DNA of 64,000 nt, from the NCBI RefSeq assembly GCF_023008165.1, contig NZ_JAKQZA010000001.1, forward strand, positions 1 to 64,000. Direction: 5' to 3'. Positions 1 to 64,000 of the stretch are shown here, piece after piece. Made by a program: the position numbers and the translations under genes. Below the pieces are notes generated by a model that saw only the letters and a list, made by a program, of their open reading frames with translations, was not told the DNA's origin and made no database searches. How positions within the stretch are numbered: the first letter of the stretch is position 1; each line of letters opens with the position of its first letter. This stretch comes from Kordiimonas laminariae (GTDB taxonomy: Bacteria > Pseudomonadota > Alphaproteobacteria > Sphingomonadales > Kordiimonadaceae).

Positions 1-167
1 TTTTTCCCTGTTGCTTTGATCGCAGCATCAAGGCCGTGGCGATTAGATTTAACGCCACTCACACCATGATCTTTATAGATCGCTTCACAGCCAGCGGCAG
101 TGAGCGCGTCTAGTTGGAGATCAAGGCTTTGATCCTCGGTAGAAACGCGGGCATATCCTATCTTCAT
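1..167 (-). CDS. Serine recombinase (resolvase/invertase), N-terminal fragment cut by window edge
   Basis: The reverse strand from 167 reads MKIGYARVSTEDQSLDLQLD and continues for about 55 residues to the window edge. The N-terminal YARVSTxDQ block with its catalytic Ser is the hallmark of small serine recombinases of the Tn3-resolvase/Pin-invertase family. The C-terminal helix-turn-helix lies outside the window, so it is unclear whether the gene is intact. It starts inside a strong dyad (157-181), which could be an operator or part of a res site. With the large recombinase at 3569 it marks this segment as mobile DNA. Confidence 0.85.
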   Translation of the reverse strand, partial: MKIGYARVSTEDQSLDLQLDALTAAGCEAIYKDHGVSGVKSNRHGLDAAIKATGK

Positions 168-181
168 ATATGAAGGATAGG
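157..181. promoter_or_regulatory. Near-perfect 25-bp dyad over the resolvase start
   Basis: A perfect 12-bp palindrome, TTCATATATGAA (163-174), is extended by arms CCTATC on the left and GATAGG on the right with one extra base. It covers the resolvase ATG. Resolvases commonly bind inverted repeats in the res site next to their own gene and repress themselves, so a res subsite or operator is likely. This is inference from position and symmetry. Confidence 0.5.
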
Positions 182-287
182 GCTTTAGCGGATTGATTTA
201 AAAGGGAAAAGAGACTCTTGATACGTGTAAGTCGTGCAAAAAGGCTCCATTACGCACGAGGGCTGGATTTGCAGATATCGACTCGAC

Positions 288-303
288 ACATACGATCGTA
301 TGT
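288..303. promoter_or_regulatory. Perfect 16-bp palindrome in the 168-414 intergenic region
   Basis: ACATACGATCGTATGT is perfectly self-complementary. It lies in the roughly 250-bp gap between the resolvase fragment (leftward) and the lipoprotein gene (rightward). It may be an operator for either gene or a second resolvase subsite. Apart from this dyad and the one at 157-181 I see only a purine-rich leader before the lipoprotein start. Confidence 0.4.
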
Positions 304-414
304 TTGTTAAGTCATTGGCTTTCCTAGCTATGGTTAACGGGTGAATCTGTCAATTCACAATTATGAAAAACGGGGGAAAAGGAGGGTTTTTGAACGGAAA
401 CTTTGAGGTGCAAC

Positions 415-1935
415 ATGATCAAATACTTAAGTGCATTTATGTTGGTTTTGTGTGTCGTCGCGTGTTCTGAATCGCAAGACCGCCCACCAACAGATTATAT
501 TGAAAAACTGTTAGAAAAACTCGTTATAGAAAAACTGCCTAAAGGCTCTGTTGTACTAACAGATGTTAATCATGTGATTTCTGAACAAAGGGGCGATGAG
601 AAGAAACCCGTTGTCAAAAGCCGCTTTGAATTCACTGTAGAGGTTAATGGAGACCAAGTGATTGAAGTGGATAGCATCAACGGCATTGATGATACGCACC
701 CGCAAATTCTCATTATCAAAAAGCTGTTTAATGACGGCGATGAAGTAACAGGCGAAATTGTTACATCCAGTACACTTGACCTTGGTCGTTGGAAAGTTGA
801 TCTGGACGAAATCTCTGGAGACATCCGCAATGCGCGTGATCGGATGGTAGAGCTTTCCGAGTTTATGAAGGAAGGTAGGGAGTATTTATTTCAAGATGAC
901 GAGGAAGTTGAAAAAACAAAAAAACGGTATGTTGAGCGCCGAGAAGAACTAAAGCGTTTGGAAGAAGAAAAGCGCGCGCGAGAAAAGGCAGAAAAAGAGC
1001 GCCAACGTCAGCTTGCTATTCAACGAGAAAAGGAGCGTATCCAAAAGATACGTACTGACATTAGTGGAGACTGGGTCTCTGTTCCTTGGCACCAGTTTTA
1101 TAAAGGCAGTTCTTATGAAGGAGGCGCAGTAAGGCCAACAACCGCACCGCTTGTTCGTTTTCGCATTCCCAAGGGAACATCAATGAATGATAAGATTGAG
1201 TTTCAGCTTATTGATTCATTGAGACCTTGGGTAAGCTCTCCATGGCTACAATCAAGTTTTGAGTTTGATAAGCGGCGTGAGAATTTTAAGTTCAACACTA
1301 TCAACCTAAACACGGCTGGTAGGCGACAGTTTGGGATTGAGCGAATTCAAGGCCGCGTGTTCTCAAAAGAGAAGCTCATTGGCCTTGAAAGACGAGCTAA
1401 AAATAGCTCCCAATATATGCCGTTCTCTAAGCTGTCTAAGAAGATCGACGCTCTGAAACAAAAGAAAGAGCGTTATGATAATCTTGTTGATGCGTTTTTA
1501 ACGAAACATAACGCCATAAAGTTTCACTCAAGCATAAAAACCAGCACTTTCAGAGATAATACATATGCATTGGTCTATGTAGAAAATCACTTTGACAGTG
1601 AATGGGTACGTGAAGATACATCTGTGGAACCATATTGGGGACGTAAGAATGATCAGAAAAGGCGCTCTCGTTGGCAAAGGCTTTTAAAAGATAGCATAAC
1701 CTTTACCAATAGAAAGGCTAAGGGCTTGCCATGTGGTGGCAATTTTGATTTTGGGGCGCTTATTCTTCATTCTGGTATTCTAGGCTTTGGCGAAGCGGGT
1801 GCAGTAAAGATTGCTGTATATAACGTCAAAGAGCAACACCGTAACGCTCGGTACTGTACTGTGGAATTAGTCGAGAAGTTTCCTTCAAAAGATATTTGGT
1901 GGCATGAAGCGAACTTACTTTTTAAACCAGAGTAA
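415..1935 (+). CDS. Predicted lipoprotein with charged coiled coil, function unknown
   Basis: Predicted 506-residue protein starting MIKYLSAFMLVLCVVACSES, a lipoprotein signal with a VVAC lipobox. ATG 415 is preferred over the upstream TTG at 403 because GAGGT lies five bases before it and it gives the clean signal. Residues of about 150-210 are a highly charged Lys/Arg/Glu coiled coil rich in REE, EEK and REK repeats. The remainder has no motif I recognise. It sits in the mobile segment near the tRNA and is probably accessory cargo. The 168-414 leader contains the palindrome listed separately. Function not assigned. Confidence 0.7.
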   Translation: MIKYLSAFMLVLCVVACSESQDRPPTDYIEKLLEKLVIEKLPKGSVVLTDVNHVISEQRGDEKKPVVKSRFEFTVEVNGDQVIEVDSINGIDDTHPQILIIKKLFNDGDEVTGEIVTSSTLDLGRWKVDLDEISGDIRNARDRMVELSEFMKEGREYLFQDDEEVEKTKKRYVERREELKRLEEEKRAREKAEKERQRQLAIQREKERIQKIRTDISGDWVSVPWHQFYKGSSYEGGAVRPTTAPLVRFRIPKGTSMNDKIEFQLIDSLRPWVSSPWLQSSFEFDKRRENFKFNTINLNTAGRRQFGIERIQGRVFSKEKLIGLERRAKNSSQYMPFSKLSKKIDALKQKKERYDNLVDAFLTKHNAIKFHSSIKTSTFRDNTYALVYVENHFDSEWVREDTSVEPYWGRKNDQKRRSRWQRLLKDSITFTNRKAKGLPCGGNFDFGALILHSGILGFGEAGAVKIAVYNVKEQHRNARYCTVELVEKFPSKDIWWHEANLLFKPE

Positions 1936-1943
1936 CAGATAAC

Positions 1944-2507
1944 CTATCTTTCTAAATCCCCTCTATCTTTTGCCTGACCTTTAAGGCGCGGAATAGTCGG
2001 TTTAAAATCTACACTCTTTGCAAAGGGCGGTCTGGTATCAGGTCGCCCGAGTGCTTTTGATTTATCATCAAAAGCTTTGATCTTCTCTTGTAGCACTGGC
2101 CCATCTTTTTCATCTTTGAATAATCGCGGATATGTCAGCCGCTCCATCTTATCAGCGTGTGTGTGATGACCACCATCACGCAAGACATCAAGCGGTAAGC
2201 GCCCAAACCGATCACGTACCCAAGGGGAGTTACTAACTTCGCTTGTGAGTATCTCCTGCATCACACCCGGCTTGTCTGAGCCGCCCCAATGAAGCGGGGT
2301 CATACCGTGATCATCACGATTTTCAAGAAGAGATGGGTTTTGCTTAACAGAACAATAAACACCAAGTGCGTCACCTGTTCTAATCATATCAAATATAGCT
2401 TTATTATGCGCCTGACCTTTGGCTGATTGCTTATCAAATTCAGCTTTGGGCAAATTATCTGCATAAGCTTTAAGCTCTTCAAAACGCTCTCGTGCATAAT
2501 CGGTCAT
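1944..2507 (-). CDS. Ankyrin-repeat-like protein
   Basis: 187 residues. The segment DHGMTPLHWGGSDKPGVMQE matches the ankyrin core (G-TPLH-A-), and DRFGRLPLDVLRDGGH resembles a second, weaker repeat about 33 residues later. Such repeats usually mediate protein-protein contacts. No signal peptide or membrane segment is visible, so it is probably cytoplasmic. Its ATG overlaps the stop of the 2504-3094 gene by four bases, so the two are probably translationally coupled and may act together. It ends eight bases from the convergent lipoprotein stop. Ankyrin assignment is fairly safe; the role is unknown. Confidence 0.7.
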   Translation of the reverse strand: MTDYARERFEELKAYADNLPKAEFDKQSAKGQAHNKAIFDMIRTGDALGVYCSVKQNPSLLENRDDHGMTPLHWGGSDKPGVMQEILTSEVSNSPWVRDRFGRLPLDVLRDGGHHTHADKMERLTYPRLFKDEKDGPVLQEKIKAFDDKSKALGRPDTRPPFAKSVDFKPTIPRLKGQAKDRGDLER

Positions 2508-3094
2508 ACATCAATCTCCAGCATGGAAATTTGACGGGTCATTTCATTGCGTAAGATGGCTTTGATCTGATTGTTTTGAATAACAGCAGCACCCTGAGCC
2601 TTATATGTCACCTCAACAGCAAAAGCCTCATTGCTTTTATATGTCTCAGTCATGCTTGCTAGAGCATAGGACTTGCCGCCCTGTGCATTGATAATGAGCT
2701 CTTTGCCCTTAATGCTTGTTTTTAATGATGGCGGTGCTTCTTTAATATCACCAAAGCGTACAAGCGATTGCCCTAAAATATCAACATCACTTAATTCCGG
2801 CGCAATATCCTGTGGCCCATATTTCTTGATAATATAGAGATGTAAACACGCCCAGAATTCGTGTCTGGGTGTGGAGATAGATTTGAGCATCTTATTCATG
2901 GTCTGGTGTGAGAGCTTGGCAAGCCAGTCTTCTGAAACGCCCATAGGCGCGATATGTCTGGCGAGTAATTTCATATACGTTGGCAACTTCACACCTGCGG
3001 CCTTCCAATCTTCGAGAATGAGCCGCTTGATACGTTGTTGTGCATCCTGCGAATAATGGCTCAACAGGCCCAATTTAATAGGATCGAAGCTCAT
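2504..3094 (-). CDS. Conserved-looking hypothetical protein upstream of the ankyrin gene
   Basis: 196 residues, mostly polar, with no signal peptide or membrane segment. The N-terminal half is rich in helix-forming residues (about 15-100, including WKAAGVKLPTYMKLLARH and WACLHLYIIKKYG). The C-terminal half looks beta-rich. I recognise no family. It is the first gene of a two-gene leftward unit with the ankyrin protein, with a 4-base stop/start overlap. Location in the recombinase-flanked segment suggests cargo, for example an addiction, immunity or defence pair, but nothing in the sequence proves it. Confidence 0.6.
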   Translation of the reverse strand: MSFDPIKLGLLSHYSQDAQQRIKRLILEDWKAAGVKLPTYMKLLARHIAPMGVSEDWLAKLSHQTMNKMLKSISTPRHEFWACLHLYIIKKYGPQDIAPELSDVDILGQSLVRFGDIKEAPPSLKTSIKGKELIINAQGGKSYALASMTETYKSNEAFAVEVTYKAQGAAVIQNNQIKAILRNEMTRQISMLEIDV

Positions 3095-3110
3095 ATACCC
3101 TCATTCATTT

Positions 3111-3130
3111 GGAATATTCTGGAATGTTCC
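3111..3130. promoter_or_regulatory. Two adjacent near-palindromes in the 3095-3281 divergent region
   Basis: GGAATATTC and GGAATGTTCC stand one base apart, just upstream of the leftward gene ending at 3094. Each is close to self-complementary, the usual look of a dimeric repressor operator. The rest of the 187-bp gap is AT-rich, with a weak ribosome site before the gene at 3282. Confidence 0.35.
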
Positions 3131-3281
3131 GGCTGCTTGGTAGCCCCAACAACACCAAGCATGGCAAGTTTTCAATCAGCGAAAATACAATCGCAAGCAA
3201 AAAAATATCAACCTTGATGTAATTTTTTCCAAGCGCTGGCGAATACATGCCCTCGCAAACACAAAGAAGAAAGTAGAAGAC

Positions 3282-3566
3282 ATGAATGAACATGCCCCAA
3301 TCCCAGACCCACTACCCGCCAACTCACCGGAATTAGAGAAATATCGTCATCATCTGGACGAGTTTGATCTGACCGAAGAGCAAAAACAGGAACTGCTCAT
3401 CACCCTCTGGCAGATCATGACCCAATTTGTTGATCTGGGTTTTGGCAGAGATGCCACCACTCTTGCCCTTAAAGCAATCTGTGGAGAAGACTTCGAACCT
3501 GCCCCACTTGATGACGAGTATGAATTATACTTGAAGGACAAACTATCAATGGAAAGCGAGGACTAA
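3282..3566 (+). CDS. Small acidic protein co-transcribed with the serine recombinase
   Basis: 94 residues, acidic and Pro/Leu/Glu-rich, predicted helical (residues 25-60 include LTEEQKQELLITLWQIMTQF). No transmembrane segment or known domain is visible. It ends two bases before the large serine recombinase start at 3569, so the two form one unit. From memory, short genes of this type often stand directly before alphaproteobacterial recombinases of this class, which suggests a partner such as a directionality or accessory factor. That role is inference. Confidence 0.7.
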   Translation: MNEHAPIPDPLPANSPELEKYRHHLDEFDLTEEQKQELLITLWQIMTQFVDLGFGRDATTLALKAICGEDFEPAPLDDEYELYLKDKLSMESED

Positions 3567-3568
3567 TA

Positions 3569-5119
3569 ATGCTCCAACAACAAGCCGTTATATATTGCCG
3601 TGTATCAAGCCCCGCGCAGGTTAGACGTGGGCATGGTCTTGAATCCCAAGAAATCCGTTGTCGCGACTATGCTAAGCGGCAGGGTTATGACGTTGTGAAT
3701 GTATTTCATGATGAAGGTATTTCTGGCGGCTTGATTGAACGCCAAGGCATGCAGGCTATGCTCGCTTTTCTGGAAGATAATCGGACTGATAAATGCATTG
3801 TAATTATTGATGATATCTCGCGCTTGGCGCGGGATATTAAAGCTCATCTGGATTTACGCGCAGCTATCAATGATGCAGGTGGCAAACTTGAAAGTCCCTC
3901 TATCGAGTTCGGAGAGGATTCAGATTCCATTCTAATTGAAAACTTGCTCGCTTCCGTGTCTCAGCACCAACGGCAAAAGAATGCCGAGCAAGTTAAAAAT
4001 CGGATGAAGGCTCGTGTGCATAATGGCTATTGGCTCTTCTCCCCTGTCATGGGTTACAAATATGAAAATGTTCAAGGCCACGGTAAGATGCTTGTTAAGG
4101 ACGAGCCTAATGCTTCCATTATCAAGGAAGCGCTAGAAGGTTTTGCGTCGGGTCGTTTTGAAAGCTGTGCTGAAATCCAGCGCTTCCTAAATAAGCATCC
4201 ATCTATCCCGCGCTTAAAGACAGGAGAAGTCGATCTCAATGCAGCAATCGCTCTTACTGAACGCCCTATCTATGCTGGCTACATCACTGTGAAGAAATGG
4301 AAGTTGTTTATGCACCCAGCCAAGCATGAACCAATCATTGATCTTGCTACATGGCAGAAGATACAGGAGCGCAAAAACAACAAAGGGAAAATTCCTGCGC
4401 GTACTGATCTAAATGAAGACTTTCCACTACGCGGGTTTATCAATTGCGGGACTTGTGAGCATCCAATGACAGCCGCATGGTCTAAGGGACGTAATACATA
4501 TTATCCATATTATTTTTGTCAGTTAAAGACATGCGCTGAATATAAGAAATCCATCAGACGTGATGACATTGAACTCGGCTTTGAAGATATACTCAAAGAG
4601 CTACAACCAAGCCCAAAACTCTTCCACTTAGTGTATGAAATGTTCTCTGACCTATGGAAAGAACAAAAGTCTAATCTATCTGGTCATGTTGCTAATGCGA
4701 AAACAGAAGCAAAGAAGATTGAAGCCAAGATCGGTCAATTAATGGATAGAATCATCGGCACGGACAATGACACCCTCATCACGGCCTATGAAGAGCAGAT
4801 TAAAAAACTGTCTGAGAAGAAGCTTTATTTACAAGAAAACAGCTATAAGAGCACTAAAACGCCTATGAGCTTTGAGCAGAGCTTTCGAACAGCCTTTAGT
4901 TTCTTGTCAAACCCCTGGAGGCTCTGGGATTCAGACCTTTTGAAACACAAGAGAATGGTTGCAAAACTGGCGTTTCCTGACGGATTATTCTACTCGCGCC
5001 AGACAGGCTATCGAACCGCCGCAATCGCGCTTCCATTCAGGGCTTTCGGGGTGTTTAGTACTGGTAGGTTTAAAGTGGTGGGCCCGGAGGGACTCGAACC
5101 CCCGACCAGACCGTTATGA
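3569..5119 (+). CDS. Large serine recombinase (integrase)
   Basis: 516 residues. The N-terminal catalytic domain (about 1-150) has AVIYCRVSSPAQ with the catalytic Ser, then IVIIDDISRLARD and the conserved Arg region. A Recombinase domain follows (about 160-280), then a zinc-ribbon-like segment (CGTCEHPM near 290 with a later Cys pair) and a coiled coil (about 365-430), the usual order for large serine integrases. The last 15 or so codons (VVGPEGLEPPTRPL) are the antisense of the tRNA at 5076-5152, and the TGA stop lies on the tRNA anticodon triplet. This fits integration of an element at the tRNA 3' end with the attachment core inside or beside the integrase C-terminus. Confidence 0.9.
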   Translation: MLQQQAVIYCRVSSPAQVRRGHGLESQEIRCRDYAKRQGYDVVNVFHDEGISGGLIERQGMQAMLAFLEDNRTDKCIVIIDDISRLARDIKAHLDLRAAINDAGGKLESPSIEFGEDSDSILIENLLASVSQHQRQKNAEQVKNRMKARVHNGYWLFSPVMGYKYENVQGHGKMLVKDEPNASIIKEALEGFASGRFESCAEIQRFLNKHPSIPRLKTGEVDLNAAIALTERPIYAGYITVKKWKLFMHPAKHEPIIDLATWQKIQERKNNKGKIPARTDLNEDFPLRGFINCGTCEHPMTAAWSKGRNTYYPYYFCQLKTCAEYKKSIRRDDIELGFEDILKELQPSPKLFHLVYEMFSDLWKEQKSNLSGHVANAKTEAKKIEAKIGQLMDRIIGTDNDTLITAYEEQIKKLSEKKLYLQENSYKSTKTPMSFEQSFRTAFSFLSNPWRLWDSDLLKHKRMVAKLAFPDGLFYSRQTGYRTAAIALPFRAFGVFSTGRFKVVGPEGLEPPTRPL

Positions 5120-5152
5120 GCGGTCGGCTCTAACCAACTGAGCTACAGGCCC
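5076..5152 (-). tRNA. tRNA with CAT anticodon (elongator Met or Ile2)
   Basis: The reverse strand begins GGGCCTGTAGCTCAGTTGG and folds as a complete cloverleaf. The acceptor GGGCCTG pairs with CGGGCCC, the D stem is GCTC/GAGC, and anticodon stem GACCG/CGGTC encloses the loop CTCATAA. The T arm GGGGG-TTCGAGT-CCCTC is present, the discriminator is A and CCA is encoded. The anticodon CAT belongs to elongator Met or lysidine-modified Ile2; the latter seems slightly more likely from the acceptor sequence as I remember relatives, but I cannot decide. Its 3' half overlaps the serine recombinase frame by 44 bases, marking it as the integration site. Confidence 0.93.
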
Positions 5153-5190
5153 TTACCACGGCGTGTTACCTAGCAGAGCTTTTTTCCCTT

Positions 5191-5219
5191 GAACAGAGGA
5201 AATTTTACTTTTTTGTCAA
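5191..5219 (-). promoter_or_regulatory. Possible tRNA promoter
   Basis: On the reverse strand, TTGACA (5219-5214), a perfect -35 box, lies about 60 bases upstream of the tRNA 5' end. The element 17 bases further is a weak -10 (CTGTTC). The 5153-5337 gap also holds the leader of the rightward receptor gene and nothing else I can identify. Confidence 0.35.
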
Positions 5220-5337
5220 ACCACTAGATTAGAGTTATTGAACATCTGTTTCAGGTTGTCCGTTTTTAACAAGCGGCCTTCTTCTACTTCCTTCAAACAA
5301 GTACGTGGAGGTTTCATTAAGGGAAGAGGAAATGCTC

Positions 5338-7704
5338 ATGAACACGAAGCATCTATTGCTTTCGTCGATAGCTATACCAGCTGCGTTCAGCCAAGCTGTC
5401 GCCGCACAAAATGCTCCACAAGAAAGTATAGTAATTGAAGAAGTAACCGTAACAGCGCAAAAACGCGCCCAGTCCACACAAGAGATTGGCGTATCTGTAA
5501 CAGCGTTCAGCGGTGACAAACTACAGAAATTTGGCTTTACAGACAGCCCAGACATTGTAGCGCAGGTACCGGGCCTTAATGTAGGCACACCGGTGGGTGA
5601 GGGAAACAACCCTTCTTTCACACTGCGCGGTGTTGGGTTGAATGATTTCAATGACAACAACGAAGGCCCCATTGCCATCTATTTGGATGAAGCCTATCAG
5701 GCAGCCCTACCCGGCTTAACCTTCCAATTATTTGATGTGGAACGTGTTGAAGTACTCCGTGGGCCGCAAGGCACAATTTATGGCCGTAACGCAACCGGCG
5801 GCCTTATGAAATTTGTATCGCGTAAACCAACGGAAGAAACCGAAGGTTATCTGCGCGCTGAAGCTGGATCTTATACATCTTTCCTTGTGGAAGGGGCTAT
5901 CAGCGGGCCATTGTCTGATACAGTAAGAGCAAGGCTCGCGGCATCATACAAAACCAACAATGGTTACGTAGAAAACCGTATTGGTGAAAATGCCAATCAG
6001 GCCAACAGCTTCTCCATCCGCGGTAGCGCAGAAATTGATGTGGCTGATAATGGCCTGTTAAGCGTTTCTGCCTTCTATAGTTCATCAGATACAGTAGCGC
6101 CGCAATATCAGCATCAGGCAACTTTGGGCGCGACAGGAGCAGATAACCTACCATTCTGCCCAACTGATGTACCGCGCGATATCTGGTGTTATGCAGATAC
6201 AGATGATGATAATTTCGCTGGTGAATATGACAGGGAGGGCCGCCTTGATATCGAAGTAAAAGGCGTTCATGCCACCTATGTTCATGATTTCGGCGGTGTT
6301 GAACTGACAAACACCTTCTCCTATCAGGCAACTGATAAGTTGCACGAAGAAGATACAGATGTTGGCCCCCAAGCTGGTATTGAACCAACGTTCCGATCAG
6401 AGATCGATGCGCTGACAAACGAATTTCGCCTATCAGGCGATTTTGATGGTGGCGTTTGGCAGTTTGGCGTGTTCTATCTGGATACCAAAGTAGAAAGCGC
6501 TAATGATCTGCAGGTAAACTGGCGTGGTGATTTCGCGGCCCTTCTGGATAGTGACCCTGCAGCCTTTGATGGCGGTCTCGCCGCTTTCACACCGGGCTTC
6601 CCAACCGACGGTACATTAGTTCCTGCTATCTTCTTTGATGTGGATTATACGCAGGATACACAGTCATATGCAGGCTTTGGACAGGTGGAATACCGCCTTT
6701 CTGACCGCTTGAACCTTACTGTGGGTGCACGCTATACCAAAGAAAACCGCGATTTTGATTATATTAACCAGGCACCGGCTGGCTTCTTGCTGAATAACCT
6801 TTTGAACGGTGTTGGCGAAGCAAATTACCTTAGCCTCCGCGCGGGTGATACAAACGGTTTTGCAGCGGTTGTTGGCGCTGGCCCGGCTGATGTTGTTTCG
6901 GCTGATGCATCCCGCATTCGCGATGATAATTTCCTCGGCAAAGTAACGCTTGATTACGATATCAGCGATGATGCGCTTATCTATGCATCATGGAGCCGAG
7001 GCTTTAAATCAGGTGGTTTTAACGCCGGTTTCCTTGACCAGACAGATTTCGTAACCTCTGATCAGGTCGCGTTTGATGCTGAGACACTGGATAGCTATGA
7101 AATCGGCTTCAAGTGGACATCCTCTGACCGCACAATCAGATTAAACGGTGCTGGTTTCTACTATGATTATAATGATTTCCAAGCCCTTACGTTCCAGGGC
7201 CTGTCACAGTTCATCACTAATGGTGAAGCAACTTTCTACGGCGCTGAAGCGGAACTAACTATTCTTCCCGCAGCGGGTTGGGATATCCAGTTAGGTGCGA
7301 GTTTGCTAAGCACCGATGTTGACGGTGTGAACGTGCAGGGAACAGAACTGAATGACCGTGAAGCGGTGCTTGCACCGAACTTCACAGCCAATGGTTCCGT
7401 ATCTTATACAGCTGGTGTTCCGGGCGGTGAGCTCACTTCAATTGTTAGCTTTAACCATCAGGGCTCGCATTTCTTCGATATCACCAACAGCGAAAATTCT
7501 CGCCAAGGTGCATACACCCTGTTTGATCTTCGTTTTGTTTATACCCATGAAGATACAGGGCTCAAAATCAGCGCCTTTGCGAAGAATCTGTTCGATAAAG
7601 AATACCTGGTTTACACCTTCGATTTCACAGGCCCAGGTGGTTATAACCAGCGCTTCTTTGGCAAACCACGTTGGCTTGGTGTTGGCTTGAATTATAATTT
7701 CTAG
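5338..7704 (+). CDS. TonB-dependent outer-membrane receptor
   Basis: About 788 residues, starting MNTKHLLLSSIAIPAAFSQA with a Sec signal cleaved near AVAAQ. ATG 5338 is chosen because GAGGA ends seven bases before it; ATG 5332 and GTG 5305 are alternatives. A TonB box-like segment (IVIEEVTVTAQKR) is followed by a plug domain (about 50-160, with VEVLRGPQGTIYGRNATGG) and a beta-barrel ending in aromatic GVGLNYNF. Such receptors import scarce large molecules with TonB-ExbBD energy. It stands alone between the tRNA and the catabolic block and is followed by a terminator. The ligand may be related to the catabolic substrate, but this is not shown. Confidence 0.93.
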   Translation: MNTKHLLLSSIAIPAAFSQAVAAQNAPQESIVIEEVTVTAQKRAQSTQEIGVSVTAFSGDKLQKFGFTDSPDIVAQVPGLNVGTPVGEGNNPSFTLRGVGLNDFNDNNEGPIAIYLDEAYQAALPGLTFQLFDVERVEVLRGPQGTIYGRNATGGLMKFVSRKPTEETEGYLRAEAGSYTSFLVEGAISGPLSDTVRARLAASYKTNNGYVENRIGENANQANSFSIRGSAEIDVADNGLLSVSAFYSSSDTVAPQYQHQATLGATGADNLPFCPTDVPRDIWCYADTDDDNFAGEYDREGRLDIEVKGVHATYVHDFGGVELTNTFSYQATDKLHEEDTDVGPQAGIEPTFRSEIDALTNEFRLSGDFDGGVWQFGVFYLDTKVESANDLQVNWRGDFAALLDSDPAAFDGGLAAFTPGFPTDGTLVPAIFFDVDYTQDTQSYAGFGQVEYRLSDRLNLTVGARYTKENRDFDYINQAPAGFLLNNLLNGVGEANYLSLRAGDTNGFAAVVGAGPADVVSADASRIRDDNFLGKVTLDYDISDDALIYASWSRGFKSGGFNAGFLDQTDFVTSDQVAFDAETLDSYEIGFKWTSSDRTIRLNGAGFYYDYNDFQALTFQGLSQFITNGEATFYGAEAELTILPAAGWDIQLGASLLSTDVDGVNVQGTELNDREAVLAPNFTANGSVSYTAGVPGGELTSIVSFNHQGSHFFDITNSENSRQGAYTLFDLRFVYTHEDTGLKISAFAKNLFDKEYLVYTFDFTGPGGYNQRFFGKPRWLGVGLNYNF

Positions 7705-7731
7705 GCCCATCTACAACAAAGAAACAAACAA

Positions 7732-7760
7732 GCCTCAAAGCTCATGCTTTGGGGCTTTCT
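7732..7760 (+). terminator. Rho-independent terminator after the TonB receptor
   Basis: GCCTCAAAG and CTTTGGGGC form a nine-base stem (one G-T pair) with a six-base loop, followed by TTTCTC. Confidence 0.7.
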
Positions 7761-7791
7761 CATTGGCAACTAAGAACACCTAATCGGCAAT

Positions 7792-7823
7792 AAAAAAGGC
7801 TGGCATCTCCGCCAGCCCTTTTT
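7792..7823. terminator. Bidirectional terminator between receptor and ferredoxin genes
   Basis: A GGCTGG/CCAGCC hairpin is preceded by six A and followed by five T, so it can stop transcription from both sides. The leftward ferredoxin gene ends 20 bases away. Confidence 0.75.
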
Positions 7824-7842
7824 GGTTTCGATCTTATCAGGT

Positions 7843-8163
7843 TTAATATTGACTTTCAGGAGCTGTTACACGCAAACCGTCTAAATCTTCAGTCACTTTA
7901 ATCTGGCAAGAAAGCCGGGAATTAGATTGCTGATGATCATTAAACTCAAGCATAGAGTTTTCCATCTCGCTTGGTTCGCCTGTCGCCTCAAGTTGATCTT
8001 CATCAACATATACATGGCAGGTAGCGCACGCACAGGCACCACCACAGTCCGCCATAATCCAGTCTATCCCGTTATTGAGCGCTGTTTCCATCACGCTTTC
8101 GCCTTCGGCTGCCTCAATAACCTGCTCTTCCCCATCATTGGAAACAAAAGTAATTTTCGCCAT
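7843..8163 (-). CDS. 2Fe-2S ferredoxin (adrenodoxin/putidaredoxin type)
   Basis: 106 residues. Cys40-x5-Cys46-x2-Cys49 (in [11 protein letters not shown]) with a fourth Cys86 (SCQI) is the vertebrate/putidaredoxin-type 2Fe-2S ligand set. Cytosolic proteins of this family carry electrons from a flavin ferredoxin reductase to a cytochrome P450. The reductase gene lies four bases upstream in the same leftward unit and a P450 gene is at 13704, so the three probably form a class I P450 system even though the P450 is on the other strand. Length is normal for the family. Confidence 0.92.
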
Positions 8164-8167
8164 GTCA

Positions 8168-9415
8168 TTAAACCTTCTGTGTTTTAAGTTCTTTGAAAAT
8201 GTCCATCATGGTTTTGCTTTGGTCCTGCACAGCCTCACTCGTGAGCCTCAGCCCCATCTTGAGGATGTTTTTGCATGCCATGAAGGACTGTGGATCATTG
8301 ACAGAATCCACCGCTAAAAACGTTTCGCTTTTGAAATAAAAAACTGAGAATTTTCCAGCCGCCACATCGCCCCTCACAAACGTTTCTGTATGTTCTGAGA
8401 ACAAACCAACTGTCTGGATTTTGGTGTCATACTGGTCAGACCAGAACCAGGGCGGGTCATAGGCAGGACGTTCGAGCCCCAGAATATGTCGTGCGGCTGT
8501 TTCTGCCATATCAATAGCATTCGGAACACTTTCCAGCCTCAACTTCTCTGACTGACCTTCAAGGGGGCGAAGTGCGTTATCGCCAATGGCATAAATGCCT
8601 GAAACAGATGTCTCGCAGTTTTCATCAACGATGATCCCGTTTCCAACTTCAATGCCAGCTTCTGCTGCCAACTCCTGATTTGGCAACACGCCGATACCTA
8701 CAAGAATTAAATCCGTTTTGGAGGTAGTGCCATCATTTAACTCAACGCCCTTTATAGAGTTCCCATCTTTCTGGTAAGCCTGAACTTCAGCTCCCAGTCT
8801 AATGTTCACACCATTTGCTTCATGTAAGTTTTTGAAATAATCAGAAATCTCTTCGCCTATTACACGTGCGAGCAACCGCGGCATGCGTTCAAGAACGTCA
8901 ACAGCGACACCCATTTTTCGGAGCACTGCCGCTGCTTCAAGCCCGATATAACCGCCACCAACAATGGTGACATGGTTCAGTTTATCCACTTGAGTCTTTA
9001 GAGCTTTAGCGTCATCCAGTGTGCGCATAACTTGCACATTTTCTGCACCTTCAAGTTCCGGGATCATCCGTGGACGTGTCCCTGTAGCAAACACCAATTT
9101 GTCATATGAATAAGAAGTGCCACCGCCTATGGTCACTGCCTTATTGGCGGTATCGACCTTCTCTACCCGGGCACCAGAGATAAGCTCGATGTCTTTATCA
9201 TCATAGAATTTCTGCGGCTTCAAAAAGAGCCTACCTTCCTCCAATTCGCCTTTCAAAAAAGCCTTTGAAAGTGGAGGTCGCTGATATGCAAGATATGGCT
9301 CTTCGCCGATCATGGTGATCCGGCCATCATACTTTTTTTGCCGGAGGGAAGCCGATAGCTGAATAGCTGCCTGCCCCGAGCCAATTATCACCAATTTTTC
9401 CATGTTGGTTGCCAT
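8168..9415 (-). CDS. FAD-dependent NAD(P)H ferredoxin reductase
   Basis: 415 residues from the ATG at 9415, which has a perfect AAGGAGG ribosome site; a longer frame to 9484 would overlap the regulator gene and lacks such a site. The N-terminus [18 protein letters not shown] is an FAD-binding Rossmann motif. [19 protein letters not shown] (about 145-165) is the NAD(P)H-binding motif, and [10 protein letters not shown] (about 275) is the second FAD-contact motif. This is the putidaredoxin-reductase family (Pyr_redox_2 plus reductase C-terminal domain). It should reduce the adjacent 2Fe-2S ferredoxin to feed the P450. Confidence 0.92.
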
Positions 9416-9480
9416 AATAGATACCTCCTTCGAGAGGATATCTATAGCTAGCCTATAGCCTAACCGCCTTGCAGATGCGG

Positions 9481-10506
9481 TCAATCACGAGTGCGGTAAC
9501 GGGAGGGTGCAGTCCCTTCCGACCAACGAGAGAAAGCGCGAGAAAAGCTCGCGGAATCTGCGAACCCCAACATGTGCGCAATCTCGGTTACTGACAGGCT
9601 ACTGGTATCCAGATATTCTTTGGCTTGTTCGAAATGATAGGCATCCAGCATACTGGAAAACTTCCGCCCTTCAGCGGCTAACCTTCGGTATAAGGTGGGC
9701 TCAGACACCCCCATTTGAAAAGCAACCTTCTTGGCAGTTATCGGCGGATCAATACGGTTTGCATATAAAAGCCGCTCAATCTGATCACAGAAAGTCATTG
9801 CCATCGTAACGGTCTTAAGCTCCCTATCCAGATAAGTTTTAAGAATTGGGGCCAAAGTATTATCGAGAATTTTGCCAGAAATCATATTGGCGGAAGACGG
9901 CAGCACAACGCTGTTTTCATCTTGATTGAAGAACACTGACGTTTTGAGTTGCCGCTCATAAAGCCGAGGATCACACTGTGGAGAATGCTTAAAATTAATC
10001 CTTAAAACCTTAGCTTGCCCACCAGAGAAAATGCGTATCTGCCGCTTGGTGAGTGCGAGAGAAAATTCCACATCCTGCCTACAATCATTATCACTGGCAT
10101 ACATAATCTCATAAACAAATGCGGTTTCATGTTTATCGCGCGTTACCTGCGCAAAAGTAACCCCCTGCAGAAGGTTCATATAGTGGCAGAGGTTTTCAAG
10201 CGCCTCGAGCACATTCTTTGACGAAAGGAACAAGAACCCAATAGCCCCTAACGTTTCCGGGCCTGCGGCTCTCGCTAAGTGAATGCCAAGGATCGGATTA
10301 TCCGCATGCTCTGCCGCCAACTCAAGAAATTTGAGCCAGTTTTTAAGGGGTACTTCACCGTCCACTCGCAATACTTCATCGGCGGAGATGCCGCTATCTC
10401 TATACAGAGAAGCAGGATCCAGATCATGTTCCATCAAAGGGTTTGTCAGTGAGCGCACAACTGACGACCAAATAAGGGGCTCCTGCTTTTTATGATTTTC
10501 TTTCAC
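9481..10506 (-). CDS. AraC-family transcriptional regulator
   Basis: 341 residues. The C-terminal about 100 residues carry two helix-turn-helix motifs of the AraC/XylS type (KVAFQMGVSEPTLYRRLAAE, then SVTEIAHMLGFADSASFSRA). The N-terminal part resembles the arabinose-binding-like domain of this regulator class (LGIHLARAAGPETLGAIGFL). The start is GTG 10506 behind GAGGGG; there is no ATG nearby. It lies just upstream of the ferredoxin reductase and is divergent from a second AraC gene at 10653, so it probably controls the P450/aromatic genes. The ligand is unknown. Confidence 0.88.
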   Translation of the reverse strand: MKENHKKQEPLIWSSVVRSLTNPLMEHDLDPASLYRDSGISADEVLRVDGEVPLKNWLKFLELAAEHADNPILGIHLARAAGPETLGAIGFLFLSSKNVLEALENLCHYMNLLQGVTFAQVTRDKHETAFVYEIMYASDNDCRQDVEFSLALTKRQIRIFSGGQAKVLRINFKHSPQCDPRLYERQLKTSVFFNQDENSVVLPSSANMISGKILDNTLAPILKTYLDRELKTVTMAMTFCDQIERLLYANRIDPPITAKKVAFQMGVSEPTLYRRLAAEGRKFSSMLDAYHFEQAKEYLDTSSLSVTEIAHMLGFADSASFSRAFSRWSEGTAPSRYRTRD

Positions 10507-10652
10507 ACCTCACCCCTCAAGCATACTCATAATTTCGTTTATGATAGAAATTATCACATGTTTGATAGATTTTGACAATCTCAGTTTTTATCGCCGCCCT
10601 AAGGTTGACCAGTGTGAGGGAGCACCAACCGTCAGGAATAAAGGGAAGTAAG

Positions 10653-11660
10653 ATGGAACACGCGTTTGTAAATGCGTCCGCGGCATCTGACTGGAGAAAC
10701 ATACTCGCAGAGCGCGGCATCAACACGCAGGATTTCGACAGCCTGCTAAGAAAACCAACTCTATCAGGCAACAACTTTGATCAGCAATTGATTGATCTGA
10801 AGGAGTTTGTTGCTACCGTTGAAAAGACAGGTTCTGTTAAAAGCGGAGGCGGTATTTCATGGTCCGTTGGCCTTGCGTCTAACTATGCGAAACGTGGTAA
10901 AGTTGGTCAGGCAATCCTTGGTTCAAAAACCCTAGGCACGGCTTTTAACCGGCTCGTGAAATTCTATCCCCTTATTCAGGACCGCACGGACGTAAGCCTA
11001 GAGGTAGGTGAAGATTTCACAACCCTTGGCTACCGTATTCTGGACCCGGATATCTGGCCGCGTACGGAAGATGCCCTATACACACTTGGTGTTTTCTCTT
11101 CCTTCATTAAAACAGCTGCGCCCACCACATGGGAAACAGTGGATATTCTTATTGAAGCTGACAAGAATGTGGTGAAGAAGGATCTTACCAACGAAGTATG
11201 CGCCAATGTTGTTTATGAAGCTGAAACAAACGGCATCCGCTTCCCTACAAAGATTTTAAACAATCCTATTGGGCTGCTACCACCAGTAGAGAATGACATT
11301 TTGAATTATCTCAACCGTTTGCTGGTTGAAAAACGGCGCTACCTGCCCGTGAGCGAGAAAACGAGACAAGCAATTTTCCAAGGCCTTAGCCGCGGTCATG
11401 TAACACAAGACCATGTAGCAAAAACCCTGGGCCTTTCACGCCGCACATTGCGCCGCAAACTGGCTGCCGAGGAAGTATCCTATCAGGCTATCCTTGATGA
11501 ATGCCGCATGCGGGCCGCATCGCTTGAATTTAAGATTAGCCCGAACCAGTCCTTATCCGAGATGGCACTGAAACTTGGCTATTCTGAGCACAGCACTTTC
11601 TCTCGCGCTTTTATGCGCTGGGCAGGCATAGCACCGCAGCAGTTCAGAAAACTTCACTAA
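10653..11660 (+). CDS. Second AraC-family transcriptional regulator
   Basis: 335 residues from ATG 10653, preceded by AAGGGA. The C-terminal AraC double helix-turn-helix is clear (HVAKTLGLSRRTLRRKLAAE and SLSEMALKLGYSEHSTFSRA). The N-terminal effector domain is weakly similar in layout to the other AraC protein (WSVGLASNYAKRGKVGQAIL). The two genes are divergent across 146 bp (10507-10652), so cross-regulation is plausible. Followed 92 bp later by the amidotransferase gene, possibly one transcript. Ligand not predictable. Confidence 0.87.
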   Translation: MEHAFVNASAASDWRNILAERGINTQDFDSLLRKPTLSGNNFDQQLIDLKEFVATVEKTGSVKSGGGISWSVGLASNYAKRGKVGQAILGSKTLGTAFNRLVKFYPLIQDRTDVSLEVGEDFTTLGYRILDPDIWPRTEDALYTLGVFSSFIKTAAPTTWETVDILIEADKNVVKKDLTNEVCANVVYEAETNGIRFPTKILNNPIGLLPPVENDILNYLNRLLVEKRRYLPVSEKTRQAIFQGLSRGHVTQDHVAKTLGLSRRTLRRKLAAEEVSYQAILDECRMRAASLEFKISPNQSLSEMALKLGYSEHSTFSRAFMRWAGIAPQQFRKLH

Positions 11661-11752
11661 CTGGTGTTTTCATTTGATTGACCACATATGCAAAGCTGAT
11701 GTTTTCAGGCTTTCATACCAATAACGCTCTGGTCATGCTGTGAGAGGAAACT

Positions 11753-12586
11753 ATGCCCCATTTACTTCTAATGGAAGGGAACCCGGCGAAAGTACGCCGT
11801 AAAGCGGAAAGCATTAATGTGCGCTCTGCGAGCGATGTTTATGCCCATGCTATCAAAGCCCATTTTCCAGACATAGAAATGTCGATCATCTATGCGGCAG
11901 ACAAAGATGCAGCTCTACCCGAAGGCATGAGTTATGAGGATTTTGACGGCATGGTAATAAGCGGTTCAAGCCTGCGCGCCTTTGATGAGACCTTCGCTGT
12001 ACAGAACCAGATTAAAATCCTGAAAGAATTTTGCGAAACTGGCAAACCAGTTCTCGGCAGTTGCTGGGGCCTTCAGATTGCTGCTATTGCTGCTGGTGGT
12101 ACGGTAGCAGCAAGTCCAAATGGCCGTGAAATCGGCTTTGCCCGGAAGATAACCCTTACTGAAGAAGGCAAAACACATCCTTATATGAAGGGCAAACCGA
12201 CGGCGTTTGATGCACCCTGTATTCACTATGATGAAGTTTCAGCACTGCCATCCTCAGCCACCCTACTTTGCAGCAACAAGCACAGTTTGGTTCAAGGGGC
12301 TATTATCCCGATTGGAAAATCAGAAGTTTGGGCTGTGCAGTACCACCCTGAATTCGATCTTGAGCAGCTTTCCATGCTCTTTCGGCTTTATAAGAAAGAT
12401 CTTCTTACTCAAGGCTTTTTCGATAAGGAAGAAGATGTAAACGCCTATCAAGCATTGATTGATGCGGCTGCAACAAACCCAAATTCAAAAAGCCACGCGT
12501 GGCAGCTTGGGGTTGATGAAGATATCCTAGTGCCGGAGAACCGCAGGGCGGAGATTATCAACTGGATCAAGCACCAAATCCTCTAG
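11753..12586 (+). CDS. Class I glutamine amidotransferase-like protein, candidate gamma-glutamyl amide hydrolase
   Basis: 277 residues, start behind GAGAGGAA. The GATase fold shows the nucleophile Cys104 in GSCWGLQ and His198 in YHPEFD, so the Cys-His pair is intact. This subclass (similar to the C26 and GMP-synthase glutaminase families but stand-alone) includes the TdnT/AtdA2 proteins of aniline degradation, which hydrolyse gamma-glutamyl amides. A glutamine-synthetase-like gene at 15030 supplies the matching ligase. I infer hydrolysis of a gamma-glutamylated amine intermediate, or recovery of glutamate from it. A general amidotransferase role is the alternative. Confidence 0.75.
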   Translation: MPHLLLMEGNPAKVRRKAESINVRSASDVYAHAIKAHFPDIEMSIIYAADKDAALPEGMSYEDFDGMVISGSSLRAFDETFAVQNQIKILKEFCETGKPVLGSCWGLQIAAIAAGGTVAASPNGREIGFARKITLTEEGKTHPYMKGKPTAFDAPCIHYDEVSALPSSATLLCSNKHSLVQGAIIPIGKSEVWAVQYHPEFDLEQLSMLFRLYKKDLLTQGFFDKEEDVNAYQALIDAAATNPNSKSHAWQLGVDEDILVPENRRAEIINWIKHQIL

Positions 12587-12616
12587 ATGGTTTTAACACA
12601 AATTAGTCCCCCCTTA

Positions 12617-12656
12617 ATGTGGCCATCGAGAAGAAATCTCTTGGCCACATTTTTTA
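12617..12656. terminator. Terminator between convergent amidotransferase and dioxygenase genes
   Basis: ATGTGGCCA pairs with TGGCCACAT around a loop holding GAG/CTC, followed by six T on the plus strand. It ends the rightward amidotransferase transcript one base before the dioxygenase stop. Confidence 0.75.
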
Positions 12657-13544
12657 TTATGCTTCAGCAGTCCAGCCACCTTCAGGCTTATCAAACCAAA
12701 CATGTACCTGGCTGGTTCCCACTGAATTTTCATAATCACTGAACTGTCGGCCTTTAGCCTTACAGTCACGCCCACCGATAGCAGCCGCCATCATCAAATA
12801 ATGGCCAAACGCACCTTCAGGTTTATGAGGATAATAAGCCGGCATACCATCAATCACTGCGGCATGGTTCCCTTCTTTGAACCATTCTAAGCGCTCATAA
12901 TCTGCCTCACGCGCTGCATCTGAAAAGATGTTAGCGGGATCAGCTGTTTCATACCTGCCGTTGCTGATATCCTGAAACGTATGGAAGGTATGGCTCATGG
13001 AACCACTTGCGAGCAGCACAACCTTACGGCCTGATTTTGCTATAGCCCGGCCAATGCCCTCTCCCACTTTCAGATAATCAGAGGCCTTCGCCGCCATATT
13101 CATACCAACACTGAGCCATGCTTCCTCTTTAGCGATATGATGCGCAACATTCACTGTGCCGTAGTTAATAGGAAGATATGGGTCATCATTGGCGGTGCAG
13201 CGCGCGCCGTTTGCATCTACTTCAGCCGCGATGAGTTCAGCTAGCTCGGGATCGCCCTTCAAATCATAGGGCACCTGGCACATACCGCGCGGTAGTTCTT
13301 CCGAAGTGTATTTTCCAGTTCGGCGTTCATGAGAAGTTACGATAAATTCAACCAGTGTTGCCCAGTGGGTATCAAACACAATAACTGTATCTGCACCAAG
13401 GCTATCCAGCACCTCAGATCGCAGCTTTTTAAAGCCTTCGATTAAGGTAGTGTCCTTACCTCCATAGATCTCATACCGAACTTCTTTTGGCAGCATGATA
13501 GTCGGGACATGACTAACAAGACCTGCGCCTACAACTTCACCCAT
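12657..13544 (-). CDS. LigB-type (class III) extradiol ring-cleavage dioxygenase
   Basis: 295 residues from the ATG at 13544, chosen over GTG 13553 because AAGGAG is seven bases before it and overlaps the GTG. Sequence blocks LVSHVPTI, VIVFDTHW and LASGSMSHTFH supply the His ligands expected for the LigB superfamily, which includes homoprotocatechuate and protocatechuate dioxygenases using Fe(II). They open catechols next to the hydroxyls. With the HpaE-like dehydrogenase (16341) and the FAH hydrolase (19105) it outlines a meta-cleavage route. Divergent from the P450 gene across about 160 bp. Substrate unknown. Confidence 0.8.
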   Translation of the reverse strand: MGEVVGAGLVSHVPTIMLPKEVRYEIYGGKDTTLIEGFKKLRSEVLDSLGADTVIVFDTHWATLVEFIVTSHERRTGKYTSEELPRGMCQVPYDLKGDPELAELIAAEVDANGARCTANDDPYLPINYGTVNVAHHIAKEEAWLSVGMNMAAKASDYLKVGEGIGRAIAKSGRKVVLLASGSMSHTFHTFQDISNGRYETADPANIFSDAAREADYERLEWFKEGNHAAVIDGMPAYYPHKPEGAFGHYLMMAAAIGGRDCKAKGRQFSDYENSVGTSQVHVWFDKPEGGWTAEA

Positions 13545-13703
13545 TTCGTTCACTCCTTAGAACCTTGAATAATCAGTTTATAAGCGCAAAAAACAAGGCC
13601 TTCCAGCAACGCCCCTTACTATGTCCACATCTGCTAAGACACCTGCTTTTCCTTGGTTTAGCGTGATGAAAGATTGATTAGAGACATGAGTTAAGAGGCG
13701 ACT

Positions 13704-14981
13704 ATGAGCAAGCATTGGAATTATCCTTTTTCTCCATCAACAGACACTGCTGTTGATCTTTCATCCCTAGATGCCTTTAACGAAGGTGCACCCTTCGCAA
13801 CATTTGAAAAAATGCAAAACCACGGGGTTGTCTGGACAGAGGAAACAAATGGCCGGGGCTTCTGGTCTGTCACCCGTCATGAAGATGTTATGGCACTGAA
13901 TAAACAGCCTGACCTGCTGAGTTCCGCGCGAGGTATTCGTATCGAAGATCAAACCGAAGAAGAATATGAAGCCCGGAAGACATTTCAGGAAACAGATCAA
14001 CCACAACACACCTATTTCCGTATGCTTGTGAACAAAGCTTTTTCCCGTGGTCAGGTCGCACTATTTTCTGATCGTATCCGTGAAATTACAGCCGAACTCA
14101 TTGATAAAGCACTGGCAAAAGGCGAAGTTGATGCAACTGATGAAATCGCTCGCCAACTGCCAATGCGTATGCTTGGGCAGATCATCGGTGTGCCGGATGA
14201 AGACCTAGATTGGCTTGTGGAAAAAGGTGATGCGCTCATCTCCAACTCTGATCCGGATTACACGGATTTCGTTGTCGACAAGGTAGATACCGAAGAATAC
14301 CGCCTTCTACCATTCCGTTCTCCTGCCGCCGTAGAATTGTTTGACTATGCAAACGATCTTCTAAAACGCATGGATGCAGGGGAATCTTTTGGTGTGCTGA
14401 ACTCTGTGCTTCAGCCGACCAAGGACGGGCACTCCATGTCTCATGATGAGTTCAGGAATTTCTTCTGTCTACTCGTGGCAGCAGGCAATGATACCACCCG
14501 CTACAGTATCGCTGCGGCTATTCACGCTATGGCAAACCAACCTGAACTACTCTCGCAAATTCGCGATAACATGGATGATGATGGTTTCATGATGACAGCA
14601 TCGGATGAAATGATCCGCTGGGCATCACCAACCACACACTTCCGCCGCACGGCAACACGCGATTTCGAATATGGTGGTAACCAGATCAAAGAAGGCGACA
14701 AGGTTGTTCTATGGTTCACTGCCGCCAACAGAGATGTAGACACATTCGGTAATCCGTTTGAGATTGACCTAAACCGTAAACCAAACAGGTTTGTATCTTT
14801 TGGTCAGGGCGGTCCGCATGTTTGCCTTGGTATGTTCCTCGCGAAACTGGAAGTGCGGATCGTGCTTGAAGAGTTTGCAAAGCGTGTCGCTAAAATCGAG
14901 CAAACAGGGCCGCACGCTTATCTCAGATCAAACTTCATTTTAGGTATCAAAAAATTACCTGTGAAGATGACAGCCGCCTAA
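13704..14981 (+). CDS. Cytochrome P450 monooxygenase
   Basis: 425 residues, the length of a soluble bacterial P450. Key motifs are the I-helix oxygen-activation segment AAGNDTTR (about 254-261), the K-helix ExxR (EMIR in SDEMIRWASP) and the heme-binding loop FGQGGPHVCLG with ligand Cys374. It needs a ferredoxin and reductase, both encoded at 7843-9415. Start behind AAGAGG. It heads a rightward unit with the glutamine-synthetase-like ligase and an aldehyde dehydrogenase. The order P450 plus ligase recalls mycobacterial piperidine/morpholine operons, so a nitrogen-bearing substrate is plausible but not proven. Confidence 0.93.
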   Translation: MSKHWNYPFSPSTDTAVDLSSLDAFNEGAPFATFEKMQNHGVVWTEETNGRGFWSVTRHEDVMALNKQPDLLSSARGIRIEDQTEEEYEARKTFQETDQPQHTYFRMLVNKAFSRGQVALFSDRIREITAELIDKALAKGEVDATDEIARQLPMRMLGQIIGVPDEDLDWLVEKGDALISNSDPDYTDFVVDKVDTEEYRLLPFRSPAAVELFDYANDLLKRMDAGESFGVLNSVLQPTKDGHSMSHDEFRNFFCLLVAAGNDTTRYSIAAAIHAMANQPELLSQIRDNMDDDGFMMTASDEMIRWASPTTHFRRTATRDFEYGGNQIKEGDKVVLWFTAANRDVDTFGNPFEIDLNRKPNRFVSFGQGGPHVCLGMFLAKLEVRIVLEEFAKRVAKIEQTGPHAYLRSNFILGIKKLPVKMTAA

Positions 14982-15029
14982 CGGCATCACGCTGAAATAC
15001 ACGTAAGAACAAGGGTTAAAGGGAAGACG

Positions 15030-16322
15030 ATGGAAACATCAATTATGAACAGGGTTCGTGTATTATTTGCTGATCAGCTGAATTTGGCACGCGGTAAATA
15101 TATTCCAAAAGAATTTGCGGAAGAAGGCAAGGCTCGCTTCTGTAAAGGCGCCTATGCGGTTACATATAACAAAGATATTGTACCAGCTCCGGGTGCCGGT
15201 GTGGAAGTCGGCTTGCCCGATGTAGAGGCCATGTTTGACCCGGGTGCATACAGAATTGGTTGGGAAGATAACACCCAAATCGCGCTTGCAGATATCTATG
15301 ACAATGATGAACCGTCCGAGCTATGTGGACGGGGTGCTTTGAAGAGAATTCTAGCCAAGTGGAAAGAAAAAGGCCTCACCCCCATGGTGGGTTTTGAAGG
15401 CGAAGCCTATATTTTCGAACGTGATGCGGATGGTAACTGGGTGCCATACAACACCCCGGGTTCATTCGTGTACGGCACGGGCCCTTTTACCGACCCCGCT
15501 GGTTTGATTGATGAAATCTGGGCTGTTGCGCAGAAAATCGGCATTCATATTGAATCTTTCAACGCAGAATTTGATGCGCCTCAGTATGAACTGACAATGG
15601 GTTATACAGATGCACTTAAGGCCTGCGATGATTTCTTCCTGTTCCGCACTATGGCCCGGGAAGTTCTGTATAAGCGCGGCTATTTGCTGTCGTTTATGCC
15701 AAAGCCTATCCCTGATCTCTCGGGCAGCGGTCTGCACATCAACCTCAGCTTCAATGATAAGAAGGGGAATAATGTGTTTGCGGGCGGCACTGAGAAGGAT
15801 CAACTATCAGACCTAGTGAAGGGCTGTATTTCTGGGCTGGTGAAACACCATGAAGCTATGTCCGCTATTCTGGCGCCAACAGTAAATTCCTATGCCCGCT
15901 TGCAGCCTGGGAGTCTTTCCGGTTACTGGGCAAACTGGGGATATGATCACCGCGGCGTCGCAGTACGTATTTCCGGTGAAGGCGGACGTGCTGCACGCAT
16001 AGAACACCGGGTTGGTGACTGTGCGGCGAGCCCATATTTTGCGCTGAGTGCCGTTTTAAATGCCGCCCTTCTCGGCTGCGAGCATGATTACAAACTGCCA
16101 GAAGCTGAAACTAACGACGGTCTGGAAACGGTTAATACTGATCGCCATGTACCTGCTTCCCTCACGGAGGCAATTGCTATCTTCAAAGCCGATACTGACC
16201 TCACAAATGCGATTGGATCACTGATCACCGATAACTATATCGCGATCAAAGAAGCAGAAGTTGAGGAAACAGCAAACCTCGATGAACAAGGCCTGATCGA
16301 TTATTACATCAACTATATTTAA
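15030..16322 (+). CDS. Glutamine-synthetase-like gamma-glutamyl ligase
   Basis: 430 residues, somewhat shorter than housekeeping GlnA. The catalytic fold shows metal-binding Glu123 and Glu125 (GFEGEAY), His236 in SGSGLHINLSF, the NWGYDHRGVAVRI active-site Arg block and RIEHRVGD. Relatives outside nitrogen assimilation ligate glutamate to amines: PuuA (putrescine), IpuC (isopropylamine) and TdnQ/AtdA1 (aniline). Placement between a P450 and an aldehyde dehydrogenase, with an amidotransferase nearby, argues for gamma-glutamylation of a catabolic amine. The first few residues precede the conserved start and ATG 15045 is an alternative. Confidence 0.85.
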   Translation: METSIMNRVRVLFADQLNLARGKYIPKEFAEEGKARFCKGAYAVTYNKDIVPAPGAGVEVGLPDVEAMFDPGAYRIGWEDNTQIALADIYDNDEPSELCGRGALKRILAKWKEKGLTPMVGFEGEAYIFERDADGNWVPYNTPGSFVYGTGPFTDPAGLIDEIWAVAQKIGIHIESFNAEFDAPQYELTMGYTDALKACDDFFLFRTMAREVLYKRGYLLSFMPKPIPDLSGSGLHINLSFNDKKGNNVFAGGTEKDQLSDLVKGCISGLVKHHEAMSAILAPTVNSYARLQPGSLSGYWANWGYDHRGVAVRISGEGGRAARIEHRVGDCAASPYFALSAVLNAALLGCEHDYKLPEAETNDGLETVNTDRHVPASLTEAIAIFKADTDLTNAIGSLITDNYIAIKEAEVEETANLDEQGLIDYYINYI

Positions 16323-16340
16323 GGTTTTGGAACAAAAACA

Positions 16341-17801
16341 ATGACAGATCGATTAATGATTGAAGGCGTCGCTGTTTCCCCCCATCACTATATTGGCGGC
16401 AAACGAGTTTCGAGCCCTACTACATTTGAAACCCGCAGCCCGATGAACTGGGATAACCTTCTAGGTAACATCGCACGGGGTGACGGCCAAACCGCTGATT
16501 TAGCGGTAACCGCCGCAACCGAAGCGTTTCCGGCATGGGCAGCACTTACATCAAAAGAACGTGCTGCTTATATGCACCGGCTTGCGGATCTGATCGAAGA
16601 AAACAAAGAAAAGATCGCTATAGCTGAATGCATGGATATGGCCATGCTTCAGGAAAGCCTTGAACTCAGGCTGGTGCCGCGTGGCGCGCTGAATTTCCGG
16701 AACTATGCTGACCTTGCTGTTGAGCATGAAGAACGTGTCTGGGACAGTAAAGGCACCCACAATAGGGTTATTCGCATGCCTGCAGGCCCAGCGGTTATTA
16801 TCACGCCGTGGAATGCCCCTTTCATGCTTTCCACATGGAAAGTTGCCCCTGCACTGGCCGCTGGTAATACAGTGATCTTGAAGCCTGCTGAATGGTCACC
16901 CCTATCCGCAAGCTTGCTCGCTGATATGGTTGATCAAGCTGGCTTCCCGCCCGGTGTGTTTAATGTGGTTCAGGGTATGGGGTATGAAGTTGGCAATGCG
17001 CTCGTGAACGACCCGCGTGTGAAACGTATTTCCTTCACGGGCTCAGTGCCCACGGCTCGCATCATCGGCAAGGCTGCCGCGGAAAACGTTGTTCCCTTCA
17101 CTGCTGAACTTGGCGGGAAAAGCTGCCTGCTGGTGTTTGAAGATGCAGACATTGACGCAGCAGCAAAGAAAGCGGCAGGTCAGTATGATGATAGCGGCCA
17201 AGTGTGTATGTGCGGCTCTCGTATTATTGTGCAGGAATCTATTGCTGAAGAGTTTGAAAAGAAATTCCACGAATATACAGACAAGCACATCATGGGCGAT
17301 AGCAAGAATGGTGACACCACCATGTCTGCCATGATCCACCCAACCCATGTAGAACGAGTAATGGGCTTTATCGAACGCGCCCGTGAAAACGGCGACGAAA
17401 TTGTCCGTGGCGGCAAGAAATATAAAGAAGATGGCCTTTGGGTGGAACCAACCCTTATCAAGCCTAAAAACAATGATAGCGAAGTGGTGCAAAGCGAAAT
17501 CTTCGGCCCCGTCCTCACCTTCCAAACCTTCAAAACAGAAGAAGAAGGTGTTGCACTTGCGAACTCAACTGTATTTGGACTTTCTGGCATTGTTTACACT
17601 GGCTCCCGTGACCGGGCAGAACGTGTCGGCCGCGCAGTAAGAGGCGGAACGGTATGGGTAAACACCTTCCTTGTACGTGACTTAACAGCACCGTTTGGCG
17701 GTATTGGCTTATCCGGCTTGGGCCGTGAAGGCGGGCACTATGCGCTTGAGTTCCATTCAGACCTCAAGACACTGCAAATTCTGGAAGACTCTACGAGCTA
17801 A
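16341..17801 (+). CDS. NAD(P)-dependent aldehyde dehydrogenase, HpaE-like
   Basis: 486 residues. The ALDH fold shows TPWNAPFMLSTWK, the nucleotide-binding FTGSVPTA, the general base Glu in ELGGKSC and catalytic Cys289 in GQVCMCGSR. Overall it resembles 5-carboxymethyl-2-hydroxymuconate semialdehyde dehydrogenase (HpaE), which oxidises the ring-fission aldehyde after LigB-type cleavage of homoprotocatechuate. It follows the ligase by 18 bases in the P450 unit. Its TAA stop overlaps the TAG stop of the convergent gene. A role on a gamma-glutamyl aminoaldehyde (as PuuC) is the main alternative. Confidence 0.88.
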   Translation: MTDRLMIEGVAVSPHHYIGGKRVSSPTTFETRSPMNWDNLLGNIARGDGQTADLAVTAATEAFPAWAALTSKERAAYMHRLADLIEENKEKIAIAECMDMAMLQESLELRLVPRGALNFRNYADLAVEHEERVWDSKGTHNRVIRMPAGPAVIITPWNAPFMLSTWKVAPALAAGNTVILKPAEWSPLSASLLADMVDQAGFPPGVFNVVQGMGYEVGNALVNDPRVKRISFTGSVPTARIIGKAAAENVVPFTAELGGKSCLLVFEDADIDAAAKKAAGQYDDSGQVCMCGSRIIVQESIAEEFEKKFHEYTDKHIMGDSKNGDTTMSAMIHPTHVERVMGFIERARENGDEIVRGGKKYKEDGLWVEPTLIKPKNNDSEVVQSEIFGPVLTFQTFKTEEEGVALANSTVFGLSGIVYTGSRDRAERVGRAVRGGTVWVNTFLVRDLTAPFGGIGLSGLGREGGHYALEFHSDLKTLQILEDSTS

Positions 17802-18151
17802 TCAAAGACGGACAAATCAAGTTCACAAGGGGTGCCTAACCAGAGCACCCCTTTTGTATGATCACGGTAATCATCGCCACTTAATGCATGAACCAAAACC
17901 GTTAAACCTTGCCGGTTTTCATCAAGCCATCTGATAATTTCTTCAGTGCGTTCTGTTGGTATTAACAGTTGGCAACTCCCCATCGGGTGCGGGCCAATGG
18001 GTTCATCATGCATTCGCCCCATCTTCAGCTCAAACCGATCACGCGCTGTCTCACAAAGTTTGAGCGCCATTGCACGCTCCCGACAAATAGAAACGCCCAC
18101 ATCATAATAGACATGGGCGTGATAGCTATATTTCTGGTTTGAATTAACCAA
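17798..18151 (-). CDS. DOPA 4,5-dioxygenase family protein
   Basis: 117 residues if translated from TTG 18151, which overlaps the stop of the upstream decarboxylase-like gene by eight bases; TTG 18160 is an alternative. An open frame extends to 18544, but that part is only a shadow of the decarboxylase gene. YSYHAHVYYD near the start, HDEPIGPHPMGSCQ in the middle and LVHALSG with WLG near the end are the conserved His-containing blocks of the DOPA 4,5-dioxygenase family. These small proteins cleave catechol rings. It is the second ring-cleavage candidate of the block. The plus-strand terminator of the convergent operon lies inside its coding region. Confidence 0.82.
   Translation of the reverse strand: MVNSNQKYSYHAHVYYDVGVSICRERAMALKLCETARDRFELKMGRMHDEPIGPHPMGSCQLLIPTERTEEIIRWLDENRQGLTVLVHALSGDDYRDHTKGVLWLGTPCELDLSVFD
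17827..17855 (+). terminator. Terminator of the P450 operon, inside the opposite gene
   Basis: AAGGGGTGC and GCACCCCTT form a stem with a nine-base loop, followed by TTTT on the plus strand. It lies 26 bases after the aldehyde dehydrogenase stop, entirely within the 3' coding part of the leftward DOPA-dioxygenase-like gene. On the reverse strand the T-run is too short, so it should act only on rightward transcripts. Confidence 0.7.
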
Positions 18152-18947
18152 TGTCTTCAAGGGTCCGACGTTCAAGCGTTGTTCCCGCTTTCCAGGAAAC
18201 CCCCACTTCATGCCAATAAGCTCCAATTTTCTCTCGAATTGGTAAGTCAACGAGCTCTTCAACCGGGCTATCAAAATACGTGAGATCAAAATCACCTTTG
18301 AAGCAGCGACCAAAATCCACATCAAAACCTGACATGGTAACCACTTCTGAAAGACTATCTGTGCCGTCTGTTTCAATGGCTGGATACCACCGGCTATGAG
18401 CCATTGGATGACCATTAACAAACCCCGGCGCATCAGCTGTATCCGTAATTTCAAACACACCTTCCGCAAGGCGGCGATCAAAAGCGGCGAGCGTAACGCC
18501 AAATTTACCACCGGGCGCCAAACGCGGCCCTGCCTTGCCAACATTCACCGGACGTGTCTGCTGAATAATCCCAAGTTTCTTCGGGTATCCCTGATGTTGG
18601 CCGCGGATGATAGCAAACTCTTTATCGACCCAAATGAAAGCACAGCGTGAGTATGTTTTACCCTTGTATTTGCAACGGATAACAATGAACATTTCCTTGT
18701 ACTGAAGACGTACAGGATCAAGCACTTCATTAAAATCATCAGAACAGCTTTGCCAATCTGCCCAGATAGCGGCAACCGCACCCGGATCTTCATCAGCTAA
18801 TTCAAACCCCTCAGGCAGAAGTGCTTTCACAGCTTCCACATCTGTGCGGTATTCCATGGTAATCAACTCACCCGAATAATGCCACGGCACTGGCGGCAAT
18901 ATGGCTGATTTTCCAGATTTGGTTCTTGGATAGTAAAAACCCGTCAT
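18144..18947 (-). CDS. Acetoacetate decarboxylase-like protein
   Basis: 267 residues. The sequence around ALLPEGFELADEDPGAVAAIWADW, the central RGQHQGYPKKLGII with the Schiff-base Lys region, and the late FDLTYFDS match the acetoacetate decarboxylase (ADC) superfamily. Members form an imine with a keto acid through a Lys and decarboxylate or condense it; several work on ring-fission products rather than acetoacetate. Its stop overlaps the DOPA-dioxygenase-like start, suggesting coupled translation and a shared pathway. Divergent from the FAH gene across 157 bp (18948-19104), where AAAGGGG is the rightward ribosome site. Exact substrate unknown. Confidence 0.83.
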   Translation of the reverse strand: MTGFYYPRTKSGKSAILPPVPWHYSGELITMEYRTDVEAVKALLPEGFELADEDPGAVAAIWADWQSCSDDFNEVLDPVRLQYKEMFIVIRCKYKGKTYSRCAFIWVDKEFAIIRGQHQGYPKKLGIIQQTRPVNVGKAGPRLAPGGKFGVTLAAFDRRLAEGVFEITDTADAPGFVNGHPMAHSRWYPAIETDGTDSLSEVVTMSGFDVDFGRCFKGDFDLTYFDSPVEELVDLPIREKIGAYWHEVGVSWKAGTTLERRTLEDIG

Positions 18948-19104
18948 CTCACATTCTCATCCGTTAAAACTAACTGATGATCACTATGATGAAGGCCACT
19001 GCCAGTTTCCAGCGCACGGCCTTATATTGTCCTCATATGCTAAGAAAGACAGGCCCCTCTTTAGTAGAAATAATCCGAACGACTATTAATTTTTAAAGGG
19101 GCGT

Positions 19105-19995
19105 ATGATGACGACCGAGTACCGTAAAATTCTTCTTGATGGCTATCCAATTCTTACCGTACGTGACGGCGATATGTTACGCGCAAAAGATGGTCGTAGT
19201 GTTCATGTAGATGAGGCGGTTCACCTGCCGCCGGTTGAGCCAAGAAAGGTGATTTGTGTTCACCTGAATTACCATAGCCGTGTGGATGAATTCATGACCA
19301 AACTCGGTGGTTCCCCAACCTATTTCCACAAGCCCCTTACAGCGCTTAACACCCACAAAGGCGATGTTGTACGCCCAAGCAATTGTAAATACCTGAACTA
19401 TGAAGGTGAAATTGCCATCATAATCGGCAAACACTGTAAAAACATCTCGCAGGAAGAAGCTGGCGAATATATCGCGGGCTATACTGTCGCCAATGATTAC
19501 GGCCTTCATGATTTCCGTGATACTGATGCGGGTTCCATGCTGCGTGTTAAAGGGTCAGATACGCTCTGCCCGCTTGGCCCAGGCCTTGTTGAAGGATGGG
19601 ATTTTAAAAACAAGGTCATCCGCACAATCGTGAACGGCAAAGTCGTTCAGGAAGATAACACCGATAATATGGAATGGGATATGCACTATCTGGTGGCTGA
19701 TATTGCACGGAACATCACGCTTGAACCGGGTGATGTTCTGCTTTCAGGCACACCAGCCAACAGCCGCCCTGTACAGCCGGGTGATGTGGTTGAAGTGGAA
19801 GTTGAAGGCCTTGGCAAACTTACCAATAAGATTGTCGAAGGACCATATCCTGTTCGTACTGATGTAGGCGCCCAGCCAACAGAATCTGAAGAAGTAATTT
19901 CTACTGCAATGGGTGGAGACTGGGAACACCGCGGCAAGCGTGCAGCTGGTGGTCAAGGTGCTCAATTCTACAAATCTCGCCTTGAGGAAAAATAA
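19105..19995 (+). CDS. Fumarylacetoacetate hydrolase (FAH) family enzyme
   Basis: 296 residues, start behind AAAGGGG; ATG 19108 is an equal choice. NYEGEIAIIIGKH supplies the acidic metal ligands and GYTVANDYGLHDFR plus LLSGTPANSRPVQPGDVVEVEVEGLG are FAH C-terminal blocks. Family members cleave or decarboxylate/isomerise keto-dioates; HpaG/HpcE acts after homoprotocatechuate cleavage. One base separates it from the next aldehyde dehydrogenase, so they share a transcript. It probably processes the product of the LigB- or DOPA-type dioxygenase. Confidence 0.87.
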   Translation: MMTTEYRKILLDGYPILTVRDGDMLRAKDGRSVHVDEAVHLPPVEPRKVICVHLNYHSRVDEFMTKLGGSPTYFHKPLTALNTHKGDVVRPSNCKYLNYEGEIAIIIGKHCKNISQEEAGEYIAGYTVANDYGLHDFRDTDAGSMLRVKGSDTLCPLGPGLVEGWDFKNKVIRTIVNGKVVQEDNTDNMEWDMHYLVADIARNITLEPGDVLLSGTPANSRPVQPGDVVEVEVEGLGKLTNKIVEGPYPVRTDVGAQPTESEEVISTAMGGDWEHRGKRAAGGQGAQFYKSRLEEK

Positions 19996-19996
19996 T

Positions 19997-21424
19997 ATGC
20001 GCCTGCCAGACGCAACCCGGTTTTACATCGGTGGTGAATGGGTATCCCCTGAAGGGAAAGATTTTGGTGATGTGATCAACCCGGCAACCGAACAGGTTGT
20101 TGCAAAGGTCGCCTACGGAAACCAGAACGATGTTGATAAAGCAGTGGCCGCCGCGAAGGCGGCCTTTCCTTCTTTTGCTCGCACCAGTATCGCAGAACGA
20201 AAAGAACTGCTTTCCGCTATCAATGCCAAACTGATTGAGCGCAATGAAGATATTGCCTTCGCCATTCATCAGGAAATGGGCGCACCAATGGCGCTCGCAC
20301 GTCGTGCTCAGGCGCCAAGTGGACCTCAGCATTTTGAGCAAATATTAAAAGAACTTGAGAGCTATTCCTTCAGTGAAAAGCTGGGCACAACAACAGTGCG
20401 GCATGAACCTATCGGTGTTGTGAGTATGATCACCCCCTGGAACTGGCCGATGAACCAGATTGCCACCAAGGTTGCACCAGCGATCGCGGCCGGATGCACA
20501 ATGGTACTGAAGCCTTCAGAACTTGCGCCGCTTGATGCTATCATTCTTGCAAAAATCATCGATGAAGTTGGCTTACCTGAAGGCGTGTTTAACTTGGTGC
20601 ACGGTGACGGCATAGGTGTTGGTGCTCCGCTCACAGCACACAAAGATGTAGATATGGTTTCCTTCACAGGTTCTACCCGCGCAGGCATCGCTATCAGTGA
20701 AGCCGCTGCACCAACAATTAAGCGAGTATCGCTTGAACTCGGCGGCAAATCAGCAGCTATCATATGCCCATCAGCGCCTATTGAAAAAGCTGTTGCTTCA
20801 ACAATTAAAGATCTGATGCTCAACAGCGGCCAATCCTGTAATGCGAGAACGCGCATTCTGGTCCACAAAGATGATTATGTGAAAGCTGCAAAAGTTGCTG
20901 CAGAAACCGCTGGTGGCATGACCTGTAGTGCATCTGATACAGCAGACTTGGGCCCAATAGCCAATAACGCCCAATACCGAAAGGTCAGAGATCTTATTCA
21001 GATCGGTATCGAAGAAGGCGCAACTTTATTAGCTGGTGGTTGCCAATCCGCCCTTACTCCTGAAAACGGTTATTTCATCCCAGCAACTGTATTTGGTGGT
21101 GTAACCCCAGACATGACGATTGCAAGAGAAGAAATCTTTGGTCCAGTCGCTACCTTGATGACATACGAAAGCATTGAAGAAGCTATAAAAATTGCCAACA
21201 ATAGCGAATACGGCCTCTCTGGTGCTGTATGGGCAGGAACGACCGAGGAAGCTGGCAAGATTGCTTCTGAGCTCCGTACTGGCATGGTACACCTGAACGG
21301 CGCTGGTCTTGACAGCGCGGCACCATTCGGTGGTTTTAAGATGTCCGGTAATGGCCGAGAGTGGGGCAAGCACGGCCTTGAAGAATTCCTTGAAGTAAAA
21401 TCTGTTTACGGTGCAAACCAATAA
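19997..21424 (+). CDS. Aldehyde dehydrogenase
   Basis: 475 residues from ATG 19997, which follows the FAH stop by one base; an open frame reaching 19913 would invade the FAH gene. TPWNWPMNQIATKVAP, FTGSTRAGIAI, ELGGKSA and catalytic Cys281 in GQSCNARTR define the family. Second of three dehydrogenases in the block. It presumably oxidises another aldehyde of the same pathway. Specificity cannot be read from the sequence. Followed by a strong bidirectional terminator. Confidence 0.9.
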   Translation: MRLPDATRFYIGGEWVSPEGKDFGDVINPATEQVVAKVAYGNQNDVDKAVAAAKAAFPSFARTSIAERKELLSAINAKLIERNEDIAFAIHQEMGAPMALARRAQAPSGPQHFEQILKELESYSFSEKLGTTTVRHEPIGVVSMITPWNWPMNQIATKVAPAIAAGCTMVLKPSELAPLDAIILAKIIDEVGLPEGVFNLVHGDGIGVGAPLTAHKDVDMVSFTGSTRAGIAISEAAAPTIKRVSLELGGKSAAIICPSAPIEKAVASTIKDLMLNSGQSCNARTRILVHKDDYVKAAKVAAETAGGMTCSASDTADLGPIANNAQYRKVRDLIQIGIEEGATLLAGGCQSALTPENGYFIPATVFGGVTPDMTIAREEIFGPVATLMTYESIEEAIKIANNSEYGLSGAVWAGTTEEAGKIASELRTGMVHLNGAGLDSAAPFGGFKMSGNGREWGKHGLEEFLEVKSVYGANQ

Positions 21425-21426
21425 AA

Positions 21427-21451
21427 AAGAAGGCGCTCAAAGCGCCTTCTT
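21427..21451. terminator. Bidirectional terminator between ALDH and MFS genes
   Basis: AAGAAGGCGCT pairs perfectly with AGCGCCTTCTT around a three-base loop. The A-run before it gives the U-run for the leftward MFS transcript. The hairpin overlaps the MFS stop region. Confidence 0.8.
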
Positions 21452-22624
21452 CAACTCCAGCTTCTGTCGTTGCTTGCGCATCATAATCGGCACAATCAGC
21501 AAAAAATATCCCAGTATAAAGAAGAAAATACTCGCGAGCTCAACCGCTTGGTAATCCCCGTCACCAACAATTTGTGAAGCGATATAAGGGCCAACGGCTA
21601 AACCAAACATCTGAATAGCAAGCGCGAAAGGCATTACCCGGCCACGCAGATCAAAATCCGAGATCGCAGCCAAAATAAACGGTAACACTTTGTTCCACAT
21701 CAAATTAAAACCACATACAGCGATCAGATAAATGAAATAATCTACCTTCAGTAACAGGAGTGCGATAAATACTGCTCCCCCAAGAATACCAATAGTGAGC
21801 GGCGCAAATCGGCCTACAACACGAGCGGAAACCACGATCGCGATAAGTGCGCCAAGCACACCAAAAATTTGCGAAACAAACAAAGCGTTCGCCACCACCT
21901 GTTCTTCCAACCCGTTTGAAACACCAATCAGGAACAAGTACGCCCACACAATACCTTGCGAAATATTATATGCGAGATACCCAAGCAAGGCTGGAACAAG
22001 CAGCTTAATGTTAAGCGGCTCAGATGCTTCAGGCACTTCTTCCTCATTCTTCGCCTGATCCGGCAGATATCCAACAAGCCCTATGCCAATCAGCACAACC
22101 AATGAGAAGTTGATGAAAATTCCCTTCAAACCAATCGTTGCCATAAGGGATGGCATGGCCAGCAACCCAACAGCACCGTAACTCAAAAGCACAGCGAGAT
22201 AGATACCAATATTTCTATCGGTTTTTGATGTGAGACCAACGGCTGAAAAACTCAGGGAAATCAGCCCACCGTGCCCAAGGCCGGAAAGCAACCTTGCCAG
22301 TACCAGATCAGAAAATTCTGTCATATAGGCGGAAACAAGGTTTCCGGCGATGGCGACAGCAGAGAAGAACAAAAAGCTGGCCCGCCAGTTCACCTTCAAG
22401 CTTGCAAGCGACAACACAATAGTCGCGATAGCAATGCCAAACATTTCTGCAGCAGCAAGTTCACCAGCCTGCTGTTCCCCAAGCCCCAAACCTTCAACAA
22501 AACCACCTACAAGACCGGGCTGAATGATAAAAGAAATATTTGCGACGATACCCAGCAGAACCGCAGCAACAATAGAACTTCTTGCATCAGGTGAATAATC
22601 TGCACCTGCCTTCAATATTTTCAT
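21437..22624 (-). CDS. Major facilitator superfamily transporter
   Basis: 395 residues from the ATG at 22624, which has GGAAG six bases upstream; the longer frame to 22651 is less well supported. About twelve hydrophobic segments are visible, with a short charged central loop (PDQAKNEEEVPEASEPLN) between the two six-helix halves, the MFS pattern. It is on its own leftward transcript, back to back with the GabD gene across about 150 bp (22625-22775). Likely imports the catabolic substrate or a pathway intermediate; efflux is possible. Confidence 0.88.
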   Translation of the reverse strand: MKILKAGADYSPDARSSIVAAVLLGIVANISFIIQPGLVGGFVEGLGLGEQQAGELAAAEMFGIAIATIVLSLASLKVNWRASFLFFSAVAIAGNLVSAYMTEFSDLVLARLLSGLGHGGLISLSFSAVGLTSKTDRNIGIYLAVLLSYGAVGLLAMPSLMATIGLKGIFINFSLVVLIGIGLVGYLPDQAKNEEEVPEASEPLNIKLLVPALLGYLAYNISQGIVWAYLFLIGVSNGLEEQVVANALFVSQIFGVLGALIAIVVSARVVGRFAPLTIGILGGAVFIALLLLKVDYFIYLIAVCGFNLMWNKVLPFILAAISDFDLRGRVMPFALAIQMFGLAVGPYIASQIVGDGDYQAVELASIFFFILGYFLLIVPIMMRKQRQKLELKKAL

Positions 22625-22775
22625 AAAACACTTCCCAATTTCCTCTCTCACATAAAGGAATATTCCACTCTCTTATGCATGGCATATGCGGTCAACAATC
22701 TTGGCCCAATTTGGCAAGCAACCAGTGGTTCGATCTGCGAGGCTCCGATGAGTATTTTAATTTAGGGGCAGATGC

Positions 22776-24197
22776 ATGACTTTGTATGACAGTCTGATAG
22801 CTGAATACCGCACCGACAATGGGCTTTCTGTAGAAAACCCTGCAAATGGTGATCATTTATTCACGGTTAAAAATTATTCAGTCGCCGAAGTAGAAGATGC
22901 GATTGAAGATGCAGATATTGCTTTTAAAAAATGGTCCTCCCTTACAGGGAAAGCGAGAGCGGCTATTCTCCGTACGTGGTACGATCTAATTATAGAAAAC
23001 CAGCATGCACTCGCGGCCCTTATCACAGCGGAATGCGGTAAACCTCTCACAGAAGCCAATGGTGAAGTGCTTTACGGTGCTTCGTTTGTTGAATGGTTCG
23101 CAGAAGAAGCGAAACGACTGTACGGCGATATCGTGCCTCACCATGCTGACGGCAAACGCATCATGGTGCTGAAACAGCCAATTGGCGTTATTAGCGCTAT
23201 CACGCCGTGGAATTTCCCAGTTGCCATGATCACCCGAAAAGTAGCGCCGGCGCTGGCTGCTGGCTGTAGTGCAGTGATCAAACCGGCGGAAGCCACACCG
23301 CTGTCTGCCCTTGCACTCGAAAAACTCGCGCTTGAGGCAGGCATCCCTGAGGGTGTTTTCAAAATTGTAACCACTACCGATCCAGTGGAAATCGGTAAAG
23401 TACTTACAACACACCCGACCGTGCGGAAAATTTCTTTCACAGGTTCTACAGCAGTTGGCAAACTTCTAATGGCACAGTCAGCGGGCACCGTGAAGAAGGT
23501 GTCTATGGAACTTGGCGGGAATGCGCCTTTCATTGTGTTTGAGGATGCAGATATTGAAGCAGCCGTCGCAGGTGCTCTTATCAGTAAATACCGTAACGCA
23601 GGGCAAACATGCGTATGCGCGAACCGCTTTTACGTGCACGAAAATATCTATGATATCTTTGTTGAAAAATTCACTACTGCAGTAGCTGATTTTACCATTG
23701 GTGACGGCTCGGATGAAGCCACCGTCGTTGGCCCCCTTATCAACGAAGCAGCTATAAACAAAGTGGAAGAACTGGTTGAAAATGCTGTCGCTGATGGTGC
23801 AACTGTCGCGCTTGGCGGCAAAGCTCATGCTCTTGGCGGCAACTTCTATGAACCAACGCTACTGACTAACATTGATCACACCAACAGCATCACACAGGCG
23901 GAGATTTTCGGTCCTGTTGCCCCGATTTTCAAATTCAAAACTGAGGAAGACGCGATCCGTATGGCGAACGATACGCCTTACGGTCTGGCCGCATATTTTT
24001 ACACAAAAGATATGGGCCGAATGTTCCGCGTTATGGAAGCGCTCGAATACGGCATGGTCGGTGTGAACGAAGGCGTTGTCTCCACCGAAGTTGCCCCGTT
24101 TGGCGGTGTGAAAGAAAGCGGCATTGGCCGCGAAGGCAGCCGCTACGGCATTGATGAATATACCGAAATTAAATACAGCCTCATCGGAGGGATATAA
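22776..24197 (+). CDS. gabD: Succinate-semialdehyde dehydrogenase-like ALDH
   Basis: 473 residues. PWNFPVAMITRKVAPALAAG, FTGSTAVGKLL, MELGGNAPF and KYRNAGQTCVCANR with catalytic Cys279 closely match succinate/glutarate-semialdehyde dehydrogenases of the GabD type, including the second Cys two residues after the nucleophile. It converts the semialdehyde made by the next gene's aminotransferase into succinate (or glutarate). Ribosome site AGGGG before ATG. One base separates its stop from the aminotransferase start, so they form an operon. The symbol is based on family resemblance and context. Confidence 0.88.
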   Translation: MTLYDSLIAEYRTDNGLSVENPANGDHLFTVKNYSVAEVEDAIEDADIAFKKWSSLTGKARAAILRTWYDLIIENQHALAALITAECGKPLTEANGEVLYGASFVEWFAEEAKRLYGDIVPHHADGKRIMVLKQPIGVISAITPWNFPVAMITRKVAPALAAGCSAVIKPAEATPLSALALEKLALEAGIPEGVFKIVTTTDPVEIGKVLTTHPTVRKISFTGSTAVGKLLMAQSAGTVKKVSMELGGNAPFIVFEDADIEAAVAGALISKYRNAGQTCVCANRFYVHENIYDIFVEKFTTAVADFTIGDGSDEATVVGPLINEAAINKVEELVENAVADGATVALGGKAHALGGNFYEPTLLTNIDHTNSITQAEIFGPVAPIFKFKTEEDAIRMANDTPYGLAAYFYTKDMGRMFRVMEALEYGMVGVNEGVVSTEVAPFGGVKESGIGREGSRYGIDEYTEIKYSLIGGI

Positions 24198-24198
24198 T

Positions 24199-25476
24199 AT
24201 GACAAAAACAAATGCAGAGCTTTGGGAACGCCGCTTGAAAGCTGTACCGCACGGTGTTGGCACCATGCATCCCCGTTTCGCGGCAACTGCTCAAAATGCT
24301 GAAATCACTGATATTGAAGGCAAGCGTTATATTGATTTTGCAACTGGCATTGCCGTATGTAACACAGGCCACAGCGATCCACGCATTACAGAGGCCGTGA
24401 AAGATCAACTCAACCATTTCTCTCACACCTGTTTTCAGGTGAACCCTTATGAAAGCTATATTGAGCTTGCGGAAAAGCTGAATGATTTAGCTCCCGGCGA
24501 CACACCAAAGAAAACTATTTTCCTAACCACTGGTGCGGAAGCCGTTGAAAACGCCATCAAAATCGCACGTGCCCACACTGGCAGGCCCGGTGTTATAGCC
24601 TTTAAGGGCGGTTTCCACGGCAGGACCATGATGGGTATGGCACTCACAGGTAAAGTTGCCCCTTACAAGATTGGGTTTGGACCGTTTCCAAGCGAAGTGT
24701 TCCACGCACCTTTCCCTATTGATTATCATGGTGTGAGCGCTGAAGACAGCCTCGCAGCGCTCGAAGGTATTTTCAAATCTGATATTGAACCAAACCGGGT
24801 TGCGGCCATTATCCTTGAACCCGTTCAAGGCGAAGGCGGGTTTTACGCTGCACCAACCGCATTTATGAAGGCCCTTCGCAAAATCTGTGATGACCACGGC
24901 ATCATGCTGATCGCAGATGAAATCCAGACTGGCTTTGCTCGTACAGGCAAACTTTTTGCTACAGAGCATATGGGAATTGAGCCGGATTTGATGACCGTCG
25001 CCAAAGCAATGGCTGGTGGTTTCCCTATCAGCGGTGTTATCGGCAAGGCAGATATTATGGATGCGGCAGCGCCCGGGGGTCTTGGTGGCACTTATGGTGG
25101 TTCGGTTCTTGGTTGTGTGGCAGGCCTGAAGGTTCTGGATATCATCAGGGAAGATAATCTCTGTGCACGCGCAAATGAGATTGGCGCGCTCTTCAATCAA
25201 CGCCTTCTTGCAATGCAGGCAGATGACGACCGTATCGGCAACGTGCGGAACCTCGGCGCGATGATCGCTATTGAACTCGTTAAAGAAGGTGATGCGAATA
25301 AACCAAATGCGGAACTTACAAGCGCACTGGTGAAACATGCGGCAGAAAAAGGCCTAATTCTTTTAGCATGCGGCATTCGCGGTAATGTTATTCGTTTCCT
25401 ACCTGCCCTCACCGCTTCTAACGACATTCTAAACGAGGGTCTGGATATTCTGGAAGCATCCCTCAAGAAACTTTAA
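24199..25476 (+). CDS. gabT: 4-aminobutyrate aminotransferase-like class III transaminase
   Basis: 425 residues from ATG 24199; the longer open frame to 24124 overlaps the gabD gene. TTGAEAVENAIKIARAHTGR, FKGGFHGRTMMGMALTGK, ILEPVQGEGG and IADEIQTGFARTGK are hallmark GabT blocks, and the PLP lysine is about Lys269 in VAKAMAGG. It moves the terminal amino group of GABA (or 5-aminovalerate) to 2-oxoglutarate. As the end of the catabolic block it suggests that amine degradation finishes at GABA or a homologue. A terminator follows. Confidence 0.9.
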   Translation: MTKTNAELWERRLKAVPHGVGTMHPRFAATAQNAEITDIEGKRYIDFATGIAVCNTGHSDPRITEAVKDQLNHFSHTCFQVNPYESYIELAEKLNDLAPGDTPKKTIFLTTGAEAVENAIKIARAHTGRPGVIAFKGGFHGRTMMGMALTGKVAPYKIGFGPFPSEVFHAPFPIDYHGVSAEDSLAALEGIFKSDIEPNRVAAIILEPVQGEGGFYAAPTAFMKALRKICDDHGIMLIADEIQTGFARTGKLFATEHMGIEPDLMTVAKAMAGGFPISGVIGKADIMDAAAPGGLGGTYGGSVLGCVAGLKVLDIIREDNLCARANEIGALFNQRLLAMQADDDRIGNVRNLGAMIAIELVKEGDANKPNAELTSALVKHAAEKGLILLACGIRGNVIRFLPALTASNDILNEGLDILEASLKKL

Positions 25477-25487
25477 AGCTCCCCCTA

Positions 25488-25529
25488 AAACTGCCTGATC
25501 AGCCGCCCCTTTTTTTGGTCAGGCAGTTT
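25488..25529 (+). terminator. Terminator after gabT
   Basis: AAACTGCCTGA and TCAGGCAGTTT form an 11-base stem with a 20-base loop containing a T-run. Confidence 0.6.
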
Positions 25530-25574
25530 ACCCTGCTATCTTCAAATTCGCTTCTCTTCCTTAACCTTCCCAAA

Positions 25575-25588
25575 TTTGCATTTTGGAA
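25575..25588. promoter_or_regulatory. Candidate activator site upstream of the first H-NOX promoter
   Basis: TTTGCATTTTGGAA. It belongs to the same motif family as 25607-25621 and the four sites at 36003-36086 (TTTGCA or TTGGCA half-sites with a complementary partner). It stands about 90 bases upstream of the sigma-54 -24 element, a typical enhancer distance. Confidence 0.45.
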
Positions 25589-25606
25589 AGGTTTTCGCAT
25601 TATGCT

Positions 25607-25621
25607 TTTGCAATATGCAAA
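25607..25621. promoter_or_regulatory. Best candidate enhancer site, TTTGCA-N3-TGCAAA
   Basis: TTTGCAATATGCAAA has perfect half-sites around a three-base centre, the architecture expected for a dimer of an NtrC-type activator. It is about 55 bases upstream of the sigma-54 -24 box. The activator encoded at 28562 is the obvious candidate binder. Confidence 0.55.
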
Positions 25622-25671
25622 GATAAAGGCGTGTTACCTCGGCTTTTAAGCGAAACCACCATCATAGTTGC

Positions 25672-25687
25672 TGGCACGTCTGTTGCA
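25672..25687 (+). promoter_or_regulatory. Sigma-54 promoter of the first H-NOX operon
   Basis: TGGCACGTCTGTTGCA is a perfect match to the consensus TGGCACG-N4-TTGCW, with GG and GC ten bases apart. Predicted start near 25698, giving a leader of about 40 bases to the H-NOX ATG. Confidence 0.85.
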
Positions 25688-25738
25688 ATTTGGGAAGCCT
25701 GACAAGGTTTCAATTTCTATTTTGCAAAGGTGATGATG

Positions 25739-26287
25739 ATGCGGGGCATTTTATTTACGGAATATCTGGATTTTGCGGCGAGCCTCACATCAGAAGCTGA
25801 TATTGAGAAAATCCTGTTTGACCTTAGTGATAAAATAAACGGCTCGTACACCTCTGTTGGTAACTACAGCTTTAAAGAATTTGCACATATTCATGTTGCA
25901 CTGTCTGAACATCTAAAACGAGACCCGAATGACATCGCCGAACGGTTTGGTAAAGTATTGCTTCACCGCTTCGCTGAGCTCTTTCCTCAGTATTTCGAAG
26001 GTGTTACTTCCGGCTTGGAATTCCTTGATCAGGTAGGCAGCCATATTCATGTGGAAGTAAAGAAACTATATCCTGACGCTCGCCCCCCAGAGATTATTCT
26101 AACGGAAGAAAAAGATGGAAAATACCAGTTAACATATAGATCACAGCGTCCGCTGGCTGCTGTTGCCCGAGGTTTGACAAGTGCCTGCCTTGCCTATTTC
26201 AAAAACGCGCACAAAATCATAAGTGAAACCTCACATCAAACACATGATGGTAATCATACAATCTTTGAGATACAAATACCTGTATGA
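25739..26287 (+). CDS. H-NOX heme nitric-oxide/oxygen sensor protein (first copy)
   Basis: 182 residues from the last of a run of start codons (GTG 25730, ATG 25733, 25736, 25739); the M-x-G-I opening (MRGILFTEYL) of the family fixes 25739, though any may be used. Fold features are YTSVGNYSFKE, the proximal heme His104 in HIHVEVKKLYPDA and the intact heme-propionate motif Y133-R-S135-Q-R137. Family members bind NO at ferrous heme and inhibit or activate a partner kinase. The partner hybrid kinase overlaps its stop by four bases, and a perfect sigma-54 promoter precedes it, so the sensor is probably under the pathway it controls. Confidence 0.93.
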   Translation: MRGILFTEYLDFAASLTSEADIEKILFDLSDKINGSYTSVGNYSFKEFAHIHVALSEHLKRDPNDIAERFGKVLLHRFAELFPQYFEGVTSGLEFLDQVGSHIHVEVKKLYPDARPPEIILTEEKDGKYQLTYRSQRPLAAVARGLTSACLAYFKNAHKIISETSHQTHDGNHTIFEIQIPV

Positions 26288-28557
26288 GCAGCTTGCCAGA
26301 AAATATAGATAAGCTTCGTTACGAACGTGAAAAACAAGCTCGTATGGAGGCTGAAAAGTTGCTTGAGGCAAAAAGCCTTGAGCTCTACAGGCTGAACGAA
26401 AGCTTGGCTCGAAGTAATGAAGGGCACCAGCAGCGGCTTCATATTTTAAATGAATTTGCCATTGCGGTTACCGAACTTAAAACCGTTGATGAGCTTGGCT
26501 GGTATGTGGCTAAAGAAGTTGTTGGTAAGCTTGGGTTCACCGACTGTGTATTCTATCTGTTTAATGAAGACAGTCAGTGCCTTGTTCAAACCGCTGCGAT
26601 TGCCGAGAAAAACCCTCAAGGGCACGAAATACTTAATCCTCTGGAAATTCCATTAGGCCAAGGTATTACTGGGAACGTTGCTCTTTCCGGTGAAGCGGAA
26701 GTTATCGGCGATGTAACAAACGATCCACGATACGTGCCAGATGTAATACCAGGCGGTTCTGAAATTTGTGTACCTATGATCCATGGTGACCGCCTTCTTG
26801 GTGTGATTGATTGCGAGCACCCAATCAAACATCATTTCAATGAGAATGATCTGGAAATTTTAGGAACGGTGGCATCATATGCCGCGGCTAAAATAGCTGA
26901 ACGTCAGGCCCAACAAGAAGTGGAAACAAGAGCAAATGAGCTGGAAGAAAAGGTAAAACAGCTCACCTCCCTAAAAGAAGAACTAGAGACCGCAAAAGAT
27001 AAAGCCGAAGAGCACAGCGCCCTTAAATCCAGATTTGTTGCAGCAATCAGCCACGAAATTCGTACGCCTCTAAGCGGAATATTAGGCAGCCTTGACCTGC
27101 TTGGAGATGAAGACCTGCCTAGCAGATCATCAGCTCTTGTGGATATGGCCAAAACCAGTGGCCAAACCCTTCACACACTTCTAAATGATGTTATTGATTT
27201 TGCCCGTACAGAAGCTGGCACATTGAAGCTTGAACCATCTGTATTTTCCGTGCGCGAATTGATTGGTTCCATTCAGTATTTTTGGCACCCGCATCTGGAA
27301 GCAAAAAATTGTACACTGGATATCTGTATCGATGATGCAGTTAAAGGCGCCTATTGGGGTGACCCCGCCAGAATACGGCAAATTATCAACAATTATATTT
27401 CAAACGCATTGAAATATTCGGAAACCGAAAAACTAGTACTTGCGGTAACGTGCGCAAATTCAGTGGCTGACGAAAGTAACCATTTAAAATTTCAACTACA
27501 GGATTTTGGTATCGGCCTTAGCATTGAGGACCAAGCTATTATCTTTGAAGAATTTTCACAAACACGTACACAAAGCAGATCAAACGTTGAAGGTGCAGGT
27601 CTTGGCCTGGCTATTTGCAGGCAACTGGCACGCCTTATGGCTGGTGAAGTGGGTGTAGAGAGCCAATTGGGCAAAGGAGCAACCTTCTGGTTAGCTGCTG
27701 ACTTTAAAGTGGCTACCGCCGCTGAGAGCCAACCGCAAACCGAAGAACGCATTCTTACAAACTTCAAAGAGAGGCTGAATAGAAGAGCCCGTGTGCTGGT
27801 GGCTGAAGATGTACCTACCAACCAAATCATCGTACGCACTGAATTAGAACGGTTTGGTTGCCGGGTTACTATTGCTAACAATGGTATCGAAGCCGTGGAG
27901 GCCGCGCGCAGGCACTCGTATGATATTATTTTCATGGATATTGCCATGCCGAGCATGGACGGCATTGAAGCGACGAAACGTATCATACAGATGCTGGGCA
28001 AAAAAAATGCGCCTCCAATATATGCGCTAACTGCCCACGGCATGGATGAAGACCGGCAGGATTTCCAATCTGCAGGGATGGTTGATCTGGTGACAAAGCC
28101 TTTCAATAGAAAACAGCTATATTACGCGATTGAAAGCGCAGTTGGTCTATCCGGCGATGCGGCAGAACCGATAACCGAGAATTTAGACCAAGAGAATGCT
28201 ATTCCTTTCTTCGAACAGGAAAGACTTGGAAGTTTACTGGAAACGCTGGATGAGGAAAGCTGTGGCTTATTGATTGATCAGAGCCTTAAAGATTTGAACA
28301 AAATTCTTGATGGTATGCGGGAAGGCCTTCAAAATCATGATCCGGATCATGTCGCTAAAATGGCTCACCAGCTCAAGAGCGTAAGCGGCACATTTGGCCT
28401 GCCGCGTATTCAGCATTTATCTGAACAGACACAAGTTCACTGGAAAAATGAACTGGTAACAGAAACATTAAATACTGGCCGCACCATTTGTGAGACCTTG
28501 CCTAAAGGCCTTCAGATGATTGAAGATACCGGCAAATTATATAGTAGCGGAGGATAG
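26284..28557 (+). CDS. Hybrid histidine kinase: coiled coil, GAF, HisKA-HATPase, receiver, HPt
   Basis: 757 residues, ATGA overlap with H-NOX. N-terminal coiled coil (1-50; REKQARMEAEKLLEAKSLEL) resembles that of the second H-NOX kinase. Then a GAF domain (about 60-205), a second coiled coil, HisKA with His257 (SHEIRTPLSG), an ATPase domain with NNYISNALKYS, DFGIGLS and GAGLGLAI, a receiver with Asp552 (FMDIAMPS), and an HPt domain with His695 (MAHQLKSVSGTFG). So it contains a full internal phosphorelay that could pass phosphate to the sigma-54 activator next door. Functionally analogous to PrsK, the PEP-CTERM-linked kinase, though PrsK is simpler. No membrane segment; input is cytosolic via H-NOX and GAF. 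Confidence 0.92.
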   Translation: MSSLPENIDKLRYEREKQARMEAEKLLEAKSLELYRLNESLARSNEGHQQRLHILNEFAIAVTELKTVDELGWYVAKEVVGKLGFTDCVFYLFNEDSQCLVQTAAIAEKNPQGHEILNPLEIPLGQGITGNVALSGEAEVIGDVTNDPRYVPDVIPGGSEICVPMIHGDRLLGVIDCEHPIKHHFNENDLEILGTVASYAAAKIAERQAQQEVETRANELEEKVKQLTSLKEELETAKDKAEEHSALKSRFVAAISHEIRTPLSGILGSLDLLGDEDLPSRSSALVDMAKTSGQTLHTLLNDVIDFARTEAGTLKLEPSVFSVRELIGSIQYFWHPHLEAKNCTLDICIDDAVKGAYWGDPARIRQIINNYISNALKYSETEKLVLAVTCANSVADESNHLKFQLQDFGIGLSIEDQAIIFEEFSQTRTQSRSNVEGAGLGLAICRQLARLMAGEVGVESQLGKGATFWLAADFKVATAAESQPQTEERILTNFKERLNRRARVLVAEDVPTNQIIVRTELERFGCRVTIANNGIEAVEAARRHSYDIIFMDIAMPSMDGIEATKRIIQMLGKKNAPPIYALTAHGMDEDRQDFQSAGMVDLVTKPFNRKQLYYAIESAVGLSGDAAEPITENLDQENAIPFFEQERLGSLLETLDEESCGLLIDQSLKDLNKILDGMREGLQNHDPDHVAKMAHQLKSVSGTFGLPRIQHLSEQTQVHWKNELVTETLNTGRTICETLPKGLQMIEDTGKLYSSGG

Positions 28558-28561
28558 CTTT

Positions 28562-29980
28562 ATGACGACCCTCGAAAGCAAGATATTACTTATCGAAGAT
28601 GTTCTCTCTATGGCTCTTCTATATGAAAAGCAGCTCAATTTGGCTGGCTTAGGCGTAAAGAGCGTTGAAACACTTGCCGCGGCCAGAGAAGCGATCAAAG
28701 AAGAAAACTATGATCTACTGCTTCTTGATCTCAACCTCCCAGACGGTGACGGGCTTAGTTTTCTTGAAGAAATTCAGGGAACGCCAAACGAAACGCCCGC
28801 AATTGTCATCACTGCGGATTCCTCGCTGAATAATGCGGTGCATGCAATGAAGCTAGGTGCGCTTGATTATCTGGTAAAACCCTTCAGCGAAAGCCGCTTG
28901 ATCACAACAGTGAACAACACGCTTGAAAGGGTAATGCTCCGGGAGCAAATTGATACACTTCGCCAAACACATCAAAGCGGCTCATTCCACGATTTCATTG
29001 GCTCCTCCAGCTCCATGCAGCGTGTTTACAGAACCATTGAAAACGTGGCTGCATCGAAGGCGACAGTATTTATCACGGGTGCGTCGGGCACAGGTAAAGA
29101 ACTGTGTGCTGAAGCCATACACAAAGCTGGACCTCGCGCGAAAAAGCCTTTTATTCCTGTGAATTGTGCTGCTATTCCCCATGATCTTTTGGAATCAGAA
29201 CTATTTGGCCACCTGAAAGGATCCTTCACTGGGGCGATTTCAAACCGCGAAGGTGCGGCGAGAGCCGCAGAAGGTGGTACTCTGTTTCTCGATGAAATGT
29301 GTGAGCTTGATTTAACCTTGCAGAAAAAGCTTCTGCGGTTTCTTCAAACCAGCATGGTTCACCCTGTTGGTGCTTCTCAGCCTGAACATGTAGATGTGCG
29401 CGTAATTTGCGCCACCAACCGAAATCCGATTGAGGAAGTTCGTGCCGGCAGGTTCAGAGAAGACCTATATTTCCGCCTTAATGTTGTACCGATTGCGTTG
29501 CCTCCACTAAACGCACGTGGTCAGGATGTGATTGAAATTGCTTCCAGCTTTCTGACTAAGTTCTCAGAAGAAGAAGGTAAACAATTCCAAGGGTTTGATG
29601 CAGGTGCACAAGCACTGCTTATGTCATACAACTGGCCAGGAAATGTAAGGGAGCTACAGAATACAATCCGCAACATGGCCGTTCTTCACGATGGTGAAGT
29701 GATTACTCAGGAAATGTTCCCACCGCTTGAAGGAGAGCTTGGTTCACTATCTCCGATTTCTCAGGAAATTCCGAACAGCATTCCTATGCAGCAACCTTCT
29801 CAGGCAATTAACCTGGAAGGCAATTCGCTGGCAACACTGGCGGAACTCGAAAAGAAAATCATCGAAGACCGAATTGAAGCTTTTAGCGGCAGTATCCCGA
29901 AAGCCGCGGACTCACTTGGTGTAAGCCCTTCCACGATCTACCGTAAAAAAGAAGATTGGCTGAAAAAAGAAGCTGTCTAA
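28562..29980 (+). CDS. NtrC-type sigma-54-dependent response regulator
   Basis: 472 residues from ATG 28562 behind GGAGG; an open frame to 28520 overlaps the kinase. Receiver with Asp56, AAA+ domain with Walker A GASGTGKE (about 172-179) and GSFTGA (about 220), the sigma-54 contact loop in which the usual GAFTGA has Ser in place of Ala, followed by the DEMCE/Walker B region. C-terminal Fis-type helix-turn-helix (IPKAADSLGVSPSTIYRK). This is the layout of PrsR, which activates PEP-CTERM genes with RpoN. The candidate targets are the sigma-54 promoters at 25672, 35948, 36147 and 43876. Its stop overlaps that of the convergent TPR gene. Confidence 0.93.
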   Translation: MTTLESKILLIEDVLSMALLYEKQLNLAGLGVKSVETLAAAREAIKEENYDLLLLDLNLPDGDGLSFLEEIQGTPNETPAIVITADSSLNNAVHAMKLGALDYLVKPFSESRLITTVNNTLERVMLREQIDTLRQTHQSGSFHDFIGSSSSMQRVYRTIENVAASKATVFITGASGTGKELCAEAIHKAGPRAKKPFIPVNCAAIPHDLLESELFGHLKGSFTGAISNREGAARAAEGGTLFLDEMCELDLTLQKKLLRFLQTSMVHPVGASQPEHVDVRVICATNRNPIEEVRAGRFREDLYFRLNVVPIALPPLNARGQDVIEIASSFLTKFSEEEGKQFQGFDAGAQALLMSYNWPGNVRELQNTIRNMAVLHDGEVITQEMFPPLEGELGSLSPISQEIPNSIPMQQPSQAINLEGNSLATLAELEKKIIEDRIEAFSGSIPKAADSLGVSPSTIYRKKEDWLKKEAV

Positions 29981-31977
29981 GACCCTTGCGCTTCAATTGC
30001 TTGCTGAATATCAGAGAGTGTTGCCTGATATTCAGTAACATTCGGCGCAAGCTTTACGGCTCTTTCTGCTAGTTCTAGCGCATGCTGCAAATCACCCTGA
30101 GTTTCATATAATTTGTATGCAAGGTTATTGAGCGCAATATGATTAGCCTCTTCTATTTCAAGAAGTTTTAGATATACCGCGAGAGCAAGATCATGATCTT
30201 TACTGTCCTCAGCTATTTGAGCAAGTAGCATCAACCGATCCCTTAACAGATTGCGCAGTTCTATTTCCGAAGACTTGCTATACTGATTTAGCTCAATATG
30301 AGTAAAAGCCCCCCACCAGTGCGCCAGCTGCTTGCCAGACAATTCCTTGCCGTTTTGATAAAAACCCAGCGCAAGCCTTGTTGCCTCAACTGTAAACTCA
30401 GGACGTAATTTAACGGCCGTCGCTAAATGAGCATATGTGGCTTCGAGATCATCAAAATAAGCGTATGCAATCGATAGAAGCTGGAAAGCACGTGCGTTAT
30501 TAGGGGCCCATTTAAGAACAGGCCTCAAAATCTGAATAGCTTTTGCCACTTTATCACTTTCGCCTGACATCAAAAGATACCGCGCTTCAACCAGGCGCCA
30601 GAATATCGCTTTTTCAGGACTGGCGTTTTTAATTGCCTCTACATGAAGGTTGGTTGTTTTACCGGCTTCCTCGACACAGGTTCTTACAAGCGCCAGATTA
30701 TCCACCTTCGCGTCAGATATAAAATTTTCGCAAATCTCTAAAGTCTCTGTTTTCTCACGTACATTCTCAAAGATAGCCCATTCAGGGCCAATGCCGGAAA
30801 GAATGGCTCCATTCTTTTCCGCGATTAGTGAGAGCTCATTCTCACCAATTGCCTGATATAATTTACTCTTTAGCTGAAAGATTGGCCCCATATCAGGCAG
30901 GATATCCCCTGCTCGCTCTAAAGCATTCAGTGTCGGCGCATATTCTATTTTTCCATTAGAGAGATTTTGAGCTAATTCACCCCAAACTGATGCAGCATAT
31001 TTGCCGTATCGTTTTTGAATGTCAGCCGGATCCATTTTGAAATCACATCTGGCTTCCAGCGCATAGGCTCCCAGACACTTTAATAACTGCACGTTTAATA
31101 ATGGTGCTGTATCCAGAATATTCTCAGGAAACCTGTAAACAAGCTTATGAAACATACCAACCCGCCAATATAGCTTGGCTAACAGGCTTGCCTGCTTGGC
31201 AGTTAAACCTTCCGAAGCGTTTTCAAGTGCTACAATCGCGTCAAGAGGCCTTCCTTCAGAAAGAAGTAAGGATGTTGCAATTGTTAAGTCTTCTCCTTCC
31301 AATGGCGTTAAAGACAGTTGTTCCAAAAACATGAAACCATCTGGTACTGAAGGAGCCAAAATACGGGATGCAAACGTTCGCCAATCACTGGGGATAGAAG
31401 GCACGATATCTTTAACATCAAACTGTACCGCCTCGCCTGATATTAATGAAGTTTCCACAATTGCCCACACAAGCGGCGAAGTCTCAACTGAATGTAATTC
31501 TTCAAGCGCATGAAGTATATTTTCTTCATCATCCAGTTTAATTGATGCTGCTAGCAAGATTAACGCAGCCTGTTGGCCTTCCGCTTTCCTGGCACTTCTC
31601 TGTGCCTCCAGCCATTTCTCACCACCAAGATACGCCACAGCTTGCGGCAAGTGGTAGCGGGGATCCCGCTTTAGGCTCCATCCAAGCTTATTCAGCATAA
31701 TCTCCTGCGCCAGATGCGCGTTATCCGGCAAGGGAACATGAAGGCGTGCTTCAGAAAGAAGAGTTATCGCGTGAATATCTGTTTTGGTCCGACAATTCTT
31801 ATTGGAGAAATACAGGGTCAACACTTCGATAGCAGAAGCATAATACCCTTGTGGCATAAATTGATCAGCCTCAGCCAGCCAGGCTTCACATTTACTTCTT
31901 TGATGTTGTTTAAAGCTGTAAAATCCGCCAGTCACCAATCCAGCGATCAACAATATCAGTACGATCAAACGTTTCAT
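29977..31977 (-). CDS. Tetratricopeptide-repeat protein, PrsT-like
   Basis: 666 residues, N-terminal signal anchor (MKRLIVLILLIAGLVTGGFY) followed by an extracytoplasmic region built from TPR-like helical pairs. Clear copies near the C-terminus include HDLALAVYLKLLEIEEANHI and LNNLAYKLYETQGDLQHALE. Large TPR proteins (PrsT) occur next to exosortase genes, probably handling polymer or substrate in the envelope. It ends with the stop overlapping the activator gene. First ATG overlaps the exosortase stop by four bases. Last gene of the leftward four-gene operon driven from the sigma-54 site at 35948. Confidence 0.83.
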   Translation of the reverse strand: MKRLIVLILLIAGLVTGGFYSFKQHQRSKCEAWLAEADQFMPQGYYASAIEVLTLYFSNKNCRTKTDIHAITLLSEARLHVPLPDNAHLAQEIMLNKLGWSLKRDPRYHLPQAVAYLGGEKWLEAQRSARKAEGQQAALILLAASIKLDDEENILHALEELHSVETSPLVWAIVETSLISGEAVQFDVKDIVPSIPSDWRTFASRILAPSVPDGFMFLEQLSLTPLEGEDLTIATSLLLSEGRPLDAIVALENASEGLTAKQASLLAKLYWRVGMFHKLVYRFPENILDTAPLLNVQLLKCLGAYALEARCDFKMDPADIQKRYGKYAASVWGELAQNLSNGKIEYAPTLNALERAGDILPDMGPIFQLKSKLYQAIGENELSLIAEKNGAILSGIGPEWAIFENVREKTETLEICENFISDAKVDNLALVRTCVEEAGKTTNLHVEAIKNASPEKAIFWRLVEARYLLMSGESDKVAKAIQILRPVLKWAPNNARAFQLLSIAYAYFDDLEATYAHLATAVKLRPEFTVEATRLALGFYQNGKELSGKQLAHWWGAFTHIELNQYSKSSEIELRNLLRDRLMLLAQIAEDSKDHDLALAVYLKLLEIEEANHIALNNLAYKLYETQGDLQHALELAERAVKLAPNVTEYQATLSDIQQAIEAQGS

Positions 31978-33329
31978 GATTGTTTCCCCAAACGAGATTG
32001 AATTTGTTCCAGAAATTGCAGAGCAACTGCCCTACGTGCAGACAACGGAATTTTTGGATCTTCCACAATTTGCAGACGTAATCGTCCTTTTTTCCCGGGT
32101 ATTTCAGCCACAATTTCAGCGACTGCCTGAACCTGTGCGTGGCTGCGCACCAACAGATGTTCAATACTGGCATCTATGTTTTCATCTTGAAATTCCACAT
32201 GAGAGACAATCCAGCCAAGCGCACGAAAACATATGGCTGACGAATGCTGCTGCGATTTATTGCTGTCTTCATGGAAAATGGCGGTCAGAATTAACTGTCT
32301 CTCGCTGGTCGGTGCATAAAATGTTTTACGGGATAGAAAATCAGCACTGATGATTTTTTGTTCTTCCGCTGAAATATCTGTCCGTTCACCGACCCATCCA
32401 GCAACGTAGTTTGGTATCTCGCTAATTGCTTCGATATTCGTTTTCTCAGTTACGCTTAAAGCTGTGTAACTCACACTGGATACAGTTAATGCAACAGCAA
32501 AGGCGGCAGCCTGTTTTGACCACAGTCTAATGTCCGGTAGTACCAATTCATGAAGCGGCAGGAAGATTAAAACAGGCAAAAGCCAAACAATCGGCATGAT
32601 AAACCAGCCCAGAAAATCATGGAAAGTATTCACCAAATCCTCCGGTGCCTGAAAATTCAAAATCAATAAAACAGACAAGCGAAGAAGGTTCACCCCAATA
32701 GCAATAGGCAAAGCTGAAGCAATGATACCCAGCTTACCTTTAAGGGAAATATCCCGAATGGAAGCACATACTAAACAGCCGAGGAATGCGGGGATAAACA
32801 GCAATGTACCGCTGCAATTTGTGTTGATAGTAACTGTTACTTCACCAGAAACCACCTGTGATCCATATCTGTACACTGGCAGGTCCAGAAGTTGGGCCAG
32901 TGTAACAAACATTTCTGCTTCAACAGTAGCAAGCCACACCCCCACAGATTGTTCCAAACCGTAAGGAACTGGAAGCATCAACACACCACACACTGTAACC
33001 CAGATAGTCTTTTTAAAAGATAGTTTAAAGCACTCTGATATGGTGAACACGATCAAAAACATGCCTGATAGATAAGCGAGTTTTTGAATATCCAGCGCGA
33101 TATGCAATAGAAATGCGAGAGCACTTAAGAGCAACAGCCATCCACGCCCGAAAACTCTTTCACCGGGCTTTCCTAAGGCAATTAATAAAATGCTAAACAT
33201 AGACAAAGCTATGATAGCCCAATGATCTGTCTTCAGGCTGGCTTCCAGCAGTGGTAGCAGCAGGTAAAAACCCACTGCAACCATTGCGGCTAAAGCACCA
33301 AGACGATATTTGCTTAAAATCAAGCACAT
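31974..33329 (-). CDS. Exosortase with fused EpsI-like C-terminal domain
   Basis: 451 residues. Multiple membrane segments in the first 270 residues hold the exosortase catalytic set: Cys172 in NTNCSGTLLFIP, Arg217 in GVNLLRLSV and His237 in FHDFLGWF. These enzymes cut PEP-CTERM proteins at the membrane and attach or release them for export with exopolysaccharide. The C-terminal extracytoplasmic part (about 300-451, with a His-x4-Cys-x3-GW segment) resembles EpsI, normally separate or fused in some exosortase types. Its start overlaps the end of its probable substrate gene by ten bases. Symbol withheld because the exosortase subtype cannot be assigned by eye. Confidence 0.9.
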   Translation of the reverse strand: MCLILSKYRLGALAAMVAVGFYLLLPLLEASLKTDHWAIIALSMFSILLIALGKPGERVFGRGWLLLLSALAFLLHIALDIQKLAYLSGMFLIVFTISECFKLSFKKTIWVTVCGVLMLPVPYGLEQSVGVWLATVEAEMFVTLAQLLDLPVYRYGSQVVSGEVTVTINTNCSGTLLFIPAFLGCLVCASIRDISLKGKLGIIASALPIAIGVNLLRLSVLLILNFQAPEDLVNTFHDFLGWFIMPIVWLLPVLIFLPLHELVLPDIRLWSKQAAAFAVALTVSSVSYTALSVTEKTNIEAISEIPNYVAGWVGERTDISAEEQKIISADFLSRKTFYAPTSERQLILTAIFHEDSNKSQQHSSAICFRALGWIVSHVEFQDENIDASIEHLLVRSHAQVQAVAEIVAEIPGKKGRLRLQIVEDPKIPLSARRAVALQFLEQIQSRLGKQS

Positions 33330-34180
33330 ACCGCCATCTCATCGGCTGTTTTCTTACGGCGAAGTTTTGCAAAACCAAGCAAGAAAAGTGGCCCTAAAAG
33401 GGCAGCTACAGGTCCTGGGAGCGGCACTGCGTTAGAAATCATTTTCTGAACATTCGCAGTACCAACATCAAGGGCTACAACTAAATCATTATAATCTTCA
33501 TCTCCACCGCCAAAAAGATCTTCCATGCCAACCAGAAGGTATGGGCTGTCAGGAGTGGCTAAAATCACAAAATGATCTATACCGTCGGGATTTAGTGATA
33601 TATCGGTGAAATAGGTGTTGGTGCCGCCATTCGCTCCATTTGCAATCAAAAACAGATTCAACTGACTATCAGCATCAAATGTTCCAAGGTCTACGAAATC
33701 TCCGGGCGCCAAAGGCGCATATGATGATCTATAAGTCGTTTCAGTAGGTTCTATATAGGAACTTGATGAACTAGCATCAGGGAAAACAAGAGCAGCATCG
33801 CCATTAAGCCCCTCACTGCTATCGCCAGTGTAAACGCCAAAGCTGTTTCGGTATCCGGCACCTTCGCCAACAAAATAAGCCCTTACGGAAGAGGCCTCGG
33901 TTAAATATAAATCCGACGGATCAAGTGCAATAGATGACAAATCGCCGATTGATTGGCTCTCCGTGAGCGTGTTGTTAACAATGGCTTGTAAATCAGGTAG
34001 TGCGTTCGTGCTAAAATCAGCAGCTTTTTCGTCAGACCCTGCAAGCATTACGTCACCGATAGGCTGTAACCCAAACGGCCTTGCATTCGATTGAACAGTA
34101 GAAACTGTTCCGGCGAAGCTTGCCCCGGACAGGAATGTCCCAAGCAACGTGGCTATAAGAATTTTGGAAGAATTCTTCAC
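33320..34180 (-). CDS. PEP-CTERM-type exosortase substrate with DUF4114-like domain
   Basis: 286 residues. N-terminal signal peptide (MKNSSKILIATLLGTFLSGA). Near residue 190-230, FVILATPDSPYLLVGMEDLF then GGGDEDYNDLVVALDVG is the DUF4114 core, a surface-protein module with an acidic, probably Ca-binding loop. The C-terminal sorting signal is VPLPG (about 252), hydrophobic stretch (PVAALLGPLFLLGFA) and basic KLRRKK, but a further nine residues (TADEMAVCA) follow, encoded where the gene overlaps the exosortase start. The sole obvious exosortase substrate in the window. Expressed from the sigma-54 leftward promoter. Confidence 0.87.
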   Translation of the reverse strand: MKNSSKILIATLLGTFLSGASFAGTVSTVQSNARPFGLQPIGDVMLAGSDEKAADFSTNALPDLQAIVNNTLTESQSIGDLSSIALDPSDLYLTEASSVRAYFVGEGAGYRNSFGVYTGDSSEGLNGDAALVFPDASSSSSYIEPTETTYRSSYAPLAPGDFVDLGTFDADSQLNLFLIANGANGGTNTYFTDISLNPDGIDHFVILATPDSPYLLVGMEDLFGGGDEDYNDLVVALDVGTANVQKMISNAVPLPGPVAALLGPLFLLGFAKLRRKKTADEMAVCA

Positions 34181-34182
34181 AC

Positions 34183-35910
34183 TTAGTCTCCTTTCAAAAA
34201 TTTAACTTGGATGAATGGCTGTAAGGCCCCCCCAGCAAGTTGGATGGTGGGAGCAATAGCGCGCACAAACTGGTTCCAGCCTTCAATCCAGTTATCAGGC
34301 ACATAAACAATGTCATCAGGCATAAGCTCAAGATCAGGAACCTTGCCCTTCAGGATGTGATCCGCATTCACTAGAATAAGCTGCCCTTCAATGGCGGAGT
34401 GTGTGCGGATAATGCGAACCTGGCTCATTAGGGCTGCCGATTTAACTGGCCCACCCACTTGTGTAAGAGCCTTAAGAAGGGTCATTGGTTCATTGGAAAA
34501 TGGAACAGCGCCAGCCCGTACAACAGCCCCCATTACGAAGGCTTTATTATCTCGGGCACTGGGTACAACGAGTGTATCACCCGCCCTTAGCGTAATATTG
34601 TGCTCTGCCTTACCCTCCATCAAAAGCGCCTTCAGGTCCACGGCTGCAATATCACCATCACGCCATAGCCTTGCGCCCCTAAGATATGCAGCTTCTGATA
34701 GTCCGCGCCCCAAGCTCACGGCCTGCATCAGGTTAGTCGGACCATCAAGATAAATCACCCCAGGGTTATTAAACTGCCCCAACAGATAAACTGGGCGGCT
34801 TTTGTGGGATGCCATGTTCACCACAACCCATGGATTGCGGAATTGTTTGGCAAAACCTGCCTTAAGAACGGTTTGAATTTCTTTAAGGCTCCGCCCTGCT
34901 ACGTTCACATTCTCAAGGAAAGGAAGTTGAATAAAGCCATCACCATCTACCTGTACAAGCAGATCATCCAACCCCTCTTCACCAAAAACATTAATACTAA
35001 GGGCATCACCCGAACCAACACGGTAAACCTGATCTTCAAATTCTGAAGCTTCCACATCAATGGCTACAGGCTCTATTTCAACAAGCGCGGGATCTATACG
35101 GTCTCCGTAGGCACGGATATCTTTTTCGTATGCGGTGTCTGCTTCATTAAACGGGCGTGTAGCTAATCTCTCGCTGCAAGCTGCAAGAAAAACAAAAATA
35201 ATACACAGCGCGAGAGGCTTTACATATTTTGGAACTTTCCGAGCTACTTTCTTAAAGATAAAGAGGCATGTCAGGCCAATAATTGCGATATCATAGCGCC
35301 ATGAATGCTTGTGAAGATAATCCAGTTCCGCTTCAAACCGTGTGCTCCAATCATCTACAACATGCTCAGCACCAGCGTTATCAAAAATGCAAACCTGACC
35401 AAGGCTTGTAAGCCCCGGAAGCACATTCAACCGCCGTGTAAAACCTGGAATTTTACCTTCCAGTTCCTCCTGTAAACTCTTTGCAATGGGACGAGGCCCT
35501 ACCAGAGCCATCTCACCTTTAAGAACGTTAAAGAGTTGGGGTAATTCATCAATCTTCAAGTCACGCAGAATTTTACCAATACCAGTGACCATTGGATCAT
35601 CTTTACTAACCTGCCTTGCACGGGACAGATCTTTATCAGCCCCCACACTCATGGTTCTAATTTTATAGGCTGTGAATGTCTTACCCTTAAACCCAGGCCT
35701 ACTCTGTTTATATATAAAGGGGCCGCGCGAATTGAGTTTCACGGCAACAAATAAAACCAAAAACAAAGGAGATAAGAGAAGCAACGACAGGCCAGCTATA
35801 CACCGCTGAATAGCATACCAAACATTATATGGCTGAGAAGAACGCGCCCAATCGTGCTGCTTCCACTTCTGAATTACATCGGCTTTAAAAAATGGAGCTT
35901 GTTGTGTCAT
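34183..35910 (-). CDS. Fused initiating sugar transferase and Wza-type lipoprotein export protein
   Basis: 575 residues in one uninterrupted frame. Residues of about 1-225 are a polyprenyl-phosphate sugar-1-phosphate transferase (WcaJ/PglC-like: membrane helix, TAYKIRTMSVGADKDL, KIDELPQLFNVLKGEMALVGPRP), which starts repeat-unit assembly. Residues of about 230-245 form a hydrophobic segment ending LAAC with lipobox Cys245. Residues of about 280-575 are a polysaccharide export protein with SLBB-type repeats (YRVGSGDALSINVFGEEGLD, VYLLGQFNNPGVI), the Wza outer-membrane channel. No in-frame ATG, GTG or TTG lies right before the lipobox, so this is a true fusion unless a distant start is used. 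LspA cleavage could release the two halves. Confidence 0.9.
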   Translation of the reverse strand: MTQQAPFFKADVIQKWKQHDWARSSQPYNVWYAIQRCIAGLSLLLLSPLFLVLFVAVKLNSRGPFIYKQSRPGFKGKTFTAYKIRTMSVGADKDLSRARQVSKDDPMVTGIGKILRDLKIDELPQLFNVLKGEMALVGPRPIAKSLQEELEGKIPGFTRRLNVLPGLTSLGQVCIFDNAGAEHVVDDWSTRFEAELDYLHKHSWRYDIAIIGLTCLFIFKKVARKVPKYVKPLALCIIFVFLAACSERLATRPFNEADTAYEKDIRAYGDRIDPALVEIEPVAIDVEASEFEDQVYRVGSGDALSINVFGEEGLDDLLVQVDGDGFIQLPFLENVNVAGRSLKEIQTVLKAGFAKQFRNPWVVVNMASHKSRPVYLLGQFNNPGVIYLDGPTNLMQAVSLGRGLSEAAYLRGARLWRDGDIAAVDLKALLMEGKAEHNITLRAGDTLVVPSARDNKAFVMGAVVRAGAVPFSNEPMTLLKALTQVGGPVKSAALMSQVRIIRTHSAIEGQLILVNADHILKGKVPDLELMPDDIVYVPDNWIEGWNQFVRAIAPTIQLAGGALQPFIQVKFLKGD

Positions 35911-35947
35911 GTTTCAGCCTCTTATTAATTAAGATAGCCATAAACAG

Positions 35948-35963
35948 CGCAACCTTCGTGCCA
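35948..35963 (-). promoter_or_regulatory. Sigma-54 promoter of the leftward exosortase operon
   Basis: Reverse strand reads TGGCACGAAGGTTGCG, matching the -24/-12 consensus with correct spacing. Predicted start near 35937, about 27 bases before the ATG at 35910. Drives sugar transferase/Wza, PEP-CTERM, exosortase and TPR genes. Confidence 0.85.
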
Positions 35964-36002
35964 ACGGAGCTAAAACTCTAACTCCTTATAAATTCAACAA
36001 TT

Positions 36003-36086
36003 TTCCAATATTGCAAAATAAACCTTCTTTGCATTTTGCGAATTGCAGCTAGCTTTTTGGCAAAATTGGAAATGCCAAATTGCAAA
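36003..36086. promoter_or_regulatory. Cluster of four candidate enhancer sites between divergent sigma-54 promoters
   Basis: TTCCAATATTGCAAA (36003-36017), TTTGCATTTTGCGAA (36028-36042), TTGGCAAAATTGGAA (36057-36071) and TGCCAAATTGCAAA (36073-36086) share TTTGCA/TTGGCA half-sites with those before the H-NOX operon. They lie 40-120 bp from the -24 boxes of both divergent promoters (35948 and 36147) and could serve both. The remaining parts of the 263-bp region are AT-rich. Confidence 0.5.
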
Positions 36087-36146
36087 TAACTCAATCGCCT
36101 TTTTAAAATATTCTTTAAAATCAAAGGTCTATCTTTTGAGCCATGT

Positions 36147-36162
36147 TGGCATAGCTGTTGCC
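36147..36162 (+). promoter_or_regulatory. Sigma-54 promoter of the rightward polysaccharide operon
   Basis: TGGCATAGCTGTTGCC has the GG and GC pairs ten bases apart, with one deviation (TGGCATA for TGGCACG). The predicted start near 36173 falls at the ATG (36174), implying an almost leaderless transcript. Confidence 0.75.
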
Positions 36163-36173
36163 ATAGTTAAGGC

Positions 36174-37427
36174 ATGAAAAAACAGCTTACAAATATCATC
36201 CTCGCCGGCGCGGCACCTGATACCGGAAACCACGGTGTTACAGCTTTAGCGCTTTCTCTTCTTTCAGCGCTGGACAAACGCGGTCTACAGCAAGCTACTG
36301 TGCTTGATAATGGTGGCAGTATGCGGCTTGGTGAATTGCTTTCTTTGCATTACCGCACTTTAGCATTGAAGCCAGGTAAACGCTTTTATCAGCCGAATAA
36401 TATGCACCAAGTTCGCATACGTCAGATGTTCGGCCTGCCTTCGCCTATCCTATCCACCATAAAGAATGCTGATGCAGTTCTTGATGTAAGTGGCGGCGAT
36501 AGCTTTACGGATATGTATGGCCCAGCCCGATTTGAACAAATCACCGTCCCAAAGTTGATGGCTATTGATGCAGGCGTTCCACTTATTTTGTTGCCGCAAA
36601 CGTATGGCCCATACCAATTCACAAAAACGCGCCGCATTGCACGTAAGATTTTAAACGCTGCCCACCTGGCTTACGCTCGGGATGAAGATAGCTACAAGAA
36701 CCTGCAAACTTTGTTAGGCGACGATTTCGATCCGCAGCAGCACCGTTTAGGCGTTGATCTTGCTTTTGGTCTTCCTTGCGTAGGCGGCGATAATACGCCA
36801 GATGATCTGCCAGTGGGCATTAATGTAAGCGGTCTGCTGTGGCATGATGCAGCAGCGGCAGCTGAACAATTCAGTTTGAAAGCAGACTATAAGCAAAGCC
36901 TTATTCAATTTGCCCTTAAAATTCTTGAAGACACCAACAAAGATATACTTCTGGTGCCACATGTACGTCCCTCCGGCGGCAGTGAATGTGATCTTGTGGC
37001 TTCCCGGGCATTCAAGCTTGCTATACCAAGCGAATATCGCAACCGCATTCAAATCGAAAAAAATGCCAACAGCCCAGAGCTGTTGAAAGGCACCATATCT
37101 AACACTTGTTGGTTCACAGGTGCTCGTATGCACGCCACCATCGCCGCGCTTTCAACAGGCGTTCCGGTTTGCAACATGGCTTACAGCATGAAAGCAAGAG
37201 GCGTATTCGCCAGCTGCGGCCAACAAGAGCAGGTATTTGATCTTCGTAAAAATTCAACAGATCAGATGGTTTCTGCGCTCTTCGCTTCTTTCAATCAGCG
37301 CCAGAAAACAAAAGCAGAATTGGCCTTCTCTCTTTCAAACGCCAAGCGCGTTTGGGTTCAGCAAATGAACGATATTTCCTACGCCCTTGACGAGCCGAAA
37401 GAGAAACTGGAGGTGGTTTATGCCTAA
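36174..37427 (+). CDS. Polysaccharide pyruvyl transferase family protein
   Basis: 417 residues. NIILAGAAPDTGNHGVTALA near the start, LDVSGGDSFTDMYG (about 100) and FTGARMHATIAALSTGVPV (about 315) are the conserved blocks of the polysaccharide pyruvyl transferase (WcaK/CsaB) family. These add ketal pyruvate to sugars, adding negative charge, using PEP. First gene of the rightward unit, directly behind the sigma-54 promoter; no clear ribosome site is seen before ATG (only AAGG). Stop overlaps the flippase start. Confidence 0.85.
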   Translation: MKKQLTNIILAGAAPDTGNHGVTALALSLLSALDKRGLQQATVLDNGGSMRLGELLSLHYRTLALKPGKRFYQPNNMHQVRIRQMFGLPSPILSTIKNADAVLDVSGGDSFTDMYGPARFEQITVPKLMAIDAGVPLILLPQTYGPYQFTKTRRIARKILNAAHLAYARDEDSYKNLQTLLGDDFDPQQHRLGVDLAFGLPCVGGDNTPDDLPVGINVSGLLWHDAAAAAEQFSLKADYKQSLIQFALKILEDTNKDILLVPHVRPSGGSECDLVASRAFKLAIPSEYRNRIQIEKNANSPELLKGTISNTCWFTGARMHATIAALSTGVPVCNMAYSMKARGVFASCGQQEQVFDLRKNSTDQMVSALFASFNQRQKTKAELAFSLSNAKRVWVQQMNDISYALDEPKEKLEVVYA

Positions 37428-38688
37428 GCTTCCAATGGCAAAGAAACTCAGCACCGTTGCAGGTAACCACCTGTTGCTTGAAGGGTGTGTGTTCCTGAGG
37501 AACGTTATCATTGCCCGTTTGCTAGGTGCCGAAAGCCTTGGGGAATTTATCTTTCTTATTCTTGCTATCAGATTATTTGCCATGTCAACCGACCTGGCAA
37601 CGGAGCGCTATATCCTGCAAGTAGACCAAAACAGGCTGAAGGCAGCGCTTGCAGGTTCACATGCCATTGCACAAATCAGAGGCTTGTTTTTAGCAGCAAT
37701 GCTTCTTCTTATGGGGCTTCACAATGTACATAATATCAGCTTTGCCTGCTATGCATTCCTGGCTGGCAGTGCACTGATCAGAGGCTTCACCCACCAAGGT
37801 TACAGATTAAAGCAGCGCACCCTGAATTTCACACCAGCTTTGTATGTTGAAGGCAGCACCATGCTTTTGGGCACGTTTGCAATCTTCACATCCATTTCTG
37901 TTGTTCCAAGCTTGGAAATCGTTTGCGCCTGTATGCTTGCACAAGCGGGCATGCACACCGCTTTATCTCATATTTTTTCTGGTGAGAGCTATAAAGCAGC
38001 TGCACACAAAGAAACATTTGTTGACATGGTTAAATTTGGATTTCCGCTTCTTTTAACCAGCTTAACCATGTTTTGGAGCATGCAGGGCGAGCGGGTAATC
38101 CTGTCTTCAATTATGTCATCAAGCGAGTTCGCACACTTTTCCATGCTATTCCAACTAGCGTTGGTTCCCGCTCTTCTTATCGGCCGGATAGCACTTACAC
38201 TTGGGTTACCAATTTTGGTGCTTGCCAAAGAAAACTGGAATAACTTCAGTTCACGCGTAACTGCCTTTCAAGTTGCAGCATATGGCATCATGTTCGTTTT
38301 CTTCATGTCCTTTGTAATTCTTGTGAACCCAACGCTTACGATGTTGTTTGGTGCAGATTTCAAAGCAGAAATGATGATCATTATTTTGGTCGGCCTTGCT
38401 CAGTCTATCAGGCTTTGCAGAACCCCTGTATCCATTGCGGCTCAAGCTCTTGGACAAACAGATATTCCACTGAAAGCTAACATCATCCGGGTAGTTGCCT
38501 CTGTATTAGGAGCCTTTTTTATCTACACAGGCGGGTCACTACAGATGTTACTGGCAACTGCCTGTGTTGGTGAAATCCTTGCCTGTGTGGTGCAATCCAT
38601 TCTTTTCACTGCTCGCAACCGCGTACCAACTCAAAAATTTGCACGCCGTGCTTCGACCATAAAATCTAATCTTCGGGAGGCAAACTAA
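37420..38688 (+). CDS. Wzx-type polysaccharide flippase
   Basis: 422 residues from ATG 37420 behind GGAGG, eight bases before the preceding stop; the frame to 37387 is less likely. About twelve hydrophobic segments of the MVF/PST (O-antigen flippase) type, including the N-terminal GNHLLLEGCVFLRNVIIARL-like opening typical of these exporters. It moves undecaprenyl-linked repeat units across the inner membrane. Together with Wzy (39941) and Wzz (45302) it gives a complete Wzx/Wzy system. Confidence 0.85.
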   Translation: MPKLPMAKKLSTVAGNHLLLEGCVFLRNVIIARLLGAESLGEFIFLILAIRLFAMSTDLATERYILQVDQNRLKAALAGSHAIAQIRGLFLAAMLLLMGLHNVHNISFACYAFLAGSALIRGFTHQGYRLKQRTLNFTPALYVEGSTMLLGTFAIFTSISVVPSLEIVCACMLAQAGMHTALSHIFSGESYKAAAHKETFVDMVKFGFPLLLTSLTMFWSMQGERVILSSIMSSSEFAHFSMLFQLALVPALLIGRIALTLGLPILVLAKENWNNFSSRVTAFQVAAYGIMFVFFMSFVILVNPTLTMLFGADFKAEMMIIILVGLAQSIRLCRTPVSIAAQALGQTDIPLKANIIRVVASVLGAFFIYTGGSLQMLLATACVGEILACVVQSILFTARNRVPTQKFARRASTIKSNLREAN

Positions 38689-39944
38689 TGTCTGAATTGG
38701 AAAAAATTCTTAGCTCCAGATTGTGCAACGGTTGCGGTGCTTGCGCCGCGATTGCACCCAAGCATATCCAGATGCATGAAACTGAAGATGAAGCCCGCCG
38801 CCCAAAGGTATGCAGCAAACTAAGTGAGCAGCTTGAAGCCCATATTATTGGCCACTGCCCAGGCGCGAATAATGAACAGGCAAATATAGAAACAGGTGAT
38901 TTAACAGCAACGGCATGGGGCCCAATCCTTGAAGTATGGGAAGGCTATGCGGATGATGCGGAAATCCGTTTCAAAGGTTCCAGCGGCGGTGCGATAACGG
39001 CTCTTGCTCTATACTGCCTGGAGCAACGTAACTTCACCAACGCTCTTCATGTAAAAGCTAATCCTGACAAACCCAAATATAACATGGCGGCGTTCAGCAC
39101 CAACAAAGGCGAACTCATGGAAGGTGCTGGTTCTCGTTATGCCCCAGCCAGTATTTGTGATGCATTGCCGGAACTGGAAAAAACAGAAGGGCAATCTGTT
39201 GTTATTGGCAAGCCTTGCGATATTGAAGGCGTTCAAAAAGTGAGCCGCCAAAATCAACTTATGAAGAATAAAATCGGCCTAACGCTTTCTATCTTCTGTG
39301 CGGGCACACCAAGCCACAAGGGCACAGATAACCTTCTGAACCACCTTGGTGCAACAGATGATCGCACACTGAAAAATCTTCAATATCGCGGTAATGGCTG
39401 GCCGGGCAATATGCAGGCAGAATGGGAAACCGCAAACGGAGAAACCCACACTTTCGAAACAACTTATGCGGATGGTTGGGGTAATATCCTACAAAAGCAA
39501 CGTCAGTGGCGCTGCCATACATGCGCAGACCATACAGGTGAGCTTGCTGATATCTCTGTCGGTGATCCGTGGCAGAACCCACCAGAGGAAGAAGAACACG
39601 GTAAATCTCTTATCGTAGTTCGCACTGCGCGGGGCCAAAGAATTATTCGCGAAGCCATAAAAACTGGCTATTTGCGAGCTATCCCACAAAAACCAGAAAT
39701 TCTGTTCGCTGCTCAGCCAAATCTGTTCGCCACAAAAGGTGCTGTATGGGGCCGTTCTCTTGCTCTTAAACTAGCGGGGCTGAAAGCGCCGAAACTTACC
39801 AAAGCAAGCCTCATCTGCTGGTGGAAACTACCTTTAAAAAGCAAGGTGCAATCCATCGCCGGTACTATGAAGCGTATCATCGTAAAGCAGCTGTTCCTCG
39901 CGAAGAAGATCACGTTCCAAAACCATGAAGGAACAGCGCAATGA
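38688..39944 (+). CDS. FrhB/FdhB-like iron-sulfur protein of polysaccharide clusters
   Basis: 418 residues. N-terminal CNGCGACAAIAP with a later Cys is a 4Fe-4S ferredoxin-like motif, followed by the coenzyme F420 hydrogenase/dehydrogenase beta-subunit fold (SSGGAITALALYCLE, IGKPCDIEGVQK, YRGNGWPG). In bacteria lacking F420, related genes sit beside polysaccharide pyruvyl transferases and probably act in sugar modification. TAATG overlap with the flippase. Redox cofactor and substrate unknown. Confidence 0.83.
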   Translation: MSELEKILSSRLCNGCGACAAIAPKHIQMHETEDEARRPKVCSKLSEQLEAHIIGHCPGANNEQANIETGDLTATAWGPILEVWEGYADDAEIRFKGSSGGAITALALYCLEQRNFTNALHVKANPDKPKYNMAAFSTNKGELMEGAGSRYAPASICDALPELEKTEGQSVVIGKPCDIEGVQKVSRQNQLMKNKIGLTLSIFCAGTPSHKGTDNLLNHLGATDDRTLKNLQYRGNGWPGNMQAEWETANGETHTFETTYADGWGNILQKQRQWRCHTCADHTGELADISVGDPWQNPPEEEEHGKSLIVVRTARGQRIIREAIKTGYLRAIPQKPEILFAAQPNLFATKGAVWGRSLALKLAGLKAPKLTKASLICWWKLPLKSKVQSIAGTMKRIIVKQLFLAKKITFQNHEGTAQ

Positions 39945-41224
39945 AACAAGGGCAATTCACATTGCCAGCGCTTCCGATTGTGATTTTGCTTTTCACATTC
40001 ACCCTTCCGCCTGAGACATCCATTTCTCTGGGCTCGCTGCGTTTGTCTCCTTACCGGATCACGCTTATCTTCATGTTGTTCCCTGCCATCAATGCGGTAT
40101 TGAACAACACTAAAACACCTTTCTCTTTCTTCGATGGTTTGGTTATTTTCCACGGCATCTGGGCCACCATTGCGCTCTGTATTAACATGGGGGTTGCTTC
40201 AGGCATTGAAACAGGTGGTATTTATTTCATCGAAACATCTGGTGCTTATTTAGTAGCGCGGGCCTATATCAAAACAGCACAAGATTTTGCTAACGTTATC
40301 AAACTGGTTTTCACTGTAACGGCAACACTTCTTGGTTTTGCAATTCTTGAATCTTTCACAGGTTTTCATATCCTTCGTGAACCTTTCAAAGCAGTGCTTG
40401 GTGGTGCTGGCCCACACTATATCGAACCACGCCTTGGCCTGACCCGCGCCTTCACATCATTTGAACACCCAATTCTGTACGGTGTGTTTGCAGCAAGTTC
40501 ATTTGCTGGAGCCTATTACCTTCTGATCAAGGAAAAAATTGATAAAACAGGCACAAAAACCCTCGGCACCATTGTTATGGCAACCTTCTTTTCCCTGTCT
40601 GGTGGCCCCTTCACAGCGCTTGCTTTCCAAGGTGGCTTAATCGCCTGGGACAGGTTTACAAAAGGTGTTGCGAACCGCTGGTCTATCCTTCTGGGTTTGT
40701 TTGGCTTCAGCTGGGTTATCCTTTCACTGATGTCAAACCGCTCTCCGGTTCTGATCTTCATCAGCTACCTGACCTTCAGTGCCAACAGTGCCTATAACCG
40801 GGTTCATATCTGGAATTACGGCACAGCGGAAGTTACACGCCACCCTCTTTTCGGCATCGGTTTGAATGATTGGATCCGCGCACCTTGGATGAGCTCATCC
40901 ATGGATAACTATTGGCTGCTTACAACAGTAAGATACGGGCTGCCTGCTCTTCTTTGTCTTGTTATTGCAATTATTCTTATCGCGCGCAGAACCACAAGCC
41001 GCCGCAATAAAAGCATGCTTACAACAAACGCTAGAAAAGCATGGATCATTACAATTCTTGGCTTCACGCTGGCTGGCTTAACCGTTCATTTCTGGAATGC
41101 CCTAATGGTGCAGTTTTTCTTCCTGCTTGGCTGTGGTGCAGCGGTTTCGGTTCCTGCACTTGTCCAGCGCCGTAAACCTCAAATCAGATATCCTTCTCTT
41201 CCGCTCAAGGAGAAACTCGCATGA
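39941..41224 (+). CDS. O-antigen ligase/polymerase-like membrane protein (Wzy)
   Basis: 427 residues with about ten to twelve membrane segments and a large periplasmic-type loop around residues 245-330 (MSNRSPVLIFISYLTF then NSAYNRVHIWNYG), as in the Wzy_C/O-antigen ligase family. It likely joins repeat units into the polymer. ATGA overlaps on both sides show tight translational coupling in the operon. Confidence 0.83.
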   Translation: MKQGQFTLPALPIVILLFTFTLPPETSISLGSLRLSPYRITLIFMLFPAINAVLNNTKTPFSFFDGLVIFHGIWATIALCINMGVASGIETGGIYFIETSGAYLVARAYIKTAQDFANVIKLVFTVTATLLGFAILESFTGFHILREPFKAVLGGAGPHYIEPRLGLTRAFTSFEHPILYGVFAASSFAGAYYLLIKEKIDKTGTKTLGTIVMATFFSLSGGPFTALAFQGGLIAWDRFTKGVANRWSILLGLFGFSWVILSLMSNRSPVLIFISYLTFSANSAYNRVHIWNYGTAEVTRHPLFGIGLNDWIRAPWMSSSMDNYWLLTTVRYGLPALLCLVIAIILIARRTTSRRNKSMLTTNARKAWIITILGFTLAGLTVHFWNALMVQFFFLLGCGAAVSVPALVQRRKPQIRYPSLPLKEKLA

Positions 41225-42165
41225 AACTTTCAATCATCATCATCAACTGGAACACGGAAGATTTGCTGAAAGATTGTCTTACATCAGTTTATGAAAATGC
41301 GCCCCTTTACCCGTTTGAAGTAATCGTGGTTGATAACGCATCAGAAGACGACAGCACCAAAATGGTAAAGCGTGATTTCCCTTCAGTTTTTTTGATCGAA
41401 AACAAAAAGAATCTGGGCTTTGCCGCTGCAAACAATGTTGGGATCGGCGCTTCTTCAGGCGATTATATATTACTGTTAAATTCAGATACTATCGTTCACG
41501 GCGCTGTTCTTACGGCCAGTCTGAACTATATGGATAACACTTCCTCTGCGGGCGCATTAGGCTGTAAAGTTCTTAATGAAGATGGCAGTTTGCAGCACAG
41601 TACCAGCCAGTTCCCGAGCTTCTTGAACCTGTCAATTCAAACACTTGGTCTAGACCGCATCAACGGTGTGAAGTTTTTCCAGCGTTACAGAATGCAATAT
41701 TCCGAACGCAAAACTGCACAGGCGGTTGAAACAATATCCGGCTGCTACCTACTTGCCCGCAGAGAGAGCTTTGAAACTATCGGCCTTCTAGATGAGGATT
41801 TCTTCTTCTTTGGCGAGGAAACGGATTGGTGCAAACGCCTACGCAGTAGCGATCAGGAAGTTCATTTCGCGCCTATCGGGACCATCACACATCTGGGTGG
41901 AGGCAGTTCAAAAAGCCTGAACCACCGACGCGACCTAATGCTTACACAGGCAACTGTTAGGCTGCATCTGAAACACAGTGGATGGTTTACTGCCCTGTTT
42001 GTGTTTCTGCTTCTTTGGGGTTTCAACCTGAGCAGAGCAGTTTACTGGGCATTTTCAAACAGCATCAAGCCGCGCAACAGAACCAACAAGCGCATGCGTC
42101 ATTTCATTGGAGTTTGCCGCAATTTCGTAAAAGCCTGGCCTAAAGAAAAAGGAGTTTCGCTATGA
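41221..42165 (+). CDS. Family 2 glycosyltransferase (rhamnosyltransferase-like)
   Basis: 314 residues. Starts SIIIINWNTEDLLKDCLTSV, with VVDNASEDDS, the DXD-like LLNSDTIV, and late EETDWCKRL, the GT2 rhamnosyltransferase layout (WbbL type). One membrane segment near residue 260 (WFTALFVFLLLWGF). Adds a sugar to the lipid-linked repeat unit on the cytoplasmic face. Overlaps neighbours by four bases on both sides. Confidence 0.88.
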   Translation: MKLSIIIINWNTEDLLKDCLTSVYENAPLYPFEVIVVDNASEDDSTKMVKRDFPSVFLIENKKNLGFAAANNVGIGASSGDYILLLNSDTIVHGAVLTASLNYMDNTSSAGALGCKVLNEDGSLQHSTSQFPSFLNLSIQTLGLDRINGVKFFQRYRMQYSERKTAQAVETISGCYLLARRESFETIGLLDEDFFFFGEETDWCKRLRSSDQEVHFAPIGTITHLGGGSSKSLNHRRDLMLTQATVRLHLKHSGWFTALFVFLLLWGFNLSRAVYWAFSNSIKPRNRTNKRMRHFIGVCRNFVKAWPKEKGVSL

Positions 42166-43391
42166 ATTGGAAACCAAACATAATCGCTATTGCTCCTTAT
42201 TGTGACGGTACAGATGTTGGCGAAGCATGGTGTGCATACATGTGGGTTTTGGAACTTTCAAAAGCTGCAAATGTAACACTCATTGCTCAAGAACGGCCTG
42301 GTAGAAAACCGCTTACCGAGCAACTGCCGGATGTGACAGTAATTTCCCATTTCGAACCAAGTTGGGCACGCAAATTTGAACGCCTTAATGCAATGGCGAA
42401 ACTTTCGTACCCAAGTTTTTATTTTTGGGCCAAAAAGCAAATTAAAGAACTGCTTAATGACGAGAAAACATACGATATAGGGCACCAGTTCTCACCTATC
42501 GCACTGCGGTTCCCATCGCCTTTCAAAACCTTCAACCTACCATATGTACTCGGCCCATTGGGTGGCAGCCTATCAACACCTGATGCATTTAAAGAAGAAT
42601 GCCAATCGGCAGCATGGTACACGAAGTTTCGTTTTATCGATCAGGTTAGGCTGGCTTTTGATCCTCTTCTTAAAAGTAGTTACCAAAACGCCAGCGCGAT
42701 CTTAGGTGTTGCACCATATGTTCAGGACCTGATTGGTCAAAGCCAAGTCCAGCGTTTTGAAGTGATGAGTGAGCTGGGCATTCAACAGATTAACCGCCGA
42801 GCATCGAGCACACGCGGTACTGGTCTTCGCCTTTTACATGTTGGACGCGGTGTAAGAACAAAAGGTCTTCGTGACTGCATCAGAGCACTGGCGCTTGTAC
42901 AAGATATCCCAAACGTTCACCTGGATGTTGCAGGCCGCGGTGAAGAAATTGAAATCTGTAAAGAACTAGCATCTGAATTGAACATAGAACATCTTGTGAC
43001 TTTCCACGGGCAAATCCCGAGAAGTGCCGTAGATGAACTCTACAAAAAAGCAGATATATTCTGTTTCCCGAGCTTCCGTGAACCAAGCGGCAGCGTAATC
43101 TATGAAGCGTTAAGTTTTGGGCTACCCGCCATTGTAGCTGATAGAGGCGGACCAGGTTTCGTTATCGACGATACGTGTGGCTTTAAAATTGACGTATCAA
43201 ACCCTGAGCAATTTTCACAGCATATTGCCGGTGCCATTCGCACTCTTGCAACCATGCCTTCCCTGCGAAGGCAGCTTTCCCGAGGTGCTTATGAAAAAAT
43301 CACCAACATCGGGTTATGGCCGCAGAAGATTTCCAAATTGCTCGATCTTTATAAATCCATCCTATCCCCAGTAACACCTACAAGGAGCTAA
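42162..43391 (+). CDS. Family 4 glycosyltransferase
   Basis: 409 residues. Two-domain GT-B fold: the C-terminal half has LLHVGRGVRTKGLRDCIRAL (donor-binding start), DVAGRGEEIEICKEL, and FREPSGSVIYEALSFGLPAI with the E-x7-E catalytic motif. Retaining glycosyltransferase adding a sugar from a nucleotide donor. Followed after four bases by the Alg14-like gene. Confidence 0.88.
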   Translation: MNWKPNIIAIAPYCDGTDVGEAWCAYMWVLELSKAANVTLIAQERPGRKPLTEQLPDVTVISHFEPSWARKFERLNAMAKLSYPSFYFWAKKQIKELLNDEKTYDIGHQFSPIALRFPSPFKTFNLPYVLGPLGGSLSTPDAFKEECQSAAWYTKFRFIDQVRLAFDPLLKSSYQNASAILGVAPYVQDLIGQSQVQRFEVMSELGIQQINRRASSTRGTGLRLLHVGRGVRTKGLRDCIRALALVQDIPNVHLDVAGRGEEIEICKELASELNIEHLVTFHGQIPRSAVDELYKKADIFCFPSFREPSGSVIYEALSFGLPAIVADRGGPGFVIDDTCGFKIDVSNPEQFSQHIAGAIRTLATMPSLRRQLSRGAYEKITNIGLWPQKISKLLDLYKSILSPVTPTRS

Positions 43392-43395
43392 GCTA

Positions 43396-43860
43396 ATGAT
43401 GAATATAGACAAAAAAACCAAAGTACTTGCAGTTGCTTCCGGTGGTGGTCACTGGGTTCAAATGCTAAGGCTACGGCCTGCTTTCAGGGATTGTGATGTT
43501 ACATATGTAACGGTTAATCCTGGGTCAAAATCAGATGTGAATGGCTGCAAATTTTATTCCGTAACAGACGGAAACAGAGACACCAAGTTCACTTTGATCA
43601 TGATGGCACTGAAGCTTCTTTATATCACGCTTATAACCCGCCCAAATGTGGTTATCTCCACTGGTGCAGCGCACGGATACTTTGCTTGCCGCTTCGGTAA
43701 ACTAATCGGCGCTAAAACACTGTTTATTGATAGTGTTGCGAATGCAGAAGAAATGTCGCTGTCTGCCAAACTGGTATCTTCTCACGCGAACAAAGTTTTT
43801 TCGCAGTGGCCCAAAGTAGCAAGAAAGGCGGGCGTGGAATTCCACGGTAGCGTCCTCTGA
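43396..43860 (+). CDS. Alg14/PssD-like glycosyltransferase membrane subunit
   Basis: 154 residues, start behind AAGGAG. VLAVASGGGHWVQMLRLRPA and NVVISTGAAHGYFACRFGKL match Alg14, the acceptor-binding subunit of two-part glucosamine or glucuronosyl transferases (PssD of rhizobia). A hydrophobic segment near residues 70-82 (ALKLLYITLITRP) provides the membrane anchor. Its partner Alg13-like catalytic subunit follows at 43933, but a terminator and promoter separate them. Confidence 0.85.
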   Translation: MMNIDKKTKVLAVASGGGHWVQMLRLRPAFRDCDVTYVTVNPGSKSDVNGCKFYSVTDGNRDTKFTLIMMALKLLYITLITRPNVVISTGAAHGYFACRFGKLIGAKTLFIDSVANAEEMSLSAKLVSSHANKVFSQWPKVARKAGVEFHGSVL

Positions 43861-43875
43861 CCGCCCTATCAACAC

Positions 43876-43891
43876 TGGCACAAGCATTGCT
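43876..43891 (+). promoter_or_regulatory. Internal sigma-54 promoter before the Alg13-like gene
   Basis: TGGCACAAGCATTGCT: GG and GC ten bases apart, perfect -24/-12 pattern. Predicted start near 43902, inside the loop of the following hairpin. Confidence 0.8.
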
Positions 43892-43932
43892 CCTTCCAAG
43901 ATAGAACAACCTAACTTGGAAGGAGTTTTTTT
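43892..43932 (+). terminator. Intrinsic terminator/attenuator overlapping the Alg13-like leader
   Basis: CCTTCCAAG (43892-43900) pairs perfectly with CTTGGAAGG (43915-43923) around a 14-base loop, followed by AG and seven T, then the ATG. The right arm includes part of the AGGAG ribosome site, so the hairpin both terminates and hides it. Transcripts begun at the sigma-54 site would lack the left arm. Confidence 0.75.
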
Positions 43933-44433
43933 ATGATTTTCGCCACCGTAGGAACCCAGCTCCCATTCGACAGGCTCGTGGAAACGTTGGATAAACTCCA
44001 TAAAAATCAATCTATTAACAAATGCTTTGCTCAAATAGGACCTCAAGGAAAAAGGCCGGAAAGCATTGATTTTTCAGCTACTCTTACCCCTTTGCAATTT
44101 GCAAAGCATATCGCAGACTGCAAAGTTATCGTTTCGCATGCTGGTATGGGTACGATCCTTACAGCGATGCGTTACGGCAAACCAATTATCATCATGCCTC
44201 GCCTCGCTAAATATGGTGAACACCGTAATGATCACCAATTGGCCACTGTCGCTAATCTACGCGACCGTGCCGGCATCCATGTCGCTCAGGATGAAACCAG
44301 CCTCATGGAAAAGCTCCTCCATATCAGCTCTCTCAAAGCCAGTAGATGTGCTTCTTCTTGTGCGGAGCCAAAGTTAATCAGCGCAATTTCGAACTTCATC
44401 AACAAAGACGAGCAGGAGCTGGAATATGTTTAA
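43933..44433 (+). CDS. Alg13/PssE-like glycosyltransferase catalytic subunit
   Basis: 166 residues. Starts MIFATVGTQLPFDRLVETLD and has CKVIVSHAGMGTILTAMRYG then KPIIIMPRLAKYGEHRNDHQ, the donor-binding C-terminal half of the GT28 family used by Alg13/PssE. With the Alg14-like protein at 43396 it forms one heteromeric enzyme. ATG sits behind a hairpin-hidden AGGAG site. Overlaps the next gene by eight bases. Confidence 0.87.
   Translation: MIFATVGTQLPFDRLVETLDKLHKNQSINKCFAQIGPQGKRPESIDFSATLTPLQFAKHIADCKVIVSHAGMGTILTAMRYGKPIIIMPRLAKYGEHRNDHQLATVANLRDRAGIHVAQDETSLMEKLLHISSLKASRCASSCAEPKLISAISNFINKDEQELEYV
44091..44105. promoter_or_regulatory. Palindrome of the enhancer type inside the Alg13-like gene
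   Basis: TTTGCAATTTGCAAA has the same perfect half-sites and spacing as 25607-25621. It lies 200 bp downstream of the internal sigma-54 promoter. Enhancers can act from downstream, but the bases also encode PLQFAK, so chance is possible. Confidence 0.3.
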
Positions 44434-45292
44434 CTCAGTCTCAACGCCTGTGTGCAGCATCATTACGCCAGCCTACAATGAAGCCAATGTTATCGGAAAA
44501 ACGCTTCAGTCGCTTCTGAAAGATGCTCGCCCAAATGAATTTGAAATCATCATCATATGTAACGGCTGCACCGATAACACCGCAAATATTGCAAATGAGT
44601 ATGCACCAGATGCTCAGATCATCACCACTGATATTGCTTCAAAATCAAAAGCTTTGAATTTGGGTATTGAGGCAGCTTCAACCTATCCACTTGTTTTTCT
44701 GGATGCAGACATCAAAACAACCGCGCCCGCTGTGCGCGCTATGGTGCACAGATTAAATTGGTCTGACGCGTTTTTAGCCTACGGCACAGCAAAGTTCCGC
44801 ACCGAAAATGCAAGCTGGGCTGTAAGGGCATTCTATAAAGCCTGGTATCTGAACCCCTATTTTGACAAACAAAAAATGGGCGGCTTTTTTGCAGTAAGTA
44901 AATCAGGTTTAGAACGACTTCAAGAAATCCCAGAGACACTGAATGACGATGAGTTTGTACGTAGGCGCCTGATCATCAATTCTACTTGGGTGGAAAACGC
45001 TCCATACCACGTTGAGCCTCCAAGGGATCTAACCAACCTAATCAAGGTTCGGAGCCGCGTTTACCGAGGCAATAAACTGCTTGAAGCTGATATGGAGCCG
45101 CTCGGCGGACAGAAACGTAAATCGAACGCCTACCTGTTCGCAAAACGCCTTTTCCTTAAACCCGGAAACTGGGTAGGCGCTGCTGTTTTTGCTTTCACAG
45201 CGCTCGCTGCACATGCCCGCAATTATATTGCTTCTCCTGATAGCAACTCCTGGGAAAGCGATGTAAGCGCCCGTCAGCTATTGAATAAATAG
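44426..45292 (+). CDS. Family 2 glycosyltransferase
   Basis: 288 residues. CSIITPAYNEANVIGKTLQS, IIICNGCTDNTANIANEY and FLDADIK (DXD) define GT2. Adds a sugar to the repeat unit; acceptor unknown. A hydrophobic C-terminal segment (WVGAAVFAFTALAAHA) may bind the membrane. Starts eight bases before the Alg13-like stop. Confidence 0.87.
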   Translation: MFNSVSTPVCSIITPAYNEANVIGKTLQSLLKDARPNEFEIIIICNGCTDNTANIANEYAPDAQIITTDIASKSKALNLGIEAASTYPLVFLDADIKTTAPAVRAMVHRLNWSDAFLAYGTAKFRTENASWAVRAFYKAWYLNPYFDKQKMGGFFAVSKSGLERLQEIPETLNDDEFVRRRLIINSTWVENAPYHVEPPRDLTNLIKVRSRVYRGNKLLEADMEPLGGQKRKSNAYLFAKRLFLKPGNWVGAAVFAFTALAAHARNYIASPDSNSWESDVSARQLLNK

Positions 45293-45301
45293 GCCAATGC
45301 C

Positions 45302-47365
45302 ATGACCGATACGATAGACCATAACCAAACAGCAATAGGGAACGAAGACCTTTGGCAGGTTCGCGACTTTGTCGAGGAAGCCGAAGAAAAACCCGTAAAC
45401 CCTATTGCAACACTTGCTCGGCTCTATCGTGGTCAGTGGCTGAAAGCGATCGTGACATCTCTCGTACTAGGTATTCTTCTTGGTGTGGCGGCTATATTTT
45501 CTACGAAACCAACTTTCGAAAGTGAAGGTTTGGTTAGAGTGGCCGCGAAATCTCCAAAGATTTTATATGCCGATAAAGATGATAGTCGCCTTCGTCTCTA
45601 CGATGCGTTCGTTTCCGCTGAAGCAACTTACCTGCAAAGCCAACAGGTTCTTGAAAGAGCCCATGAAATCTTTGTGGACAAACTTGAAGAACGAGGTGAA
45701 ACAGCACCTTTCCCTACGCTAAAAGATTTTGCAGACTCCATTGCAATTAAGAAGCTTAAAGGCTTGATTTCAATCACGTCAAAAAATCCATCAGCCGTAC
45801 ACGCTCAGCAGTCTGTAAATGCGCTACTGGAAAGCTATAGCAAGCTCCATATGGAACAATCGGGCTCACGTACAACCCTAAGAGCCAGAGAGCTTGAGGT
45901 ACGAGTAAGTGAACTTAGTTCCAAACAGAAATTTCTCGGTGAAAAGCTGCTTGCAGTTGGTGAAGAGTATGATTCCTCATCTCTTGCTAAAGCGCACCTT
46001 ACCAAGGTTACCCAGCTTGAAGAACTGGATATCAGAATAGACGAGCTTTCAAATACACTCCTTGAAATGGAAGCATCAAACGGCGCACTGGATGCTGATA
46101 CTGGTGACATGGAAATTAAACGTGCCACATTGCTCGACCGGGCTATGGCAGATATGGTTTTTGAGCGCGCTAAACGTGCTGCCGAGCTTCAAAAGCTACT
46201 ACTCAGATACCAGCCATCACACCCAAAAGTTCAAACACTTTCAGCCTCGCTAGATGTGATTGACACCGCGATTGAAAGCCGCCGTAGGCTGATTGCCACC
46301 CTCGGCAAAACGGGCGCTATTACTGGTGCCGACGGCGCTGAAAAATCACAGTCCTTAGCCGAACTTCACGCCCTTAAACGAAAACTGTCAACACGCCGCA
46401 AGGAATTATCAGACGCTGCCAAAGATCTGAACGGCAAGCTAATTGAACTGAAGCGTCTTAATGAAGAAAAATCACAGATCGCGGGTATGCTGGCTGAAAC
46501 CCGACGTATCCTTGATCAGGTACGCCTGGAAAGCCGCAACAGCTTACCGGGTACTATCGAGATTTTATCCCGCGCCAGCATGCCAAACATGCCTGCGTCT
46601 GACAAACGCAAACAGTTCGCAGCTCTCGGCTTTATCGCGGGTGCAGGATTAGGTGCCTTAAGCATATTAATACTCCGCCAACTATCTGGCCGTATCCTTT
46701 ACAGCGATGATCTGGCAGTGTTATTGCCGCCCTCTGTGGATAATCATGTTTTTCCTAAGTCGCCCGCTAAAACGGATTATATCAACTTCCTTGGTGAACT
46801 GCAGCTTATGAAGCAGTGGCGTTCAGGAAGCGCCACCATTGTCAGCATCACACGATTTGAAGAAGATACTAAAATCCCACTGTCCTCGCTTGCCGAAGTA
46901 TCAAGTAATTTGGGTCTAAGAACATTGTTGGTTTGTGCTTCAGAAGAAGACAGCAGCAGTGCCACTGGTTTTTCTGACCAGATACGGGGTAAAGCTCCGC
47001 TGAAAAAGCACGAAATTAACGGCTTCCACTATGTGCCTTATGGCAAATCAAGTGATGCGGCTGGCTATACGCTTGAACAAGCTCAGGATTGGCTAAAATC
47101 CGCGAGCACTGGGTATGATCTCGTTCTTCTTTATACAGGCATTTCCGAGAGACATATCTCTAGCCGCCTGTTGCCAAGCCTTGCTGATATTCAATCAATC
47201 TACGTTGCGCCAGGTGTGAAGATAAGACCTGCACGCCGCCTGATCGCACGAGCTAAAAACCTGCTGCCAGTGTTCGTAAACCCGAAAAAGGGTGACCCGG
47301 GCTGCAAGGAACATGAAACCACTTCCCTTATGATCGAAGGAGTACAAGATGAAAAAGTCGCATAA
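45302..47365 (+). CDS. Wzz/GumC-type chain-length protein with degenerate kinase-like C-terminus
   Basis: 687 residues. Membrane helix 1 (about 48-66), a long coiled-coil periplasmic domain, membrane helix 2 (about 450-465, FIAGAGLGALSILIL), so the usual Wzz plus BY-kinase shape. The region of about 500-640 resembles the P-loop fold (SGSATIVSITRFEEDTKIPL, LLVCASEE, GYDLVLLYTG) but there is no Walker A Gly-rich GKT/GKS and no Tyr-rich tail. It probably sets polymer length without kinase activity. The next response-regulator gene overlaps its 3' end by 17 bases. Confidence 0.87.
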   Translation: MTDTIDHNQTAIGNEDLWQVRDFVEEAEEKPVNPIATLARLYRGQWLKAIVTSLVLGILLGVAAIFSTKPTFESEGLVRVAAKSPKILYADKDDSRLRLYDAFVSAEATYLQSQQVLERAHEIFVDKLEERGETAPFPTLKDFADSIAIKKLKGLISITSKNPSAVHAQQSVNALLESYSKLHMEQSGSRTTLRARELEVRVSELSSKQKFLGEKLLAVGEEYDSSSLAKAHLTKVTQLEELDIRIDELSNTLLEMEASNGALDADTGDMEIKRATLLDRAMADMVFERAKRAAELQKLLLRYQPSHPKVQTLSASLDVIDTAIESRRRLIATLGKTGAITGADGAEKSQSLAELHALKRKLSTRRKELSDAAKDLNGKLIELKRLNEEKSQIAGMLAETRRILDQVRLESRNSLPGTIEILSRASMPNMPASDKRKQFAALGFIAGAGLGALSILILRQLSGRILYSDDLAVLLPPSVDNHVFPKSPAKTDYINFLGELQLMKQWRSGSATIVSITRFEEDTKIPLSSLAEVSSNLGLRTLLVCASEEDSSSATGFSDQIRGKAPLKKHEINGFHYVPYGKSSDAAGYTLEQAQDWLKSASTGYDLVLLYTGISERHISSRLLPSLADIQSIYVAPGVKIRPARRLIARAKNLLPVFVNPKKGDPGCKEHETTSLMIEGVQDEKVA

Positions 47366-47822
47366 ACTGCTAATCCTTGATGATGATCTCCACTACACGG
47401 GGATGCTGGCTTTAAAGCTAAAAGCACGTTTCCCGGAACTAAAGGTAAGTTCATCAACTCAAAAAACGCTCATCCACGGATATGATATCTATATCCTGGA
47501 CAATGATTTTAATGGCCAAAAATGCGGTGCTAGACTGGCTGAACAAGTAAGAGAGCAAGCGCCAGATAGCCTGGTTATCATTCTATCTGGCACGTTGGAG
47601 CTTGAGCTTCTGAAACGTCTGGTTAACTGCCATACGGCCGGAGTGTTCGATAAAGGTAACATTGATGAGCTTCAAGCCATGAATGAGCTGATTGAAGCTT
47701 ATATTCAATCCGAAAACCTTAAACCAACTGAAAACAAGATTTCCTTCGCTGAAACCTTCTCAGGCATCAGCGACATGATTTCAGAATGGAACAAAAAACT
47801 CACGTATGAAGAGAAGCGGTAA
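47349..47822 (+). CDS. Stand-alone response regulator receiver protein
   Basis: 157 residues. LLILDDDLHYTG gives the acidic pocket, YILDND the phospho-acceptor Asp, and GVFDKG the conserved Lys. The remaining C-terminal 35 residues show no output domain. Its start overlaps the Wzz gene, so it belongs to the polysaccharide operon and may relay phosphate or regulate Wzz. Confidence 0.85.
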   Translation: MKKSHKLLILDDDLHYTGMLALKLKARFPELKVSSSTQKTLIHGYDIYILDNDFNGQKCGARLAEQVREQAPDSLVIILSGTLELELLKRLVNCHTAGVFDKGNIDELQAMNELIEAYIQSENLKPTENKISFAETFSGISDMISEWNKKLTYEEKR

Positions 47823-47823
47823 C

Positions 47824-48516
47824 ATGAGCATCACAGGCAAACGCATTTTAATTGTGGAAGATACGCCAAGTATCTCATTATTTCTTGCAGCAAACCTAAA
47901 ATCAGAAGGTGCAAACGTTACCATTGCTGAAACCACAGAACAGGCACTCGTGCTTTATGAAGACTCGCTCAGTTCGCGGTTTCCATTTGAACTGCTTCTT
48001 GTTGATCTCAATTTACCTGACAGTGACGGAACCTCTGTTCTTAAAAAGGTAAAAACAGCTAAACATCAGGCGACGTGCATCGCGATGAGCGCGGACTCCA
48101 GCGAAACCGCAAAGAAAAAAGCACTTAAAGCCGGTGCCGTTCAGTTTATTGAAAAGCCTTTCGATATCAGTGCCCTTATATCAACCTTAAAGGAACGCCT
48201 TCATGAACGTGACATTGTAAATGTCCATTCATCCAAACATGATATTCAGGCAGAAACCTGGGAATTACAACAATCATACACAGCGCATTTACGCGAGCTA
48301 TCGAATAAACTGAACCATACAATTCCATACAACAGGCTATGTTCGCTATTGCACCAGTTAAGAGGAAGTGCGGCTCTGTATGGTTATAGCAAGTTATCAG
48401 GCTTTGCTTCTCGTTGCAGTGAACAACTGAGAGAAATTGGCCCAACAGCCACACAAAACACACGGAAACTTCTGAAGGAGAAAATAGATGCTGTAATGGC
48501 ATCAGCCGTAAAATAA
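47824..48516 (+). CDS. Receiver-HPt two-domain signalling protein
   Basis: 230 residues from ATG 47824, just after the preceding stop. Receiver (1-125) has LIVEDTPSIS, LLVDLNLPDSDGTS with the acceptor Asp, and FIEKPFD. HPt-like domain (about 150-230) contains LLHQLRGSAALYGYSKLSGF with the phosphorylatable His. A phosphotransfer link between kinases, perhaps to the H-NOX systems. Last gene before a terminator. Confidence 0.87.
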   Translation: MSITGKRILIVEDTPSISLFLAANLKSEGANVTIAETTEQALVLYEDSLSSRFPFELLLVDLNLPDSDGTSVLKKVKTAKHQATCIAMSADSSETAKKKALKAGAVQFIEKPFDISALISTLKERLHERDIVNVHSSKHDIQAETWELQQSYTAHLRELSNKLNHTIPYNRLCSLLHQLRGSAALYGYSKLSGFASRCSEQLREIGPTATQNTRKLLKEKIDAVMASAVK

Positions 48517-48545
48517 TAGAGGTATGCACAGGGACTAGAACATCA

Positions 48546-48577
48546 AAAGTGAGGTTTTTAACACCTCACTTTCTTTT
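48546..48577 (+). terminator. Terminator ending the rightward polysaccharide operon
   Basis: AAAGTGAGGT and ACCTCACTTT form a ten-base stem with a seven-base loop, followed by CTTTTCTTT. Confidence 0.8.
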
Positions 48578-48625
48578 CTTTCTGCATAGTAGAATATCTG
48601 ATTTTTTGATGTTACTCTGCAACTC

Positions 48626-49630
48626 ATGGAAGAGCCTGTAGAGATATTGTTCGTAGACGACGAACCCTTTGTACTTCATGCTCTTGAGCGTGCAATGTCC
48701 AAACTCTTGGATGGTTATAAGCTAACCTTCATCAGTGATCCTACAACTGCGTTAGAGGCCGCCCAAAAGAACCCGCCTGCTGTTATTGTAAGCGATCAAC
48801 GCATGCCAGAACTTGAAGGACTATCCCTCGTCTCTAAACTACGGGAAACAGTAACAAGCACCAAAGCAATAATGCTAACCGGCACAACAGATCTTGATCT
48901 AACCCTTACCGCTATCAATACGGCAAATGTATTTCGGTTTTATACCAAGCCGTGTGAGCCCAACTTATTAGCTGAAGGTATTGAAGATGCAGTTGAGGCA
49001 TGGCGCAGATCAACCGGCCGCGCAAAAGCAAAGATCAGCCTTTCTGAACGTATTGGTGCAGCAGCACTAAACCACCTGCGGCTCGCGATTATTGTGCTAG
49101 ATGCAAATGCCAGAGTTCAATACGTAAACAGTGCAGGCGCTGAACTCTTCGCGAAAGAAGATGGCCTCCATTGGGGGCATGAAGAAATATGCCGCGCCTC
49201 TACGCCAGAACAAACCAAACGCCTACATGAACTCATCGCCGCTGCTGCAAACAATGATCTGGAAGAGCTAAATGAAGGTATCATGGCGGTAACACGCTCT
49301 GATATGCGGCGGGCATTATGCCTCGCTATCTCACCACTTGAAGATGGTAGCGGGAATATGGGCGGCTATGCTGTAATGTTTGTTTCAGACCCTGACAGAC
49401 CTATCATTCCCGATCCTGAAGCCATTGCAAACCTGTTTGGTTTAACCCCCTCAGAAGCGAACCTTACCCATGCTCTTGTGATTGGTGAACGCATTGAAAA
49501 AGCCGCTGAAGCAAATGATATTACTGTTTCCACCGCGCGTACTTACCTGAAGCAAATATTCCAAAAAACCCAGACAAACCGCCAGGCTGACCTTATCCGG
49601 CTTGTGCTCACTGCTGGCTCCAACATCTAA
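48626..49630 (+). CDS. Receiver-PAS-LuxR-type response regulator
   Basis: 334 residues. Receiver (1-125) with ILFVDDEP, IVSDQRMPE and FYTKP. PAS-like domain (about 145-260; LRLAIIVLDANARVQYVNSA). C-terminal LuxR-like helix-turn-helix (LTPSEANLTHALVIGERIEK then ITVSTARTYLKQIFQKT). Separate transcript between the polysaccharide operon and the second H-NOX operon. Likely DNA-binding regulator of one of these; a palindrome at 49655 is a candidate site. Confidence 0.88.
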   Translation: MEEPVEILFVDDEPFVLHALERAMSKLLDGYKLTFISDPTTALEAAQKNPPAVIVSDQRMPELEGLSLVSKLRETVTSTKAIMLTGTTDLDLTLTAINTANVFRFYTKPCEPNLLAEGIEDAVEAWRRSTGRAKAKISLSERIGAAALNHLRLAIIVLDANARVQYVNSAGAELFAKEDGLHWGHEEICRASTPEQTKRLHELIAAAANNDLEELNEGIMAVTRSDMRRALCLAISPLEDGSGNMGGYAVMFVSDPDRPIIPDPEAIANLFGLTPSEANLTHALVIGERIEKAAEANDITVSTARTYLKQIFQKTQTNRQADLIRLVLTAGSNI

Positions 49631-49654
49631 AAATTTAAATTAATTTTATCCCCC

Positions 49655-49668
49655 TCCCCAAATGGGGA
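49655..49668. promoter_or_regulatory. Palindromic operator candidate before the second H-NOX operon
   Basis: TCCCCAAATGGGGA has perfect five-base arms around a four-base centre, 67 bases before the H-NOX ATG and 25 after the LuxR-type gene. No sigma-54 box is near, so this operon is regulated differently from the first. Confidence 0.4.
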
Positions 49669-49735
49669 CTGTAGAACTCTGCCATTGGTGGCAAACTTCA
49701 ATCAAGTTCGGAATGAACCACGATTGGAGAGCACG

Positions 49736-50278
49736 ATGAAAGGTATCGTTTTTACAGAATTTCTAAGCATGGTGGATGAAGTATTTTCTCCGCTTGTAAC
49801 CGAAGAAATTATCCTTGCGTGCGATCTGAAAACAGGCGGTGCCTATACATCCGTTGGCACATACGATTACAAAGAACTAATCGCGCTTGTAGTTGCTCTC
49901 AGTAAACGTACAGAAACACCTGTACCGCAACTGGTGAAAGCATTTGGCGAATATCTTTTCTTTGCGCTTGAGAAAAACTTCCCTGAGCATATCGATACTA
50001 ATCAGGATATTTTCTCCTTTTTGGAAAGCATCGAGGATTACATCCATATTGAAGTTAAAAAGCTCTACCCTGATGCGCAGCTTCCAACTATCGCCTGTGA
50101 ACAACCGCAGGATGGCACACTGTTGTTTGACTATAAATCCCGATGTCCTTTTGCAGATTTAGCTGAAGGTTTGATCACAGCATGTGCCGAACATTTCAAA
50201 ATCGCTGTTTCCATCACCCGTGAGAAAGTATGTGAAACAGGCACCAGCGCCACCTTCATGATCCAGAAAATGGCATAG
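49736..50278 (+). CDS. H-NOX heme sensor protein (second copy, altered YxSxR)
   Basis: 180 residues from ATG 49736 behind GGAGA; the open frame back to 49685 is not needed. MKGIVFTEFL and AYTSVGTYDYKEL are family hallmarks, and proximal His104 (YIHIEVKKLYPDAQLP) is kept. The heme-propionate motif is Y133-K-S135-R-C137: the third conserved residue, Arg137, is Cys, with an Arg one position earlier. The protein may bind heme differently or respond to redox. First gene of an operon with a PAS kinase and two response regulators. Confidence 0.9.
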   Translation: MKGIVFTEFLSMVDEVFSPLVTEEIILACDLKTGGAYTSVGTYDYKELIALVVALSKRTETPVPQLVKAFGEYLFFALEKNFPEHIDTNQDIFSFLESIEDYIHIEVKKLYPDAQLPTIACEQPQDGTLLFDYKSRCPFADLAEGLITACAEHFKIAVSITREKVCETGTSATFMIQKMA

Positions 50279-50287
50279 GAGGCACCG

Positions 50288-51616
50288 ATGGATATCCAAA
50301 TATTAGAAAGCAGAATTGCCAGAGAAAAAGCCGCGAGGATACAGGCTGAAAGCTTGCTTGAGCAAAAGAGTTATGAACTTTACCAAACCAATAAAGAGCT
50401 ATCCCAAACAGCATATAACCTGCAGGAACAAAGCCAGCAAATTGAAACCATTTTAGAACATACCATTGCGGCTATTTTCATGGTTGATCAGCACGGTATC
50501 ATTATCCGTGCCAACGAACACAGCCGTAAACTGTTTGGAACGGAAGGTGCAACAACGGGCCATCCTTTAGCTCCGCTTTTTGAAGGAGATCACAGAGCCA
50601 CAGTTGAATACCTAACCCAGAAGGGCGGCGAAAGTGATGAACTATTCGACCTTCATGGACTTAAAACAGACGGCACACCATTTCCTATTGAAGCTGCTGT
50701 TTCAAAAATTGAAGTTGCTGACGGCTTTAAAACCGTTTGGATTTGCCGTGACCTAAGCAGCCGCATGAAAGCAGAGAAACGCCGCCGTAAACTTGAACAG
50801 GAATTAAGCCAAGCCCAAAAGATGGAAGCGCTTGGTACGCTTGCCAGCGGCATTGCCCACGAGATCAACACCCCTATTCAGTTTGTACGTGACAATATCC
50901 ATTTCTTGCAGGATAGCTTCGAGGATCTTGAAAGCCTTATTTCTGAGTACCGCAAGGCGATCAATTCCCTCGAGGCCCCCAATAAAGCTGAAATTCTCGA
51001 AAAGCTGAAAGATGCTGAAGAAGATGCTGATCTTCAGTTTCTTCAGGAAGAACTACCTTCTTGTGGCGAACAGTCCCTCGAAGGCATGGAACGTATCGGT
51101 ACTATTGTTTCTGCTATCAAAGAATTTTCCCATCCCGGGCAAAGTGCTACTGCGGATATCGACTTAAACAAAGCGATTGAAACCACCGCTACTGTTACTC
51201 ACAACCAGTGGAAATATGTAGCAGACCTTAATCTGGACCTTGATCCAAACCTACCCCATATCAAAGGTAACGCCGGTGATATTAATCAGGTGATGTTGAA
51301 CCTTATCGTAAACGCCGCACACGCTATTGAAGAACAAAAACAATCGTCTTCCGGTGCTATCAACATATCAACCCGTTCAAGTGCTTCTGCGGTTCATCTT
51401 GAAATCACTGATACGGGCTGCGGCATTCCGGAAAAATATCTTGAACGTATCTATGATCCGTTCTTCACAACCAAAGAAGTTGGGAAAGGAACAGGCCAAG
51501 GCCTTGCGATCACTTATAAAATCATCACTCAGCGTATGGGCGGCAGTATTGAAGTAGAGACCGAAGCCGGTATTGGTACTTGTTTCAAAATCACTCTGCC
51601 CCTTCATGCTCAATAG
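50288..51616 (+). CDS. PAS histidine kinase linked to H-NOX
   Basis: 442 residues, nine bases after the H-NOX stop. N-terminal coiled coil (REKAARIQAESLLEQKSYEL) resembles that of the first H-NOX kinase. PAS domain (about 55-165; IFMVDQHGIIIRANEHSRKL), phospho-acceptor His191 (GIAHEINTPIQF), ATPase region with VNAAHAIEE, DTGCGIP and GTGQGLAITYKI. No membrane segment. Comparable to HnoK, which H-NOX inhibits when NO is bound. It should phosphorylate the two following regulators. Confidence 0.92.
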   Translation: MDIQILESRIAREKAARIQAESLLEQKSYELYQTNKELSQTAYNLQEQSQQIETILEHTIAAIFMVDQHGIIIRANEHSRKLFGTEGATTGHPLAPLFEGDHRATVEYLTQKGGESDELFDLHGLKTDGTPFPIEAAVSKIEVADGFKTVWICRDLSSRMKAEKRRRKLEQELSQAQKMEALGTLASGIAHEINTPIQFVRDNIHFLQDSFEDLESLISEYRKAINSLEAPNKAEILEKLKDAEEDADLQFLQEELPSCGEQSLEGMERIGTIVSAIKEFSHPGQSATADIDLNKAIETTATVTHNQWKYVADLNLDLDPNLPHIKGNAGDINQVMLNLIVNAAHAIEEQKQSSSGAINISTRSSASAVHLEITDTGCGIPEKYLERIYDPFFTTKEVGKGTGQGLAITYKIITQRMGGSIEVETEAGIGTCFKITLPLHAQ

Positions 51617-51630
51617 ATAGGAGGCCAGCG

Positions 51631-52707
51631 ATGAAACCAAGCATCTTATTTGTTGATGATGAACGCGATGTTCTAAGGGGGCTTCGTAGAGCTCTAAGAG
51701 GCAAGCGCAAGGACTGGGATATGAGATTTGTGGAAAGCGCACAAGAAGCCATGATCGCTATGTCAGAAACGCCAGCAAACATTATTGTTTCCGATATGCG
51801 CATGCCAGATGTGGATGGTGCCGGATTAATGGAAAGCCTTGCTGAAAACTGGCCGTTCACTTGCCGTTTTATTCTTTCCGGGCAAGCCGCAGATCATGCT
51901 GTTATTAAAGCGGTTGGTATCACCCACCAGTTCCTTGCGAAGCCGTTTGACAGCCAGAAACTAATTGAACTACTTGAGGAACAAATTCCTCTTTTCGAAA
52001 CAGAACAATCTTCGCGGCCACTTGCCATTGAAGCTTTACCAACACCGGATAGCACCGCTGAGAAAATTAACCGGATCTTTGAGCAGCCAGATTTTGATGC
52101 TAACGAACTGGCCGAAATAATTGGTGATGATCTGGCATTATCTGCCAAGCTGCTGCAGCTTTCAAATTCGGCCTATTTTGGTAACGGGCATACAACCTTG
52201 CTTCCTGGCGATGCTGTCAGAACACTGGGTAGAGAGGTTCTGACAACCCTTAAAGACCAAACTCGTTTTATGGAGCCAGCAAGTGCTACCTGCCCTAACT
52301 ACAAAGAATTAAACGACCTTCTTCATATGGCCGGGGAATATGCCCGTATGGCTGATGCATACTGCCATAACTTTCCGGAGCATGAGTTAGACCCAGCTCT
52401 CCTCAGGCAGCTTGCCAAATTCCTCCCTTTGGGCAGAGTTTTAGGCATTACATCAGGTGCCAAATCTTATCTGGATGAAACCCTCTGTATCAACTTCGCA
52501 AATCTGTGGGGATTTCCACAGGAAATCGTTTCGGGATTAAAGGAAATCTGGACCAACAATATCTCAACTGATGAGGCGGCGGTAGCTGCCGCCATTGGGC
52601 AGTTCTTCCAACACGAAGGTGTACCAGCCGGCCAACAAAATGCAGCAATCGCGCAGTTTATTGAACGTCTTCAAAACCTGTCTATTCAAGAGGAGAAAGC
52701 AGCATGA
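51631..52707 (+). CDS. Receiver-HDOD response regulator
   Basis: 358 residues from ATG 51631 behind GGAGG. Receiver with ILFVDDER, IVSDMRMPDVDG (acceptor Asp) and FLAKPFD, then an HDOD domain (about 145-330; LAEIIGDDLALSAKLLQLSN then SAYFGNGHTT). HDOD proteins bind signalling complexes rather than acting as enzymes. Overlaps the next gene by four bases. Output partner unknown. Confidence 0.9.
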   Translation: MKPSILFVDDERDVLRGLRRALRGKRKDWDMRFVESAQEAMIAMSETPANIIVSDMRMPDVDGAGLMESLAENWPFTCRFILSGQAADHAVIKAVGITHQFLAKPFDSQKLIELLEEQIPLFETEQSSRPLAIEALPTPDSTAEKINRIFEQPDFDANELAEIIGDDLALSAKLLQLSNSAYFGNGHTTLLPGDAVRTLGREVLTTLKDQTRFMEPASATCPNYKELNDLLHMAGEYARMADAYCHNFPEHELDPALLRQLAKFLPLGRVLGITSGAKSYLDETLCINFANLWGFPQEIVSGLKEIWTNNISTDEAAVAAAIGQFFQHEGVPAGQQNAAIAQFIERLQNLSIQEEKAA

Positions 52708-53888
52708 CTAAAAAAATACTTTTTGTTGATGATAGCCTACAACTTCTCTCTGCAATCAGACGTCGGCTTAGAAAGGAAATCAACCTTTCCACAGCAGCCA
52801 GCGGCCAGGAAGCGCTCGACCTTCTTAAAGAAGAGGGACCCTTTGCTGTTCTTGTAACAGATCAAAATATGCCAGGAATGAACGGTTTAGAGCTCCTGAA
52901 GGCAGCTAAAGAAATCGCGCCGGACATGCAGCGTATTATGATGACAGGCCAAGCGGATGAAGAAACATCCCAACAGGCTGTAAATGATGGACATGTTTTT
53001 AAAATACTTTCAAAACCATGCTCACCAGAAAATGTACTCACCGCTGTTCGCAGCGCGCTAAAAAGATTTGAAAGCAAGGTTAATGAACGTACTTCAGCAG
53101 AAGCAACCTTGCTTGAGGGCCTTACTCTTATGAGTGAAGTTATCGCCTTTAAAAGTGGCAGCAACGCTGGTGCTGTTCCATACACCCGAGCATGGGCAAA
53201 GCAACTTGCCCCATACATCGAAGATATTAATCCGTTTGAACTTGAATGTGCTGTTATTCTATCTGGCCTTGGGAAGCTGTCTTTGCCCGAAGAATTGCAA
53301 AGCAAAATTGAAGCTTCAGAGCAACTCACAGATGAAGAATATCGTCTTGTTGAAAAAGCGACAAGTTCAGCCAACCATGTGCTTGATAAAACACCAATGT
53401 TCAATAATGTGGCAGATGCCATCCAGTATCAAAATAAGGGTTTTGATGGATCGGGTTGGCCTAATGATGATGTTTGGGGTAATTCAATCCCGAAAATGGC
53501 ACGTATCCTCAAAATTCTGAATGATCTTAGTGCCCATGCAGTTGACGCAAATGGCAACTTTTCGCTCCATAAATCATTTGGTGAATTAAAACGAAATATC
53601 GGTGCATATGACCCTCAGCTGCTTGAACAGTTTGAACACATCCTCATTCATGAAAAGCACCAACAAGGAGAGCCTCAAGCTCATGCAGGAACGACAGTAG
53701 AAGTAACTGACCTTGTGGAAGATGATATTATCGAAGAGGATATCCGCACTAGATACGGCTCACTCGTTCTAACAGCAGGAACAGTATTAACCCCTCATCT
53801 GCTTGGTAAAATTAAACAAACCAATGACAATATTGGTCTAAACTCACCAATACAGATACTTAGACGAGGTGTTAAAGCAGCCGCATAA
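52704..53888 (+). CDS. Receiver with degenerate HD-GYP domain
   Basis: 394 residues. Receiver with ILFVDDSL, VLVTDQNMPGMNG and ILSKPC. The output part aligns with HD-GYP phosphodiesterases, but the metal pair HD is replaced: LLHDIGK is ILSGLGK (about residue 190), and HHExxDGSGYP is QYQNKGFDGSGWP. It should be inactive against cyclic-di-GMP, as is HnoD of the Shewanella H-NOX network, which acts as a regulator of an EAL enzyme. A final domain of about 60 residues is a small Gly/Thr/Leu-rich extension. Confidence 0.88.
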   Translation: MTKKILFVDDSLQLLSAIRRRLRKEINLSTAASGQEALDLLKEEGPFAVLVTDQNMPGMNGLELLKAAKEIAPDMQRIMMTGQADEETSQQAVNDGHVFKILSKPCSPENVLTAVRSALKRFESKVNERTSAEATLLEGLTLMSEVIAFKSGSNAGAVPYTRAWAKQLAPYIEDINPFELECAVILSGLGKLSLPEELQSKIEASEQLTDEEYRLVEKATSSANHVLDKTPMFNNVADAIQYQNKGFDGSGWPNDDVWGNSIPKMARILKILNDLSAHAVDANGNFSLHKSFGELKRNIGAYDPQLLEQFEHILIHEKHQQGEPQAHAGTTVEVTDLVEDDIIEEDIRTRYGSLVLTAGTVLTPHLLGKIKQTNDNIGLNSPIQILRRGVKAAA

Positions 53889-53973
53889 AACAAAATAATA
53901 CCCTAAAGTATTGAGGTAACTCAGGATATGGAAACCAGCAAATATGAGTAATACATCATTTTGTCTTGCAAGT

Positions 53974-53992
53974 AAGAATGACTCGCATTATT
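53974..53992. promoter_or_regulatory. Fur-box-like dyad before the iron-uptake operon
   Basis: AAGAATGACTCGCATTATT; its reverse complement matches the 19-bp Fur consensus at 13 positions by my count. Upstream of the PepSY/TonB-receptor operon, where iron control is expected. Confidence 0.5.
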
Positions 53993-54056
53993 AGTACCCC
54001 AGAATCGCTGCGACTACTGGAATGCAGCAACACCGAATTGACAACACTGGGGTACT
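53993..54056. repeat. Ten-base perfect inverted repeat in the leader of the iron operon
   Basis: AGTACCCCAG (53993-54002) and CTGGGGTACT (54047-54056) are perfectly complementary, 44 bases apart, six bases before the ATG at 54063. There is no clear ribosome site, so an RNA structure may control translation. With the Fur-like dyad it covers most of the 53889-54062 gap. Confidence 0.45.
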
Positions 54057-54062
54057 TGTCGA

Positions 54063-54383
54063 ATGAATATCTGGTTTCTATCTAGCTTTGGCCTATTTGC
54101 GGCGATGTTACCGTATGTGGCCAATGATCCCAAAATTCTGCCGCTCAAATTAAGTAAACGCTTTTATAAAGTTGCTGCAACAGCGCTTAATCTGGCAGCT
54201 TTATGGGGCTGGAAGCAGGCTTACGGCTGGGAGTTGGGCATCGTGATTTGGCTGGCGCTCTTTATGCTTGGCGGCACTGTGCTCGTCTTACTCTATCCGG
54301 TGAGGCCGAGGCTCGCAGCTGCGCTTTTCCCCATCTCAGCCCTTGTAAGCTGCAGTGCCCTTATAGTGAGAGCAGCATCATGA
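54063..54383 (+). CDS. Small membrane protein of iron-uptake operon (DUF3325-like)
   Basis: 106 residues, mostly hydrophobic with about three membrane helices. In many Gram-negative bacteria, genes of the DUF3325/DUF3649 kind precede a PepSY membrane protein next to a siderophore receptor, as here. Biochemical role unknown. Next gene overlaps the stop by four bases. Confidence 0.6.
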   Translation: MNIWFLSSFGLFAAMLPYVANDPKILPLKLSKRFYKVAATALNLAALWGWKQAYGWELGIVIWLALFMLGGTVLVLLYPVRPRLAAALFPISALVSCSALIVRAAS

Positions 54384-54649
54384 CAGCAGGTAAAGCAATC
54401 AGTGCTCTAATCGGCGGCCTGCTCGTAGCAATCTTTGGCGGTGCTTTCCTAAATATTTATCTGCCCTACGATTTAGCGGCTGACCGTTTGATCATCGGTG
54501 CCATCCTCATGCCTGTCATCTGGTCGATTGCTGGCATCATGTTCTGCACCGTGAAATCAACACTCAAAGCCTGGGGATATGCCGGCTTGATTATTCTAAT
54601 TACTGGCAGTGCAAATGCCTATGCCATTATGGGGGGAGCAGGCGCATGA
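54380..54649 (+). CDS. Second small membrane protein of iron-uptake operon (DUF3649-like)
   Basis: 89 residues from ATG 54380, which overlaps the preceding stop (ATGA); the open frame back to 54203 is a shadow. Two to three hydrophobic helices (ISALIGGLLVAIFGGAFLNI onward). Position between DUF3325-like and PepSY genes is typical of iron-regulated operons. Role unknown. Confidence 0.6.
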   Translation: MTAGKAISALIGGLLVAIFGGAFLNIYLPYDLAADRLIIGAILMPVIWSIAGIMFCTVKSTLKAWGYAGLIILITGSANAYAIMGGAGA

Positions 54650-56250
54650 GTGCTGATAAGAACAAACAACTACAGGCCAAAGCCGATAAACAGGCTGGCC
54701 GCAAACTAATGTATGAAGGTCATGCCTGGGCTGGTATCGGACTAGGACTTTTGATGTTCATCGTATGTTTCTCAGGTGTCGTAGCACTTTTCACTGATGA
54801 AGTTGGCTTGTGGGAAGATAAGCGGCTACGCCGTGCTTATAGTGGACCTGAGTTTTCTCTGGATAAAACTGTAAAAGCAGCCGATGCCATGTTTGAAGGC
54901 GACGCTAATTTTGTAGTAGCGGTACCACCGAACGAGTTTTATCCCCTCGCTCGCATTTTCCTGCGGGATGTTGATACTGGCCATAGCCAGAATTTCAATT
55001 TCGATCCCGAAACAAATGAAATGCTTCACACCAGTGACGATGGTGTTGGCCATTTTCTGGCTCATATGCACACAGATCTTCACCTTCCTAAACCTTGGGG
55101 CCGCTATCTTGTGGGCTTTATGGGTGTGGTTCTAATGTTTTCTATTATCACCGGGGTGATCATTCATAAGAAAATTTTGAAGGAACTATTCAGTTTCCGT
55201 GTAGGCCGCAGCTTACGTCTGATGATCACAGACAGCCACAAAGCCATGAGTGTTTGGGGGCTGATCTTCCATGCGATGATTGGCTTCACAGGGGCGCTTA
55301 TTGGCTTGTCCGGCATTCTGTTACTGATCGCGGCTGGTGCTGCCTACAAAGGAGACACCGCAGCCGCACAAGCTGCCATCCTCGGTACACCACCGCAGCA
55401 TGTAGGCGAAGCAACACCTATGACAAACCTGGATGAACTGCAAGCTAAAGCCACCCAGATGCAGCCCGGTACTGTTATGGAAACAGCCATTATTCAAAAT
55501 TTCGGTGATAAAAACGCCTATATTGAATTCAATCTGGATATCCCGAATGTAACACGCGCAGCACTGGCACCACGTGGTTCTGTATCCTTTCATGCCGTAA
55601 CAGGTGAATTCTTAAGCTCTAAGGATTGGCACGCCAGCGGTATCGGTATGCGTATCTATTATTCTATCGTGCCGCTCCACTATGCCACATACGGCGGTGT
55701 TGCCCTTAAGGTGCTTTACGCTCTTCTCGGCATATCTACCAGCATGCTTTCCATTTCTGGCATTCTGCTTTGGATGGAACGCCGTACTGGCCGCAAGGGT
55801 AATGAAGCAATGAATTCATACCGCTGGCTTTCTGCACTTTCAGTGGGCGTATGCGGCGGCATGGTATTGGCCACGGCATCTGCGTTTCTCGCCCAGCATA
55901 TGGCCGTTGCTGCTGGTTACAGCGTTACAGAAACCATCGTTGGCAACACCTATTTTACCGTTTGGGTTCTAAGCATCATTTTCGCCTTTGGTTTGGGTAA
56001 TGCTTACAAGTCTACCAAGCTTCTCTTGCAGGCTTCAGCCGCGGTATCAATTTTAGTACCCGTTGCAAACGGCGTGCTCACTAGTGATCATCTCTTTAAA
56101 ACCCTGCTTGCGGGTGAATGGGCTGTAGCACTTGTTGATCTAACGATGCTCAGCGCTGGCGCTTTATTAATTTATTCTGCCTCGAAGATACCACTCGAAC
56201 GCCCTGAAATGATCAGACACCGGAAGGTGGCCGCACAACCCGCGGAGTAA
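54646..56250 (+). CDS. PepSY-associated TM protein (siderophore-iron reductase-like)
   Basis: 534 residues, four or more membrane segments: near 25-45, 155-175, 205-230 and later. Large loop with conserved His (HFLAHMHTDLHLPKPWGRYLV) and a PepSY-like periplasmic part. Proteins of this type (PiuB family) sit next to TonB-dependent siderophore receptors and are thought to reduce or release iron. ATGA overlap with the upstream gene. Followed by a Fur-like box and the receptor gene. Confidence 0.83.
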   Translation: MSADKNKQLQAKADKQAGRKLMYEGHAWAGIGLGLLMFIVCFSGVVALFTDEVGLWEDKRLRRAYSGPEFSLDKTVKAADAMFEGDANFVVAVPPNEFYPLARIFLRDVDTGHSQNFNFDPETNEMLHTSDDGVGHFLAHMHTDLHLPKPWGRYLVGFMGVVLMFSIITGVIIHKKILKELFSFRVGRSLRLMITDSHKAMSVWGLIFHAMIGFTGALIGLSGILLLIAAGAAYKGDTAAAQAAILGTPPQHVGEATPMTNLDELQAKATQMQPGTVMETAIIQNFGDKNAYIEFNLDIPNVTRAALAPRGSVSFHAVTGEFLSSKDWHASGIGMRIYYSIVPLHYATYGGVALKVLYALLGISTSMLSISGILLWMERRTGRKGNEAMNSYRWLSALSVGVCGGMVLATASAFLAQHMAVAAGYSVTETIVGNTYFTVWVLSIIFAFGLGNAYKSTKLLLQASAAVSILVPVANGVLTSDHLFKTLLAGEWAVALVDLTMLSAGALLIYSASKIPLERPEMIRHRKVAAQPAE

Positions 56251-56302
56251 TTCCCCACAAAAAACGCGATTGAAAGCCTCAAGGCAAACAGACTTTATAA
56301 TT

Positions 56303-56321
56303 GCAAATAATAATTATTAAC
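56303..56321. promoter_or_regulatory. Fur-box-like dyad before the second TonB receptor
   Basis: GCAAATAATAATTATTAAC within the near-palindrome 56301-56323 matches 14 of 19 Fur consensus positions by my count. It is 24 bases before the receptor ATG, over the expected promoter. Confidence 0.6.
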
Positions 56322-56344
56322 AATTTAGGTTCAGGAACCGAAAC

Positions 56345-58660
56345 ATGTTGAAAAATCTATATACCCGATCCAGCCTTTTAGCTGTAGCAGTTGCATTATC
56401 AAGCTCCCCCCTGCTTGCTGAAACAGAAGTTTCTTCGGAAGCAGACAAGCCTGTCGAAGAAATTGTTGTGATTGGCGAAAAACGCGCCAAATCACTTCAG
56501 GAAACAGTTTCCAGTGTTCGCGTTATTACGGCTGACACCATTGAAGTAGAAAACATTGATAATGTTTACGATGTGTTTGCGCGCACAGCTAACGTATCAT
56601 CCGCAAACTCCAACAATGGTTTCAACATTCGTGGTGTTGATGCGTTCAGCGTTTCTGGTGGCGGTTCAAGCTACCTTGCAAGTGTATATGTGGATGGTGC
56701 AGCCCTTCCCCGCCGCGCTGTTGCAACAGGCCCGCTAACAGCTTGGGATGTTGCTCAGGTTGAAATTCTTCGTGGCCCACAATCAACCCTGCAAGGCCGC
56801 AATGCGTTGGCTGGTGCCGTTGTTATCCGCACACAAGATCCAACATACGAATGGGATACACACGGTCAAATTACATTTGGTAATGGCGGGCTTGAAGAAT
56901 ATGCGTTTGCCGGCGGCGGCCCGCTTATTGAAGATCAGGTTGCTTTCCGCATTGCTGTTGAAACAACAGAATTTGATGGTTTCATTGATAATATCACAAC
57001 GGGTATTAAATCTGATTTCGATAATGATACAACGCTGCGTGCCAAACTTCTTATCGAGCCAGAAGGCCTAGAAGGTTTTAGAGCACTTTTTGTTGCGGCC
57101 TATAATGACCATGAAACTGGTCACGCCAACTCTATCGTCGATACACCAGACCGCTTTAATAACCGGTTGATTGATTATGATGCCCCAACACAAACCCGCA
57201 ACGAAAACACTATTTTCACCGCAGAACTTTCATACGAACTGAACGATATTTGGAGCCTCACGTCCATCACGTCCTACAATGAAAACCGTTATTCGTTCCA
57301 GTGGGACTCCGATGCTTCAGCGCTACCGCTTGGTACGACATTCGACGATAACCCACAGGATACCTTCACACAGGAACTGCGTGTAAACTTTGAATATGAC
57401 CGCCTGAAAGGTGTGTTCGGCGCCTATTATTTCAATGAAAGCGGTGATGAAGAATTTGGTGGCACGACCTTTCTGACACTCGAAAGCCTAGGCCTTCGTC
57501 AAATCCTTACTGCTCCACCCGCAGTTGGTGGTTTTGGCCTACCCGCTGCTTTGGTAGATGGTGTTTTATCGCTCTATGGGCCTGTTGATCCTGTCGTTGT
57601 GAATTACCTGACAAGAGCGCCGCAAGATATCAGCTCAATCGCTGGATTTGCTGATGTAACATATGATGTATCTGATAATTTCTCCATCTTTGGTGGCTTC
57701 CGTATTGATCATGAGAAACAGACAAACGAATATTCAAACAGCCCTCTGGTTACCAACCGTGCCCTCTTCCCTGATCCCACAAATCCAGCATTTGATCCGC
57801 TAACCGCGCAGATCGTTGCAGGGATTAACGGTGTTCTTGATGGGCAGGTAGCTTCAGCCTCTGCAACAGTGCCAAGAAATTCTGCAACATTTAACGCGTT
57901 CTTGCCAAAATTCGGGGCCACATACCGCTGGACAGACGATATTTCCACAAGCTTCACCGTACAGAAAGGTTACCGTTCTGGCGGCCTGAGCAACAACGTT
58001 GCACGCGCTACATCTGTACCGTTCGATCAGGAAAGCACCTGGAACTATGAACTTTCGTTCCGCTCTCAGTGGCTGGACCGCACACTTACAGTAAATGCCA
58101 ATGCTTTCTATATTGATTGGTCGAACCAGCAGCTTGATGTTCAGCTTTCAGGAAATGATCTGGACAGGCAAACCGAAAATGCTGGTTCTTCACGCGTATT
58201 CGGTTTTGAACTGGAGTCTTTCTACCAACCAAACGAAAACCTTAGTTTTTATGCGACACTCGGCTTCTCTGATACCAAGTTCAAGGAATTCCTCGTTGTA
58301 ACACCAACCGAAACTTACGATCTATCAGGCCGCCCGTTTGCGGATGCTCCTAAATGGACTGTAAGCACAGGCGCTACATACCGCGGTGACAACGGCTTTA
58401 TTGCCAACCTCAATATGAACTACCGTAGCAGTGCAAAGGCTATTGTGAACCCAAGCCTGTTTGCAGGTCTTGATCCTGATGTTGATGCAGTAACACTTGT
58501 GAACACTCGTATCGGTTACGAAGGTGAAAACTTTGGTATCTTCGTATTCGCCAACAATCTGTTTGATGTGGACTATGTGAGCTCGCCAGACCTTCGGAAC
58601 AACCGCGAAGTACTTGGTGATCCGCGTACATACGGTCTTCAAATTCAGTTTAAAATGTAA
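56345..58660 (+). CDS. TonB-dependent receptor, probably iron/siderophore
   Basis: 771 residues. Signal peptide (MLKNLYTRSSLLAVAVALSS, cleavage after LLA), TonB-box-like VEEIVVIGEKRA, plug with VEILRGPQSTLQGRNALAGA, barrel with the final strand YGLQIQFKM (ending Met, not Phe). The upstream PepSY operon and Fur-like boxes indicate ferric-siderophore uptake. Preceded by a weak ribosome site (CAGGAACCG). Followed by a terminator. Confidence 0.92.
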   Translation: MLKNLYTRSSLLAVAVALSSSPLLAETEVSSEADKPVEEIVVIGEKRAKSLQETVSSVRVITADTIEVENIDNVYDVFARTANVSSANSNNGFNIRGVDAFSVSGGGSSYLASVYVDGAALPRRAVATGPLTAWDVAQVEILRGPQSTLQGRNALAGAVVIRTQDPTYEWDTHGQITFGNGGLEEYAFAGGGPLIEDQVAFRIAVETTEFDGFIDNITTGIKSDFDNDTTLRAKLLIEPEGLEGFRALFVAAYNDHETGHANSIVDTPDRFNNRLIDYDAPTQTRNENTIFTAELSYELNDIWSLTSITSYNENRYSFQWDSDASALPLGTTFDDNPQDTFTQELRVNFEYDRLKGVFGAYYFNESGDEEFGGTTFLTLESLGLRQILTAPPAVGGFGLPAALVDGVLSLYGPVDPVVVNYLTRAPQDISSIAGFADVTYDVSDNFSIFGGFRIDHEKQTNEYSNSPLVTNRALFPDPTNPAFDPLTAQIVAGINGVLDGQVASASATVPRNSATFNAFLPKFGATYRWTDDISTSFTVQKGYRSGGLSNNVARATSVPFDQESTWNYELSFRSQWLDRTLTVNANAFYIDWSNQQLDVQLSGNDLDRQTENAGSSRVFGFELESFYQPNENLSFYATLGFSDTKFKEFLVVTPTETYDLSGRPFADAPKWTVSTGATYRGDNGFIANLNMNYRSSAKAIVNPSLFAGLDPDVDAVTLVNTRIGYEGENFGIFVFANNLFDVDYVSSPDLRNNREVLGDPRTYGLQIQFKM

Positions 58661-58680
58661 GGCAGCCGCAATAGAAAAAC

Positions 58681-58710
58681 AAAAGGCACCGTATATGCGG
58701 TGCCTTTTTA
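58681..58710 (+). terminator. Terminator after the second TonB receptor
   Basis: GGCACCG and CGGTGCC form a seven-base stem with a six-base loop (TATATG), preceded by A-run and followed by five T. Confidence 0.8.
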
Positions 58711-58731
58711 TTTGGTGCAGGTTACTCTCAA

Positions 58732-58956
58732 TTAAAGAGCATCAATTTCTTCACTCAAACGGGAAGATTTATCGGTCGCGATGCGCTCAAGCACTCTAAC
58801 TCGCTCTTCAAGCTCAGCAATTTTTCTGGAAGCTTCATCTCCCAGTTCATTCATTTTTGCTTTTGCCTGATCTGATTTCATTTGCACCCAGTTTTTGAAA
58901 GCCAAACTGCTCATTACAGTGACAACTATCAAAAACACCATAGTATATTGATTCAT
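58732..58956 (-). CDS. PspB-like small membrane protein
   Basis: 74 residues: N-terminal membrane helix (TMVFLIVVTVMSSLAF), then a charged coiled coil ending VRVLERIATDKSSRLSEEID. This agrees with PspB of the phage-shock response, whose C-terminus often carries the RVRVLER-x-TDK block in alphaproteobacteria. No pspA or pspC is in the window, so it is a separate copy. GAGGA precedes the ATG. The 58957-59119 gap contains a TTTGCA-type repeat but no clear promoter. Confidence 0.75.
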   Translation of the reverse strand: MNQYTMVFLIVVTVMSSLAFKNWVQMKSDQAKAKMNELGDEASRKIAELEERVRVLERIATDKSSRLSEEIDAL

Positions 58957-59119
58957 GGGTTGATCCTCGCTTCAATTGTAAACTTATGATTATTATTGCC
59001 TTCTGATATGGTCATCAGCAAGCTTGTTTGCAACATTGGCACATGCAAAAACCACAATTGCTTGCTAGACATTCTTCAAAAGCCCAATAAAATTAACCGC
59101 TGCAAACCGGGGAGTTAGC

Positions 59120-60493
59120 ATGTTTTCAAAACACCTATCCATCGCAGCATCCATAGCATCTGTTCTAGCATTAAGCAGTTTTGAGGCTTTTGCCCAAACT
59201 GAACGTATTTTGCTGGAGAATTTCAGTTTTTATGAAGCATCATCAGAAAGCATGTTGATGGCTGATAACATGCTGATTGAGAACGGTATTATTAAATCTT
59301 TCAACTACACAGGTAAATGCGGCGGCTGTGAACGTATAGACCTTGAAGGAGGATACCTCATTCCTGGTCTTATTGATGCACACCAACATATCGCTGATGG
59401 CGGTTTTGCAAAAAGGAACCTGGATGAACGATTAGCTCTGTATCGCAGGAATTTATATTGGGGTATCACCACTACATTTGACCCGAATGTAAGGCGCGGT
59501 GTTATGCGCGCTCTGAAAGCAGCAGTGCGAGAGAGGCCAAACGATTATCCATCTTATTTTGCAGCCGGGCAAAGCATCACAGTTCCTGGAGGCTGGGGAG
59601 ATAAGAAGGTCACAAGCTTCCCAGAGGTGCGCAACACCGTTAACCTGGCACTCGCGAGTGGCTCTGATGCTGTTAAAGTTAGCTTCGATGATAAAAGCTG
59701 GCTTTCAAGCAACCCTATGCAAAAATTCCCAGTAGAGTGGCTGGAACAAACAGCAGCTTATACTCACCGATTAAAGCGCAAGGTTTATGTGGCGGCGGCT
59801 AGAGCAGATGATGTGCAGGCAGCGCTGAATGTGGGTGTGGACGGCATTCTTCAAGGCACGGTCGACAAGCAGCTTTCTGATGCAACAATCAACACCCTGC
59901 GCGACAAACAGATTCCCTATATTTCGACCTTTGCTATGTTTGAAGCCATAGCAGACGTGCAAACTTCGGTTAAAGAACAACATGTTTTTGATCCGGATAA
60001 TATTAACACCAATCTGCTTTACCAGAATATGGGTTCAGACCTTATGGTGACCAACTGGGAAGATTGGTGGGATAACTCACGGTATCTGAAAGCCAAACTG
60101 CCTGTCCTGCGGGCAAACACGCTTATGCTCGTAAACAAAGGGGCACTGGTTGGTATTGGCACTGATGCAGGAACACCCAGTGTAATTTTCGGGGCATCTT
60201 TGCCCTATGAAATGGAACTCCATGAACGCATTCAGATACCTCCTCTTAAAGTTCTGAAACTGGCTACCCTCAACAACGCTAAAATCATTGGCATTGATGA
60301 ATACACAGGTTCTATCACTGAAGGAAAAGAAGCTGATCTGATATACCTTACAGATAACCCTGCAGATGGTATTCGAGCACTTAACAGTATGGTGTGGGTA
60401 ATGCAGAATGGTGTGAAGCTATTCAGGCAAGGCATAGTCGACAATAAAGACAAGCCTTTACCGCCTAAAAGAGGTGTAAAACCCGCTGAATAA
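59120..60493 (+). CDS. Periplasmic amidohydrolase-like protein with missing metal ligands
   Basis: 457 residues with signal peptide (MFSKHLSIAASIASVLALSS, cleavage after FAQ or AFA). The amidohydrolase fold shows His88-x-His90 (DAHQHI), Lys186 (VKVSF) and Asp349 (GIGTDAG). The usual later His residues are lost: the VxxHAH strand is VYVAAARAD (225-227 AAA) and the EHG strand is ILQGT (244-246). It should be a poor or altered hydrolase, maybe mononuclear or non-catalytic. GGAG is the ribosome site. No operon partner is seen. Confidence 0.85.
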   Translation: MFSKHLSIAASIASVLALSSFEAFAQTERILLENFSFYEASSESMLMADNMLIENGIIKSFNYTGKCGGCERIDLEGGYLIPGLIDAHQHIADGGFAKRNLDERLALYRRNLYWGITTTFDPNVRRGVMRALKAAVRERPNDYPSYFAAGQSITVPGGWGDKKVTSFPEVRNTVNLALASGSDAVKVSFDDKSWLSSNPMQKFPVEWLEQTAAYTHRLKRKVYVAAARADDVQAALNVGVDGILQGTVDKQLSDATINTLRDKQIPYISTFAMFEAIADVQTSVKEQHVFDPDNINTNLLYQNMGSDLMVTNWEDWWDNSRYLKAKLPVLRANTLMLVNKGALVGIGTDAGTPSVIFGASLPYEMELHERIQIPPLKVLKLATLNNAKIIGIDEYTGSITEGKEADLIYLTDNPADGIRALNSMVWVMQNGVKLFRQGIVDNKDKPLPPKRGVKPAE

Positions 60494-60584
60494 GGTAAAC
60501 AGGCAGTAAATCAATTGTTACAATATTATCTACTCCTTTCTTCTTCAGCGAAAAACTGCCATAATAAAGATTGGGTGTAAGTTT

Positions 60585-60598
60585 GCGGAGGGGTCCGC
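60585..60598 (+). promoter_or_regulatory. Small hairpin in the flagellin leader
   Basis: GCGGA-GGGG-TCCGC makes a five-base stem, 38 bases before the flagellin ATG. Flagellin mRNA leaders are translational control sites in Caulobacter (FlbT acts there), so a similar role is possible. The rest of the 60494-60636 gap shows no clear promoter. Confidence 0.35.
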
Positions 60599-60636
60599 GA
60601 GCTTAGATTAAGTTCATAGAAGATGGTGCTGAGACA

Positions 60637-61467
60637 ATGGTAAACTCCATTAACACGAACGCCGGCAGCTTGCAGGGTGTTCAAAACTTGCAGAAAGCAA
60701 ATAGCTCTCTTGCCAATACACAGGAAAGAGTAACAACAGGCCGTGATGTAAACGGCCCGCAGGATAATGCTGCGCTGCTTGCTATTTCCCAAATCCTTGA
60801 AAGCGATGTTAGCGGCCTGAATAGCGTACGCCAATCGCTTGACCGAGCTATTTCAACAACCGATGTTGCGCTCGCTGGCGCTGAAGAAGTGTCGAACACA
60901 CTTCTTGAATTGCGCGAAACAGCGGTACGTGCATCAGACCCTGGTCTTGATGATGCAAGCCGCGATGCACTAAACCAACAGTTCAATGCGCTCCGTGACC
61001 AGATTTCCGGAATTGTTGAAAACTCAAGCTTTAACGGTACAAACGCTCTCCAGTCTGGTGGTGATGCCATTAGCGCAATTACCAGCCCTGACGGCGACAG
61101 CAGCGTTACGGTTAGCGCTCAGGATTTATCGCTGGGTGGCCCGAACGTAACACTTACTGATAGCCAAAGCATTGGAACTGCGTCAGACGCTCAAGCCGCT
61201 GTTGCAGCGATTGATGCAAGCATTGCAAATGTAACTGCGTCCTTATCAGAGCTAGGTGCAGCTTCACAGGAATTCACGGCGACCAGAGAATTTTCTCAGA
61301 CGCTTGAGAATGTAACGCGAGAAGGCATTGGTAATCTTGTGGATGCCAACCTTGCTGAAGCAAGCGCTCAGCTAGCTGCTGATCAGGTTAGCCAAGCACT
61401 TGGTACACAGGCGCTTTCAATTGCAAATAGCCAACCTTCAAACATTGTAAGCTTGTTCCAAGAATAA
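60637..61467 (+). CDS. Flagellin
   Basis: 276 residues. N-terminal D0/D1 coiled coil (MVNSINTNAGSLQGVQNLQK ... VTTGRDVNGPQDNAALLAIS) and C-terminal coiled coil (ASAQLAADQVSQALGTQALS then IANSQPSNIVSLFQE) fit flagellin; the middle is short, as in alphaproteobacteria. Assembled in the flagellar filament. Isolated here with no other flagellar genes, so one of several copies is likely. Terminator follows. Confidence 0.93.
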   Translation: MVNSINTNAGSLQGVQNLQKANSSLANTQERVTTGRDVNGPQDNAALLAISQILESDVSGLNSVRQSLDRAISTTDVALAGAEEVSNTLLELRETAVRASDPGLDDASRDALNQQFNALRDQISGIVENSSFNGTNALQSGGDAISAITSPDGDSSVTVSAQDLSLGGPNVTLTDSQSIGTASDAQAAVAAIDASIANVTASLSELGAASQEFTATREFSQTLENVTREGIGNLVDANLAEASAQLAADQVSQALGTQALSIANSQPSNIVSLFQE

Positions 61468-61490
61468 GTAAGCTATATCTAAATTGAATA

Positions 61491-61525
61491 ACGCAGCAAC
61501 CTCTTGAGTTTGCTGCGTGTTTATT
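61491..61525 (+). terminator. Terminator between flagellin and aspartyl protease genes
   Basis: ACGCAGCA and TGCTGCGT form an eight-base stem with a 12-base loop, then a T-rich tail (GTTTATTT). It ends before the convergent protease stop. Confidence 0.65.
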
Positions 61526-61527
61526 TA

Positions 61528-62457
61528 CTATTTTCCTGCTCTATCAACGCTCTTGATGTAGAGCCGCCAAGTTTTGAAATCGATGGCAAATTCATGTTCC
61601 CCCAGAACATCCATTCCCAGAATCATGGCCGGTACATTCGAAGCACCTAACAAGACAAAAACTGGTATATCAGCTACATAAAGCTCTGCATTTCCTATTT
61701 CCAAATCCCCTAAAACAAGGTCAGGTACCAACATTTGTTTTGTTGAACGGGTTCCTGCAATGCGAGCTGATATCTCTTTTTCTTCTATGCCTGAACGAGC
61801 CATTGCTTCTGCGCCAGAGGTATTGATAACAGTATGTGAAGCGCCTGTATCTACGATCAGCGGCACCGTTACACCGCCAATTTCAATTTCAAGAGCAAGC
61901 GAGCCATATGCAACGGGACGTCCCTGTATATAGCTCCAACCATCTTCCTCACGGAAATCATCAGATGAATCTAATAGAACTGCCAGATCATCTTTTGGTT
62001 TCATCAACAATGTTTTTCCGGTGAGGACATCAACACCGATTAACCCCTTTGCCTGTGAGCCAATAACATCAGGTAGAGCAACAGTATCCTCAACCTGTAG
62101 CGTTTGCCCCAACGCGAACAAATCTCTCACATCAAAAACCTGAACCCGTCTATATCCTCTGGCTGTAACAATACTTCGGGATTTAAAGGGAACAGCTTGA
62201 ATATCCATCAAAGCTGTCAGAGAGCGATAAATAACGCTTCGGCTGGCACCGGTATCTAGAATGAAAGGGAAAGGCCCTTCGCCGTTCACATGTACACCAA
62301 CCATCAAGCGACCATAAGCATCTCGCTCAAGTTGATGCATTATTTCAGCGCCGTCTACATAAGCTGAAGCAGGCTGAAAACCAAGCGCTAACCAAAAGGC
62401 AAAAAAGGGCAGCCAGCGAAGACTACCCTTTTTGAATATATTACCAAGCTTAAACAG
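61528..62457 (-). CDS. Secreted tandem retropepsin-like aspartyl protease, probable CTG start
   Basis: 309 residues if translation starts at CTG 62457; from the first ATG (62340) it is 270 residues with no signal. In frame upstream of that ATG the strand encodes FKLGNIFKKGSLRWLPFFAF then WLALGFQPASA, an excellent Sec signal, and AGGA stands nine bases before CTG. No ATG, GTG or TTG is present in this stretch. Two DTGAS motifs, at Asp68 and Asp203 (Asp29 and Asp164 from the ATG), indicate two retropepsin-like domains able to form a single-chain active site. The start follows the rpoD stop by about ten bases. Confidence 0.75.
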   Translation of the reverse strand: MFKLGNIFKKGSLRWLPFFAFWLALGFQPASAYVDGAEIMHQLERDAYGRLMVGVHVNGEGPFPFILDTGASRSVIYRSLTALMDIQAVPFKSRSIVTARGYRRVQVFDVRDLFALGQTLQVEDTVALPDVIGSQAKGLIGVDVLTGKTLLMKPKDDLAVLLDSSDDFREEDGWSYIQGRPVAYGSLALEIEIGGVTVPLIVDTGASHTVINTSGAEAMARSGIEEKEISARIAGTRSTKQMLVPDLVLGDLEIGNAELYVADIPVFVLLGASNVPAMILGMDVLGEHEFAIDFKTWRLYIKSVDRAGK

Positions 62458-62468
62458 AGGAGCTGGTC

Positions 62469-64000
<1,532 letters not shown>

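Follow-up and report, generated by a model that had tools for sequence, protein, structure and literature searches.

Which signal, and which regulator, control the exosortase-linked polysaccharide cluster that lies between two H-NOX operons in Kordiimonas laminariae? The window examined was a stretch of 64,000 nucleotides. The reading favored here, with a probability of roughly 0.7, is that the locus encodes a self-contained switch in which an H-NOX protein, a hybrid kinase, a LuxO-like activator and sigma-54 would make production of the exosortase-linked exopolysaccharide responsive to nitric oxide (NO).

Table 1. Genes, sigma-54-type sites and LuxO-type boxes of the locus (positions within the window).
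Feature	Position	Strand	Basis or remark
Two LuxO-type boxes	25576..25588 (1 mismatch), 25608..25620 (perfect)	+	centered at -116 and -84 from predicted start
Perfect sigma-54-type site before H-NOX1 operon	25672..25687	+	predicted start about 25698
H-NOX1 heme sensor	25730..26287	+	PF07700 97.8 bits, cut-off 25.5; alignments
Hybrid histidine kinase, GAF-HisKA-HATPase-REC-Hpt	26284..28557	+	domain profile matches
LuxO-like sigma-54 activator, REC-AAA-HTH, NtrC-type	28520..29980	+	profile matches, HTH comparison, tree
TPR protein, weak PrsT likeness	29977..31977	-	profile matches
Atypical exosortase with C-terminal EpsI-like domain	31974..33329	-	PF09721 72.5 bits, cut-off 25.7
DUF4114 secreted protein, VPLPGP-TM-basic C-terminus, presumed exosortase substrate	33320..34180	-	profile match, C-terminus inspection
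Sugar-phosphate transferase fused to polysaccharide-export (Poly_export/SLBB) domains	34183..35910	-	profile matches
Sigma-54-type site, 1 mismatch, exosortase operon	35948..35963	-	predicted start about 35937
LuxO-type box, 1 mismatch, common to two divergent promoters	36029..36041		-98 and -138
Sigma-54-type site, 1 mismatch, polysaccharide operon	36147..36162	+	predicted start 36173, 1 nt before ATG
Wzx/Wzy polysaccharide operon	36174..45292	+	profile matches
Pyruvyl transferase, Wzx, FrhB-like, Wzy, two glycosyltransferases, Alg14-like	36174..43860	+	profile matches
Perfect sigma-54-type site, Alg14/Alg13 gap	43876..43891	+	predicted start 43902
Alg13-like and GT2 genes	43933..45292	+	profile matches
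Perfect LuxO-type box within Alg13-like gene	44092..44104	+	+196 from predicted start
Operon end: Wzz-like, REC, REC-Hpt proteins	45302..48516	+	profile matches
Wzz-like protein	45302..47365	+	profile matches
REC and REC-Hpt proteins	47349..48516	+	profile matches
Second H-NOX operon	48626..53888	+	neighbor, outside conserved unit
REC-PAS	48626..49630	+	profile matches
H-NOX2	49685..50278	+	PF07700 122.8 bits, cut-off 25.5
PAS kinase	50288..51616	+	profile matches
REC-HDOD	51580..52707	+	profile matches
REC-HD-GYP, degenerate	52704..53888	+	HD and HD-GYP motif residues altered

Profile matches placed every gene named in the preliminary description, both in the exosortase/polysaccharide cluster and in the two H-NOX operons, where it had been said to lie (Table 1). 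Position 28562, given there for an NtrC-type regulator, is an internal ATG of that gene. The protein called PEP-CTERM has a putative C-terminal sorting-type signal with the motif VPLPxP rather than PEP; by eye the C-terminus reads VPLPGP, a hydrophobic stretch and RRKK, and no NCBIfam family matched the protein. The exosortase that would act on it is closest to XrtD (TIGR04152), yet at 80.6 bits against a curated cut-off of 400. In alignment, all 11 rows retain its Cys, Arg and His residues; the HisKA histidine of the hybrid kinase is likewise present in 11 of 11. H-NOX1 and H-NOX2 were the sole PF07700 matches in the 3.65-Mb genome. The probable ATG start of H-NOX1 sits a few codons inside the tabulated reading frame.

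The regulator had been taken for PrsR-like. At full length it scored 554.7 bits as LuxO and 352.9 bits as PrsR, and its HTH alone gave 43.9 bits as LuxO, with the next family at 17.1 and PrsR at 12. Its full-length domain order and its HTH are both of LuxO type. On the whole-protein and HTH scores a PrsR identity was rejected, the DNA boxes described below fit the LuxO consensus, and PrsR-like control is not supported. The regulator falls below the curated LuxO cut-off (800 bits, NCBIfam NF041946) and is therefore referred to as LuxO-like; it also falls below the curated cut-off for PrsR (502.6 bits, TIGR02915). In a tree that carries a warning of long branches (G029x, G033g, G019c and G009c), the cluster-type regulators from 11 genomes formed one group (100/99).

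Sigma-54-type sites were found before four predicted transcripts, those of the H-NOX, exosortase and polysaccharide genes and an internal one. A pattern scan placed sites of the form TTGCAW3TGCAA, the LuxO box consensus as given in excerpts of PMC10162802 and PMC11443567, before the sigma-54-type promoters of the locus. The boxes lie at -84 to -148 from the first three predicted starts, and published LuxO sites fall at roughly -89 to -119 relative to the starts of qrr genes (PMC11443567, excerpt); for the fourth, internal start the box is intragenic, about 200 bp downstream. Within the window by itself, matches to the LuxO pattern at two mismatches or fewer numbered 15 where 15.9 were expected, which is no enrichment; matches to the sigma-54 pattern at one mismatch were barely in excess (7 against 4.5, with 15 of 100 shuffles reaching 7). 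The case for these candidate sites rests on their position, their conservation and their perfect or one-mismatch forms.

Conservation was assessed in relatives, the near-copy genome G013 being omitted from the shuffle and synonymous-redraw tests. Sigma-54-type sites with at most one mismatch recurred in 7/9, 10/10 (one per strand) and 8/8 regions, for which shuffling gave means of 0.27, 0.31 and 0.02 sites. LuxO-type boxes recurred in 7/9 and 8/10 regions, amounting to 15 and 16 sites against shuffle means of 0.18 and 0.25. The internal box of the Alg13-like gene was present in seven of eight genomes, where synonymous redrawing gave a mean of 0.36 and a maximum of 3; G009, in which the start was not located, lay outside this test, and its internal box was seen in a separate scan. 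Across the 11 cluster-bearing genomes, 14 of the 24 perfect LuxO-type boxes fell inside the cluster. G025 has a divergent region without a box and a kinase match that stops before Hpt; G019 has two-mismatch boxes only and no internal box.

In Kordiimonadaceae the exosortase/polysaccharide cluster belongs, together with the first H-NOX operon, to a single conserved locus. An H-NOX gene lies 4.5-6.7 kb from the atypical exosortase in 10 of the 11 genomes of the family that have this exosortase, with named carriers including Kordiimonas aquimaris JCM 16665 and Eilatimonas milleporae DSM 25217. G009 (76% complete) keeps the cluster and the boxes, with no H-NOX detected and other kinases in its place. 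A wide linkage of H-NOX and exosortase genes was rejected, as there was none in 11 H-NOX genomes elsewhere in the order or in 17 others from a class sample of 385; only 7 of these 17 have an exosortase match (G044 is counted in both sets). Some of these genomes are in short contigs (e.g., G040, G058 and G253), where a link may have been missed, and the exosortase match of G010 (19.5 bits) was under the cut-off and scored as absent. A search of viral contigs for H-NOX1 gave no match.

The conserved synteny and the promoter- and enhancer-like sites support the earlier proposal that an exosortase-type polymer is under sigma-54 control coupled to heme gas sensing. On the observed genes, synteny and conserved sites the following switch can be built. 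NO bound at the heme of H-NOX1 would govern how active the hybrid kinase of the adjacent gene is, and phosphate would reach the LuxO-like activator by way of the receiver and Hpt domains within the kinase. Once phosphorylated, the activator would bind the TTGCA-type palindromes and, with sigma-54 polymerase, fire four promoters: that of its own H-NOX operon, as feedback; that of the exosortase/anchor-protein/export operon; that of the polysaccharide operon; and one inside the latter, for which the box within the Alg13-like gene would serve. The shared DNA sites suggest that NO could switch the polymer on or off. By analogy with Vibrio fischeri, binding of NO to H-NOX would be expected to inactivate the kinase and halt polymer production; as NO enhances biofilm in Vibrio harveyi (PMC3759921, excerpt), the sign may differ here.

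Against the switch stands a second LuxO relative that could use the same boxes. This protein was carried by 19 of the 19 genus genomes in the set, in a search confined to the genus; the E-value threshold of that search, 1e-120, leaves weaker relatives of LuxO out of view. It is unlikely that it mainly drives the polymer promoters, with the H-NOX operon as one input among several or as a neighbor that shares the boxes. Such an arrangement would account for G009, where boxes persist with neither a local activator nor a detected H-NOX; a box with at most one mismatch lies upstream of the second relative in 3 of 15 genomes. However, the 535-555-bit LuxO type occurs in 8 of the 19 genus genomes, all cluster-bearing (including G009, on another contig), and forms a separate clade, and boxes also precede the H-NOX operon itself.

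It is quite improbable that the cluster is under LuxO-like control with H-NOX1 sensing something other than NO, or with the kinase taking a different main input via its GAF domain. The kinase does carry a GAF domain, and G009 has other kinases instead of the H-NOX pair. In alignments, however, H-NOX1 keeps the proximal His and the YxSxR positions and has Val at the position of Tyr140 in the O2-binding homolog. From the roles of these residues, a kept His and YxSxR with no distal Tyr are expected of NO sensors.

In Shewanella, H-NOX control runs through cyclic-di-GMP-type regulators, and the second H-NOX operon holds REC-HDOD and degenerate REC-HD-GYP genes. That this operon controls the polymer by such a route is nevertheless very doubtful: among the 11 cluster-bearing genomes it was seen at the exosortase site only here and in G013. 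Of the other nine, seven have a single H-NOX, G025 carries another at a distance of 1.5 Mb, and G009 has none. The two-sided bracket of the preliminary description is therefore present but local, and it is the H-NOX beside the exosortase cluster that is conserved. The window scan gave no sigma-54- or LuxO-type match near the second operon. H-NOX2 keeps the His, and the Arg position of its YxSxR motif reads Cys.

Least probable of all is a classical PrsK/PrsR-controlled PEP-CTERM system adjoining an unrelated H-NOX operon, for although sigma-54 control of PEP-CTERM genes is on record (excerpts of PMC1569441 and PMC9850573), the regulator scores 353 bits as PrsR (cut-off 502.6) against 555 as LuxO, a scan of seven further NtrC-type proteins or matched stretches found none that reached the PrsR cut-off (though PrsR was the best family for one, L009, at 359 bits), and an XrtA locus is present separately, on a different contig.

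The proposed NO switch resembles the HnoX-HahK-SypF-SypG system over syp in V. fischeri (PMC12369376, PMC10162802, excerpts), which likewise links H-NOX and a hybrid kinase, through an Hpt relay, to a LuxO/SypG-type sigma-54 activator, a polysaccharide locus and related enhancer boxes. As described in those excerpts, the operon for H-NOX and kinase stands apart from the syp locus and the Hpt is in SypF, whereas here one locus holds the sensor, a kinase with its own Hpt, the activator, its targets, the exosortase and the presumed substrate. Because this link was already known from V. fischeri, the joining of gas sensing to such polymer control is less novel than it had first appeared. The findings suggest that the vibrio H-NOX-to-LuxO/SypG logic extends to Alphaproteobacteria, where a single locus would hold every component. 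A more specific claim can be made tentatively, at somewhat less than even odds: that Kordiimonadaceae have a one-locus gas switch in which H-NOX and a separate quorum-sensing-type LuxO relative are tied to an exosortase-anchored polymer, with one promoter fired from a downstream enhancer in coding sequence and another yielding a nearly leaderless sigma-54 transcript. The former would offer a candidate natural case of an intragenic downstream enhancer.

In V. harveyi, H-NOX/HqsK-LuxU-LuxO similarly feeds NO sensing into LuxO by phosphorelay, but the excerpted account (PMC3759921) describes a shared quorum-sensing pathway, with no dedicated activator nearby and no adjacent polysaccharide targets. 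A Qrr-like RNA at an extra sigma-54 site was considered here and rejected; no Rfam family, and so no Qrr family, matched within 24000-55000 at E up to 0.5, unlike in V. harveyi. The text of PMC8941931 on scv/syp-like loci does not contain "Kordiimonas"; the loci described there resemble this one in layout, pairing polysaccharide genes with a sigma-54 regulator of their own, and occur in aquatic bacteria, among them two genera of Alphaproteobacteria. The 2006 paper that defined PrsK/PrsR left the PrsK stimulus obscure, judging from the excerpt (PMC1569441); the proposed switch would give an exosortase-type exopolysaccharide a specific input that can be tested, NO, together with DNA targets. As in PrsK/PrsR systems, sigma-54-type sites precede exosortase-associated polymer genes (PMC1569441, PMC9850573, excerpts); unlike in those systems, as excerpted, the kinase and the regulator are members of other families, the boxes are of LuxO type and the sorting signal is VPLP rather than PEP.

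The linkage of H-NOX to an atypical exosortase was followed through relatives of Kordiimonas laminariae. Among 118 of these, an H-NOX gene was present in 22 (11 of them Kordiimonadaceae) and an exosortase match in 93. The atypical, low-scoring exosortase (59-77 bits) was found in 11 of 29 Kordiimonadaceae genomes, and in 10 of those 11 an H-NOX gene lies 4.5-6.7 kb away, so the search suggested in the preliminary description did recover the linkage in other genomes. The eleventh genome (G009, 76% complete) has the atypical exosortase and yielded no H-NOX match; of the remaining family members, H-NOX occurs without that exosortase in G020, and both are missing from the other 17 (Fisher p = 6e-6 for co-occurrence in the 29 genomes, uncorrected for kinship). 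Outside the family, the linkage was found in none of 11 H-NOX genomes of the same order and none of 17 other H-NOX genomes from a class sample (n = 385), just seven of these 17 having an exosortase match; one genome is common to both sets. The linkage is therefore real, and better supported than could be shown previously, but looks like a family trait of the alphaproteobacterial Kordiimonadaceae.

The genes and gene order described earlier were confirmed by ORF listing and by Pfam and NCBIfam scans. Across the 27 contigs of the genome (3.65 Mb), the only two H-NOX matches fall inside the window. Of its two exosortases, the atypical one belongs to the cluster (76.9 bits); the other, on contig C24 (192.8 bits), is part of a distinct XrtA/PEP-CTERM locus (XrtA at 258.3 bits against a cut-off of 208). 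When window proteins were used as queries against fetched loci of relatives, the full order from H-NOX1 to REC-Hpt was found at 80-100% identity in G013, a near-copy of the window, and at 30-75% identity in G003, G005, G006, G017 and G018, and in G022 as far as the contig end. In G019 the activator gene precedes H-NOX; in G025 it is divergent from H-NOX, which resembles H-NOX2 more than H-NOX1, and the match to the kinase stops short of Hpt. The two H-NOX operons do bracket the cluster in the window, but the second is a local feature, present at the cluster site only in G013 among the other fetched loci; the other nine cluster-bearing genomes have a single H-NOX (seven), a second one 1.5 Mb away (G025) or none (G009).

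Features of the window and of two other contigs of the genome
Coordinates	Strand	Feature	Remark
25730-29980	+	H-NOX1, hybrid kinase, LuxO-like genes	
29977-35910	-	TPR, exosortase, DUF4114, transferase/export fusion genes	
34183-35910	-	Single ORF, Bac_transf (initiating sugar-phosphate transferase) fused to Poly_export/SLBB export protein	Puzzling topology; relatives also have matches to the fusion, split into two pieces in G009
36147-36176		Sigma-54-type site of polysaccharide operon, through to ATG	
36174-48516	+	Polysaccharide genes, pyruvyl transferase to REC-Hpt	
47349-48516	+	REC and REC-Hpt proteins closing the operon	Conserved in relatives
48546-48572		Terminator-like hairpin 3' of REC-Hpt	Would part second H-NOX operon from polysaccharide operon; such matches hardly exceed chance in region searched (15 vs 10.2)
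48626-53888		Second H-NOX operon (REC-PAS, H-NOX2, PAS kinase, REC-HDOD, degenerate REC-HD-GYP)	
49685-50278		H-NOX2	YKSRC in place of YxSxR; identical in G013
C11:300858-301982 (L010)		NorR-type NO-reductase regulator	521 bits vs curated cut-off 476
C23, L003:1474-2925		Second LuxO relative	599 bits; adjoins malic-enzyme/PTA and PilZ genes

A contig profile search with a DUF4114 alignment returned 57 loci, the first nine being these clusters. H-NOX1, the kinase and the LuxO-like gene accompany seven of the nine, the exceptions being L062 and L061, the G009 locus. L061 instead has two kinases (one GAF, one hybrid) and an Hpt protein at their position, and the cluster-type LuxO gene of G009 lies on a different contig among unrelated genes. 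In G020 (L060), H-NOX, a kinase and a LuxO-like gene (matched in two pieces) occur together, and the polysaccharide cluster is absent from the 20 kb fetched. Further relatives of the DUF4114 protein (L070-L111; 39-54% identity in best segments) were found in Verrucomicrobia, Planctomycetes, Chlorobium, Lentisphaerae and Desulfoluna contigs; in one titled Planctomicrobium (L083) a GT2-GT1-Alg14-Alg13-GT2-Wzz run adjoins the relative.

The regulator had been called PrsR-like, an assignment that its scores do not support: 554.7 bits for LuxO vs 352.9 for PrsR, and 43.9 vs 12.3 for its last 54 residues (the HTH end) alone. The best-matching solved chain is also a LuxO. As it falls short of the LuxO cut-off (800 bits), it is named LuxO-like. 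Each of the 19 genomes from the genus in this set encodes a second LuxO relative (572-618 bits). Eight of them, all cluster-bearing, have the 535-555-bit type. A branch with 100/99 support separates the cluster-type regulators of 11 genomes from the rest.

Putative promoters and enhancers were also sought. The sigma-54-type pattern TGGCAYRNNNNTTGCW has nine perfect matches genome-wide, two of them in the cluster. Allowing one mismatch and excluding G013, sites were found upstream of H-NOX in 7/9 regions (shuffle mean 0.27 sites), on each strand of the divergent region between the fusion and pyruvyl transferase genes in 10/10 (0.31) and in the Alg14-like/Alg13-like gap in 8/8 (0.02). The two regions lacking a site before H-NOX are those of G019 and G025, both with a different gene order; in G019 the LuxO-like gene is preceded by a perfect site. 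Predicted starts were placed by a 12-nt rule, which we take to hold here. For the polysaccharide operon, the start is 1 nt ahead of the ATG in nine genomes out of 11 (G019, 2 nt; G025, about 4), so its sigma-54 mRNA may be nearly leaderless.

TTGCAWWWTGCAA, the LuxO site given in two publications (PMC10162802, PMC11443567), has two perfect copies in the genome, both within the cluster; with up to one mismatch there are 19, four in the cluster, vs six for the reversed pattern. At that threshold, and with G013 again excluded, relatives have 15 boxes before H-NOX (7/9 regions; shuffle mean 0.18) and 16 in the divergent region (8/10; 0.25), centred at -84 to -127 and -89 to -148 from the respective predicted starts. 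The G025 divergent region has no box and that of G019 two-mismatch forms only. No box lies upstream of the Alg14/Alg13 promoter in any of eight regions; a perfect one lies within the Alg13-like gene, its centre at +195 to +215 relative to the predicted start, and occupies one or the other of two registers that differ by 19 bp. This internal box occurs in 7/8 genomes tested vs a mean of 0.36 and maximum of 3 in 3000 synonymous-codon redraws; it is also in G013 and, by position, G009, and absent from G019. Of the 24 perfect boxes in the 11 cluster-bearing genomes, 14 are inside the cluster when placed by locus coordinates. In 3 of 15 genomes a box (up to one mismatch) precedes the second LuxO relative.

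All 11 aligned kinases have the HisKA histidine, the kinase receiver and Hpt were identified by eye for the window protein alone, and the exosortase Cys, Arg and His are retained in 11/11 aligned rows. In H-NOX1 the proximal His and the YxSxR motif are retained, and Val stands at the position of Tyr140 in an O2-binding homologue; taking these positions to have their presumed roles, this points to sensing of NO rather than of O2. Given these residues, a relay is proposed in which H-NOX1 would signal through the hybrid kinase and Hpt to the LuxO-like activator and thence sigma-54, the activator also feeding back on its own operon.

Joining gas sensing to PrsR-like control of such a polymer had appeared unusual. 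The H-NOX-exosortase linkage was not found in print in a search missing most subscription journals, but the logic has a Vibrio precedent: according to PMC12369376, HnoX and NO inhibit V. fischeri HahK, which otherwise promotes syp transcription via SypG. The likeness is that of an H-NOX/kinase pair acting, as proposed here, through a sigma-54-type activator on a polysaccharide locus. By this analogy, our guess is that NO would lower polymer in K. laminariae; in V. harveyi, PMC3759921 reports biofilm enhanced by NO. The NorR-type regulator on C11 likely provides another NO response. The REC-Hpt protein closing the polysaccharide operon, with Asp and His retained in eight aligned rows, may form a side branch of the relay or act as its sink.
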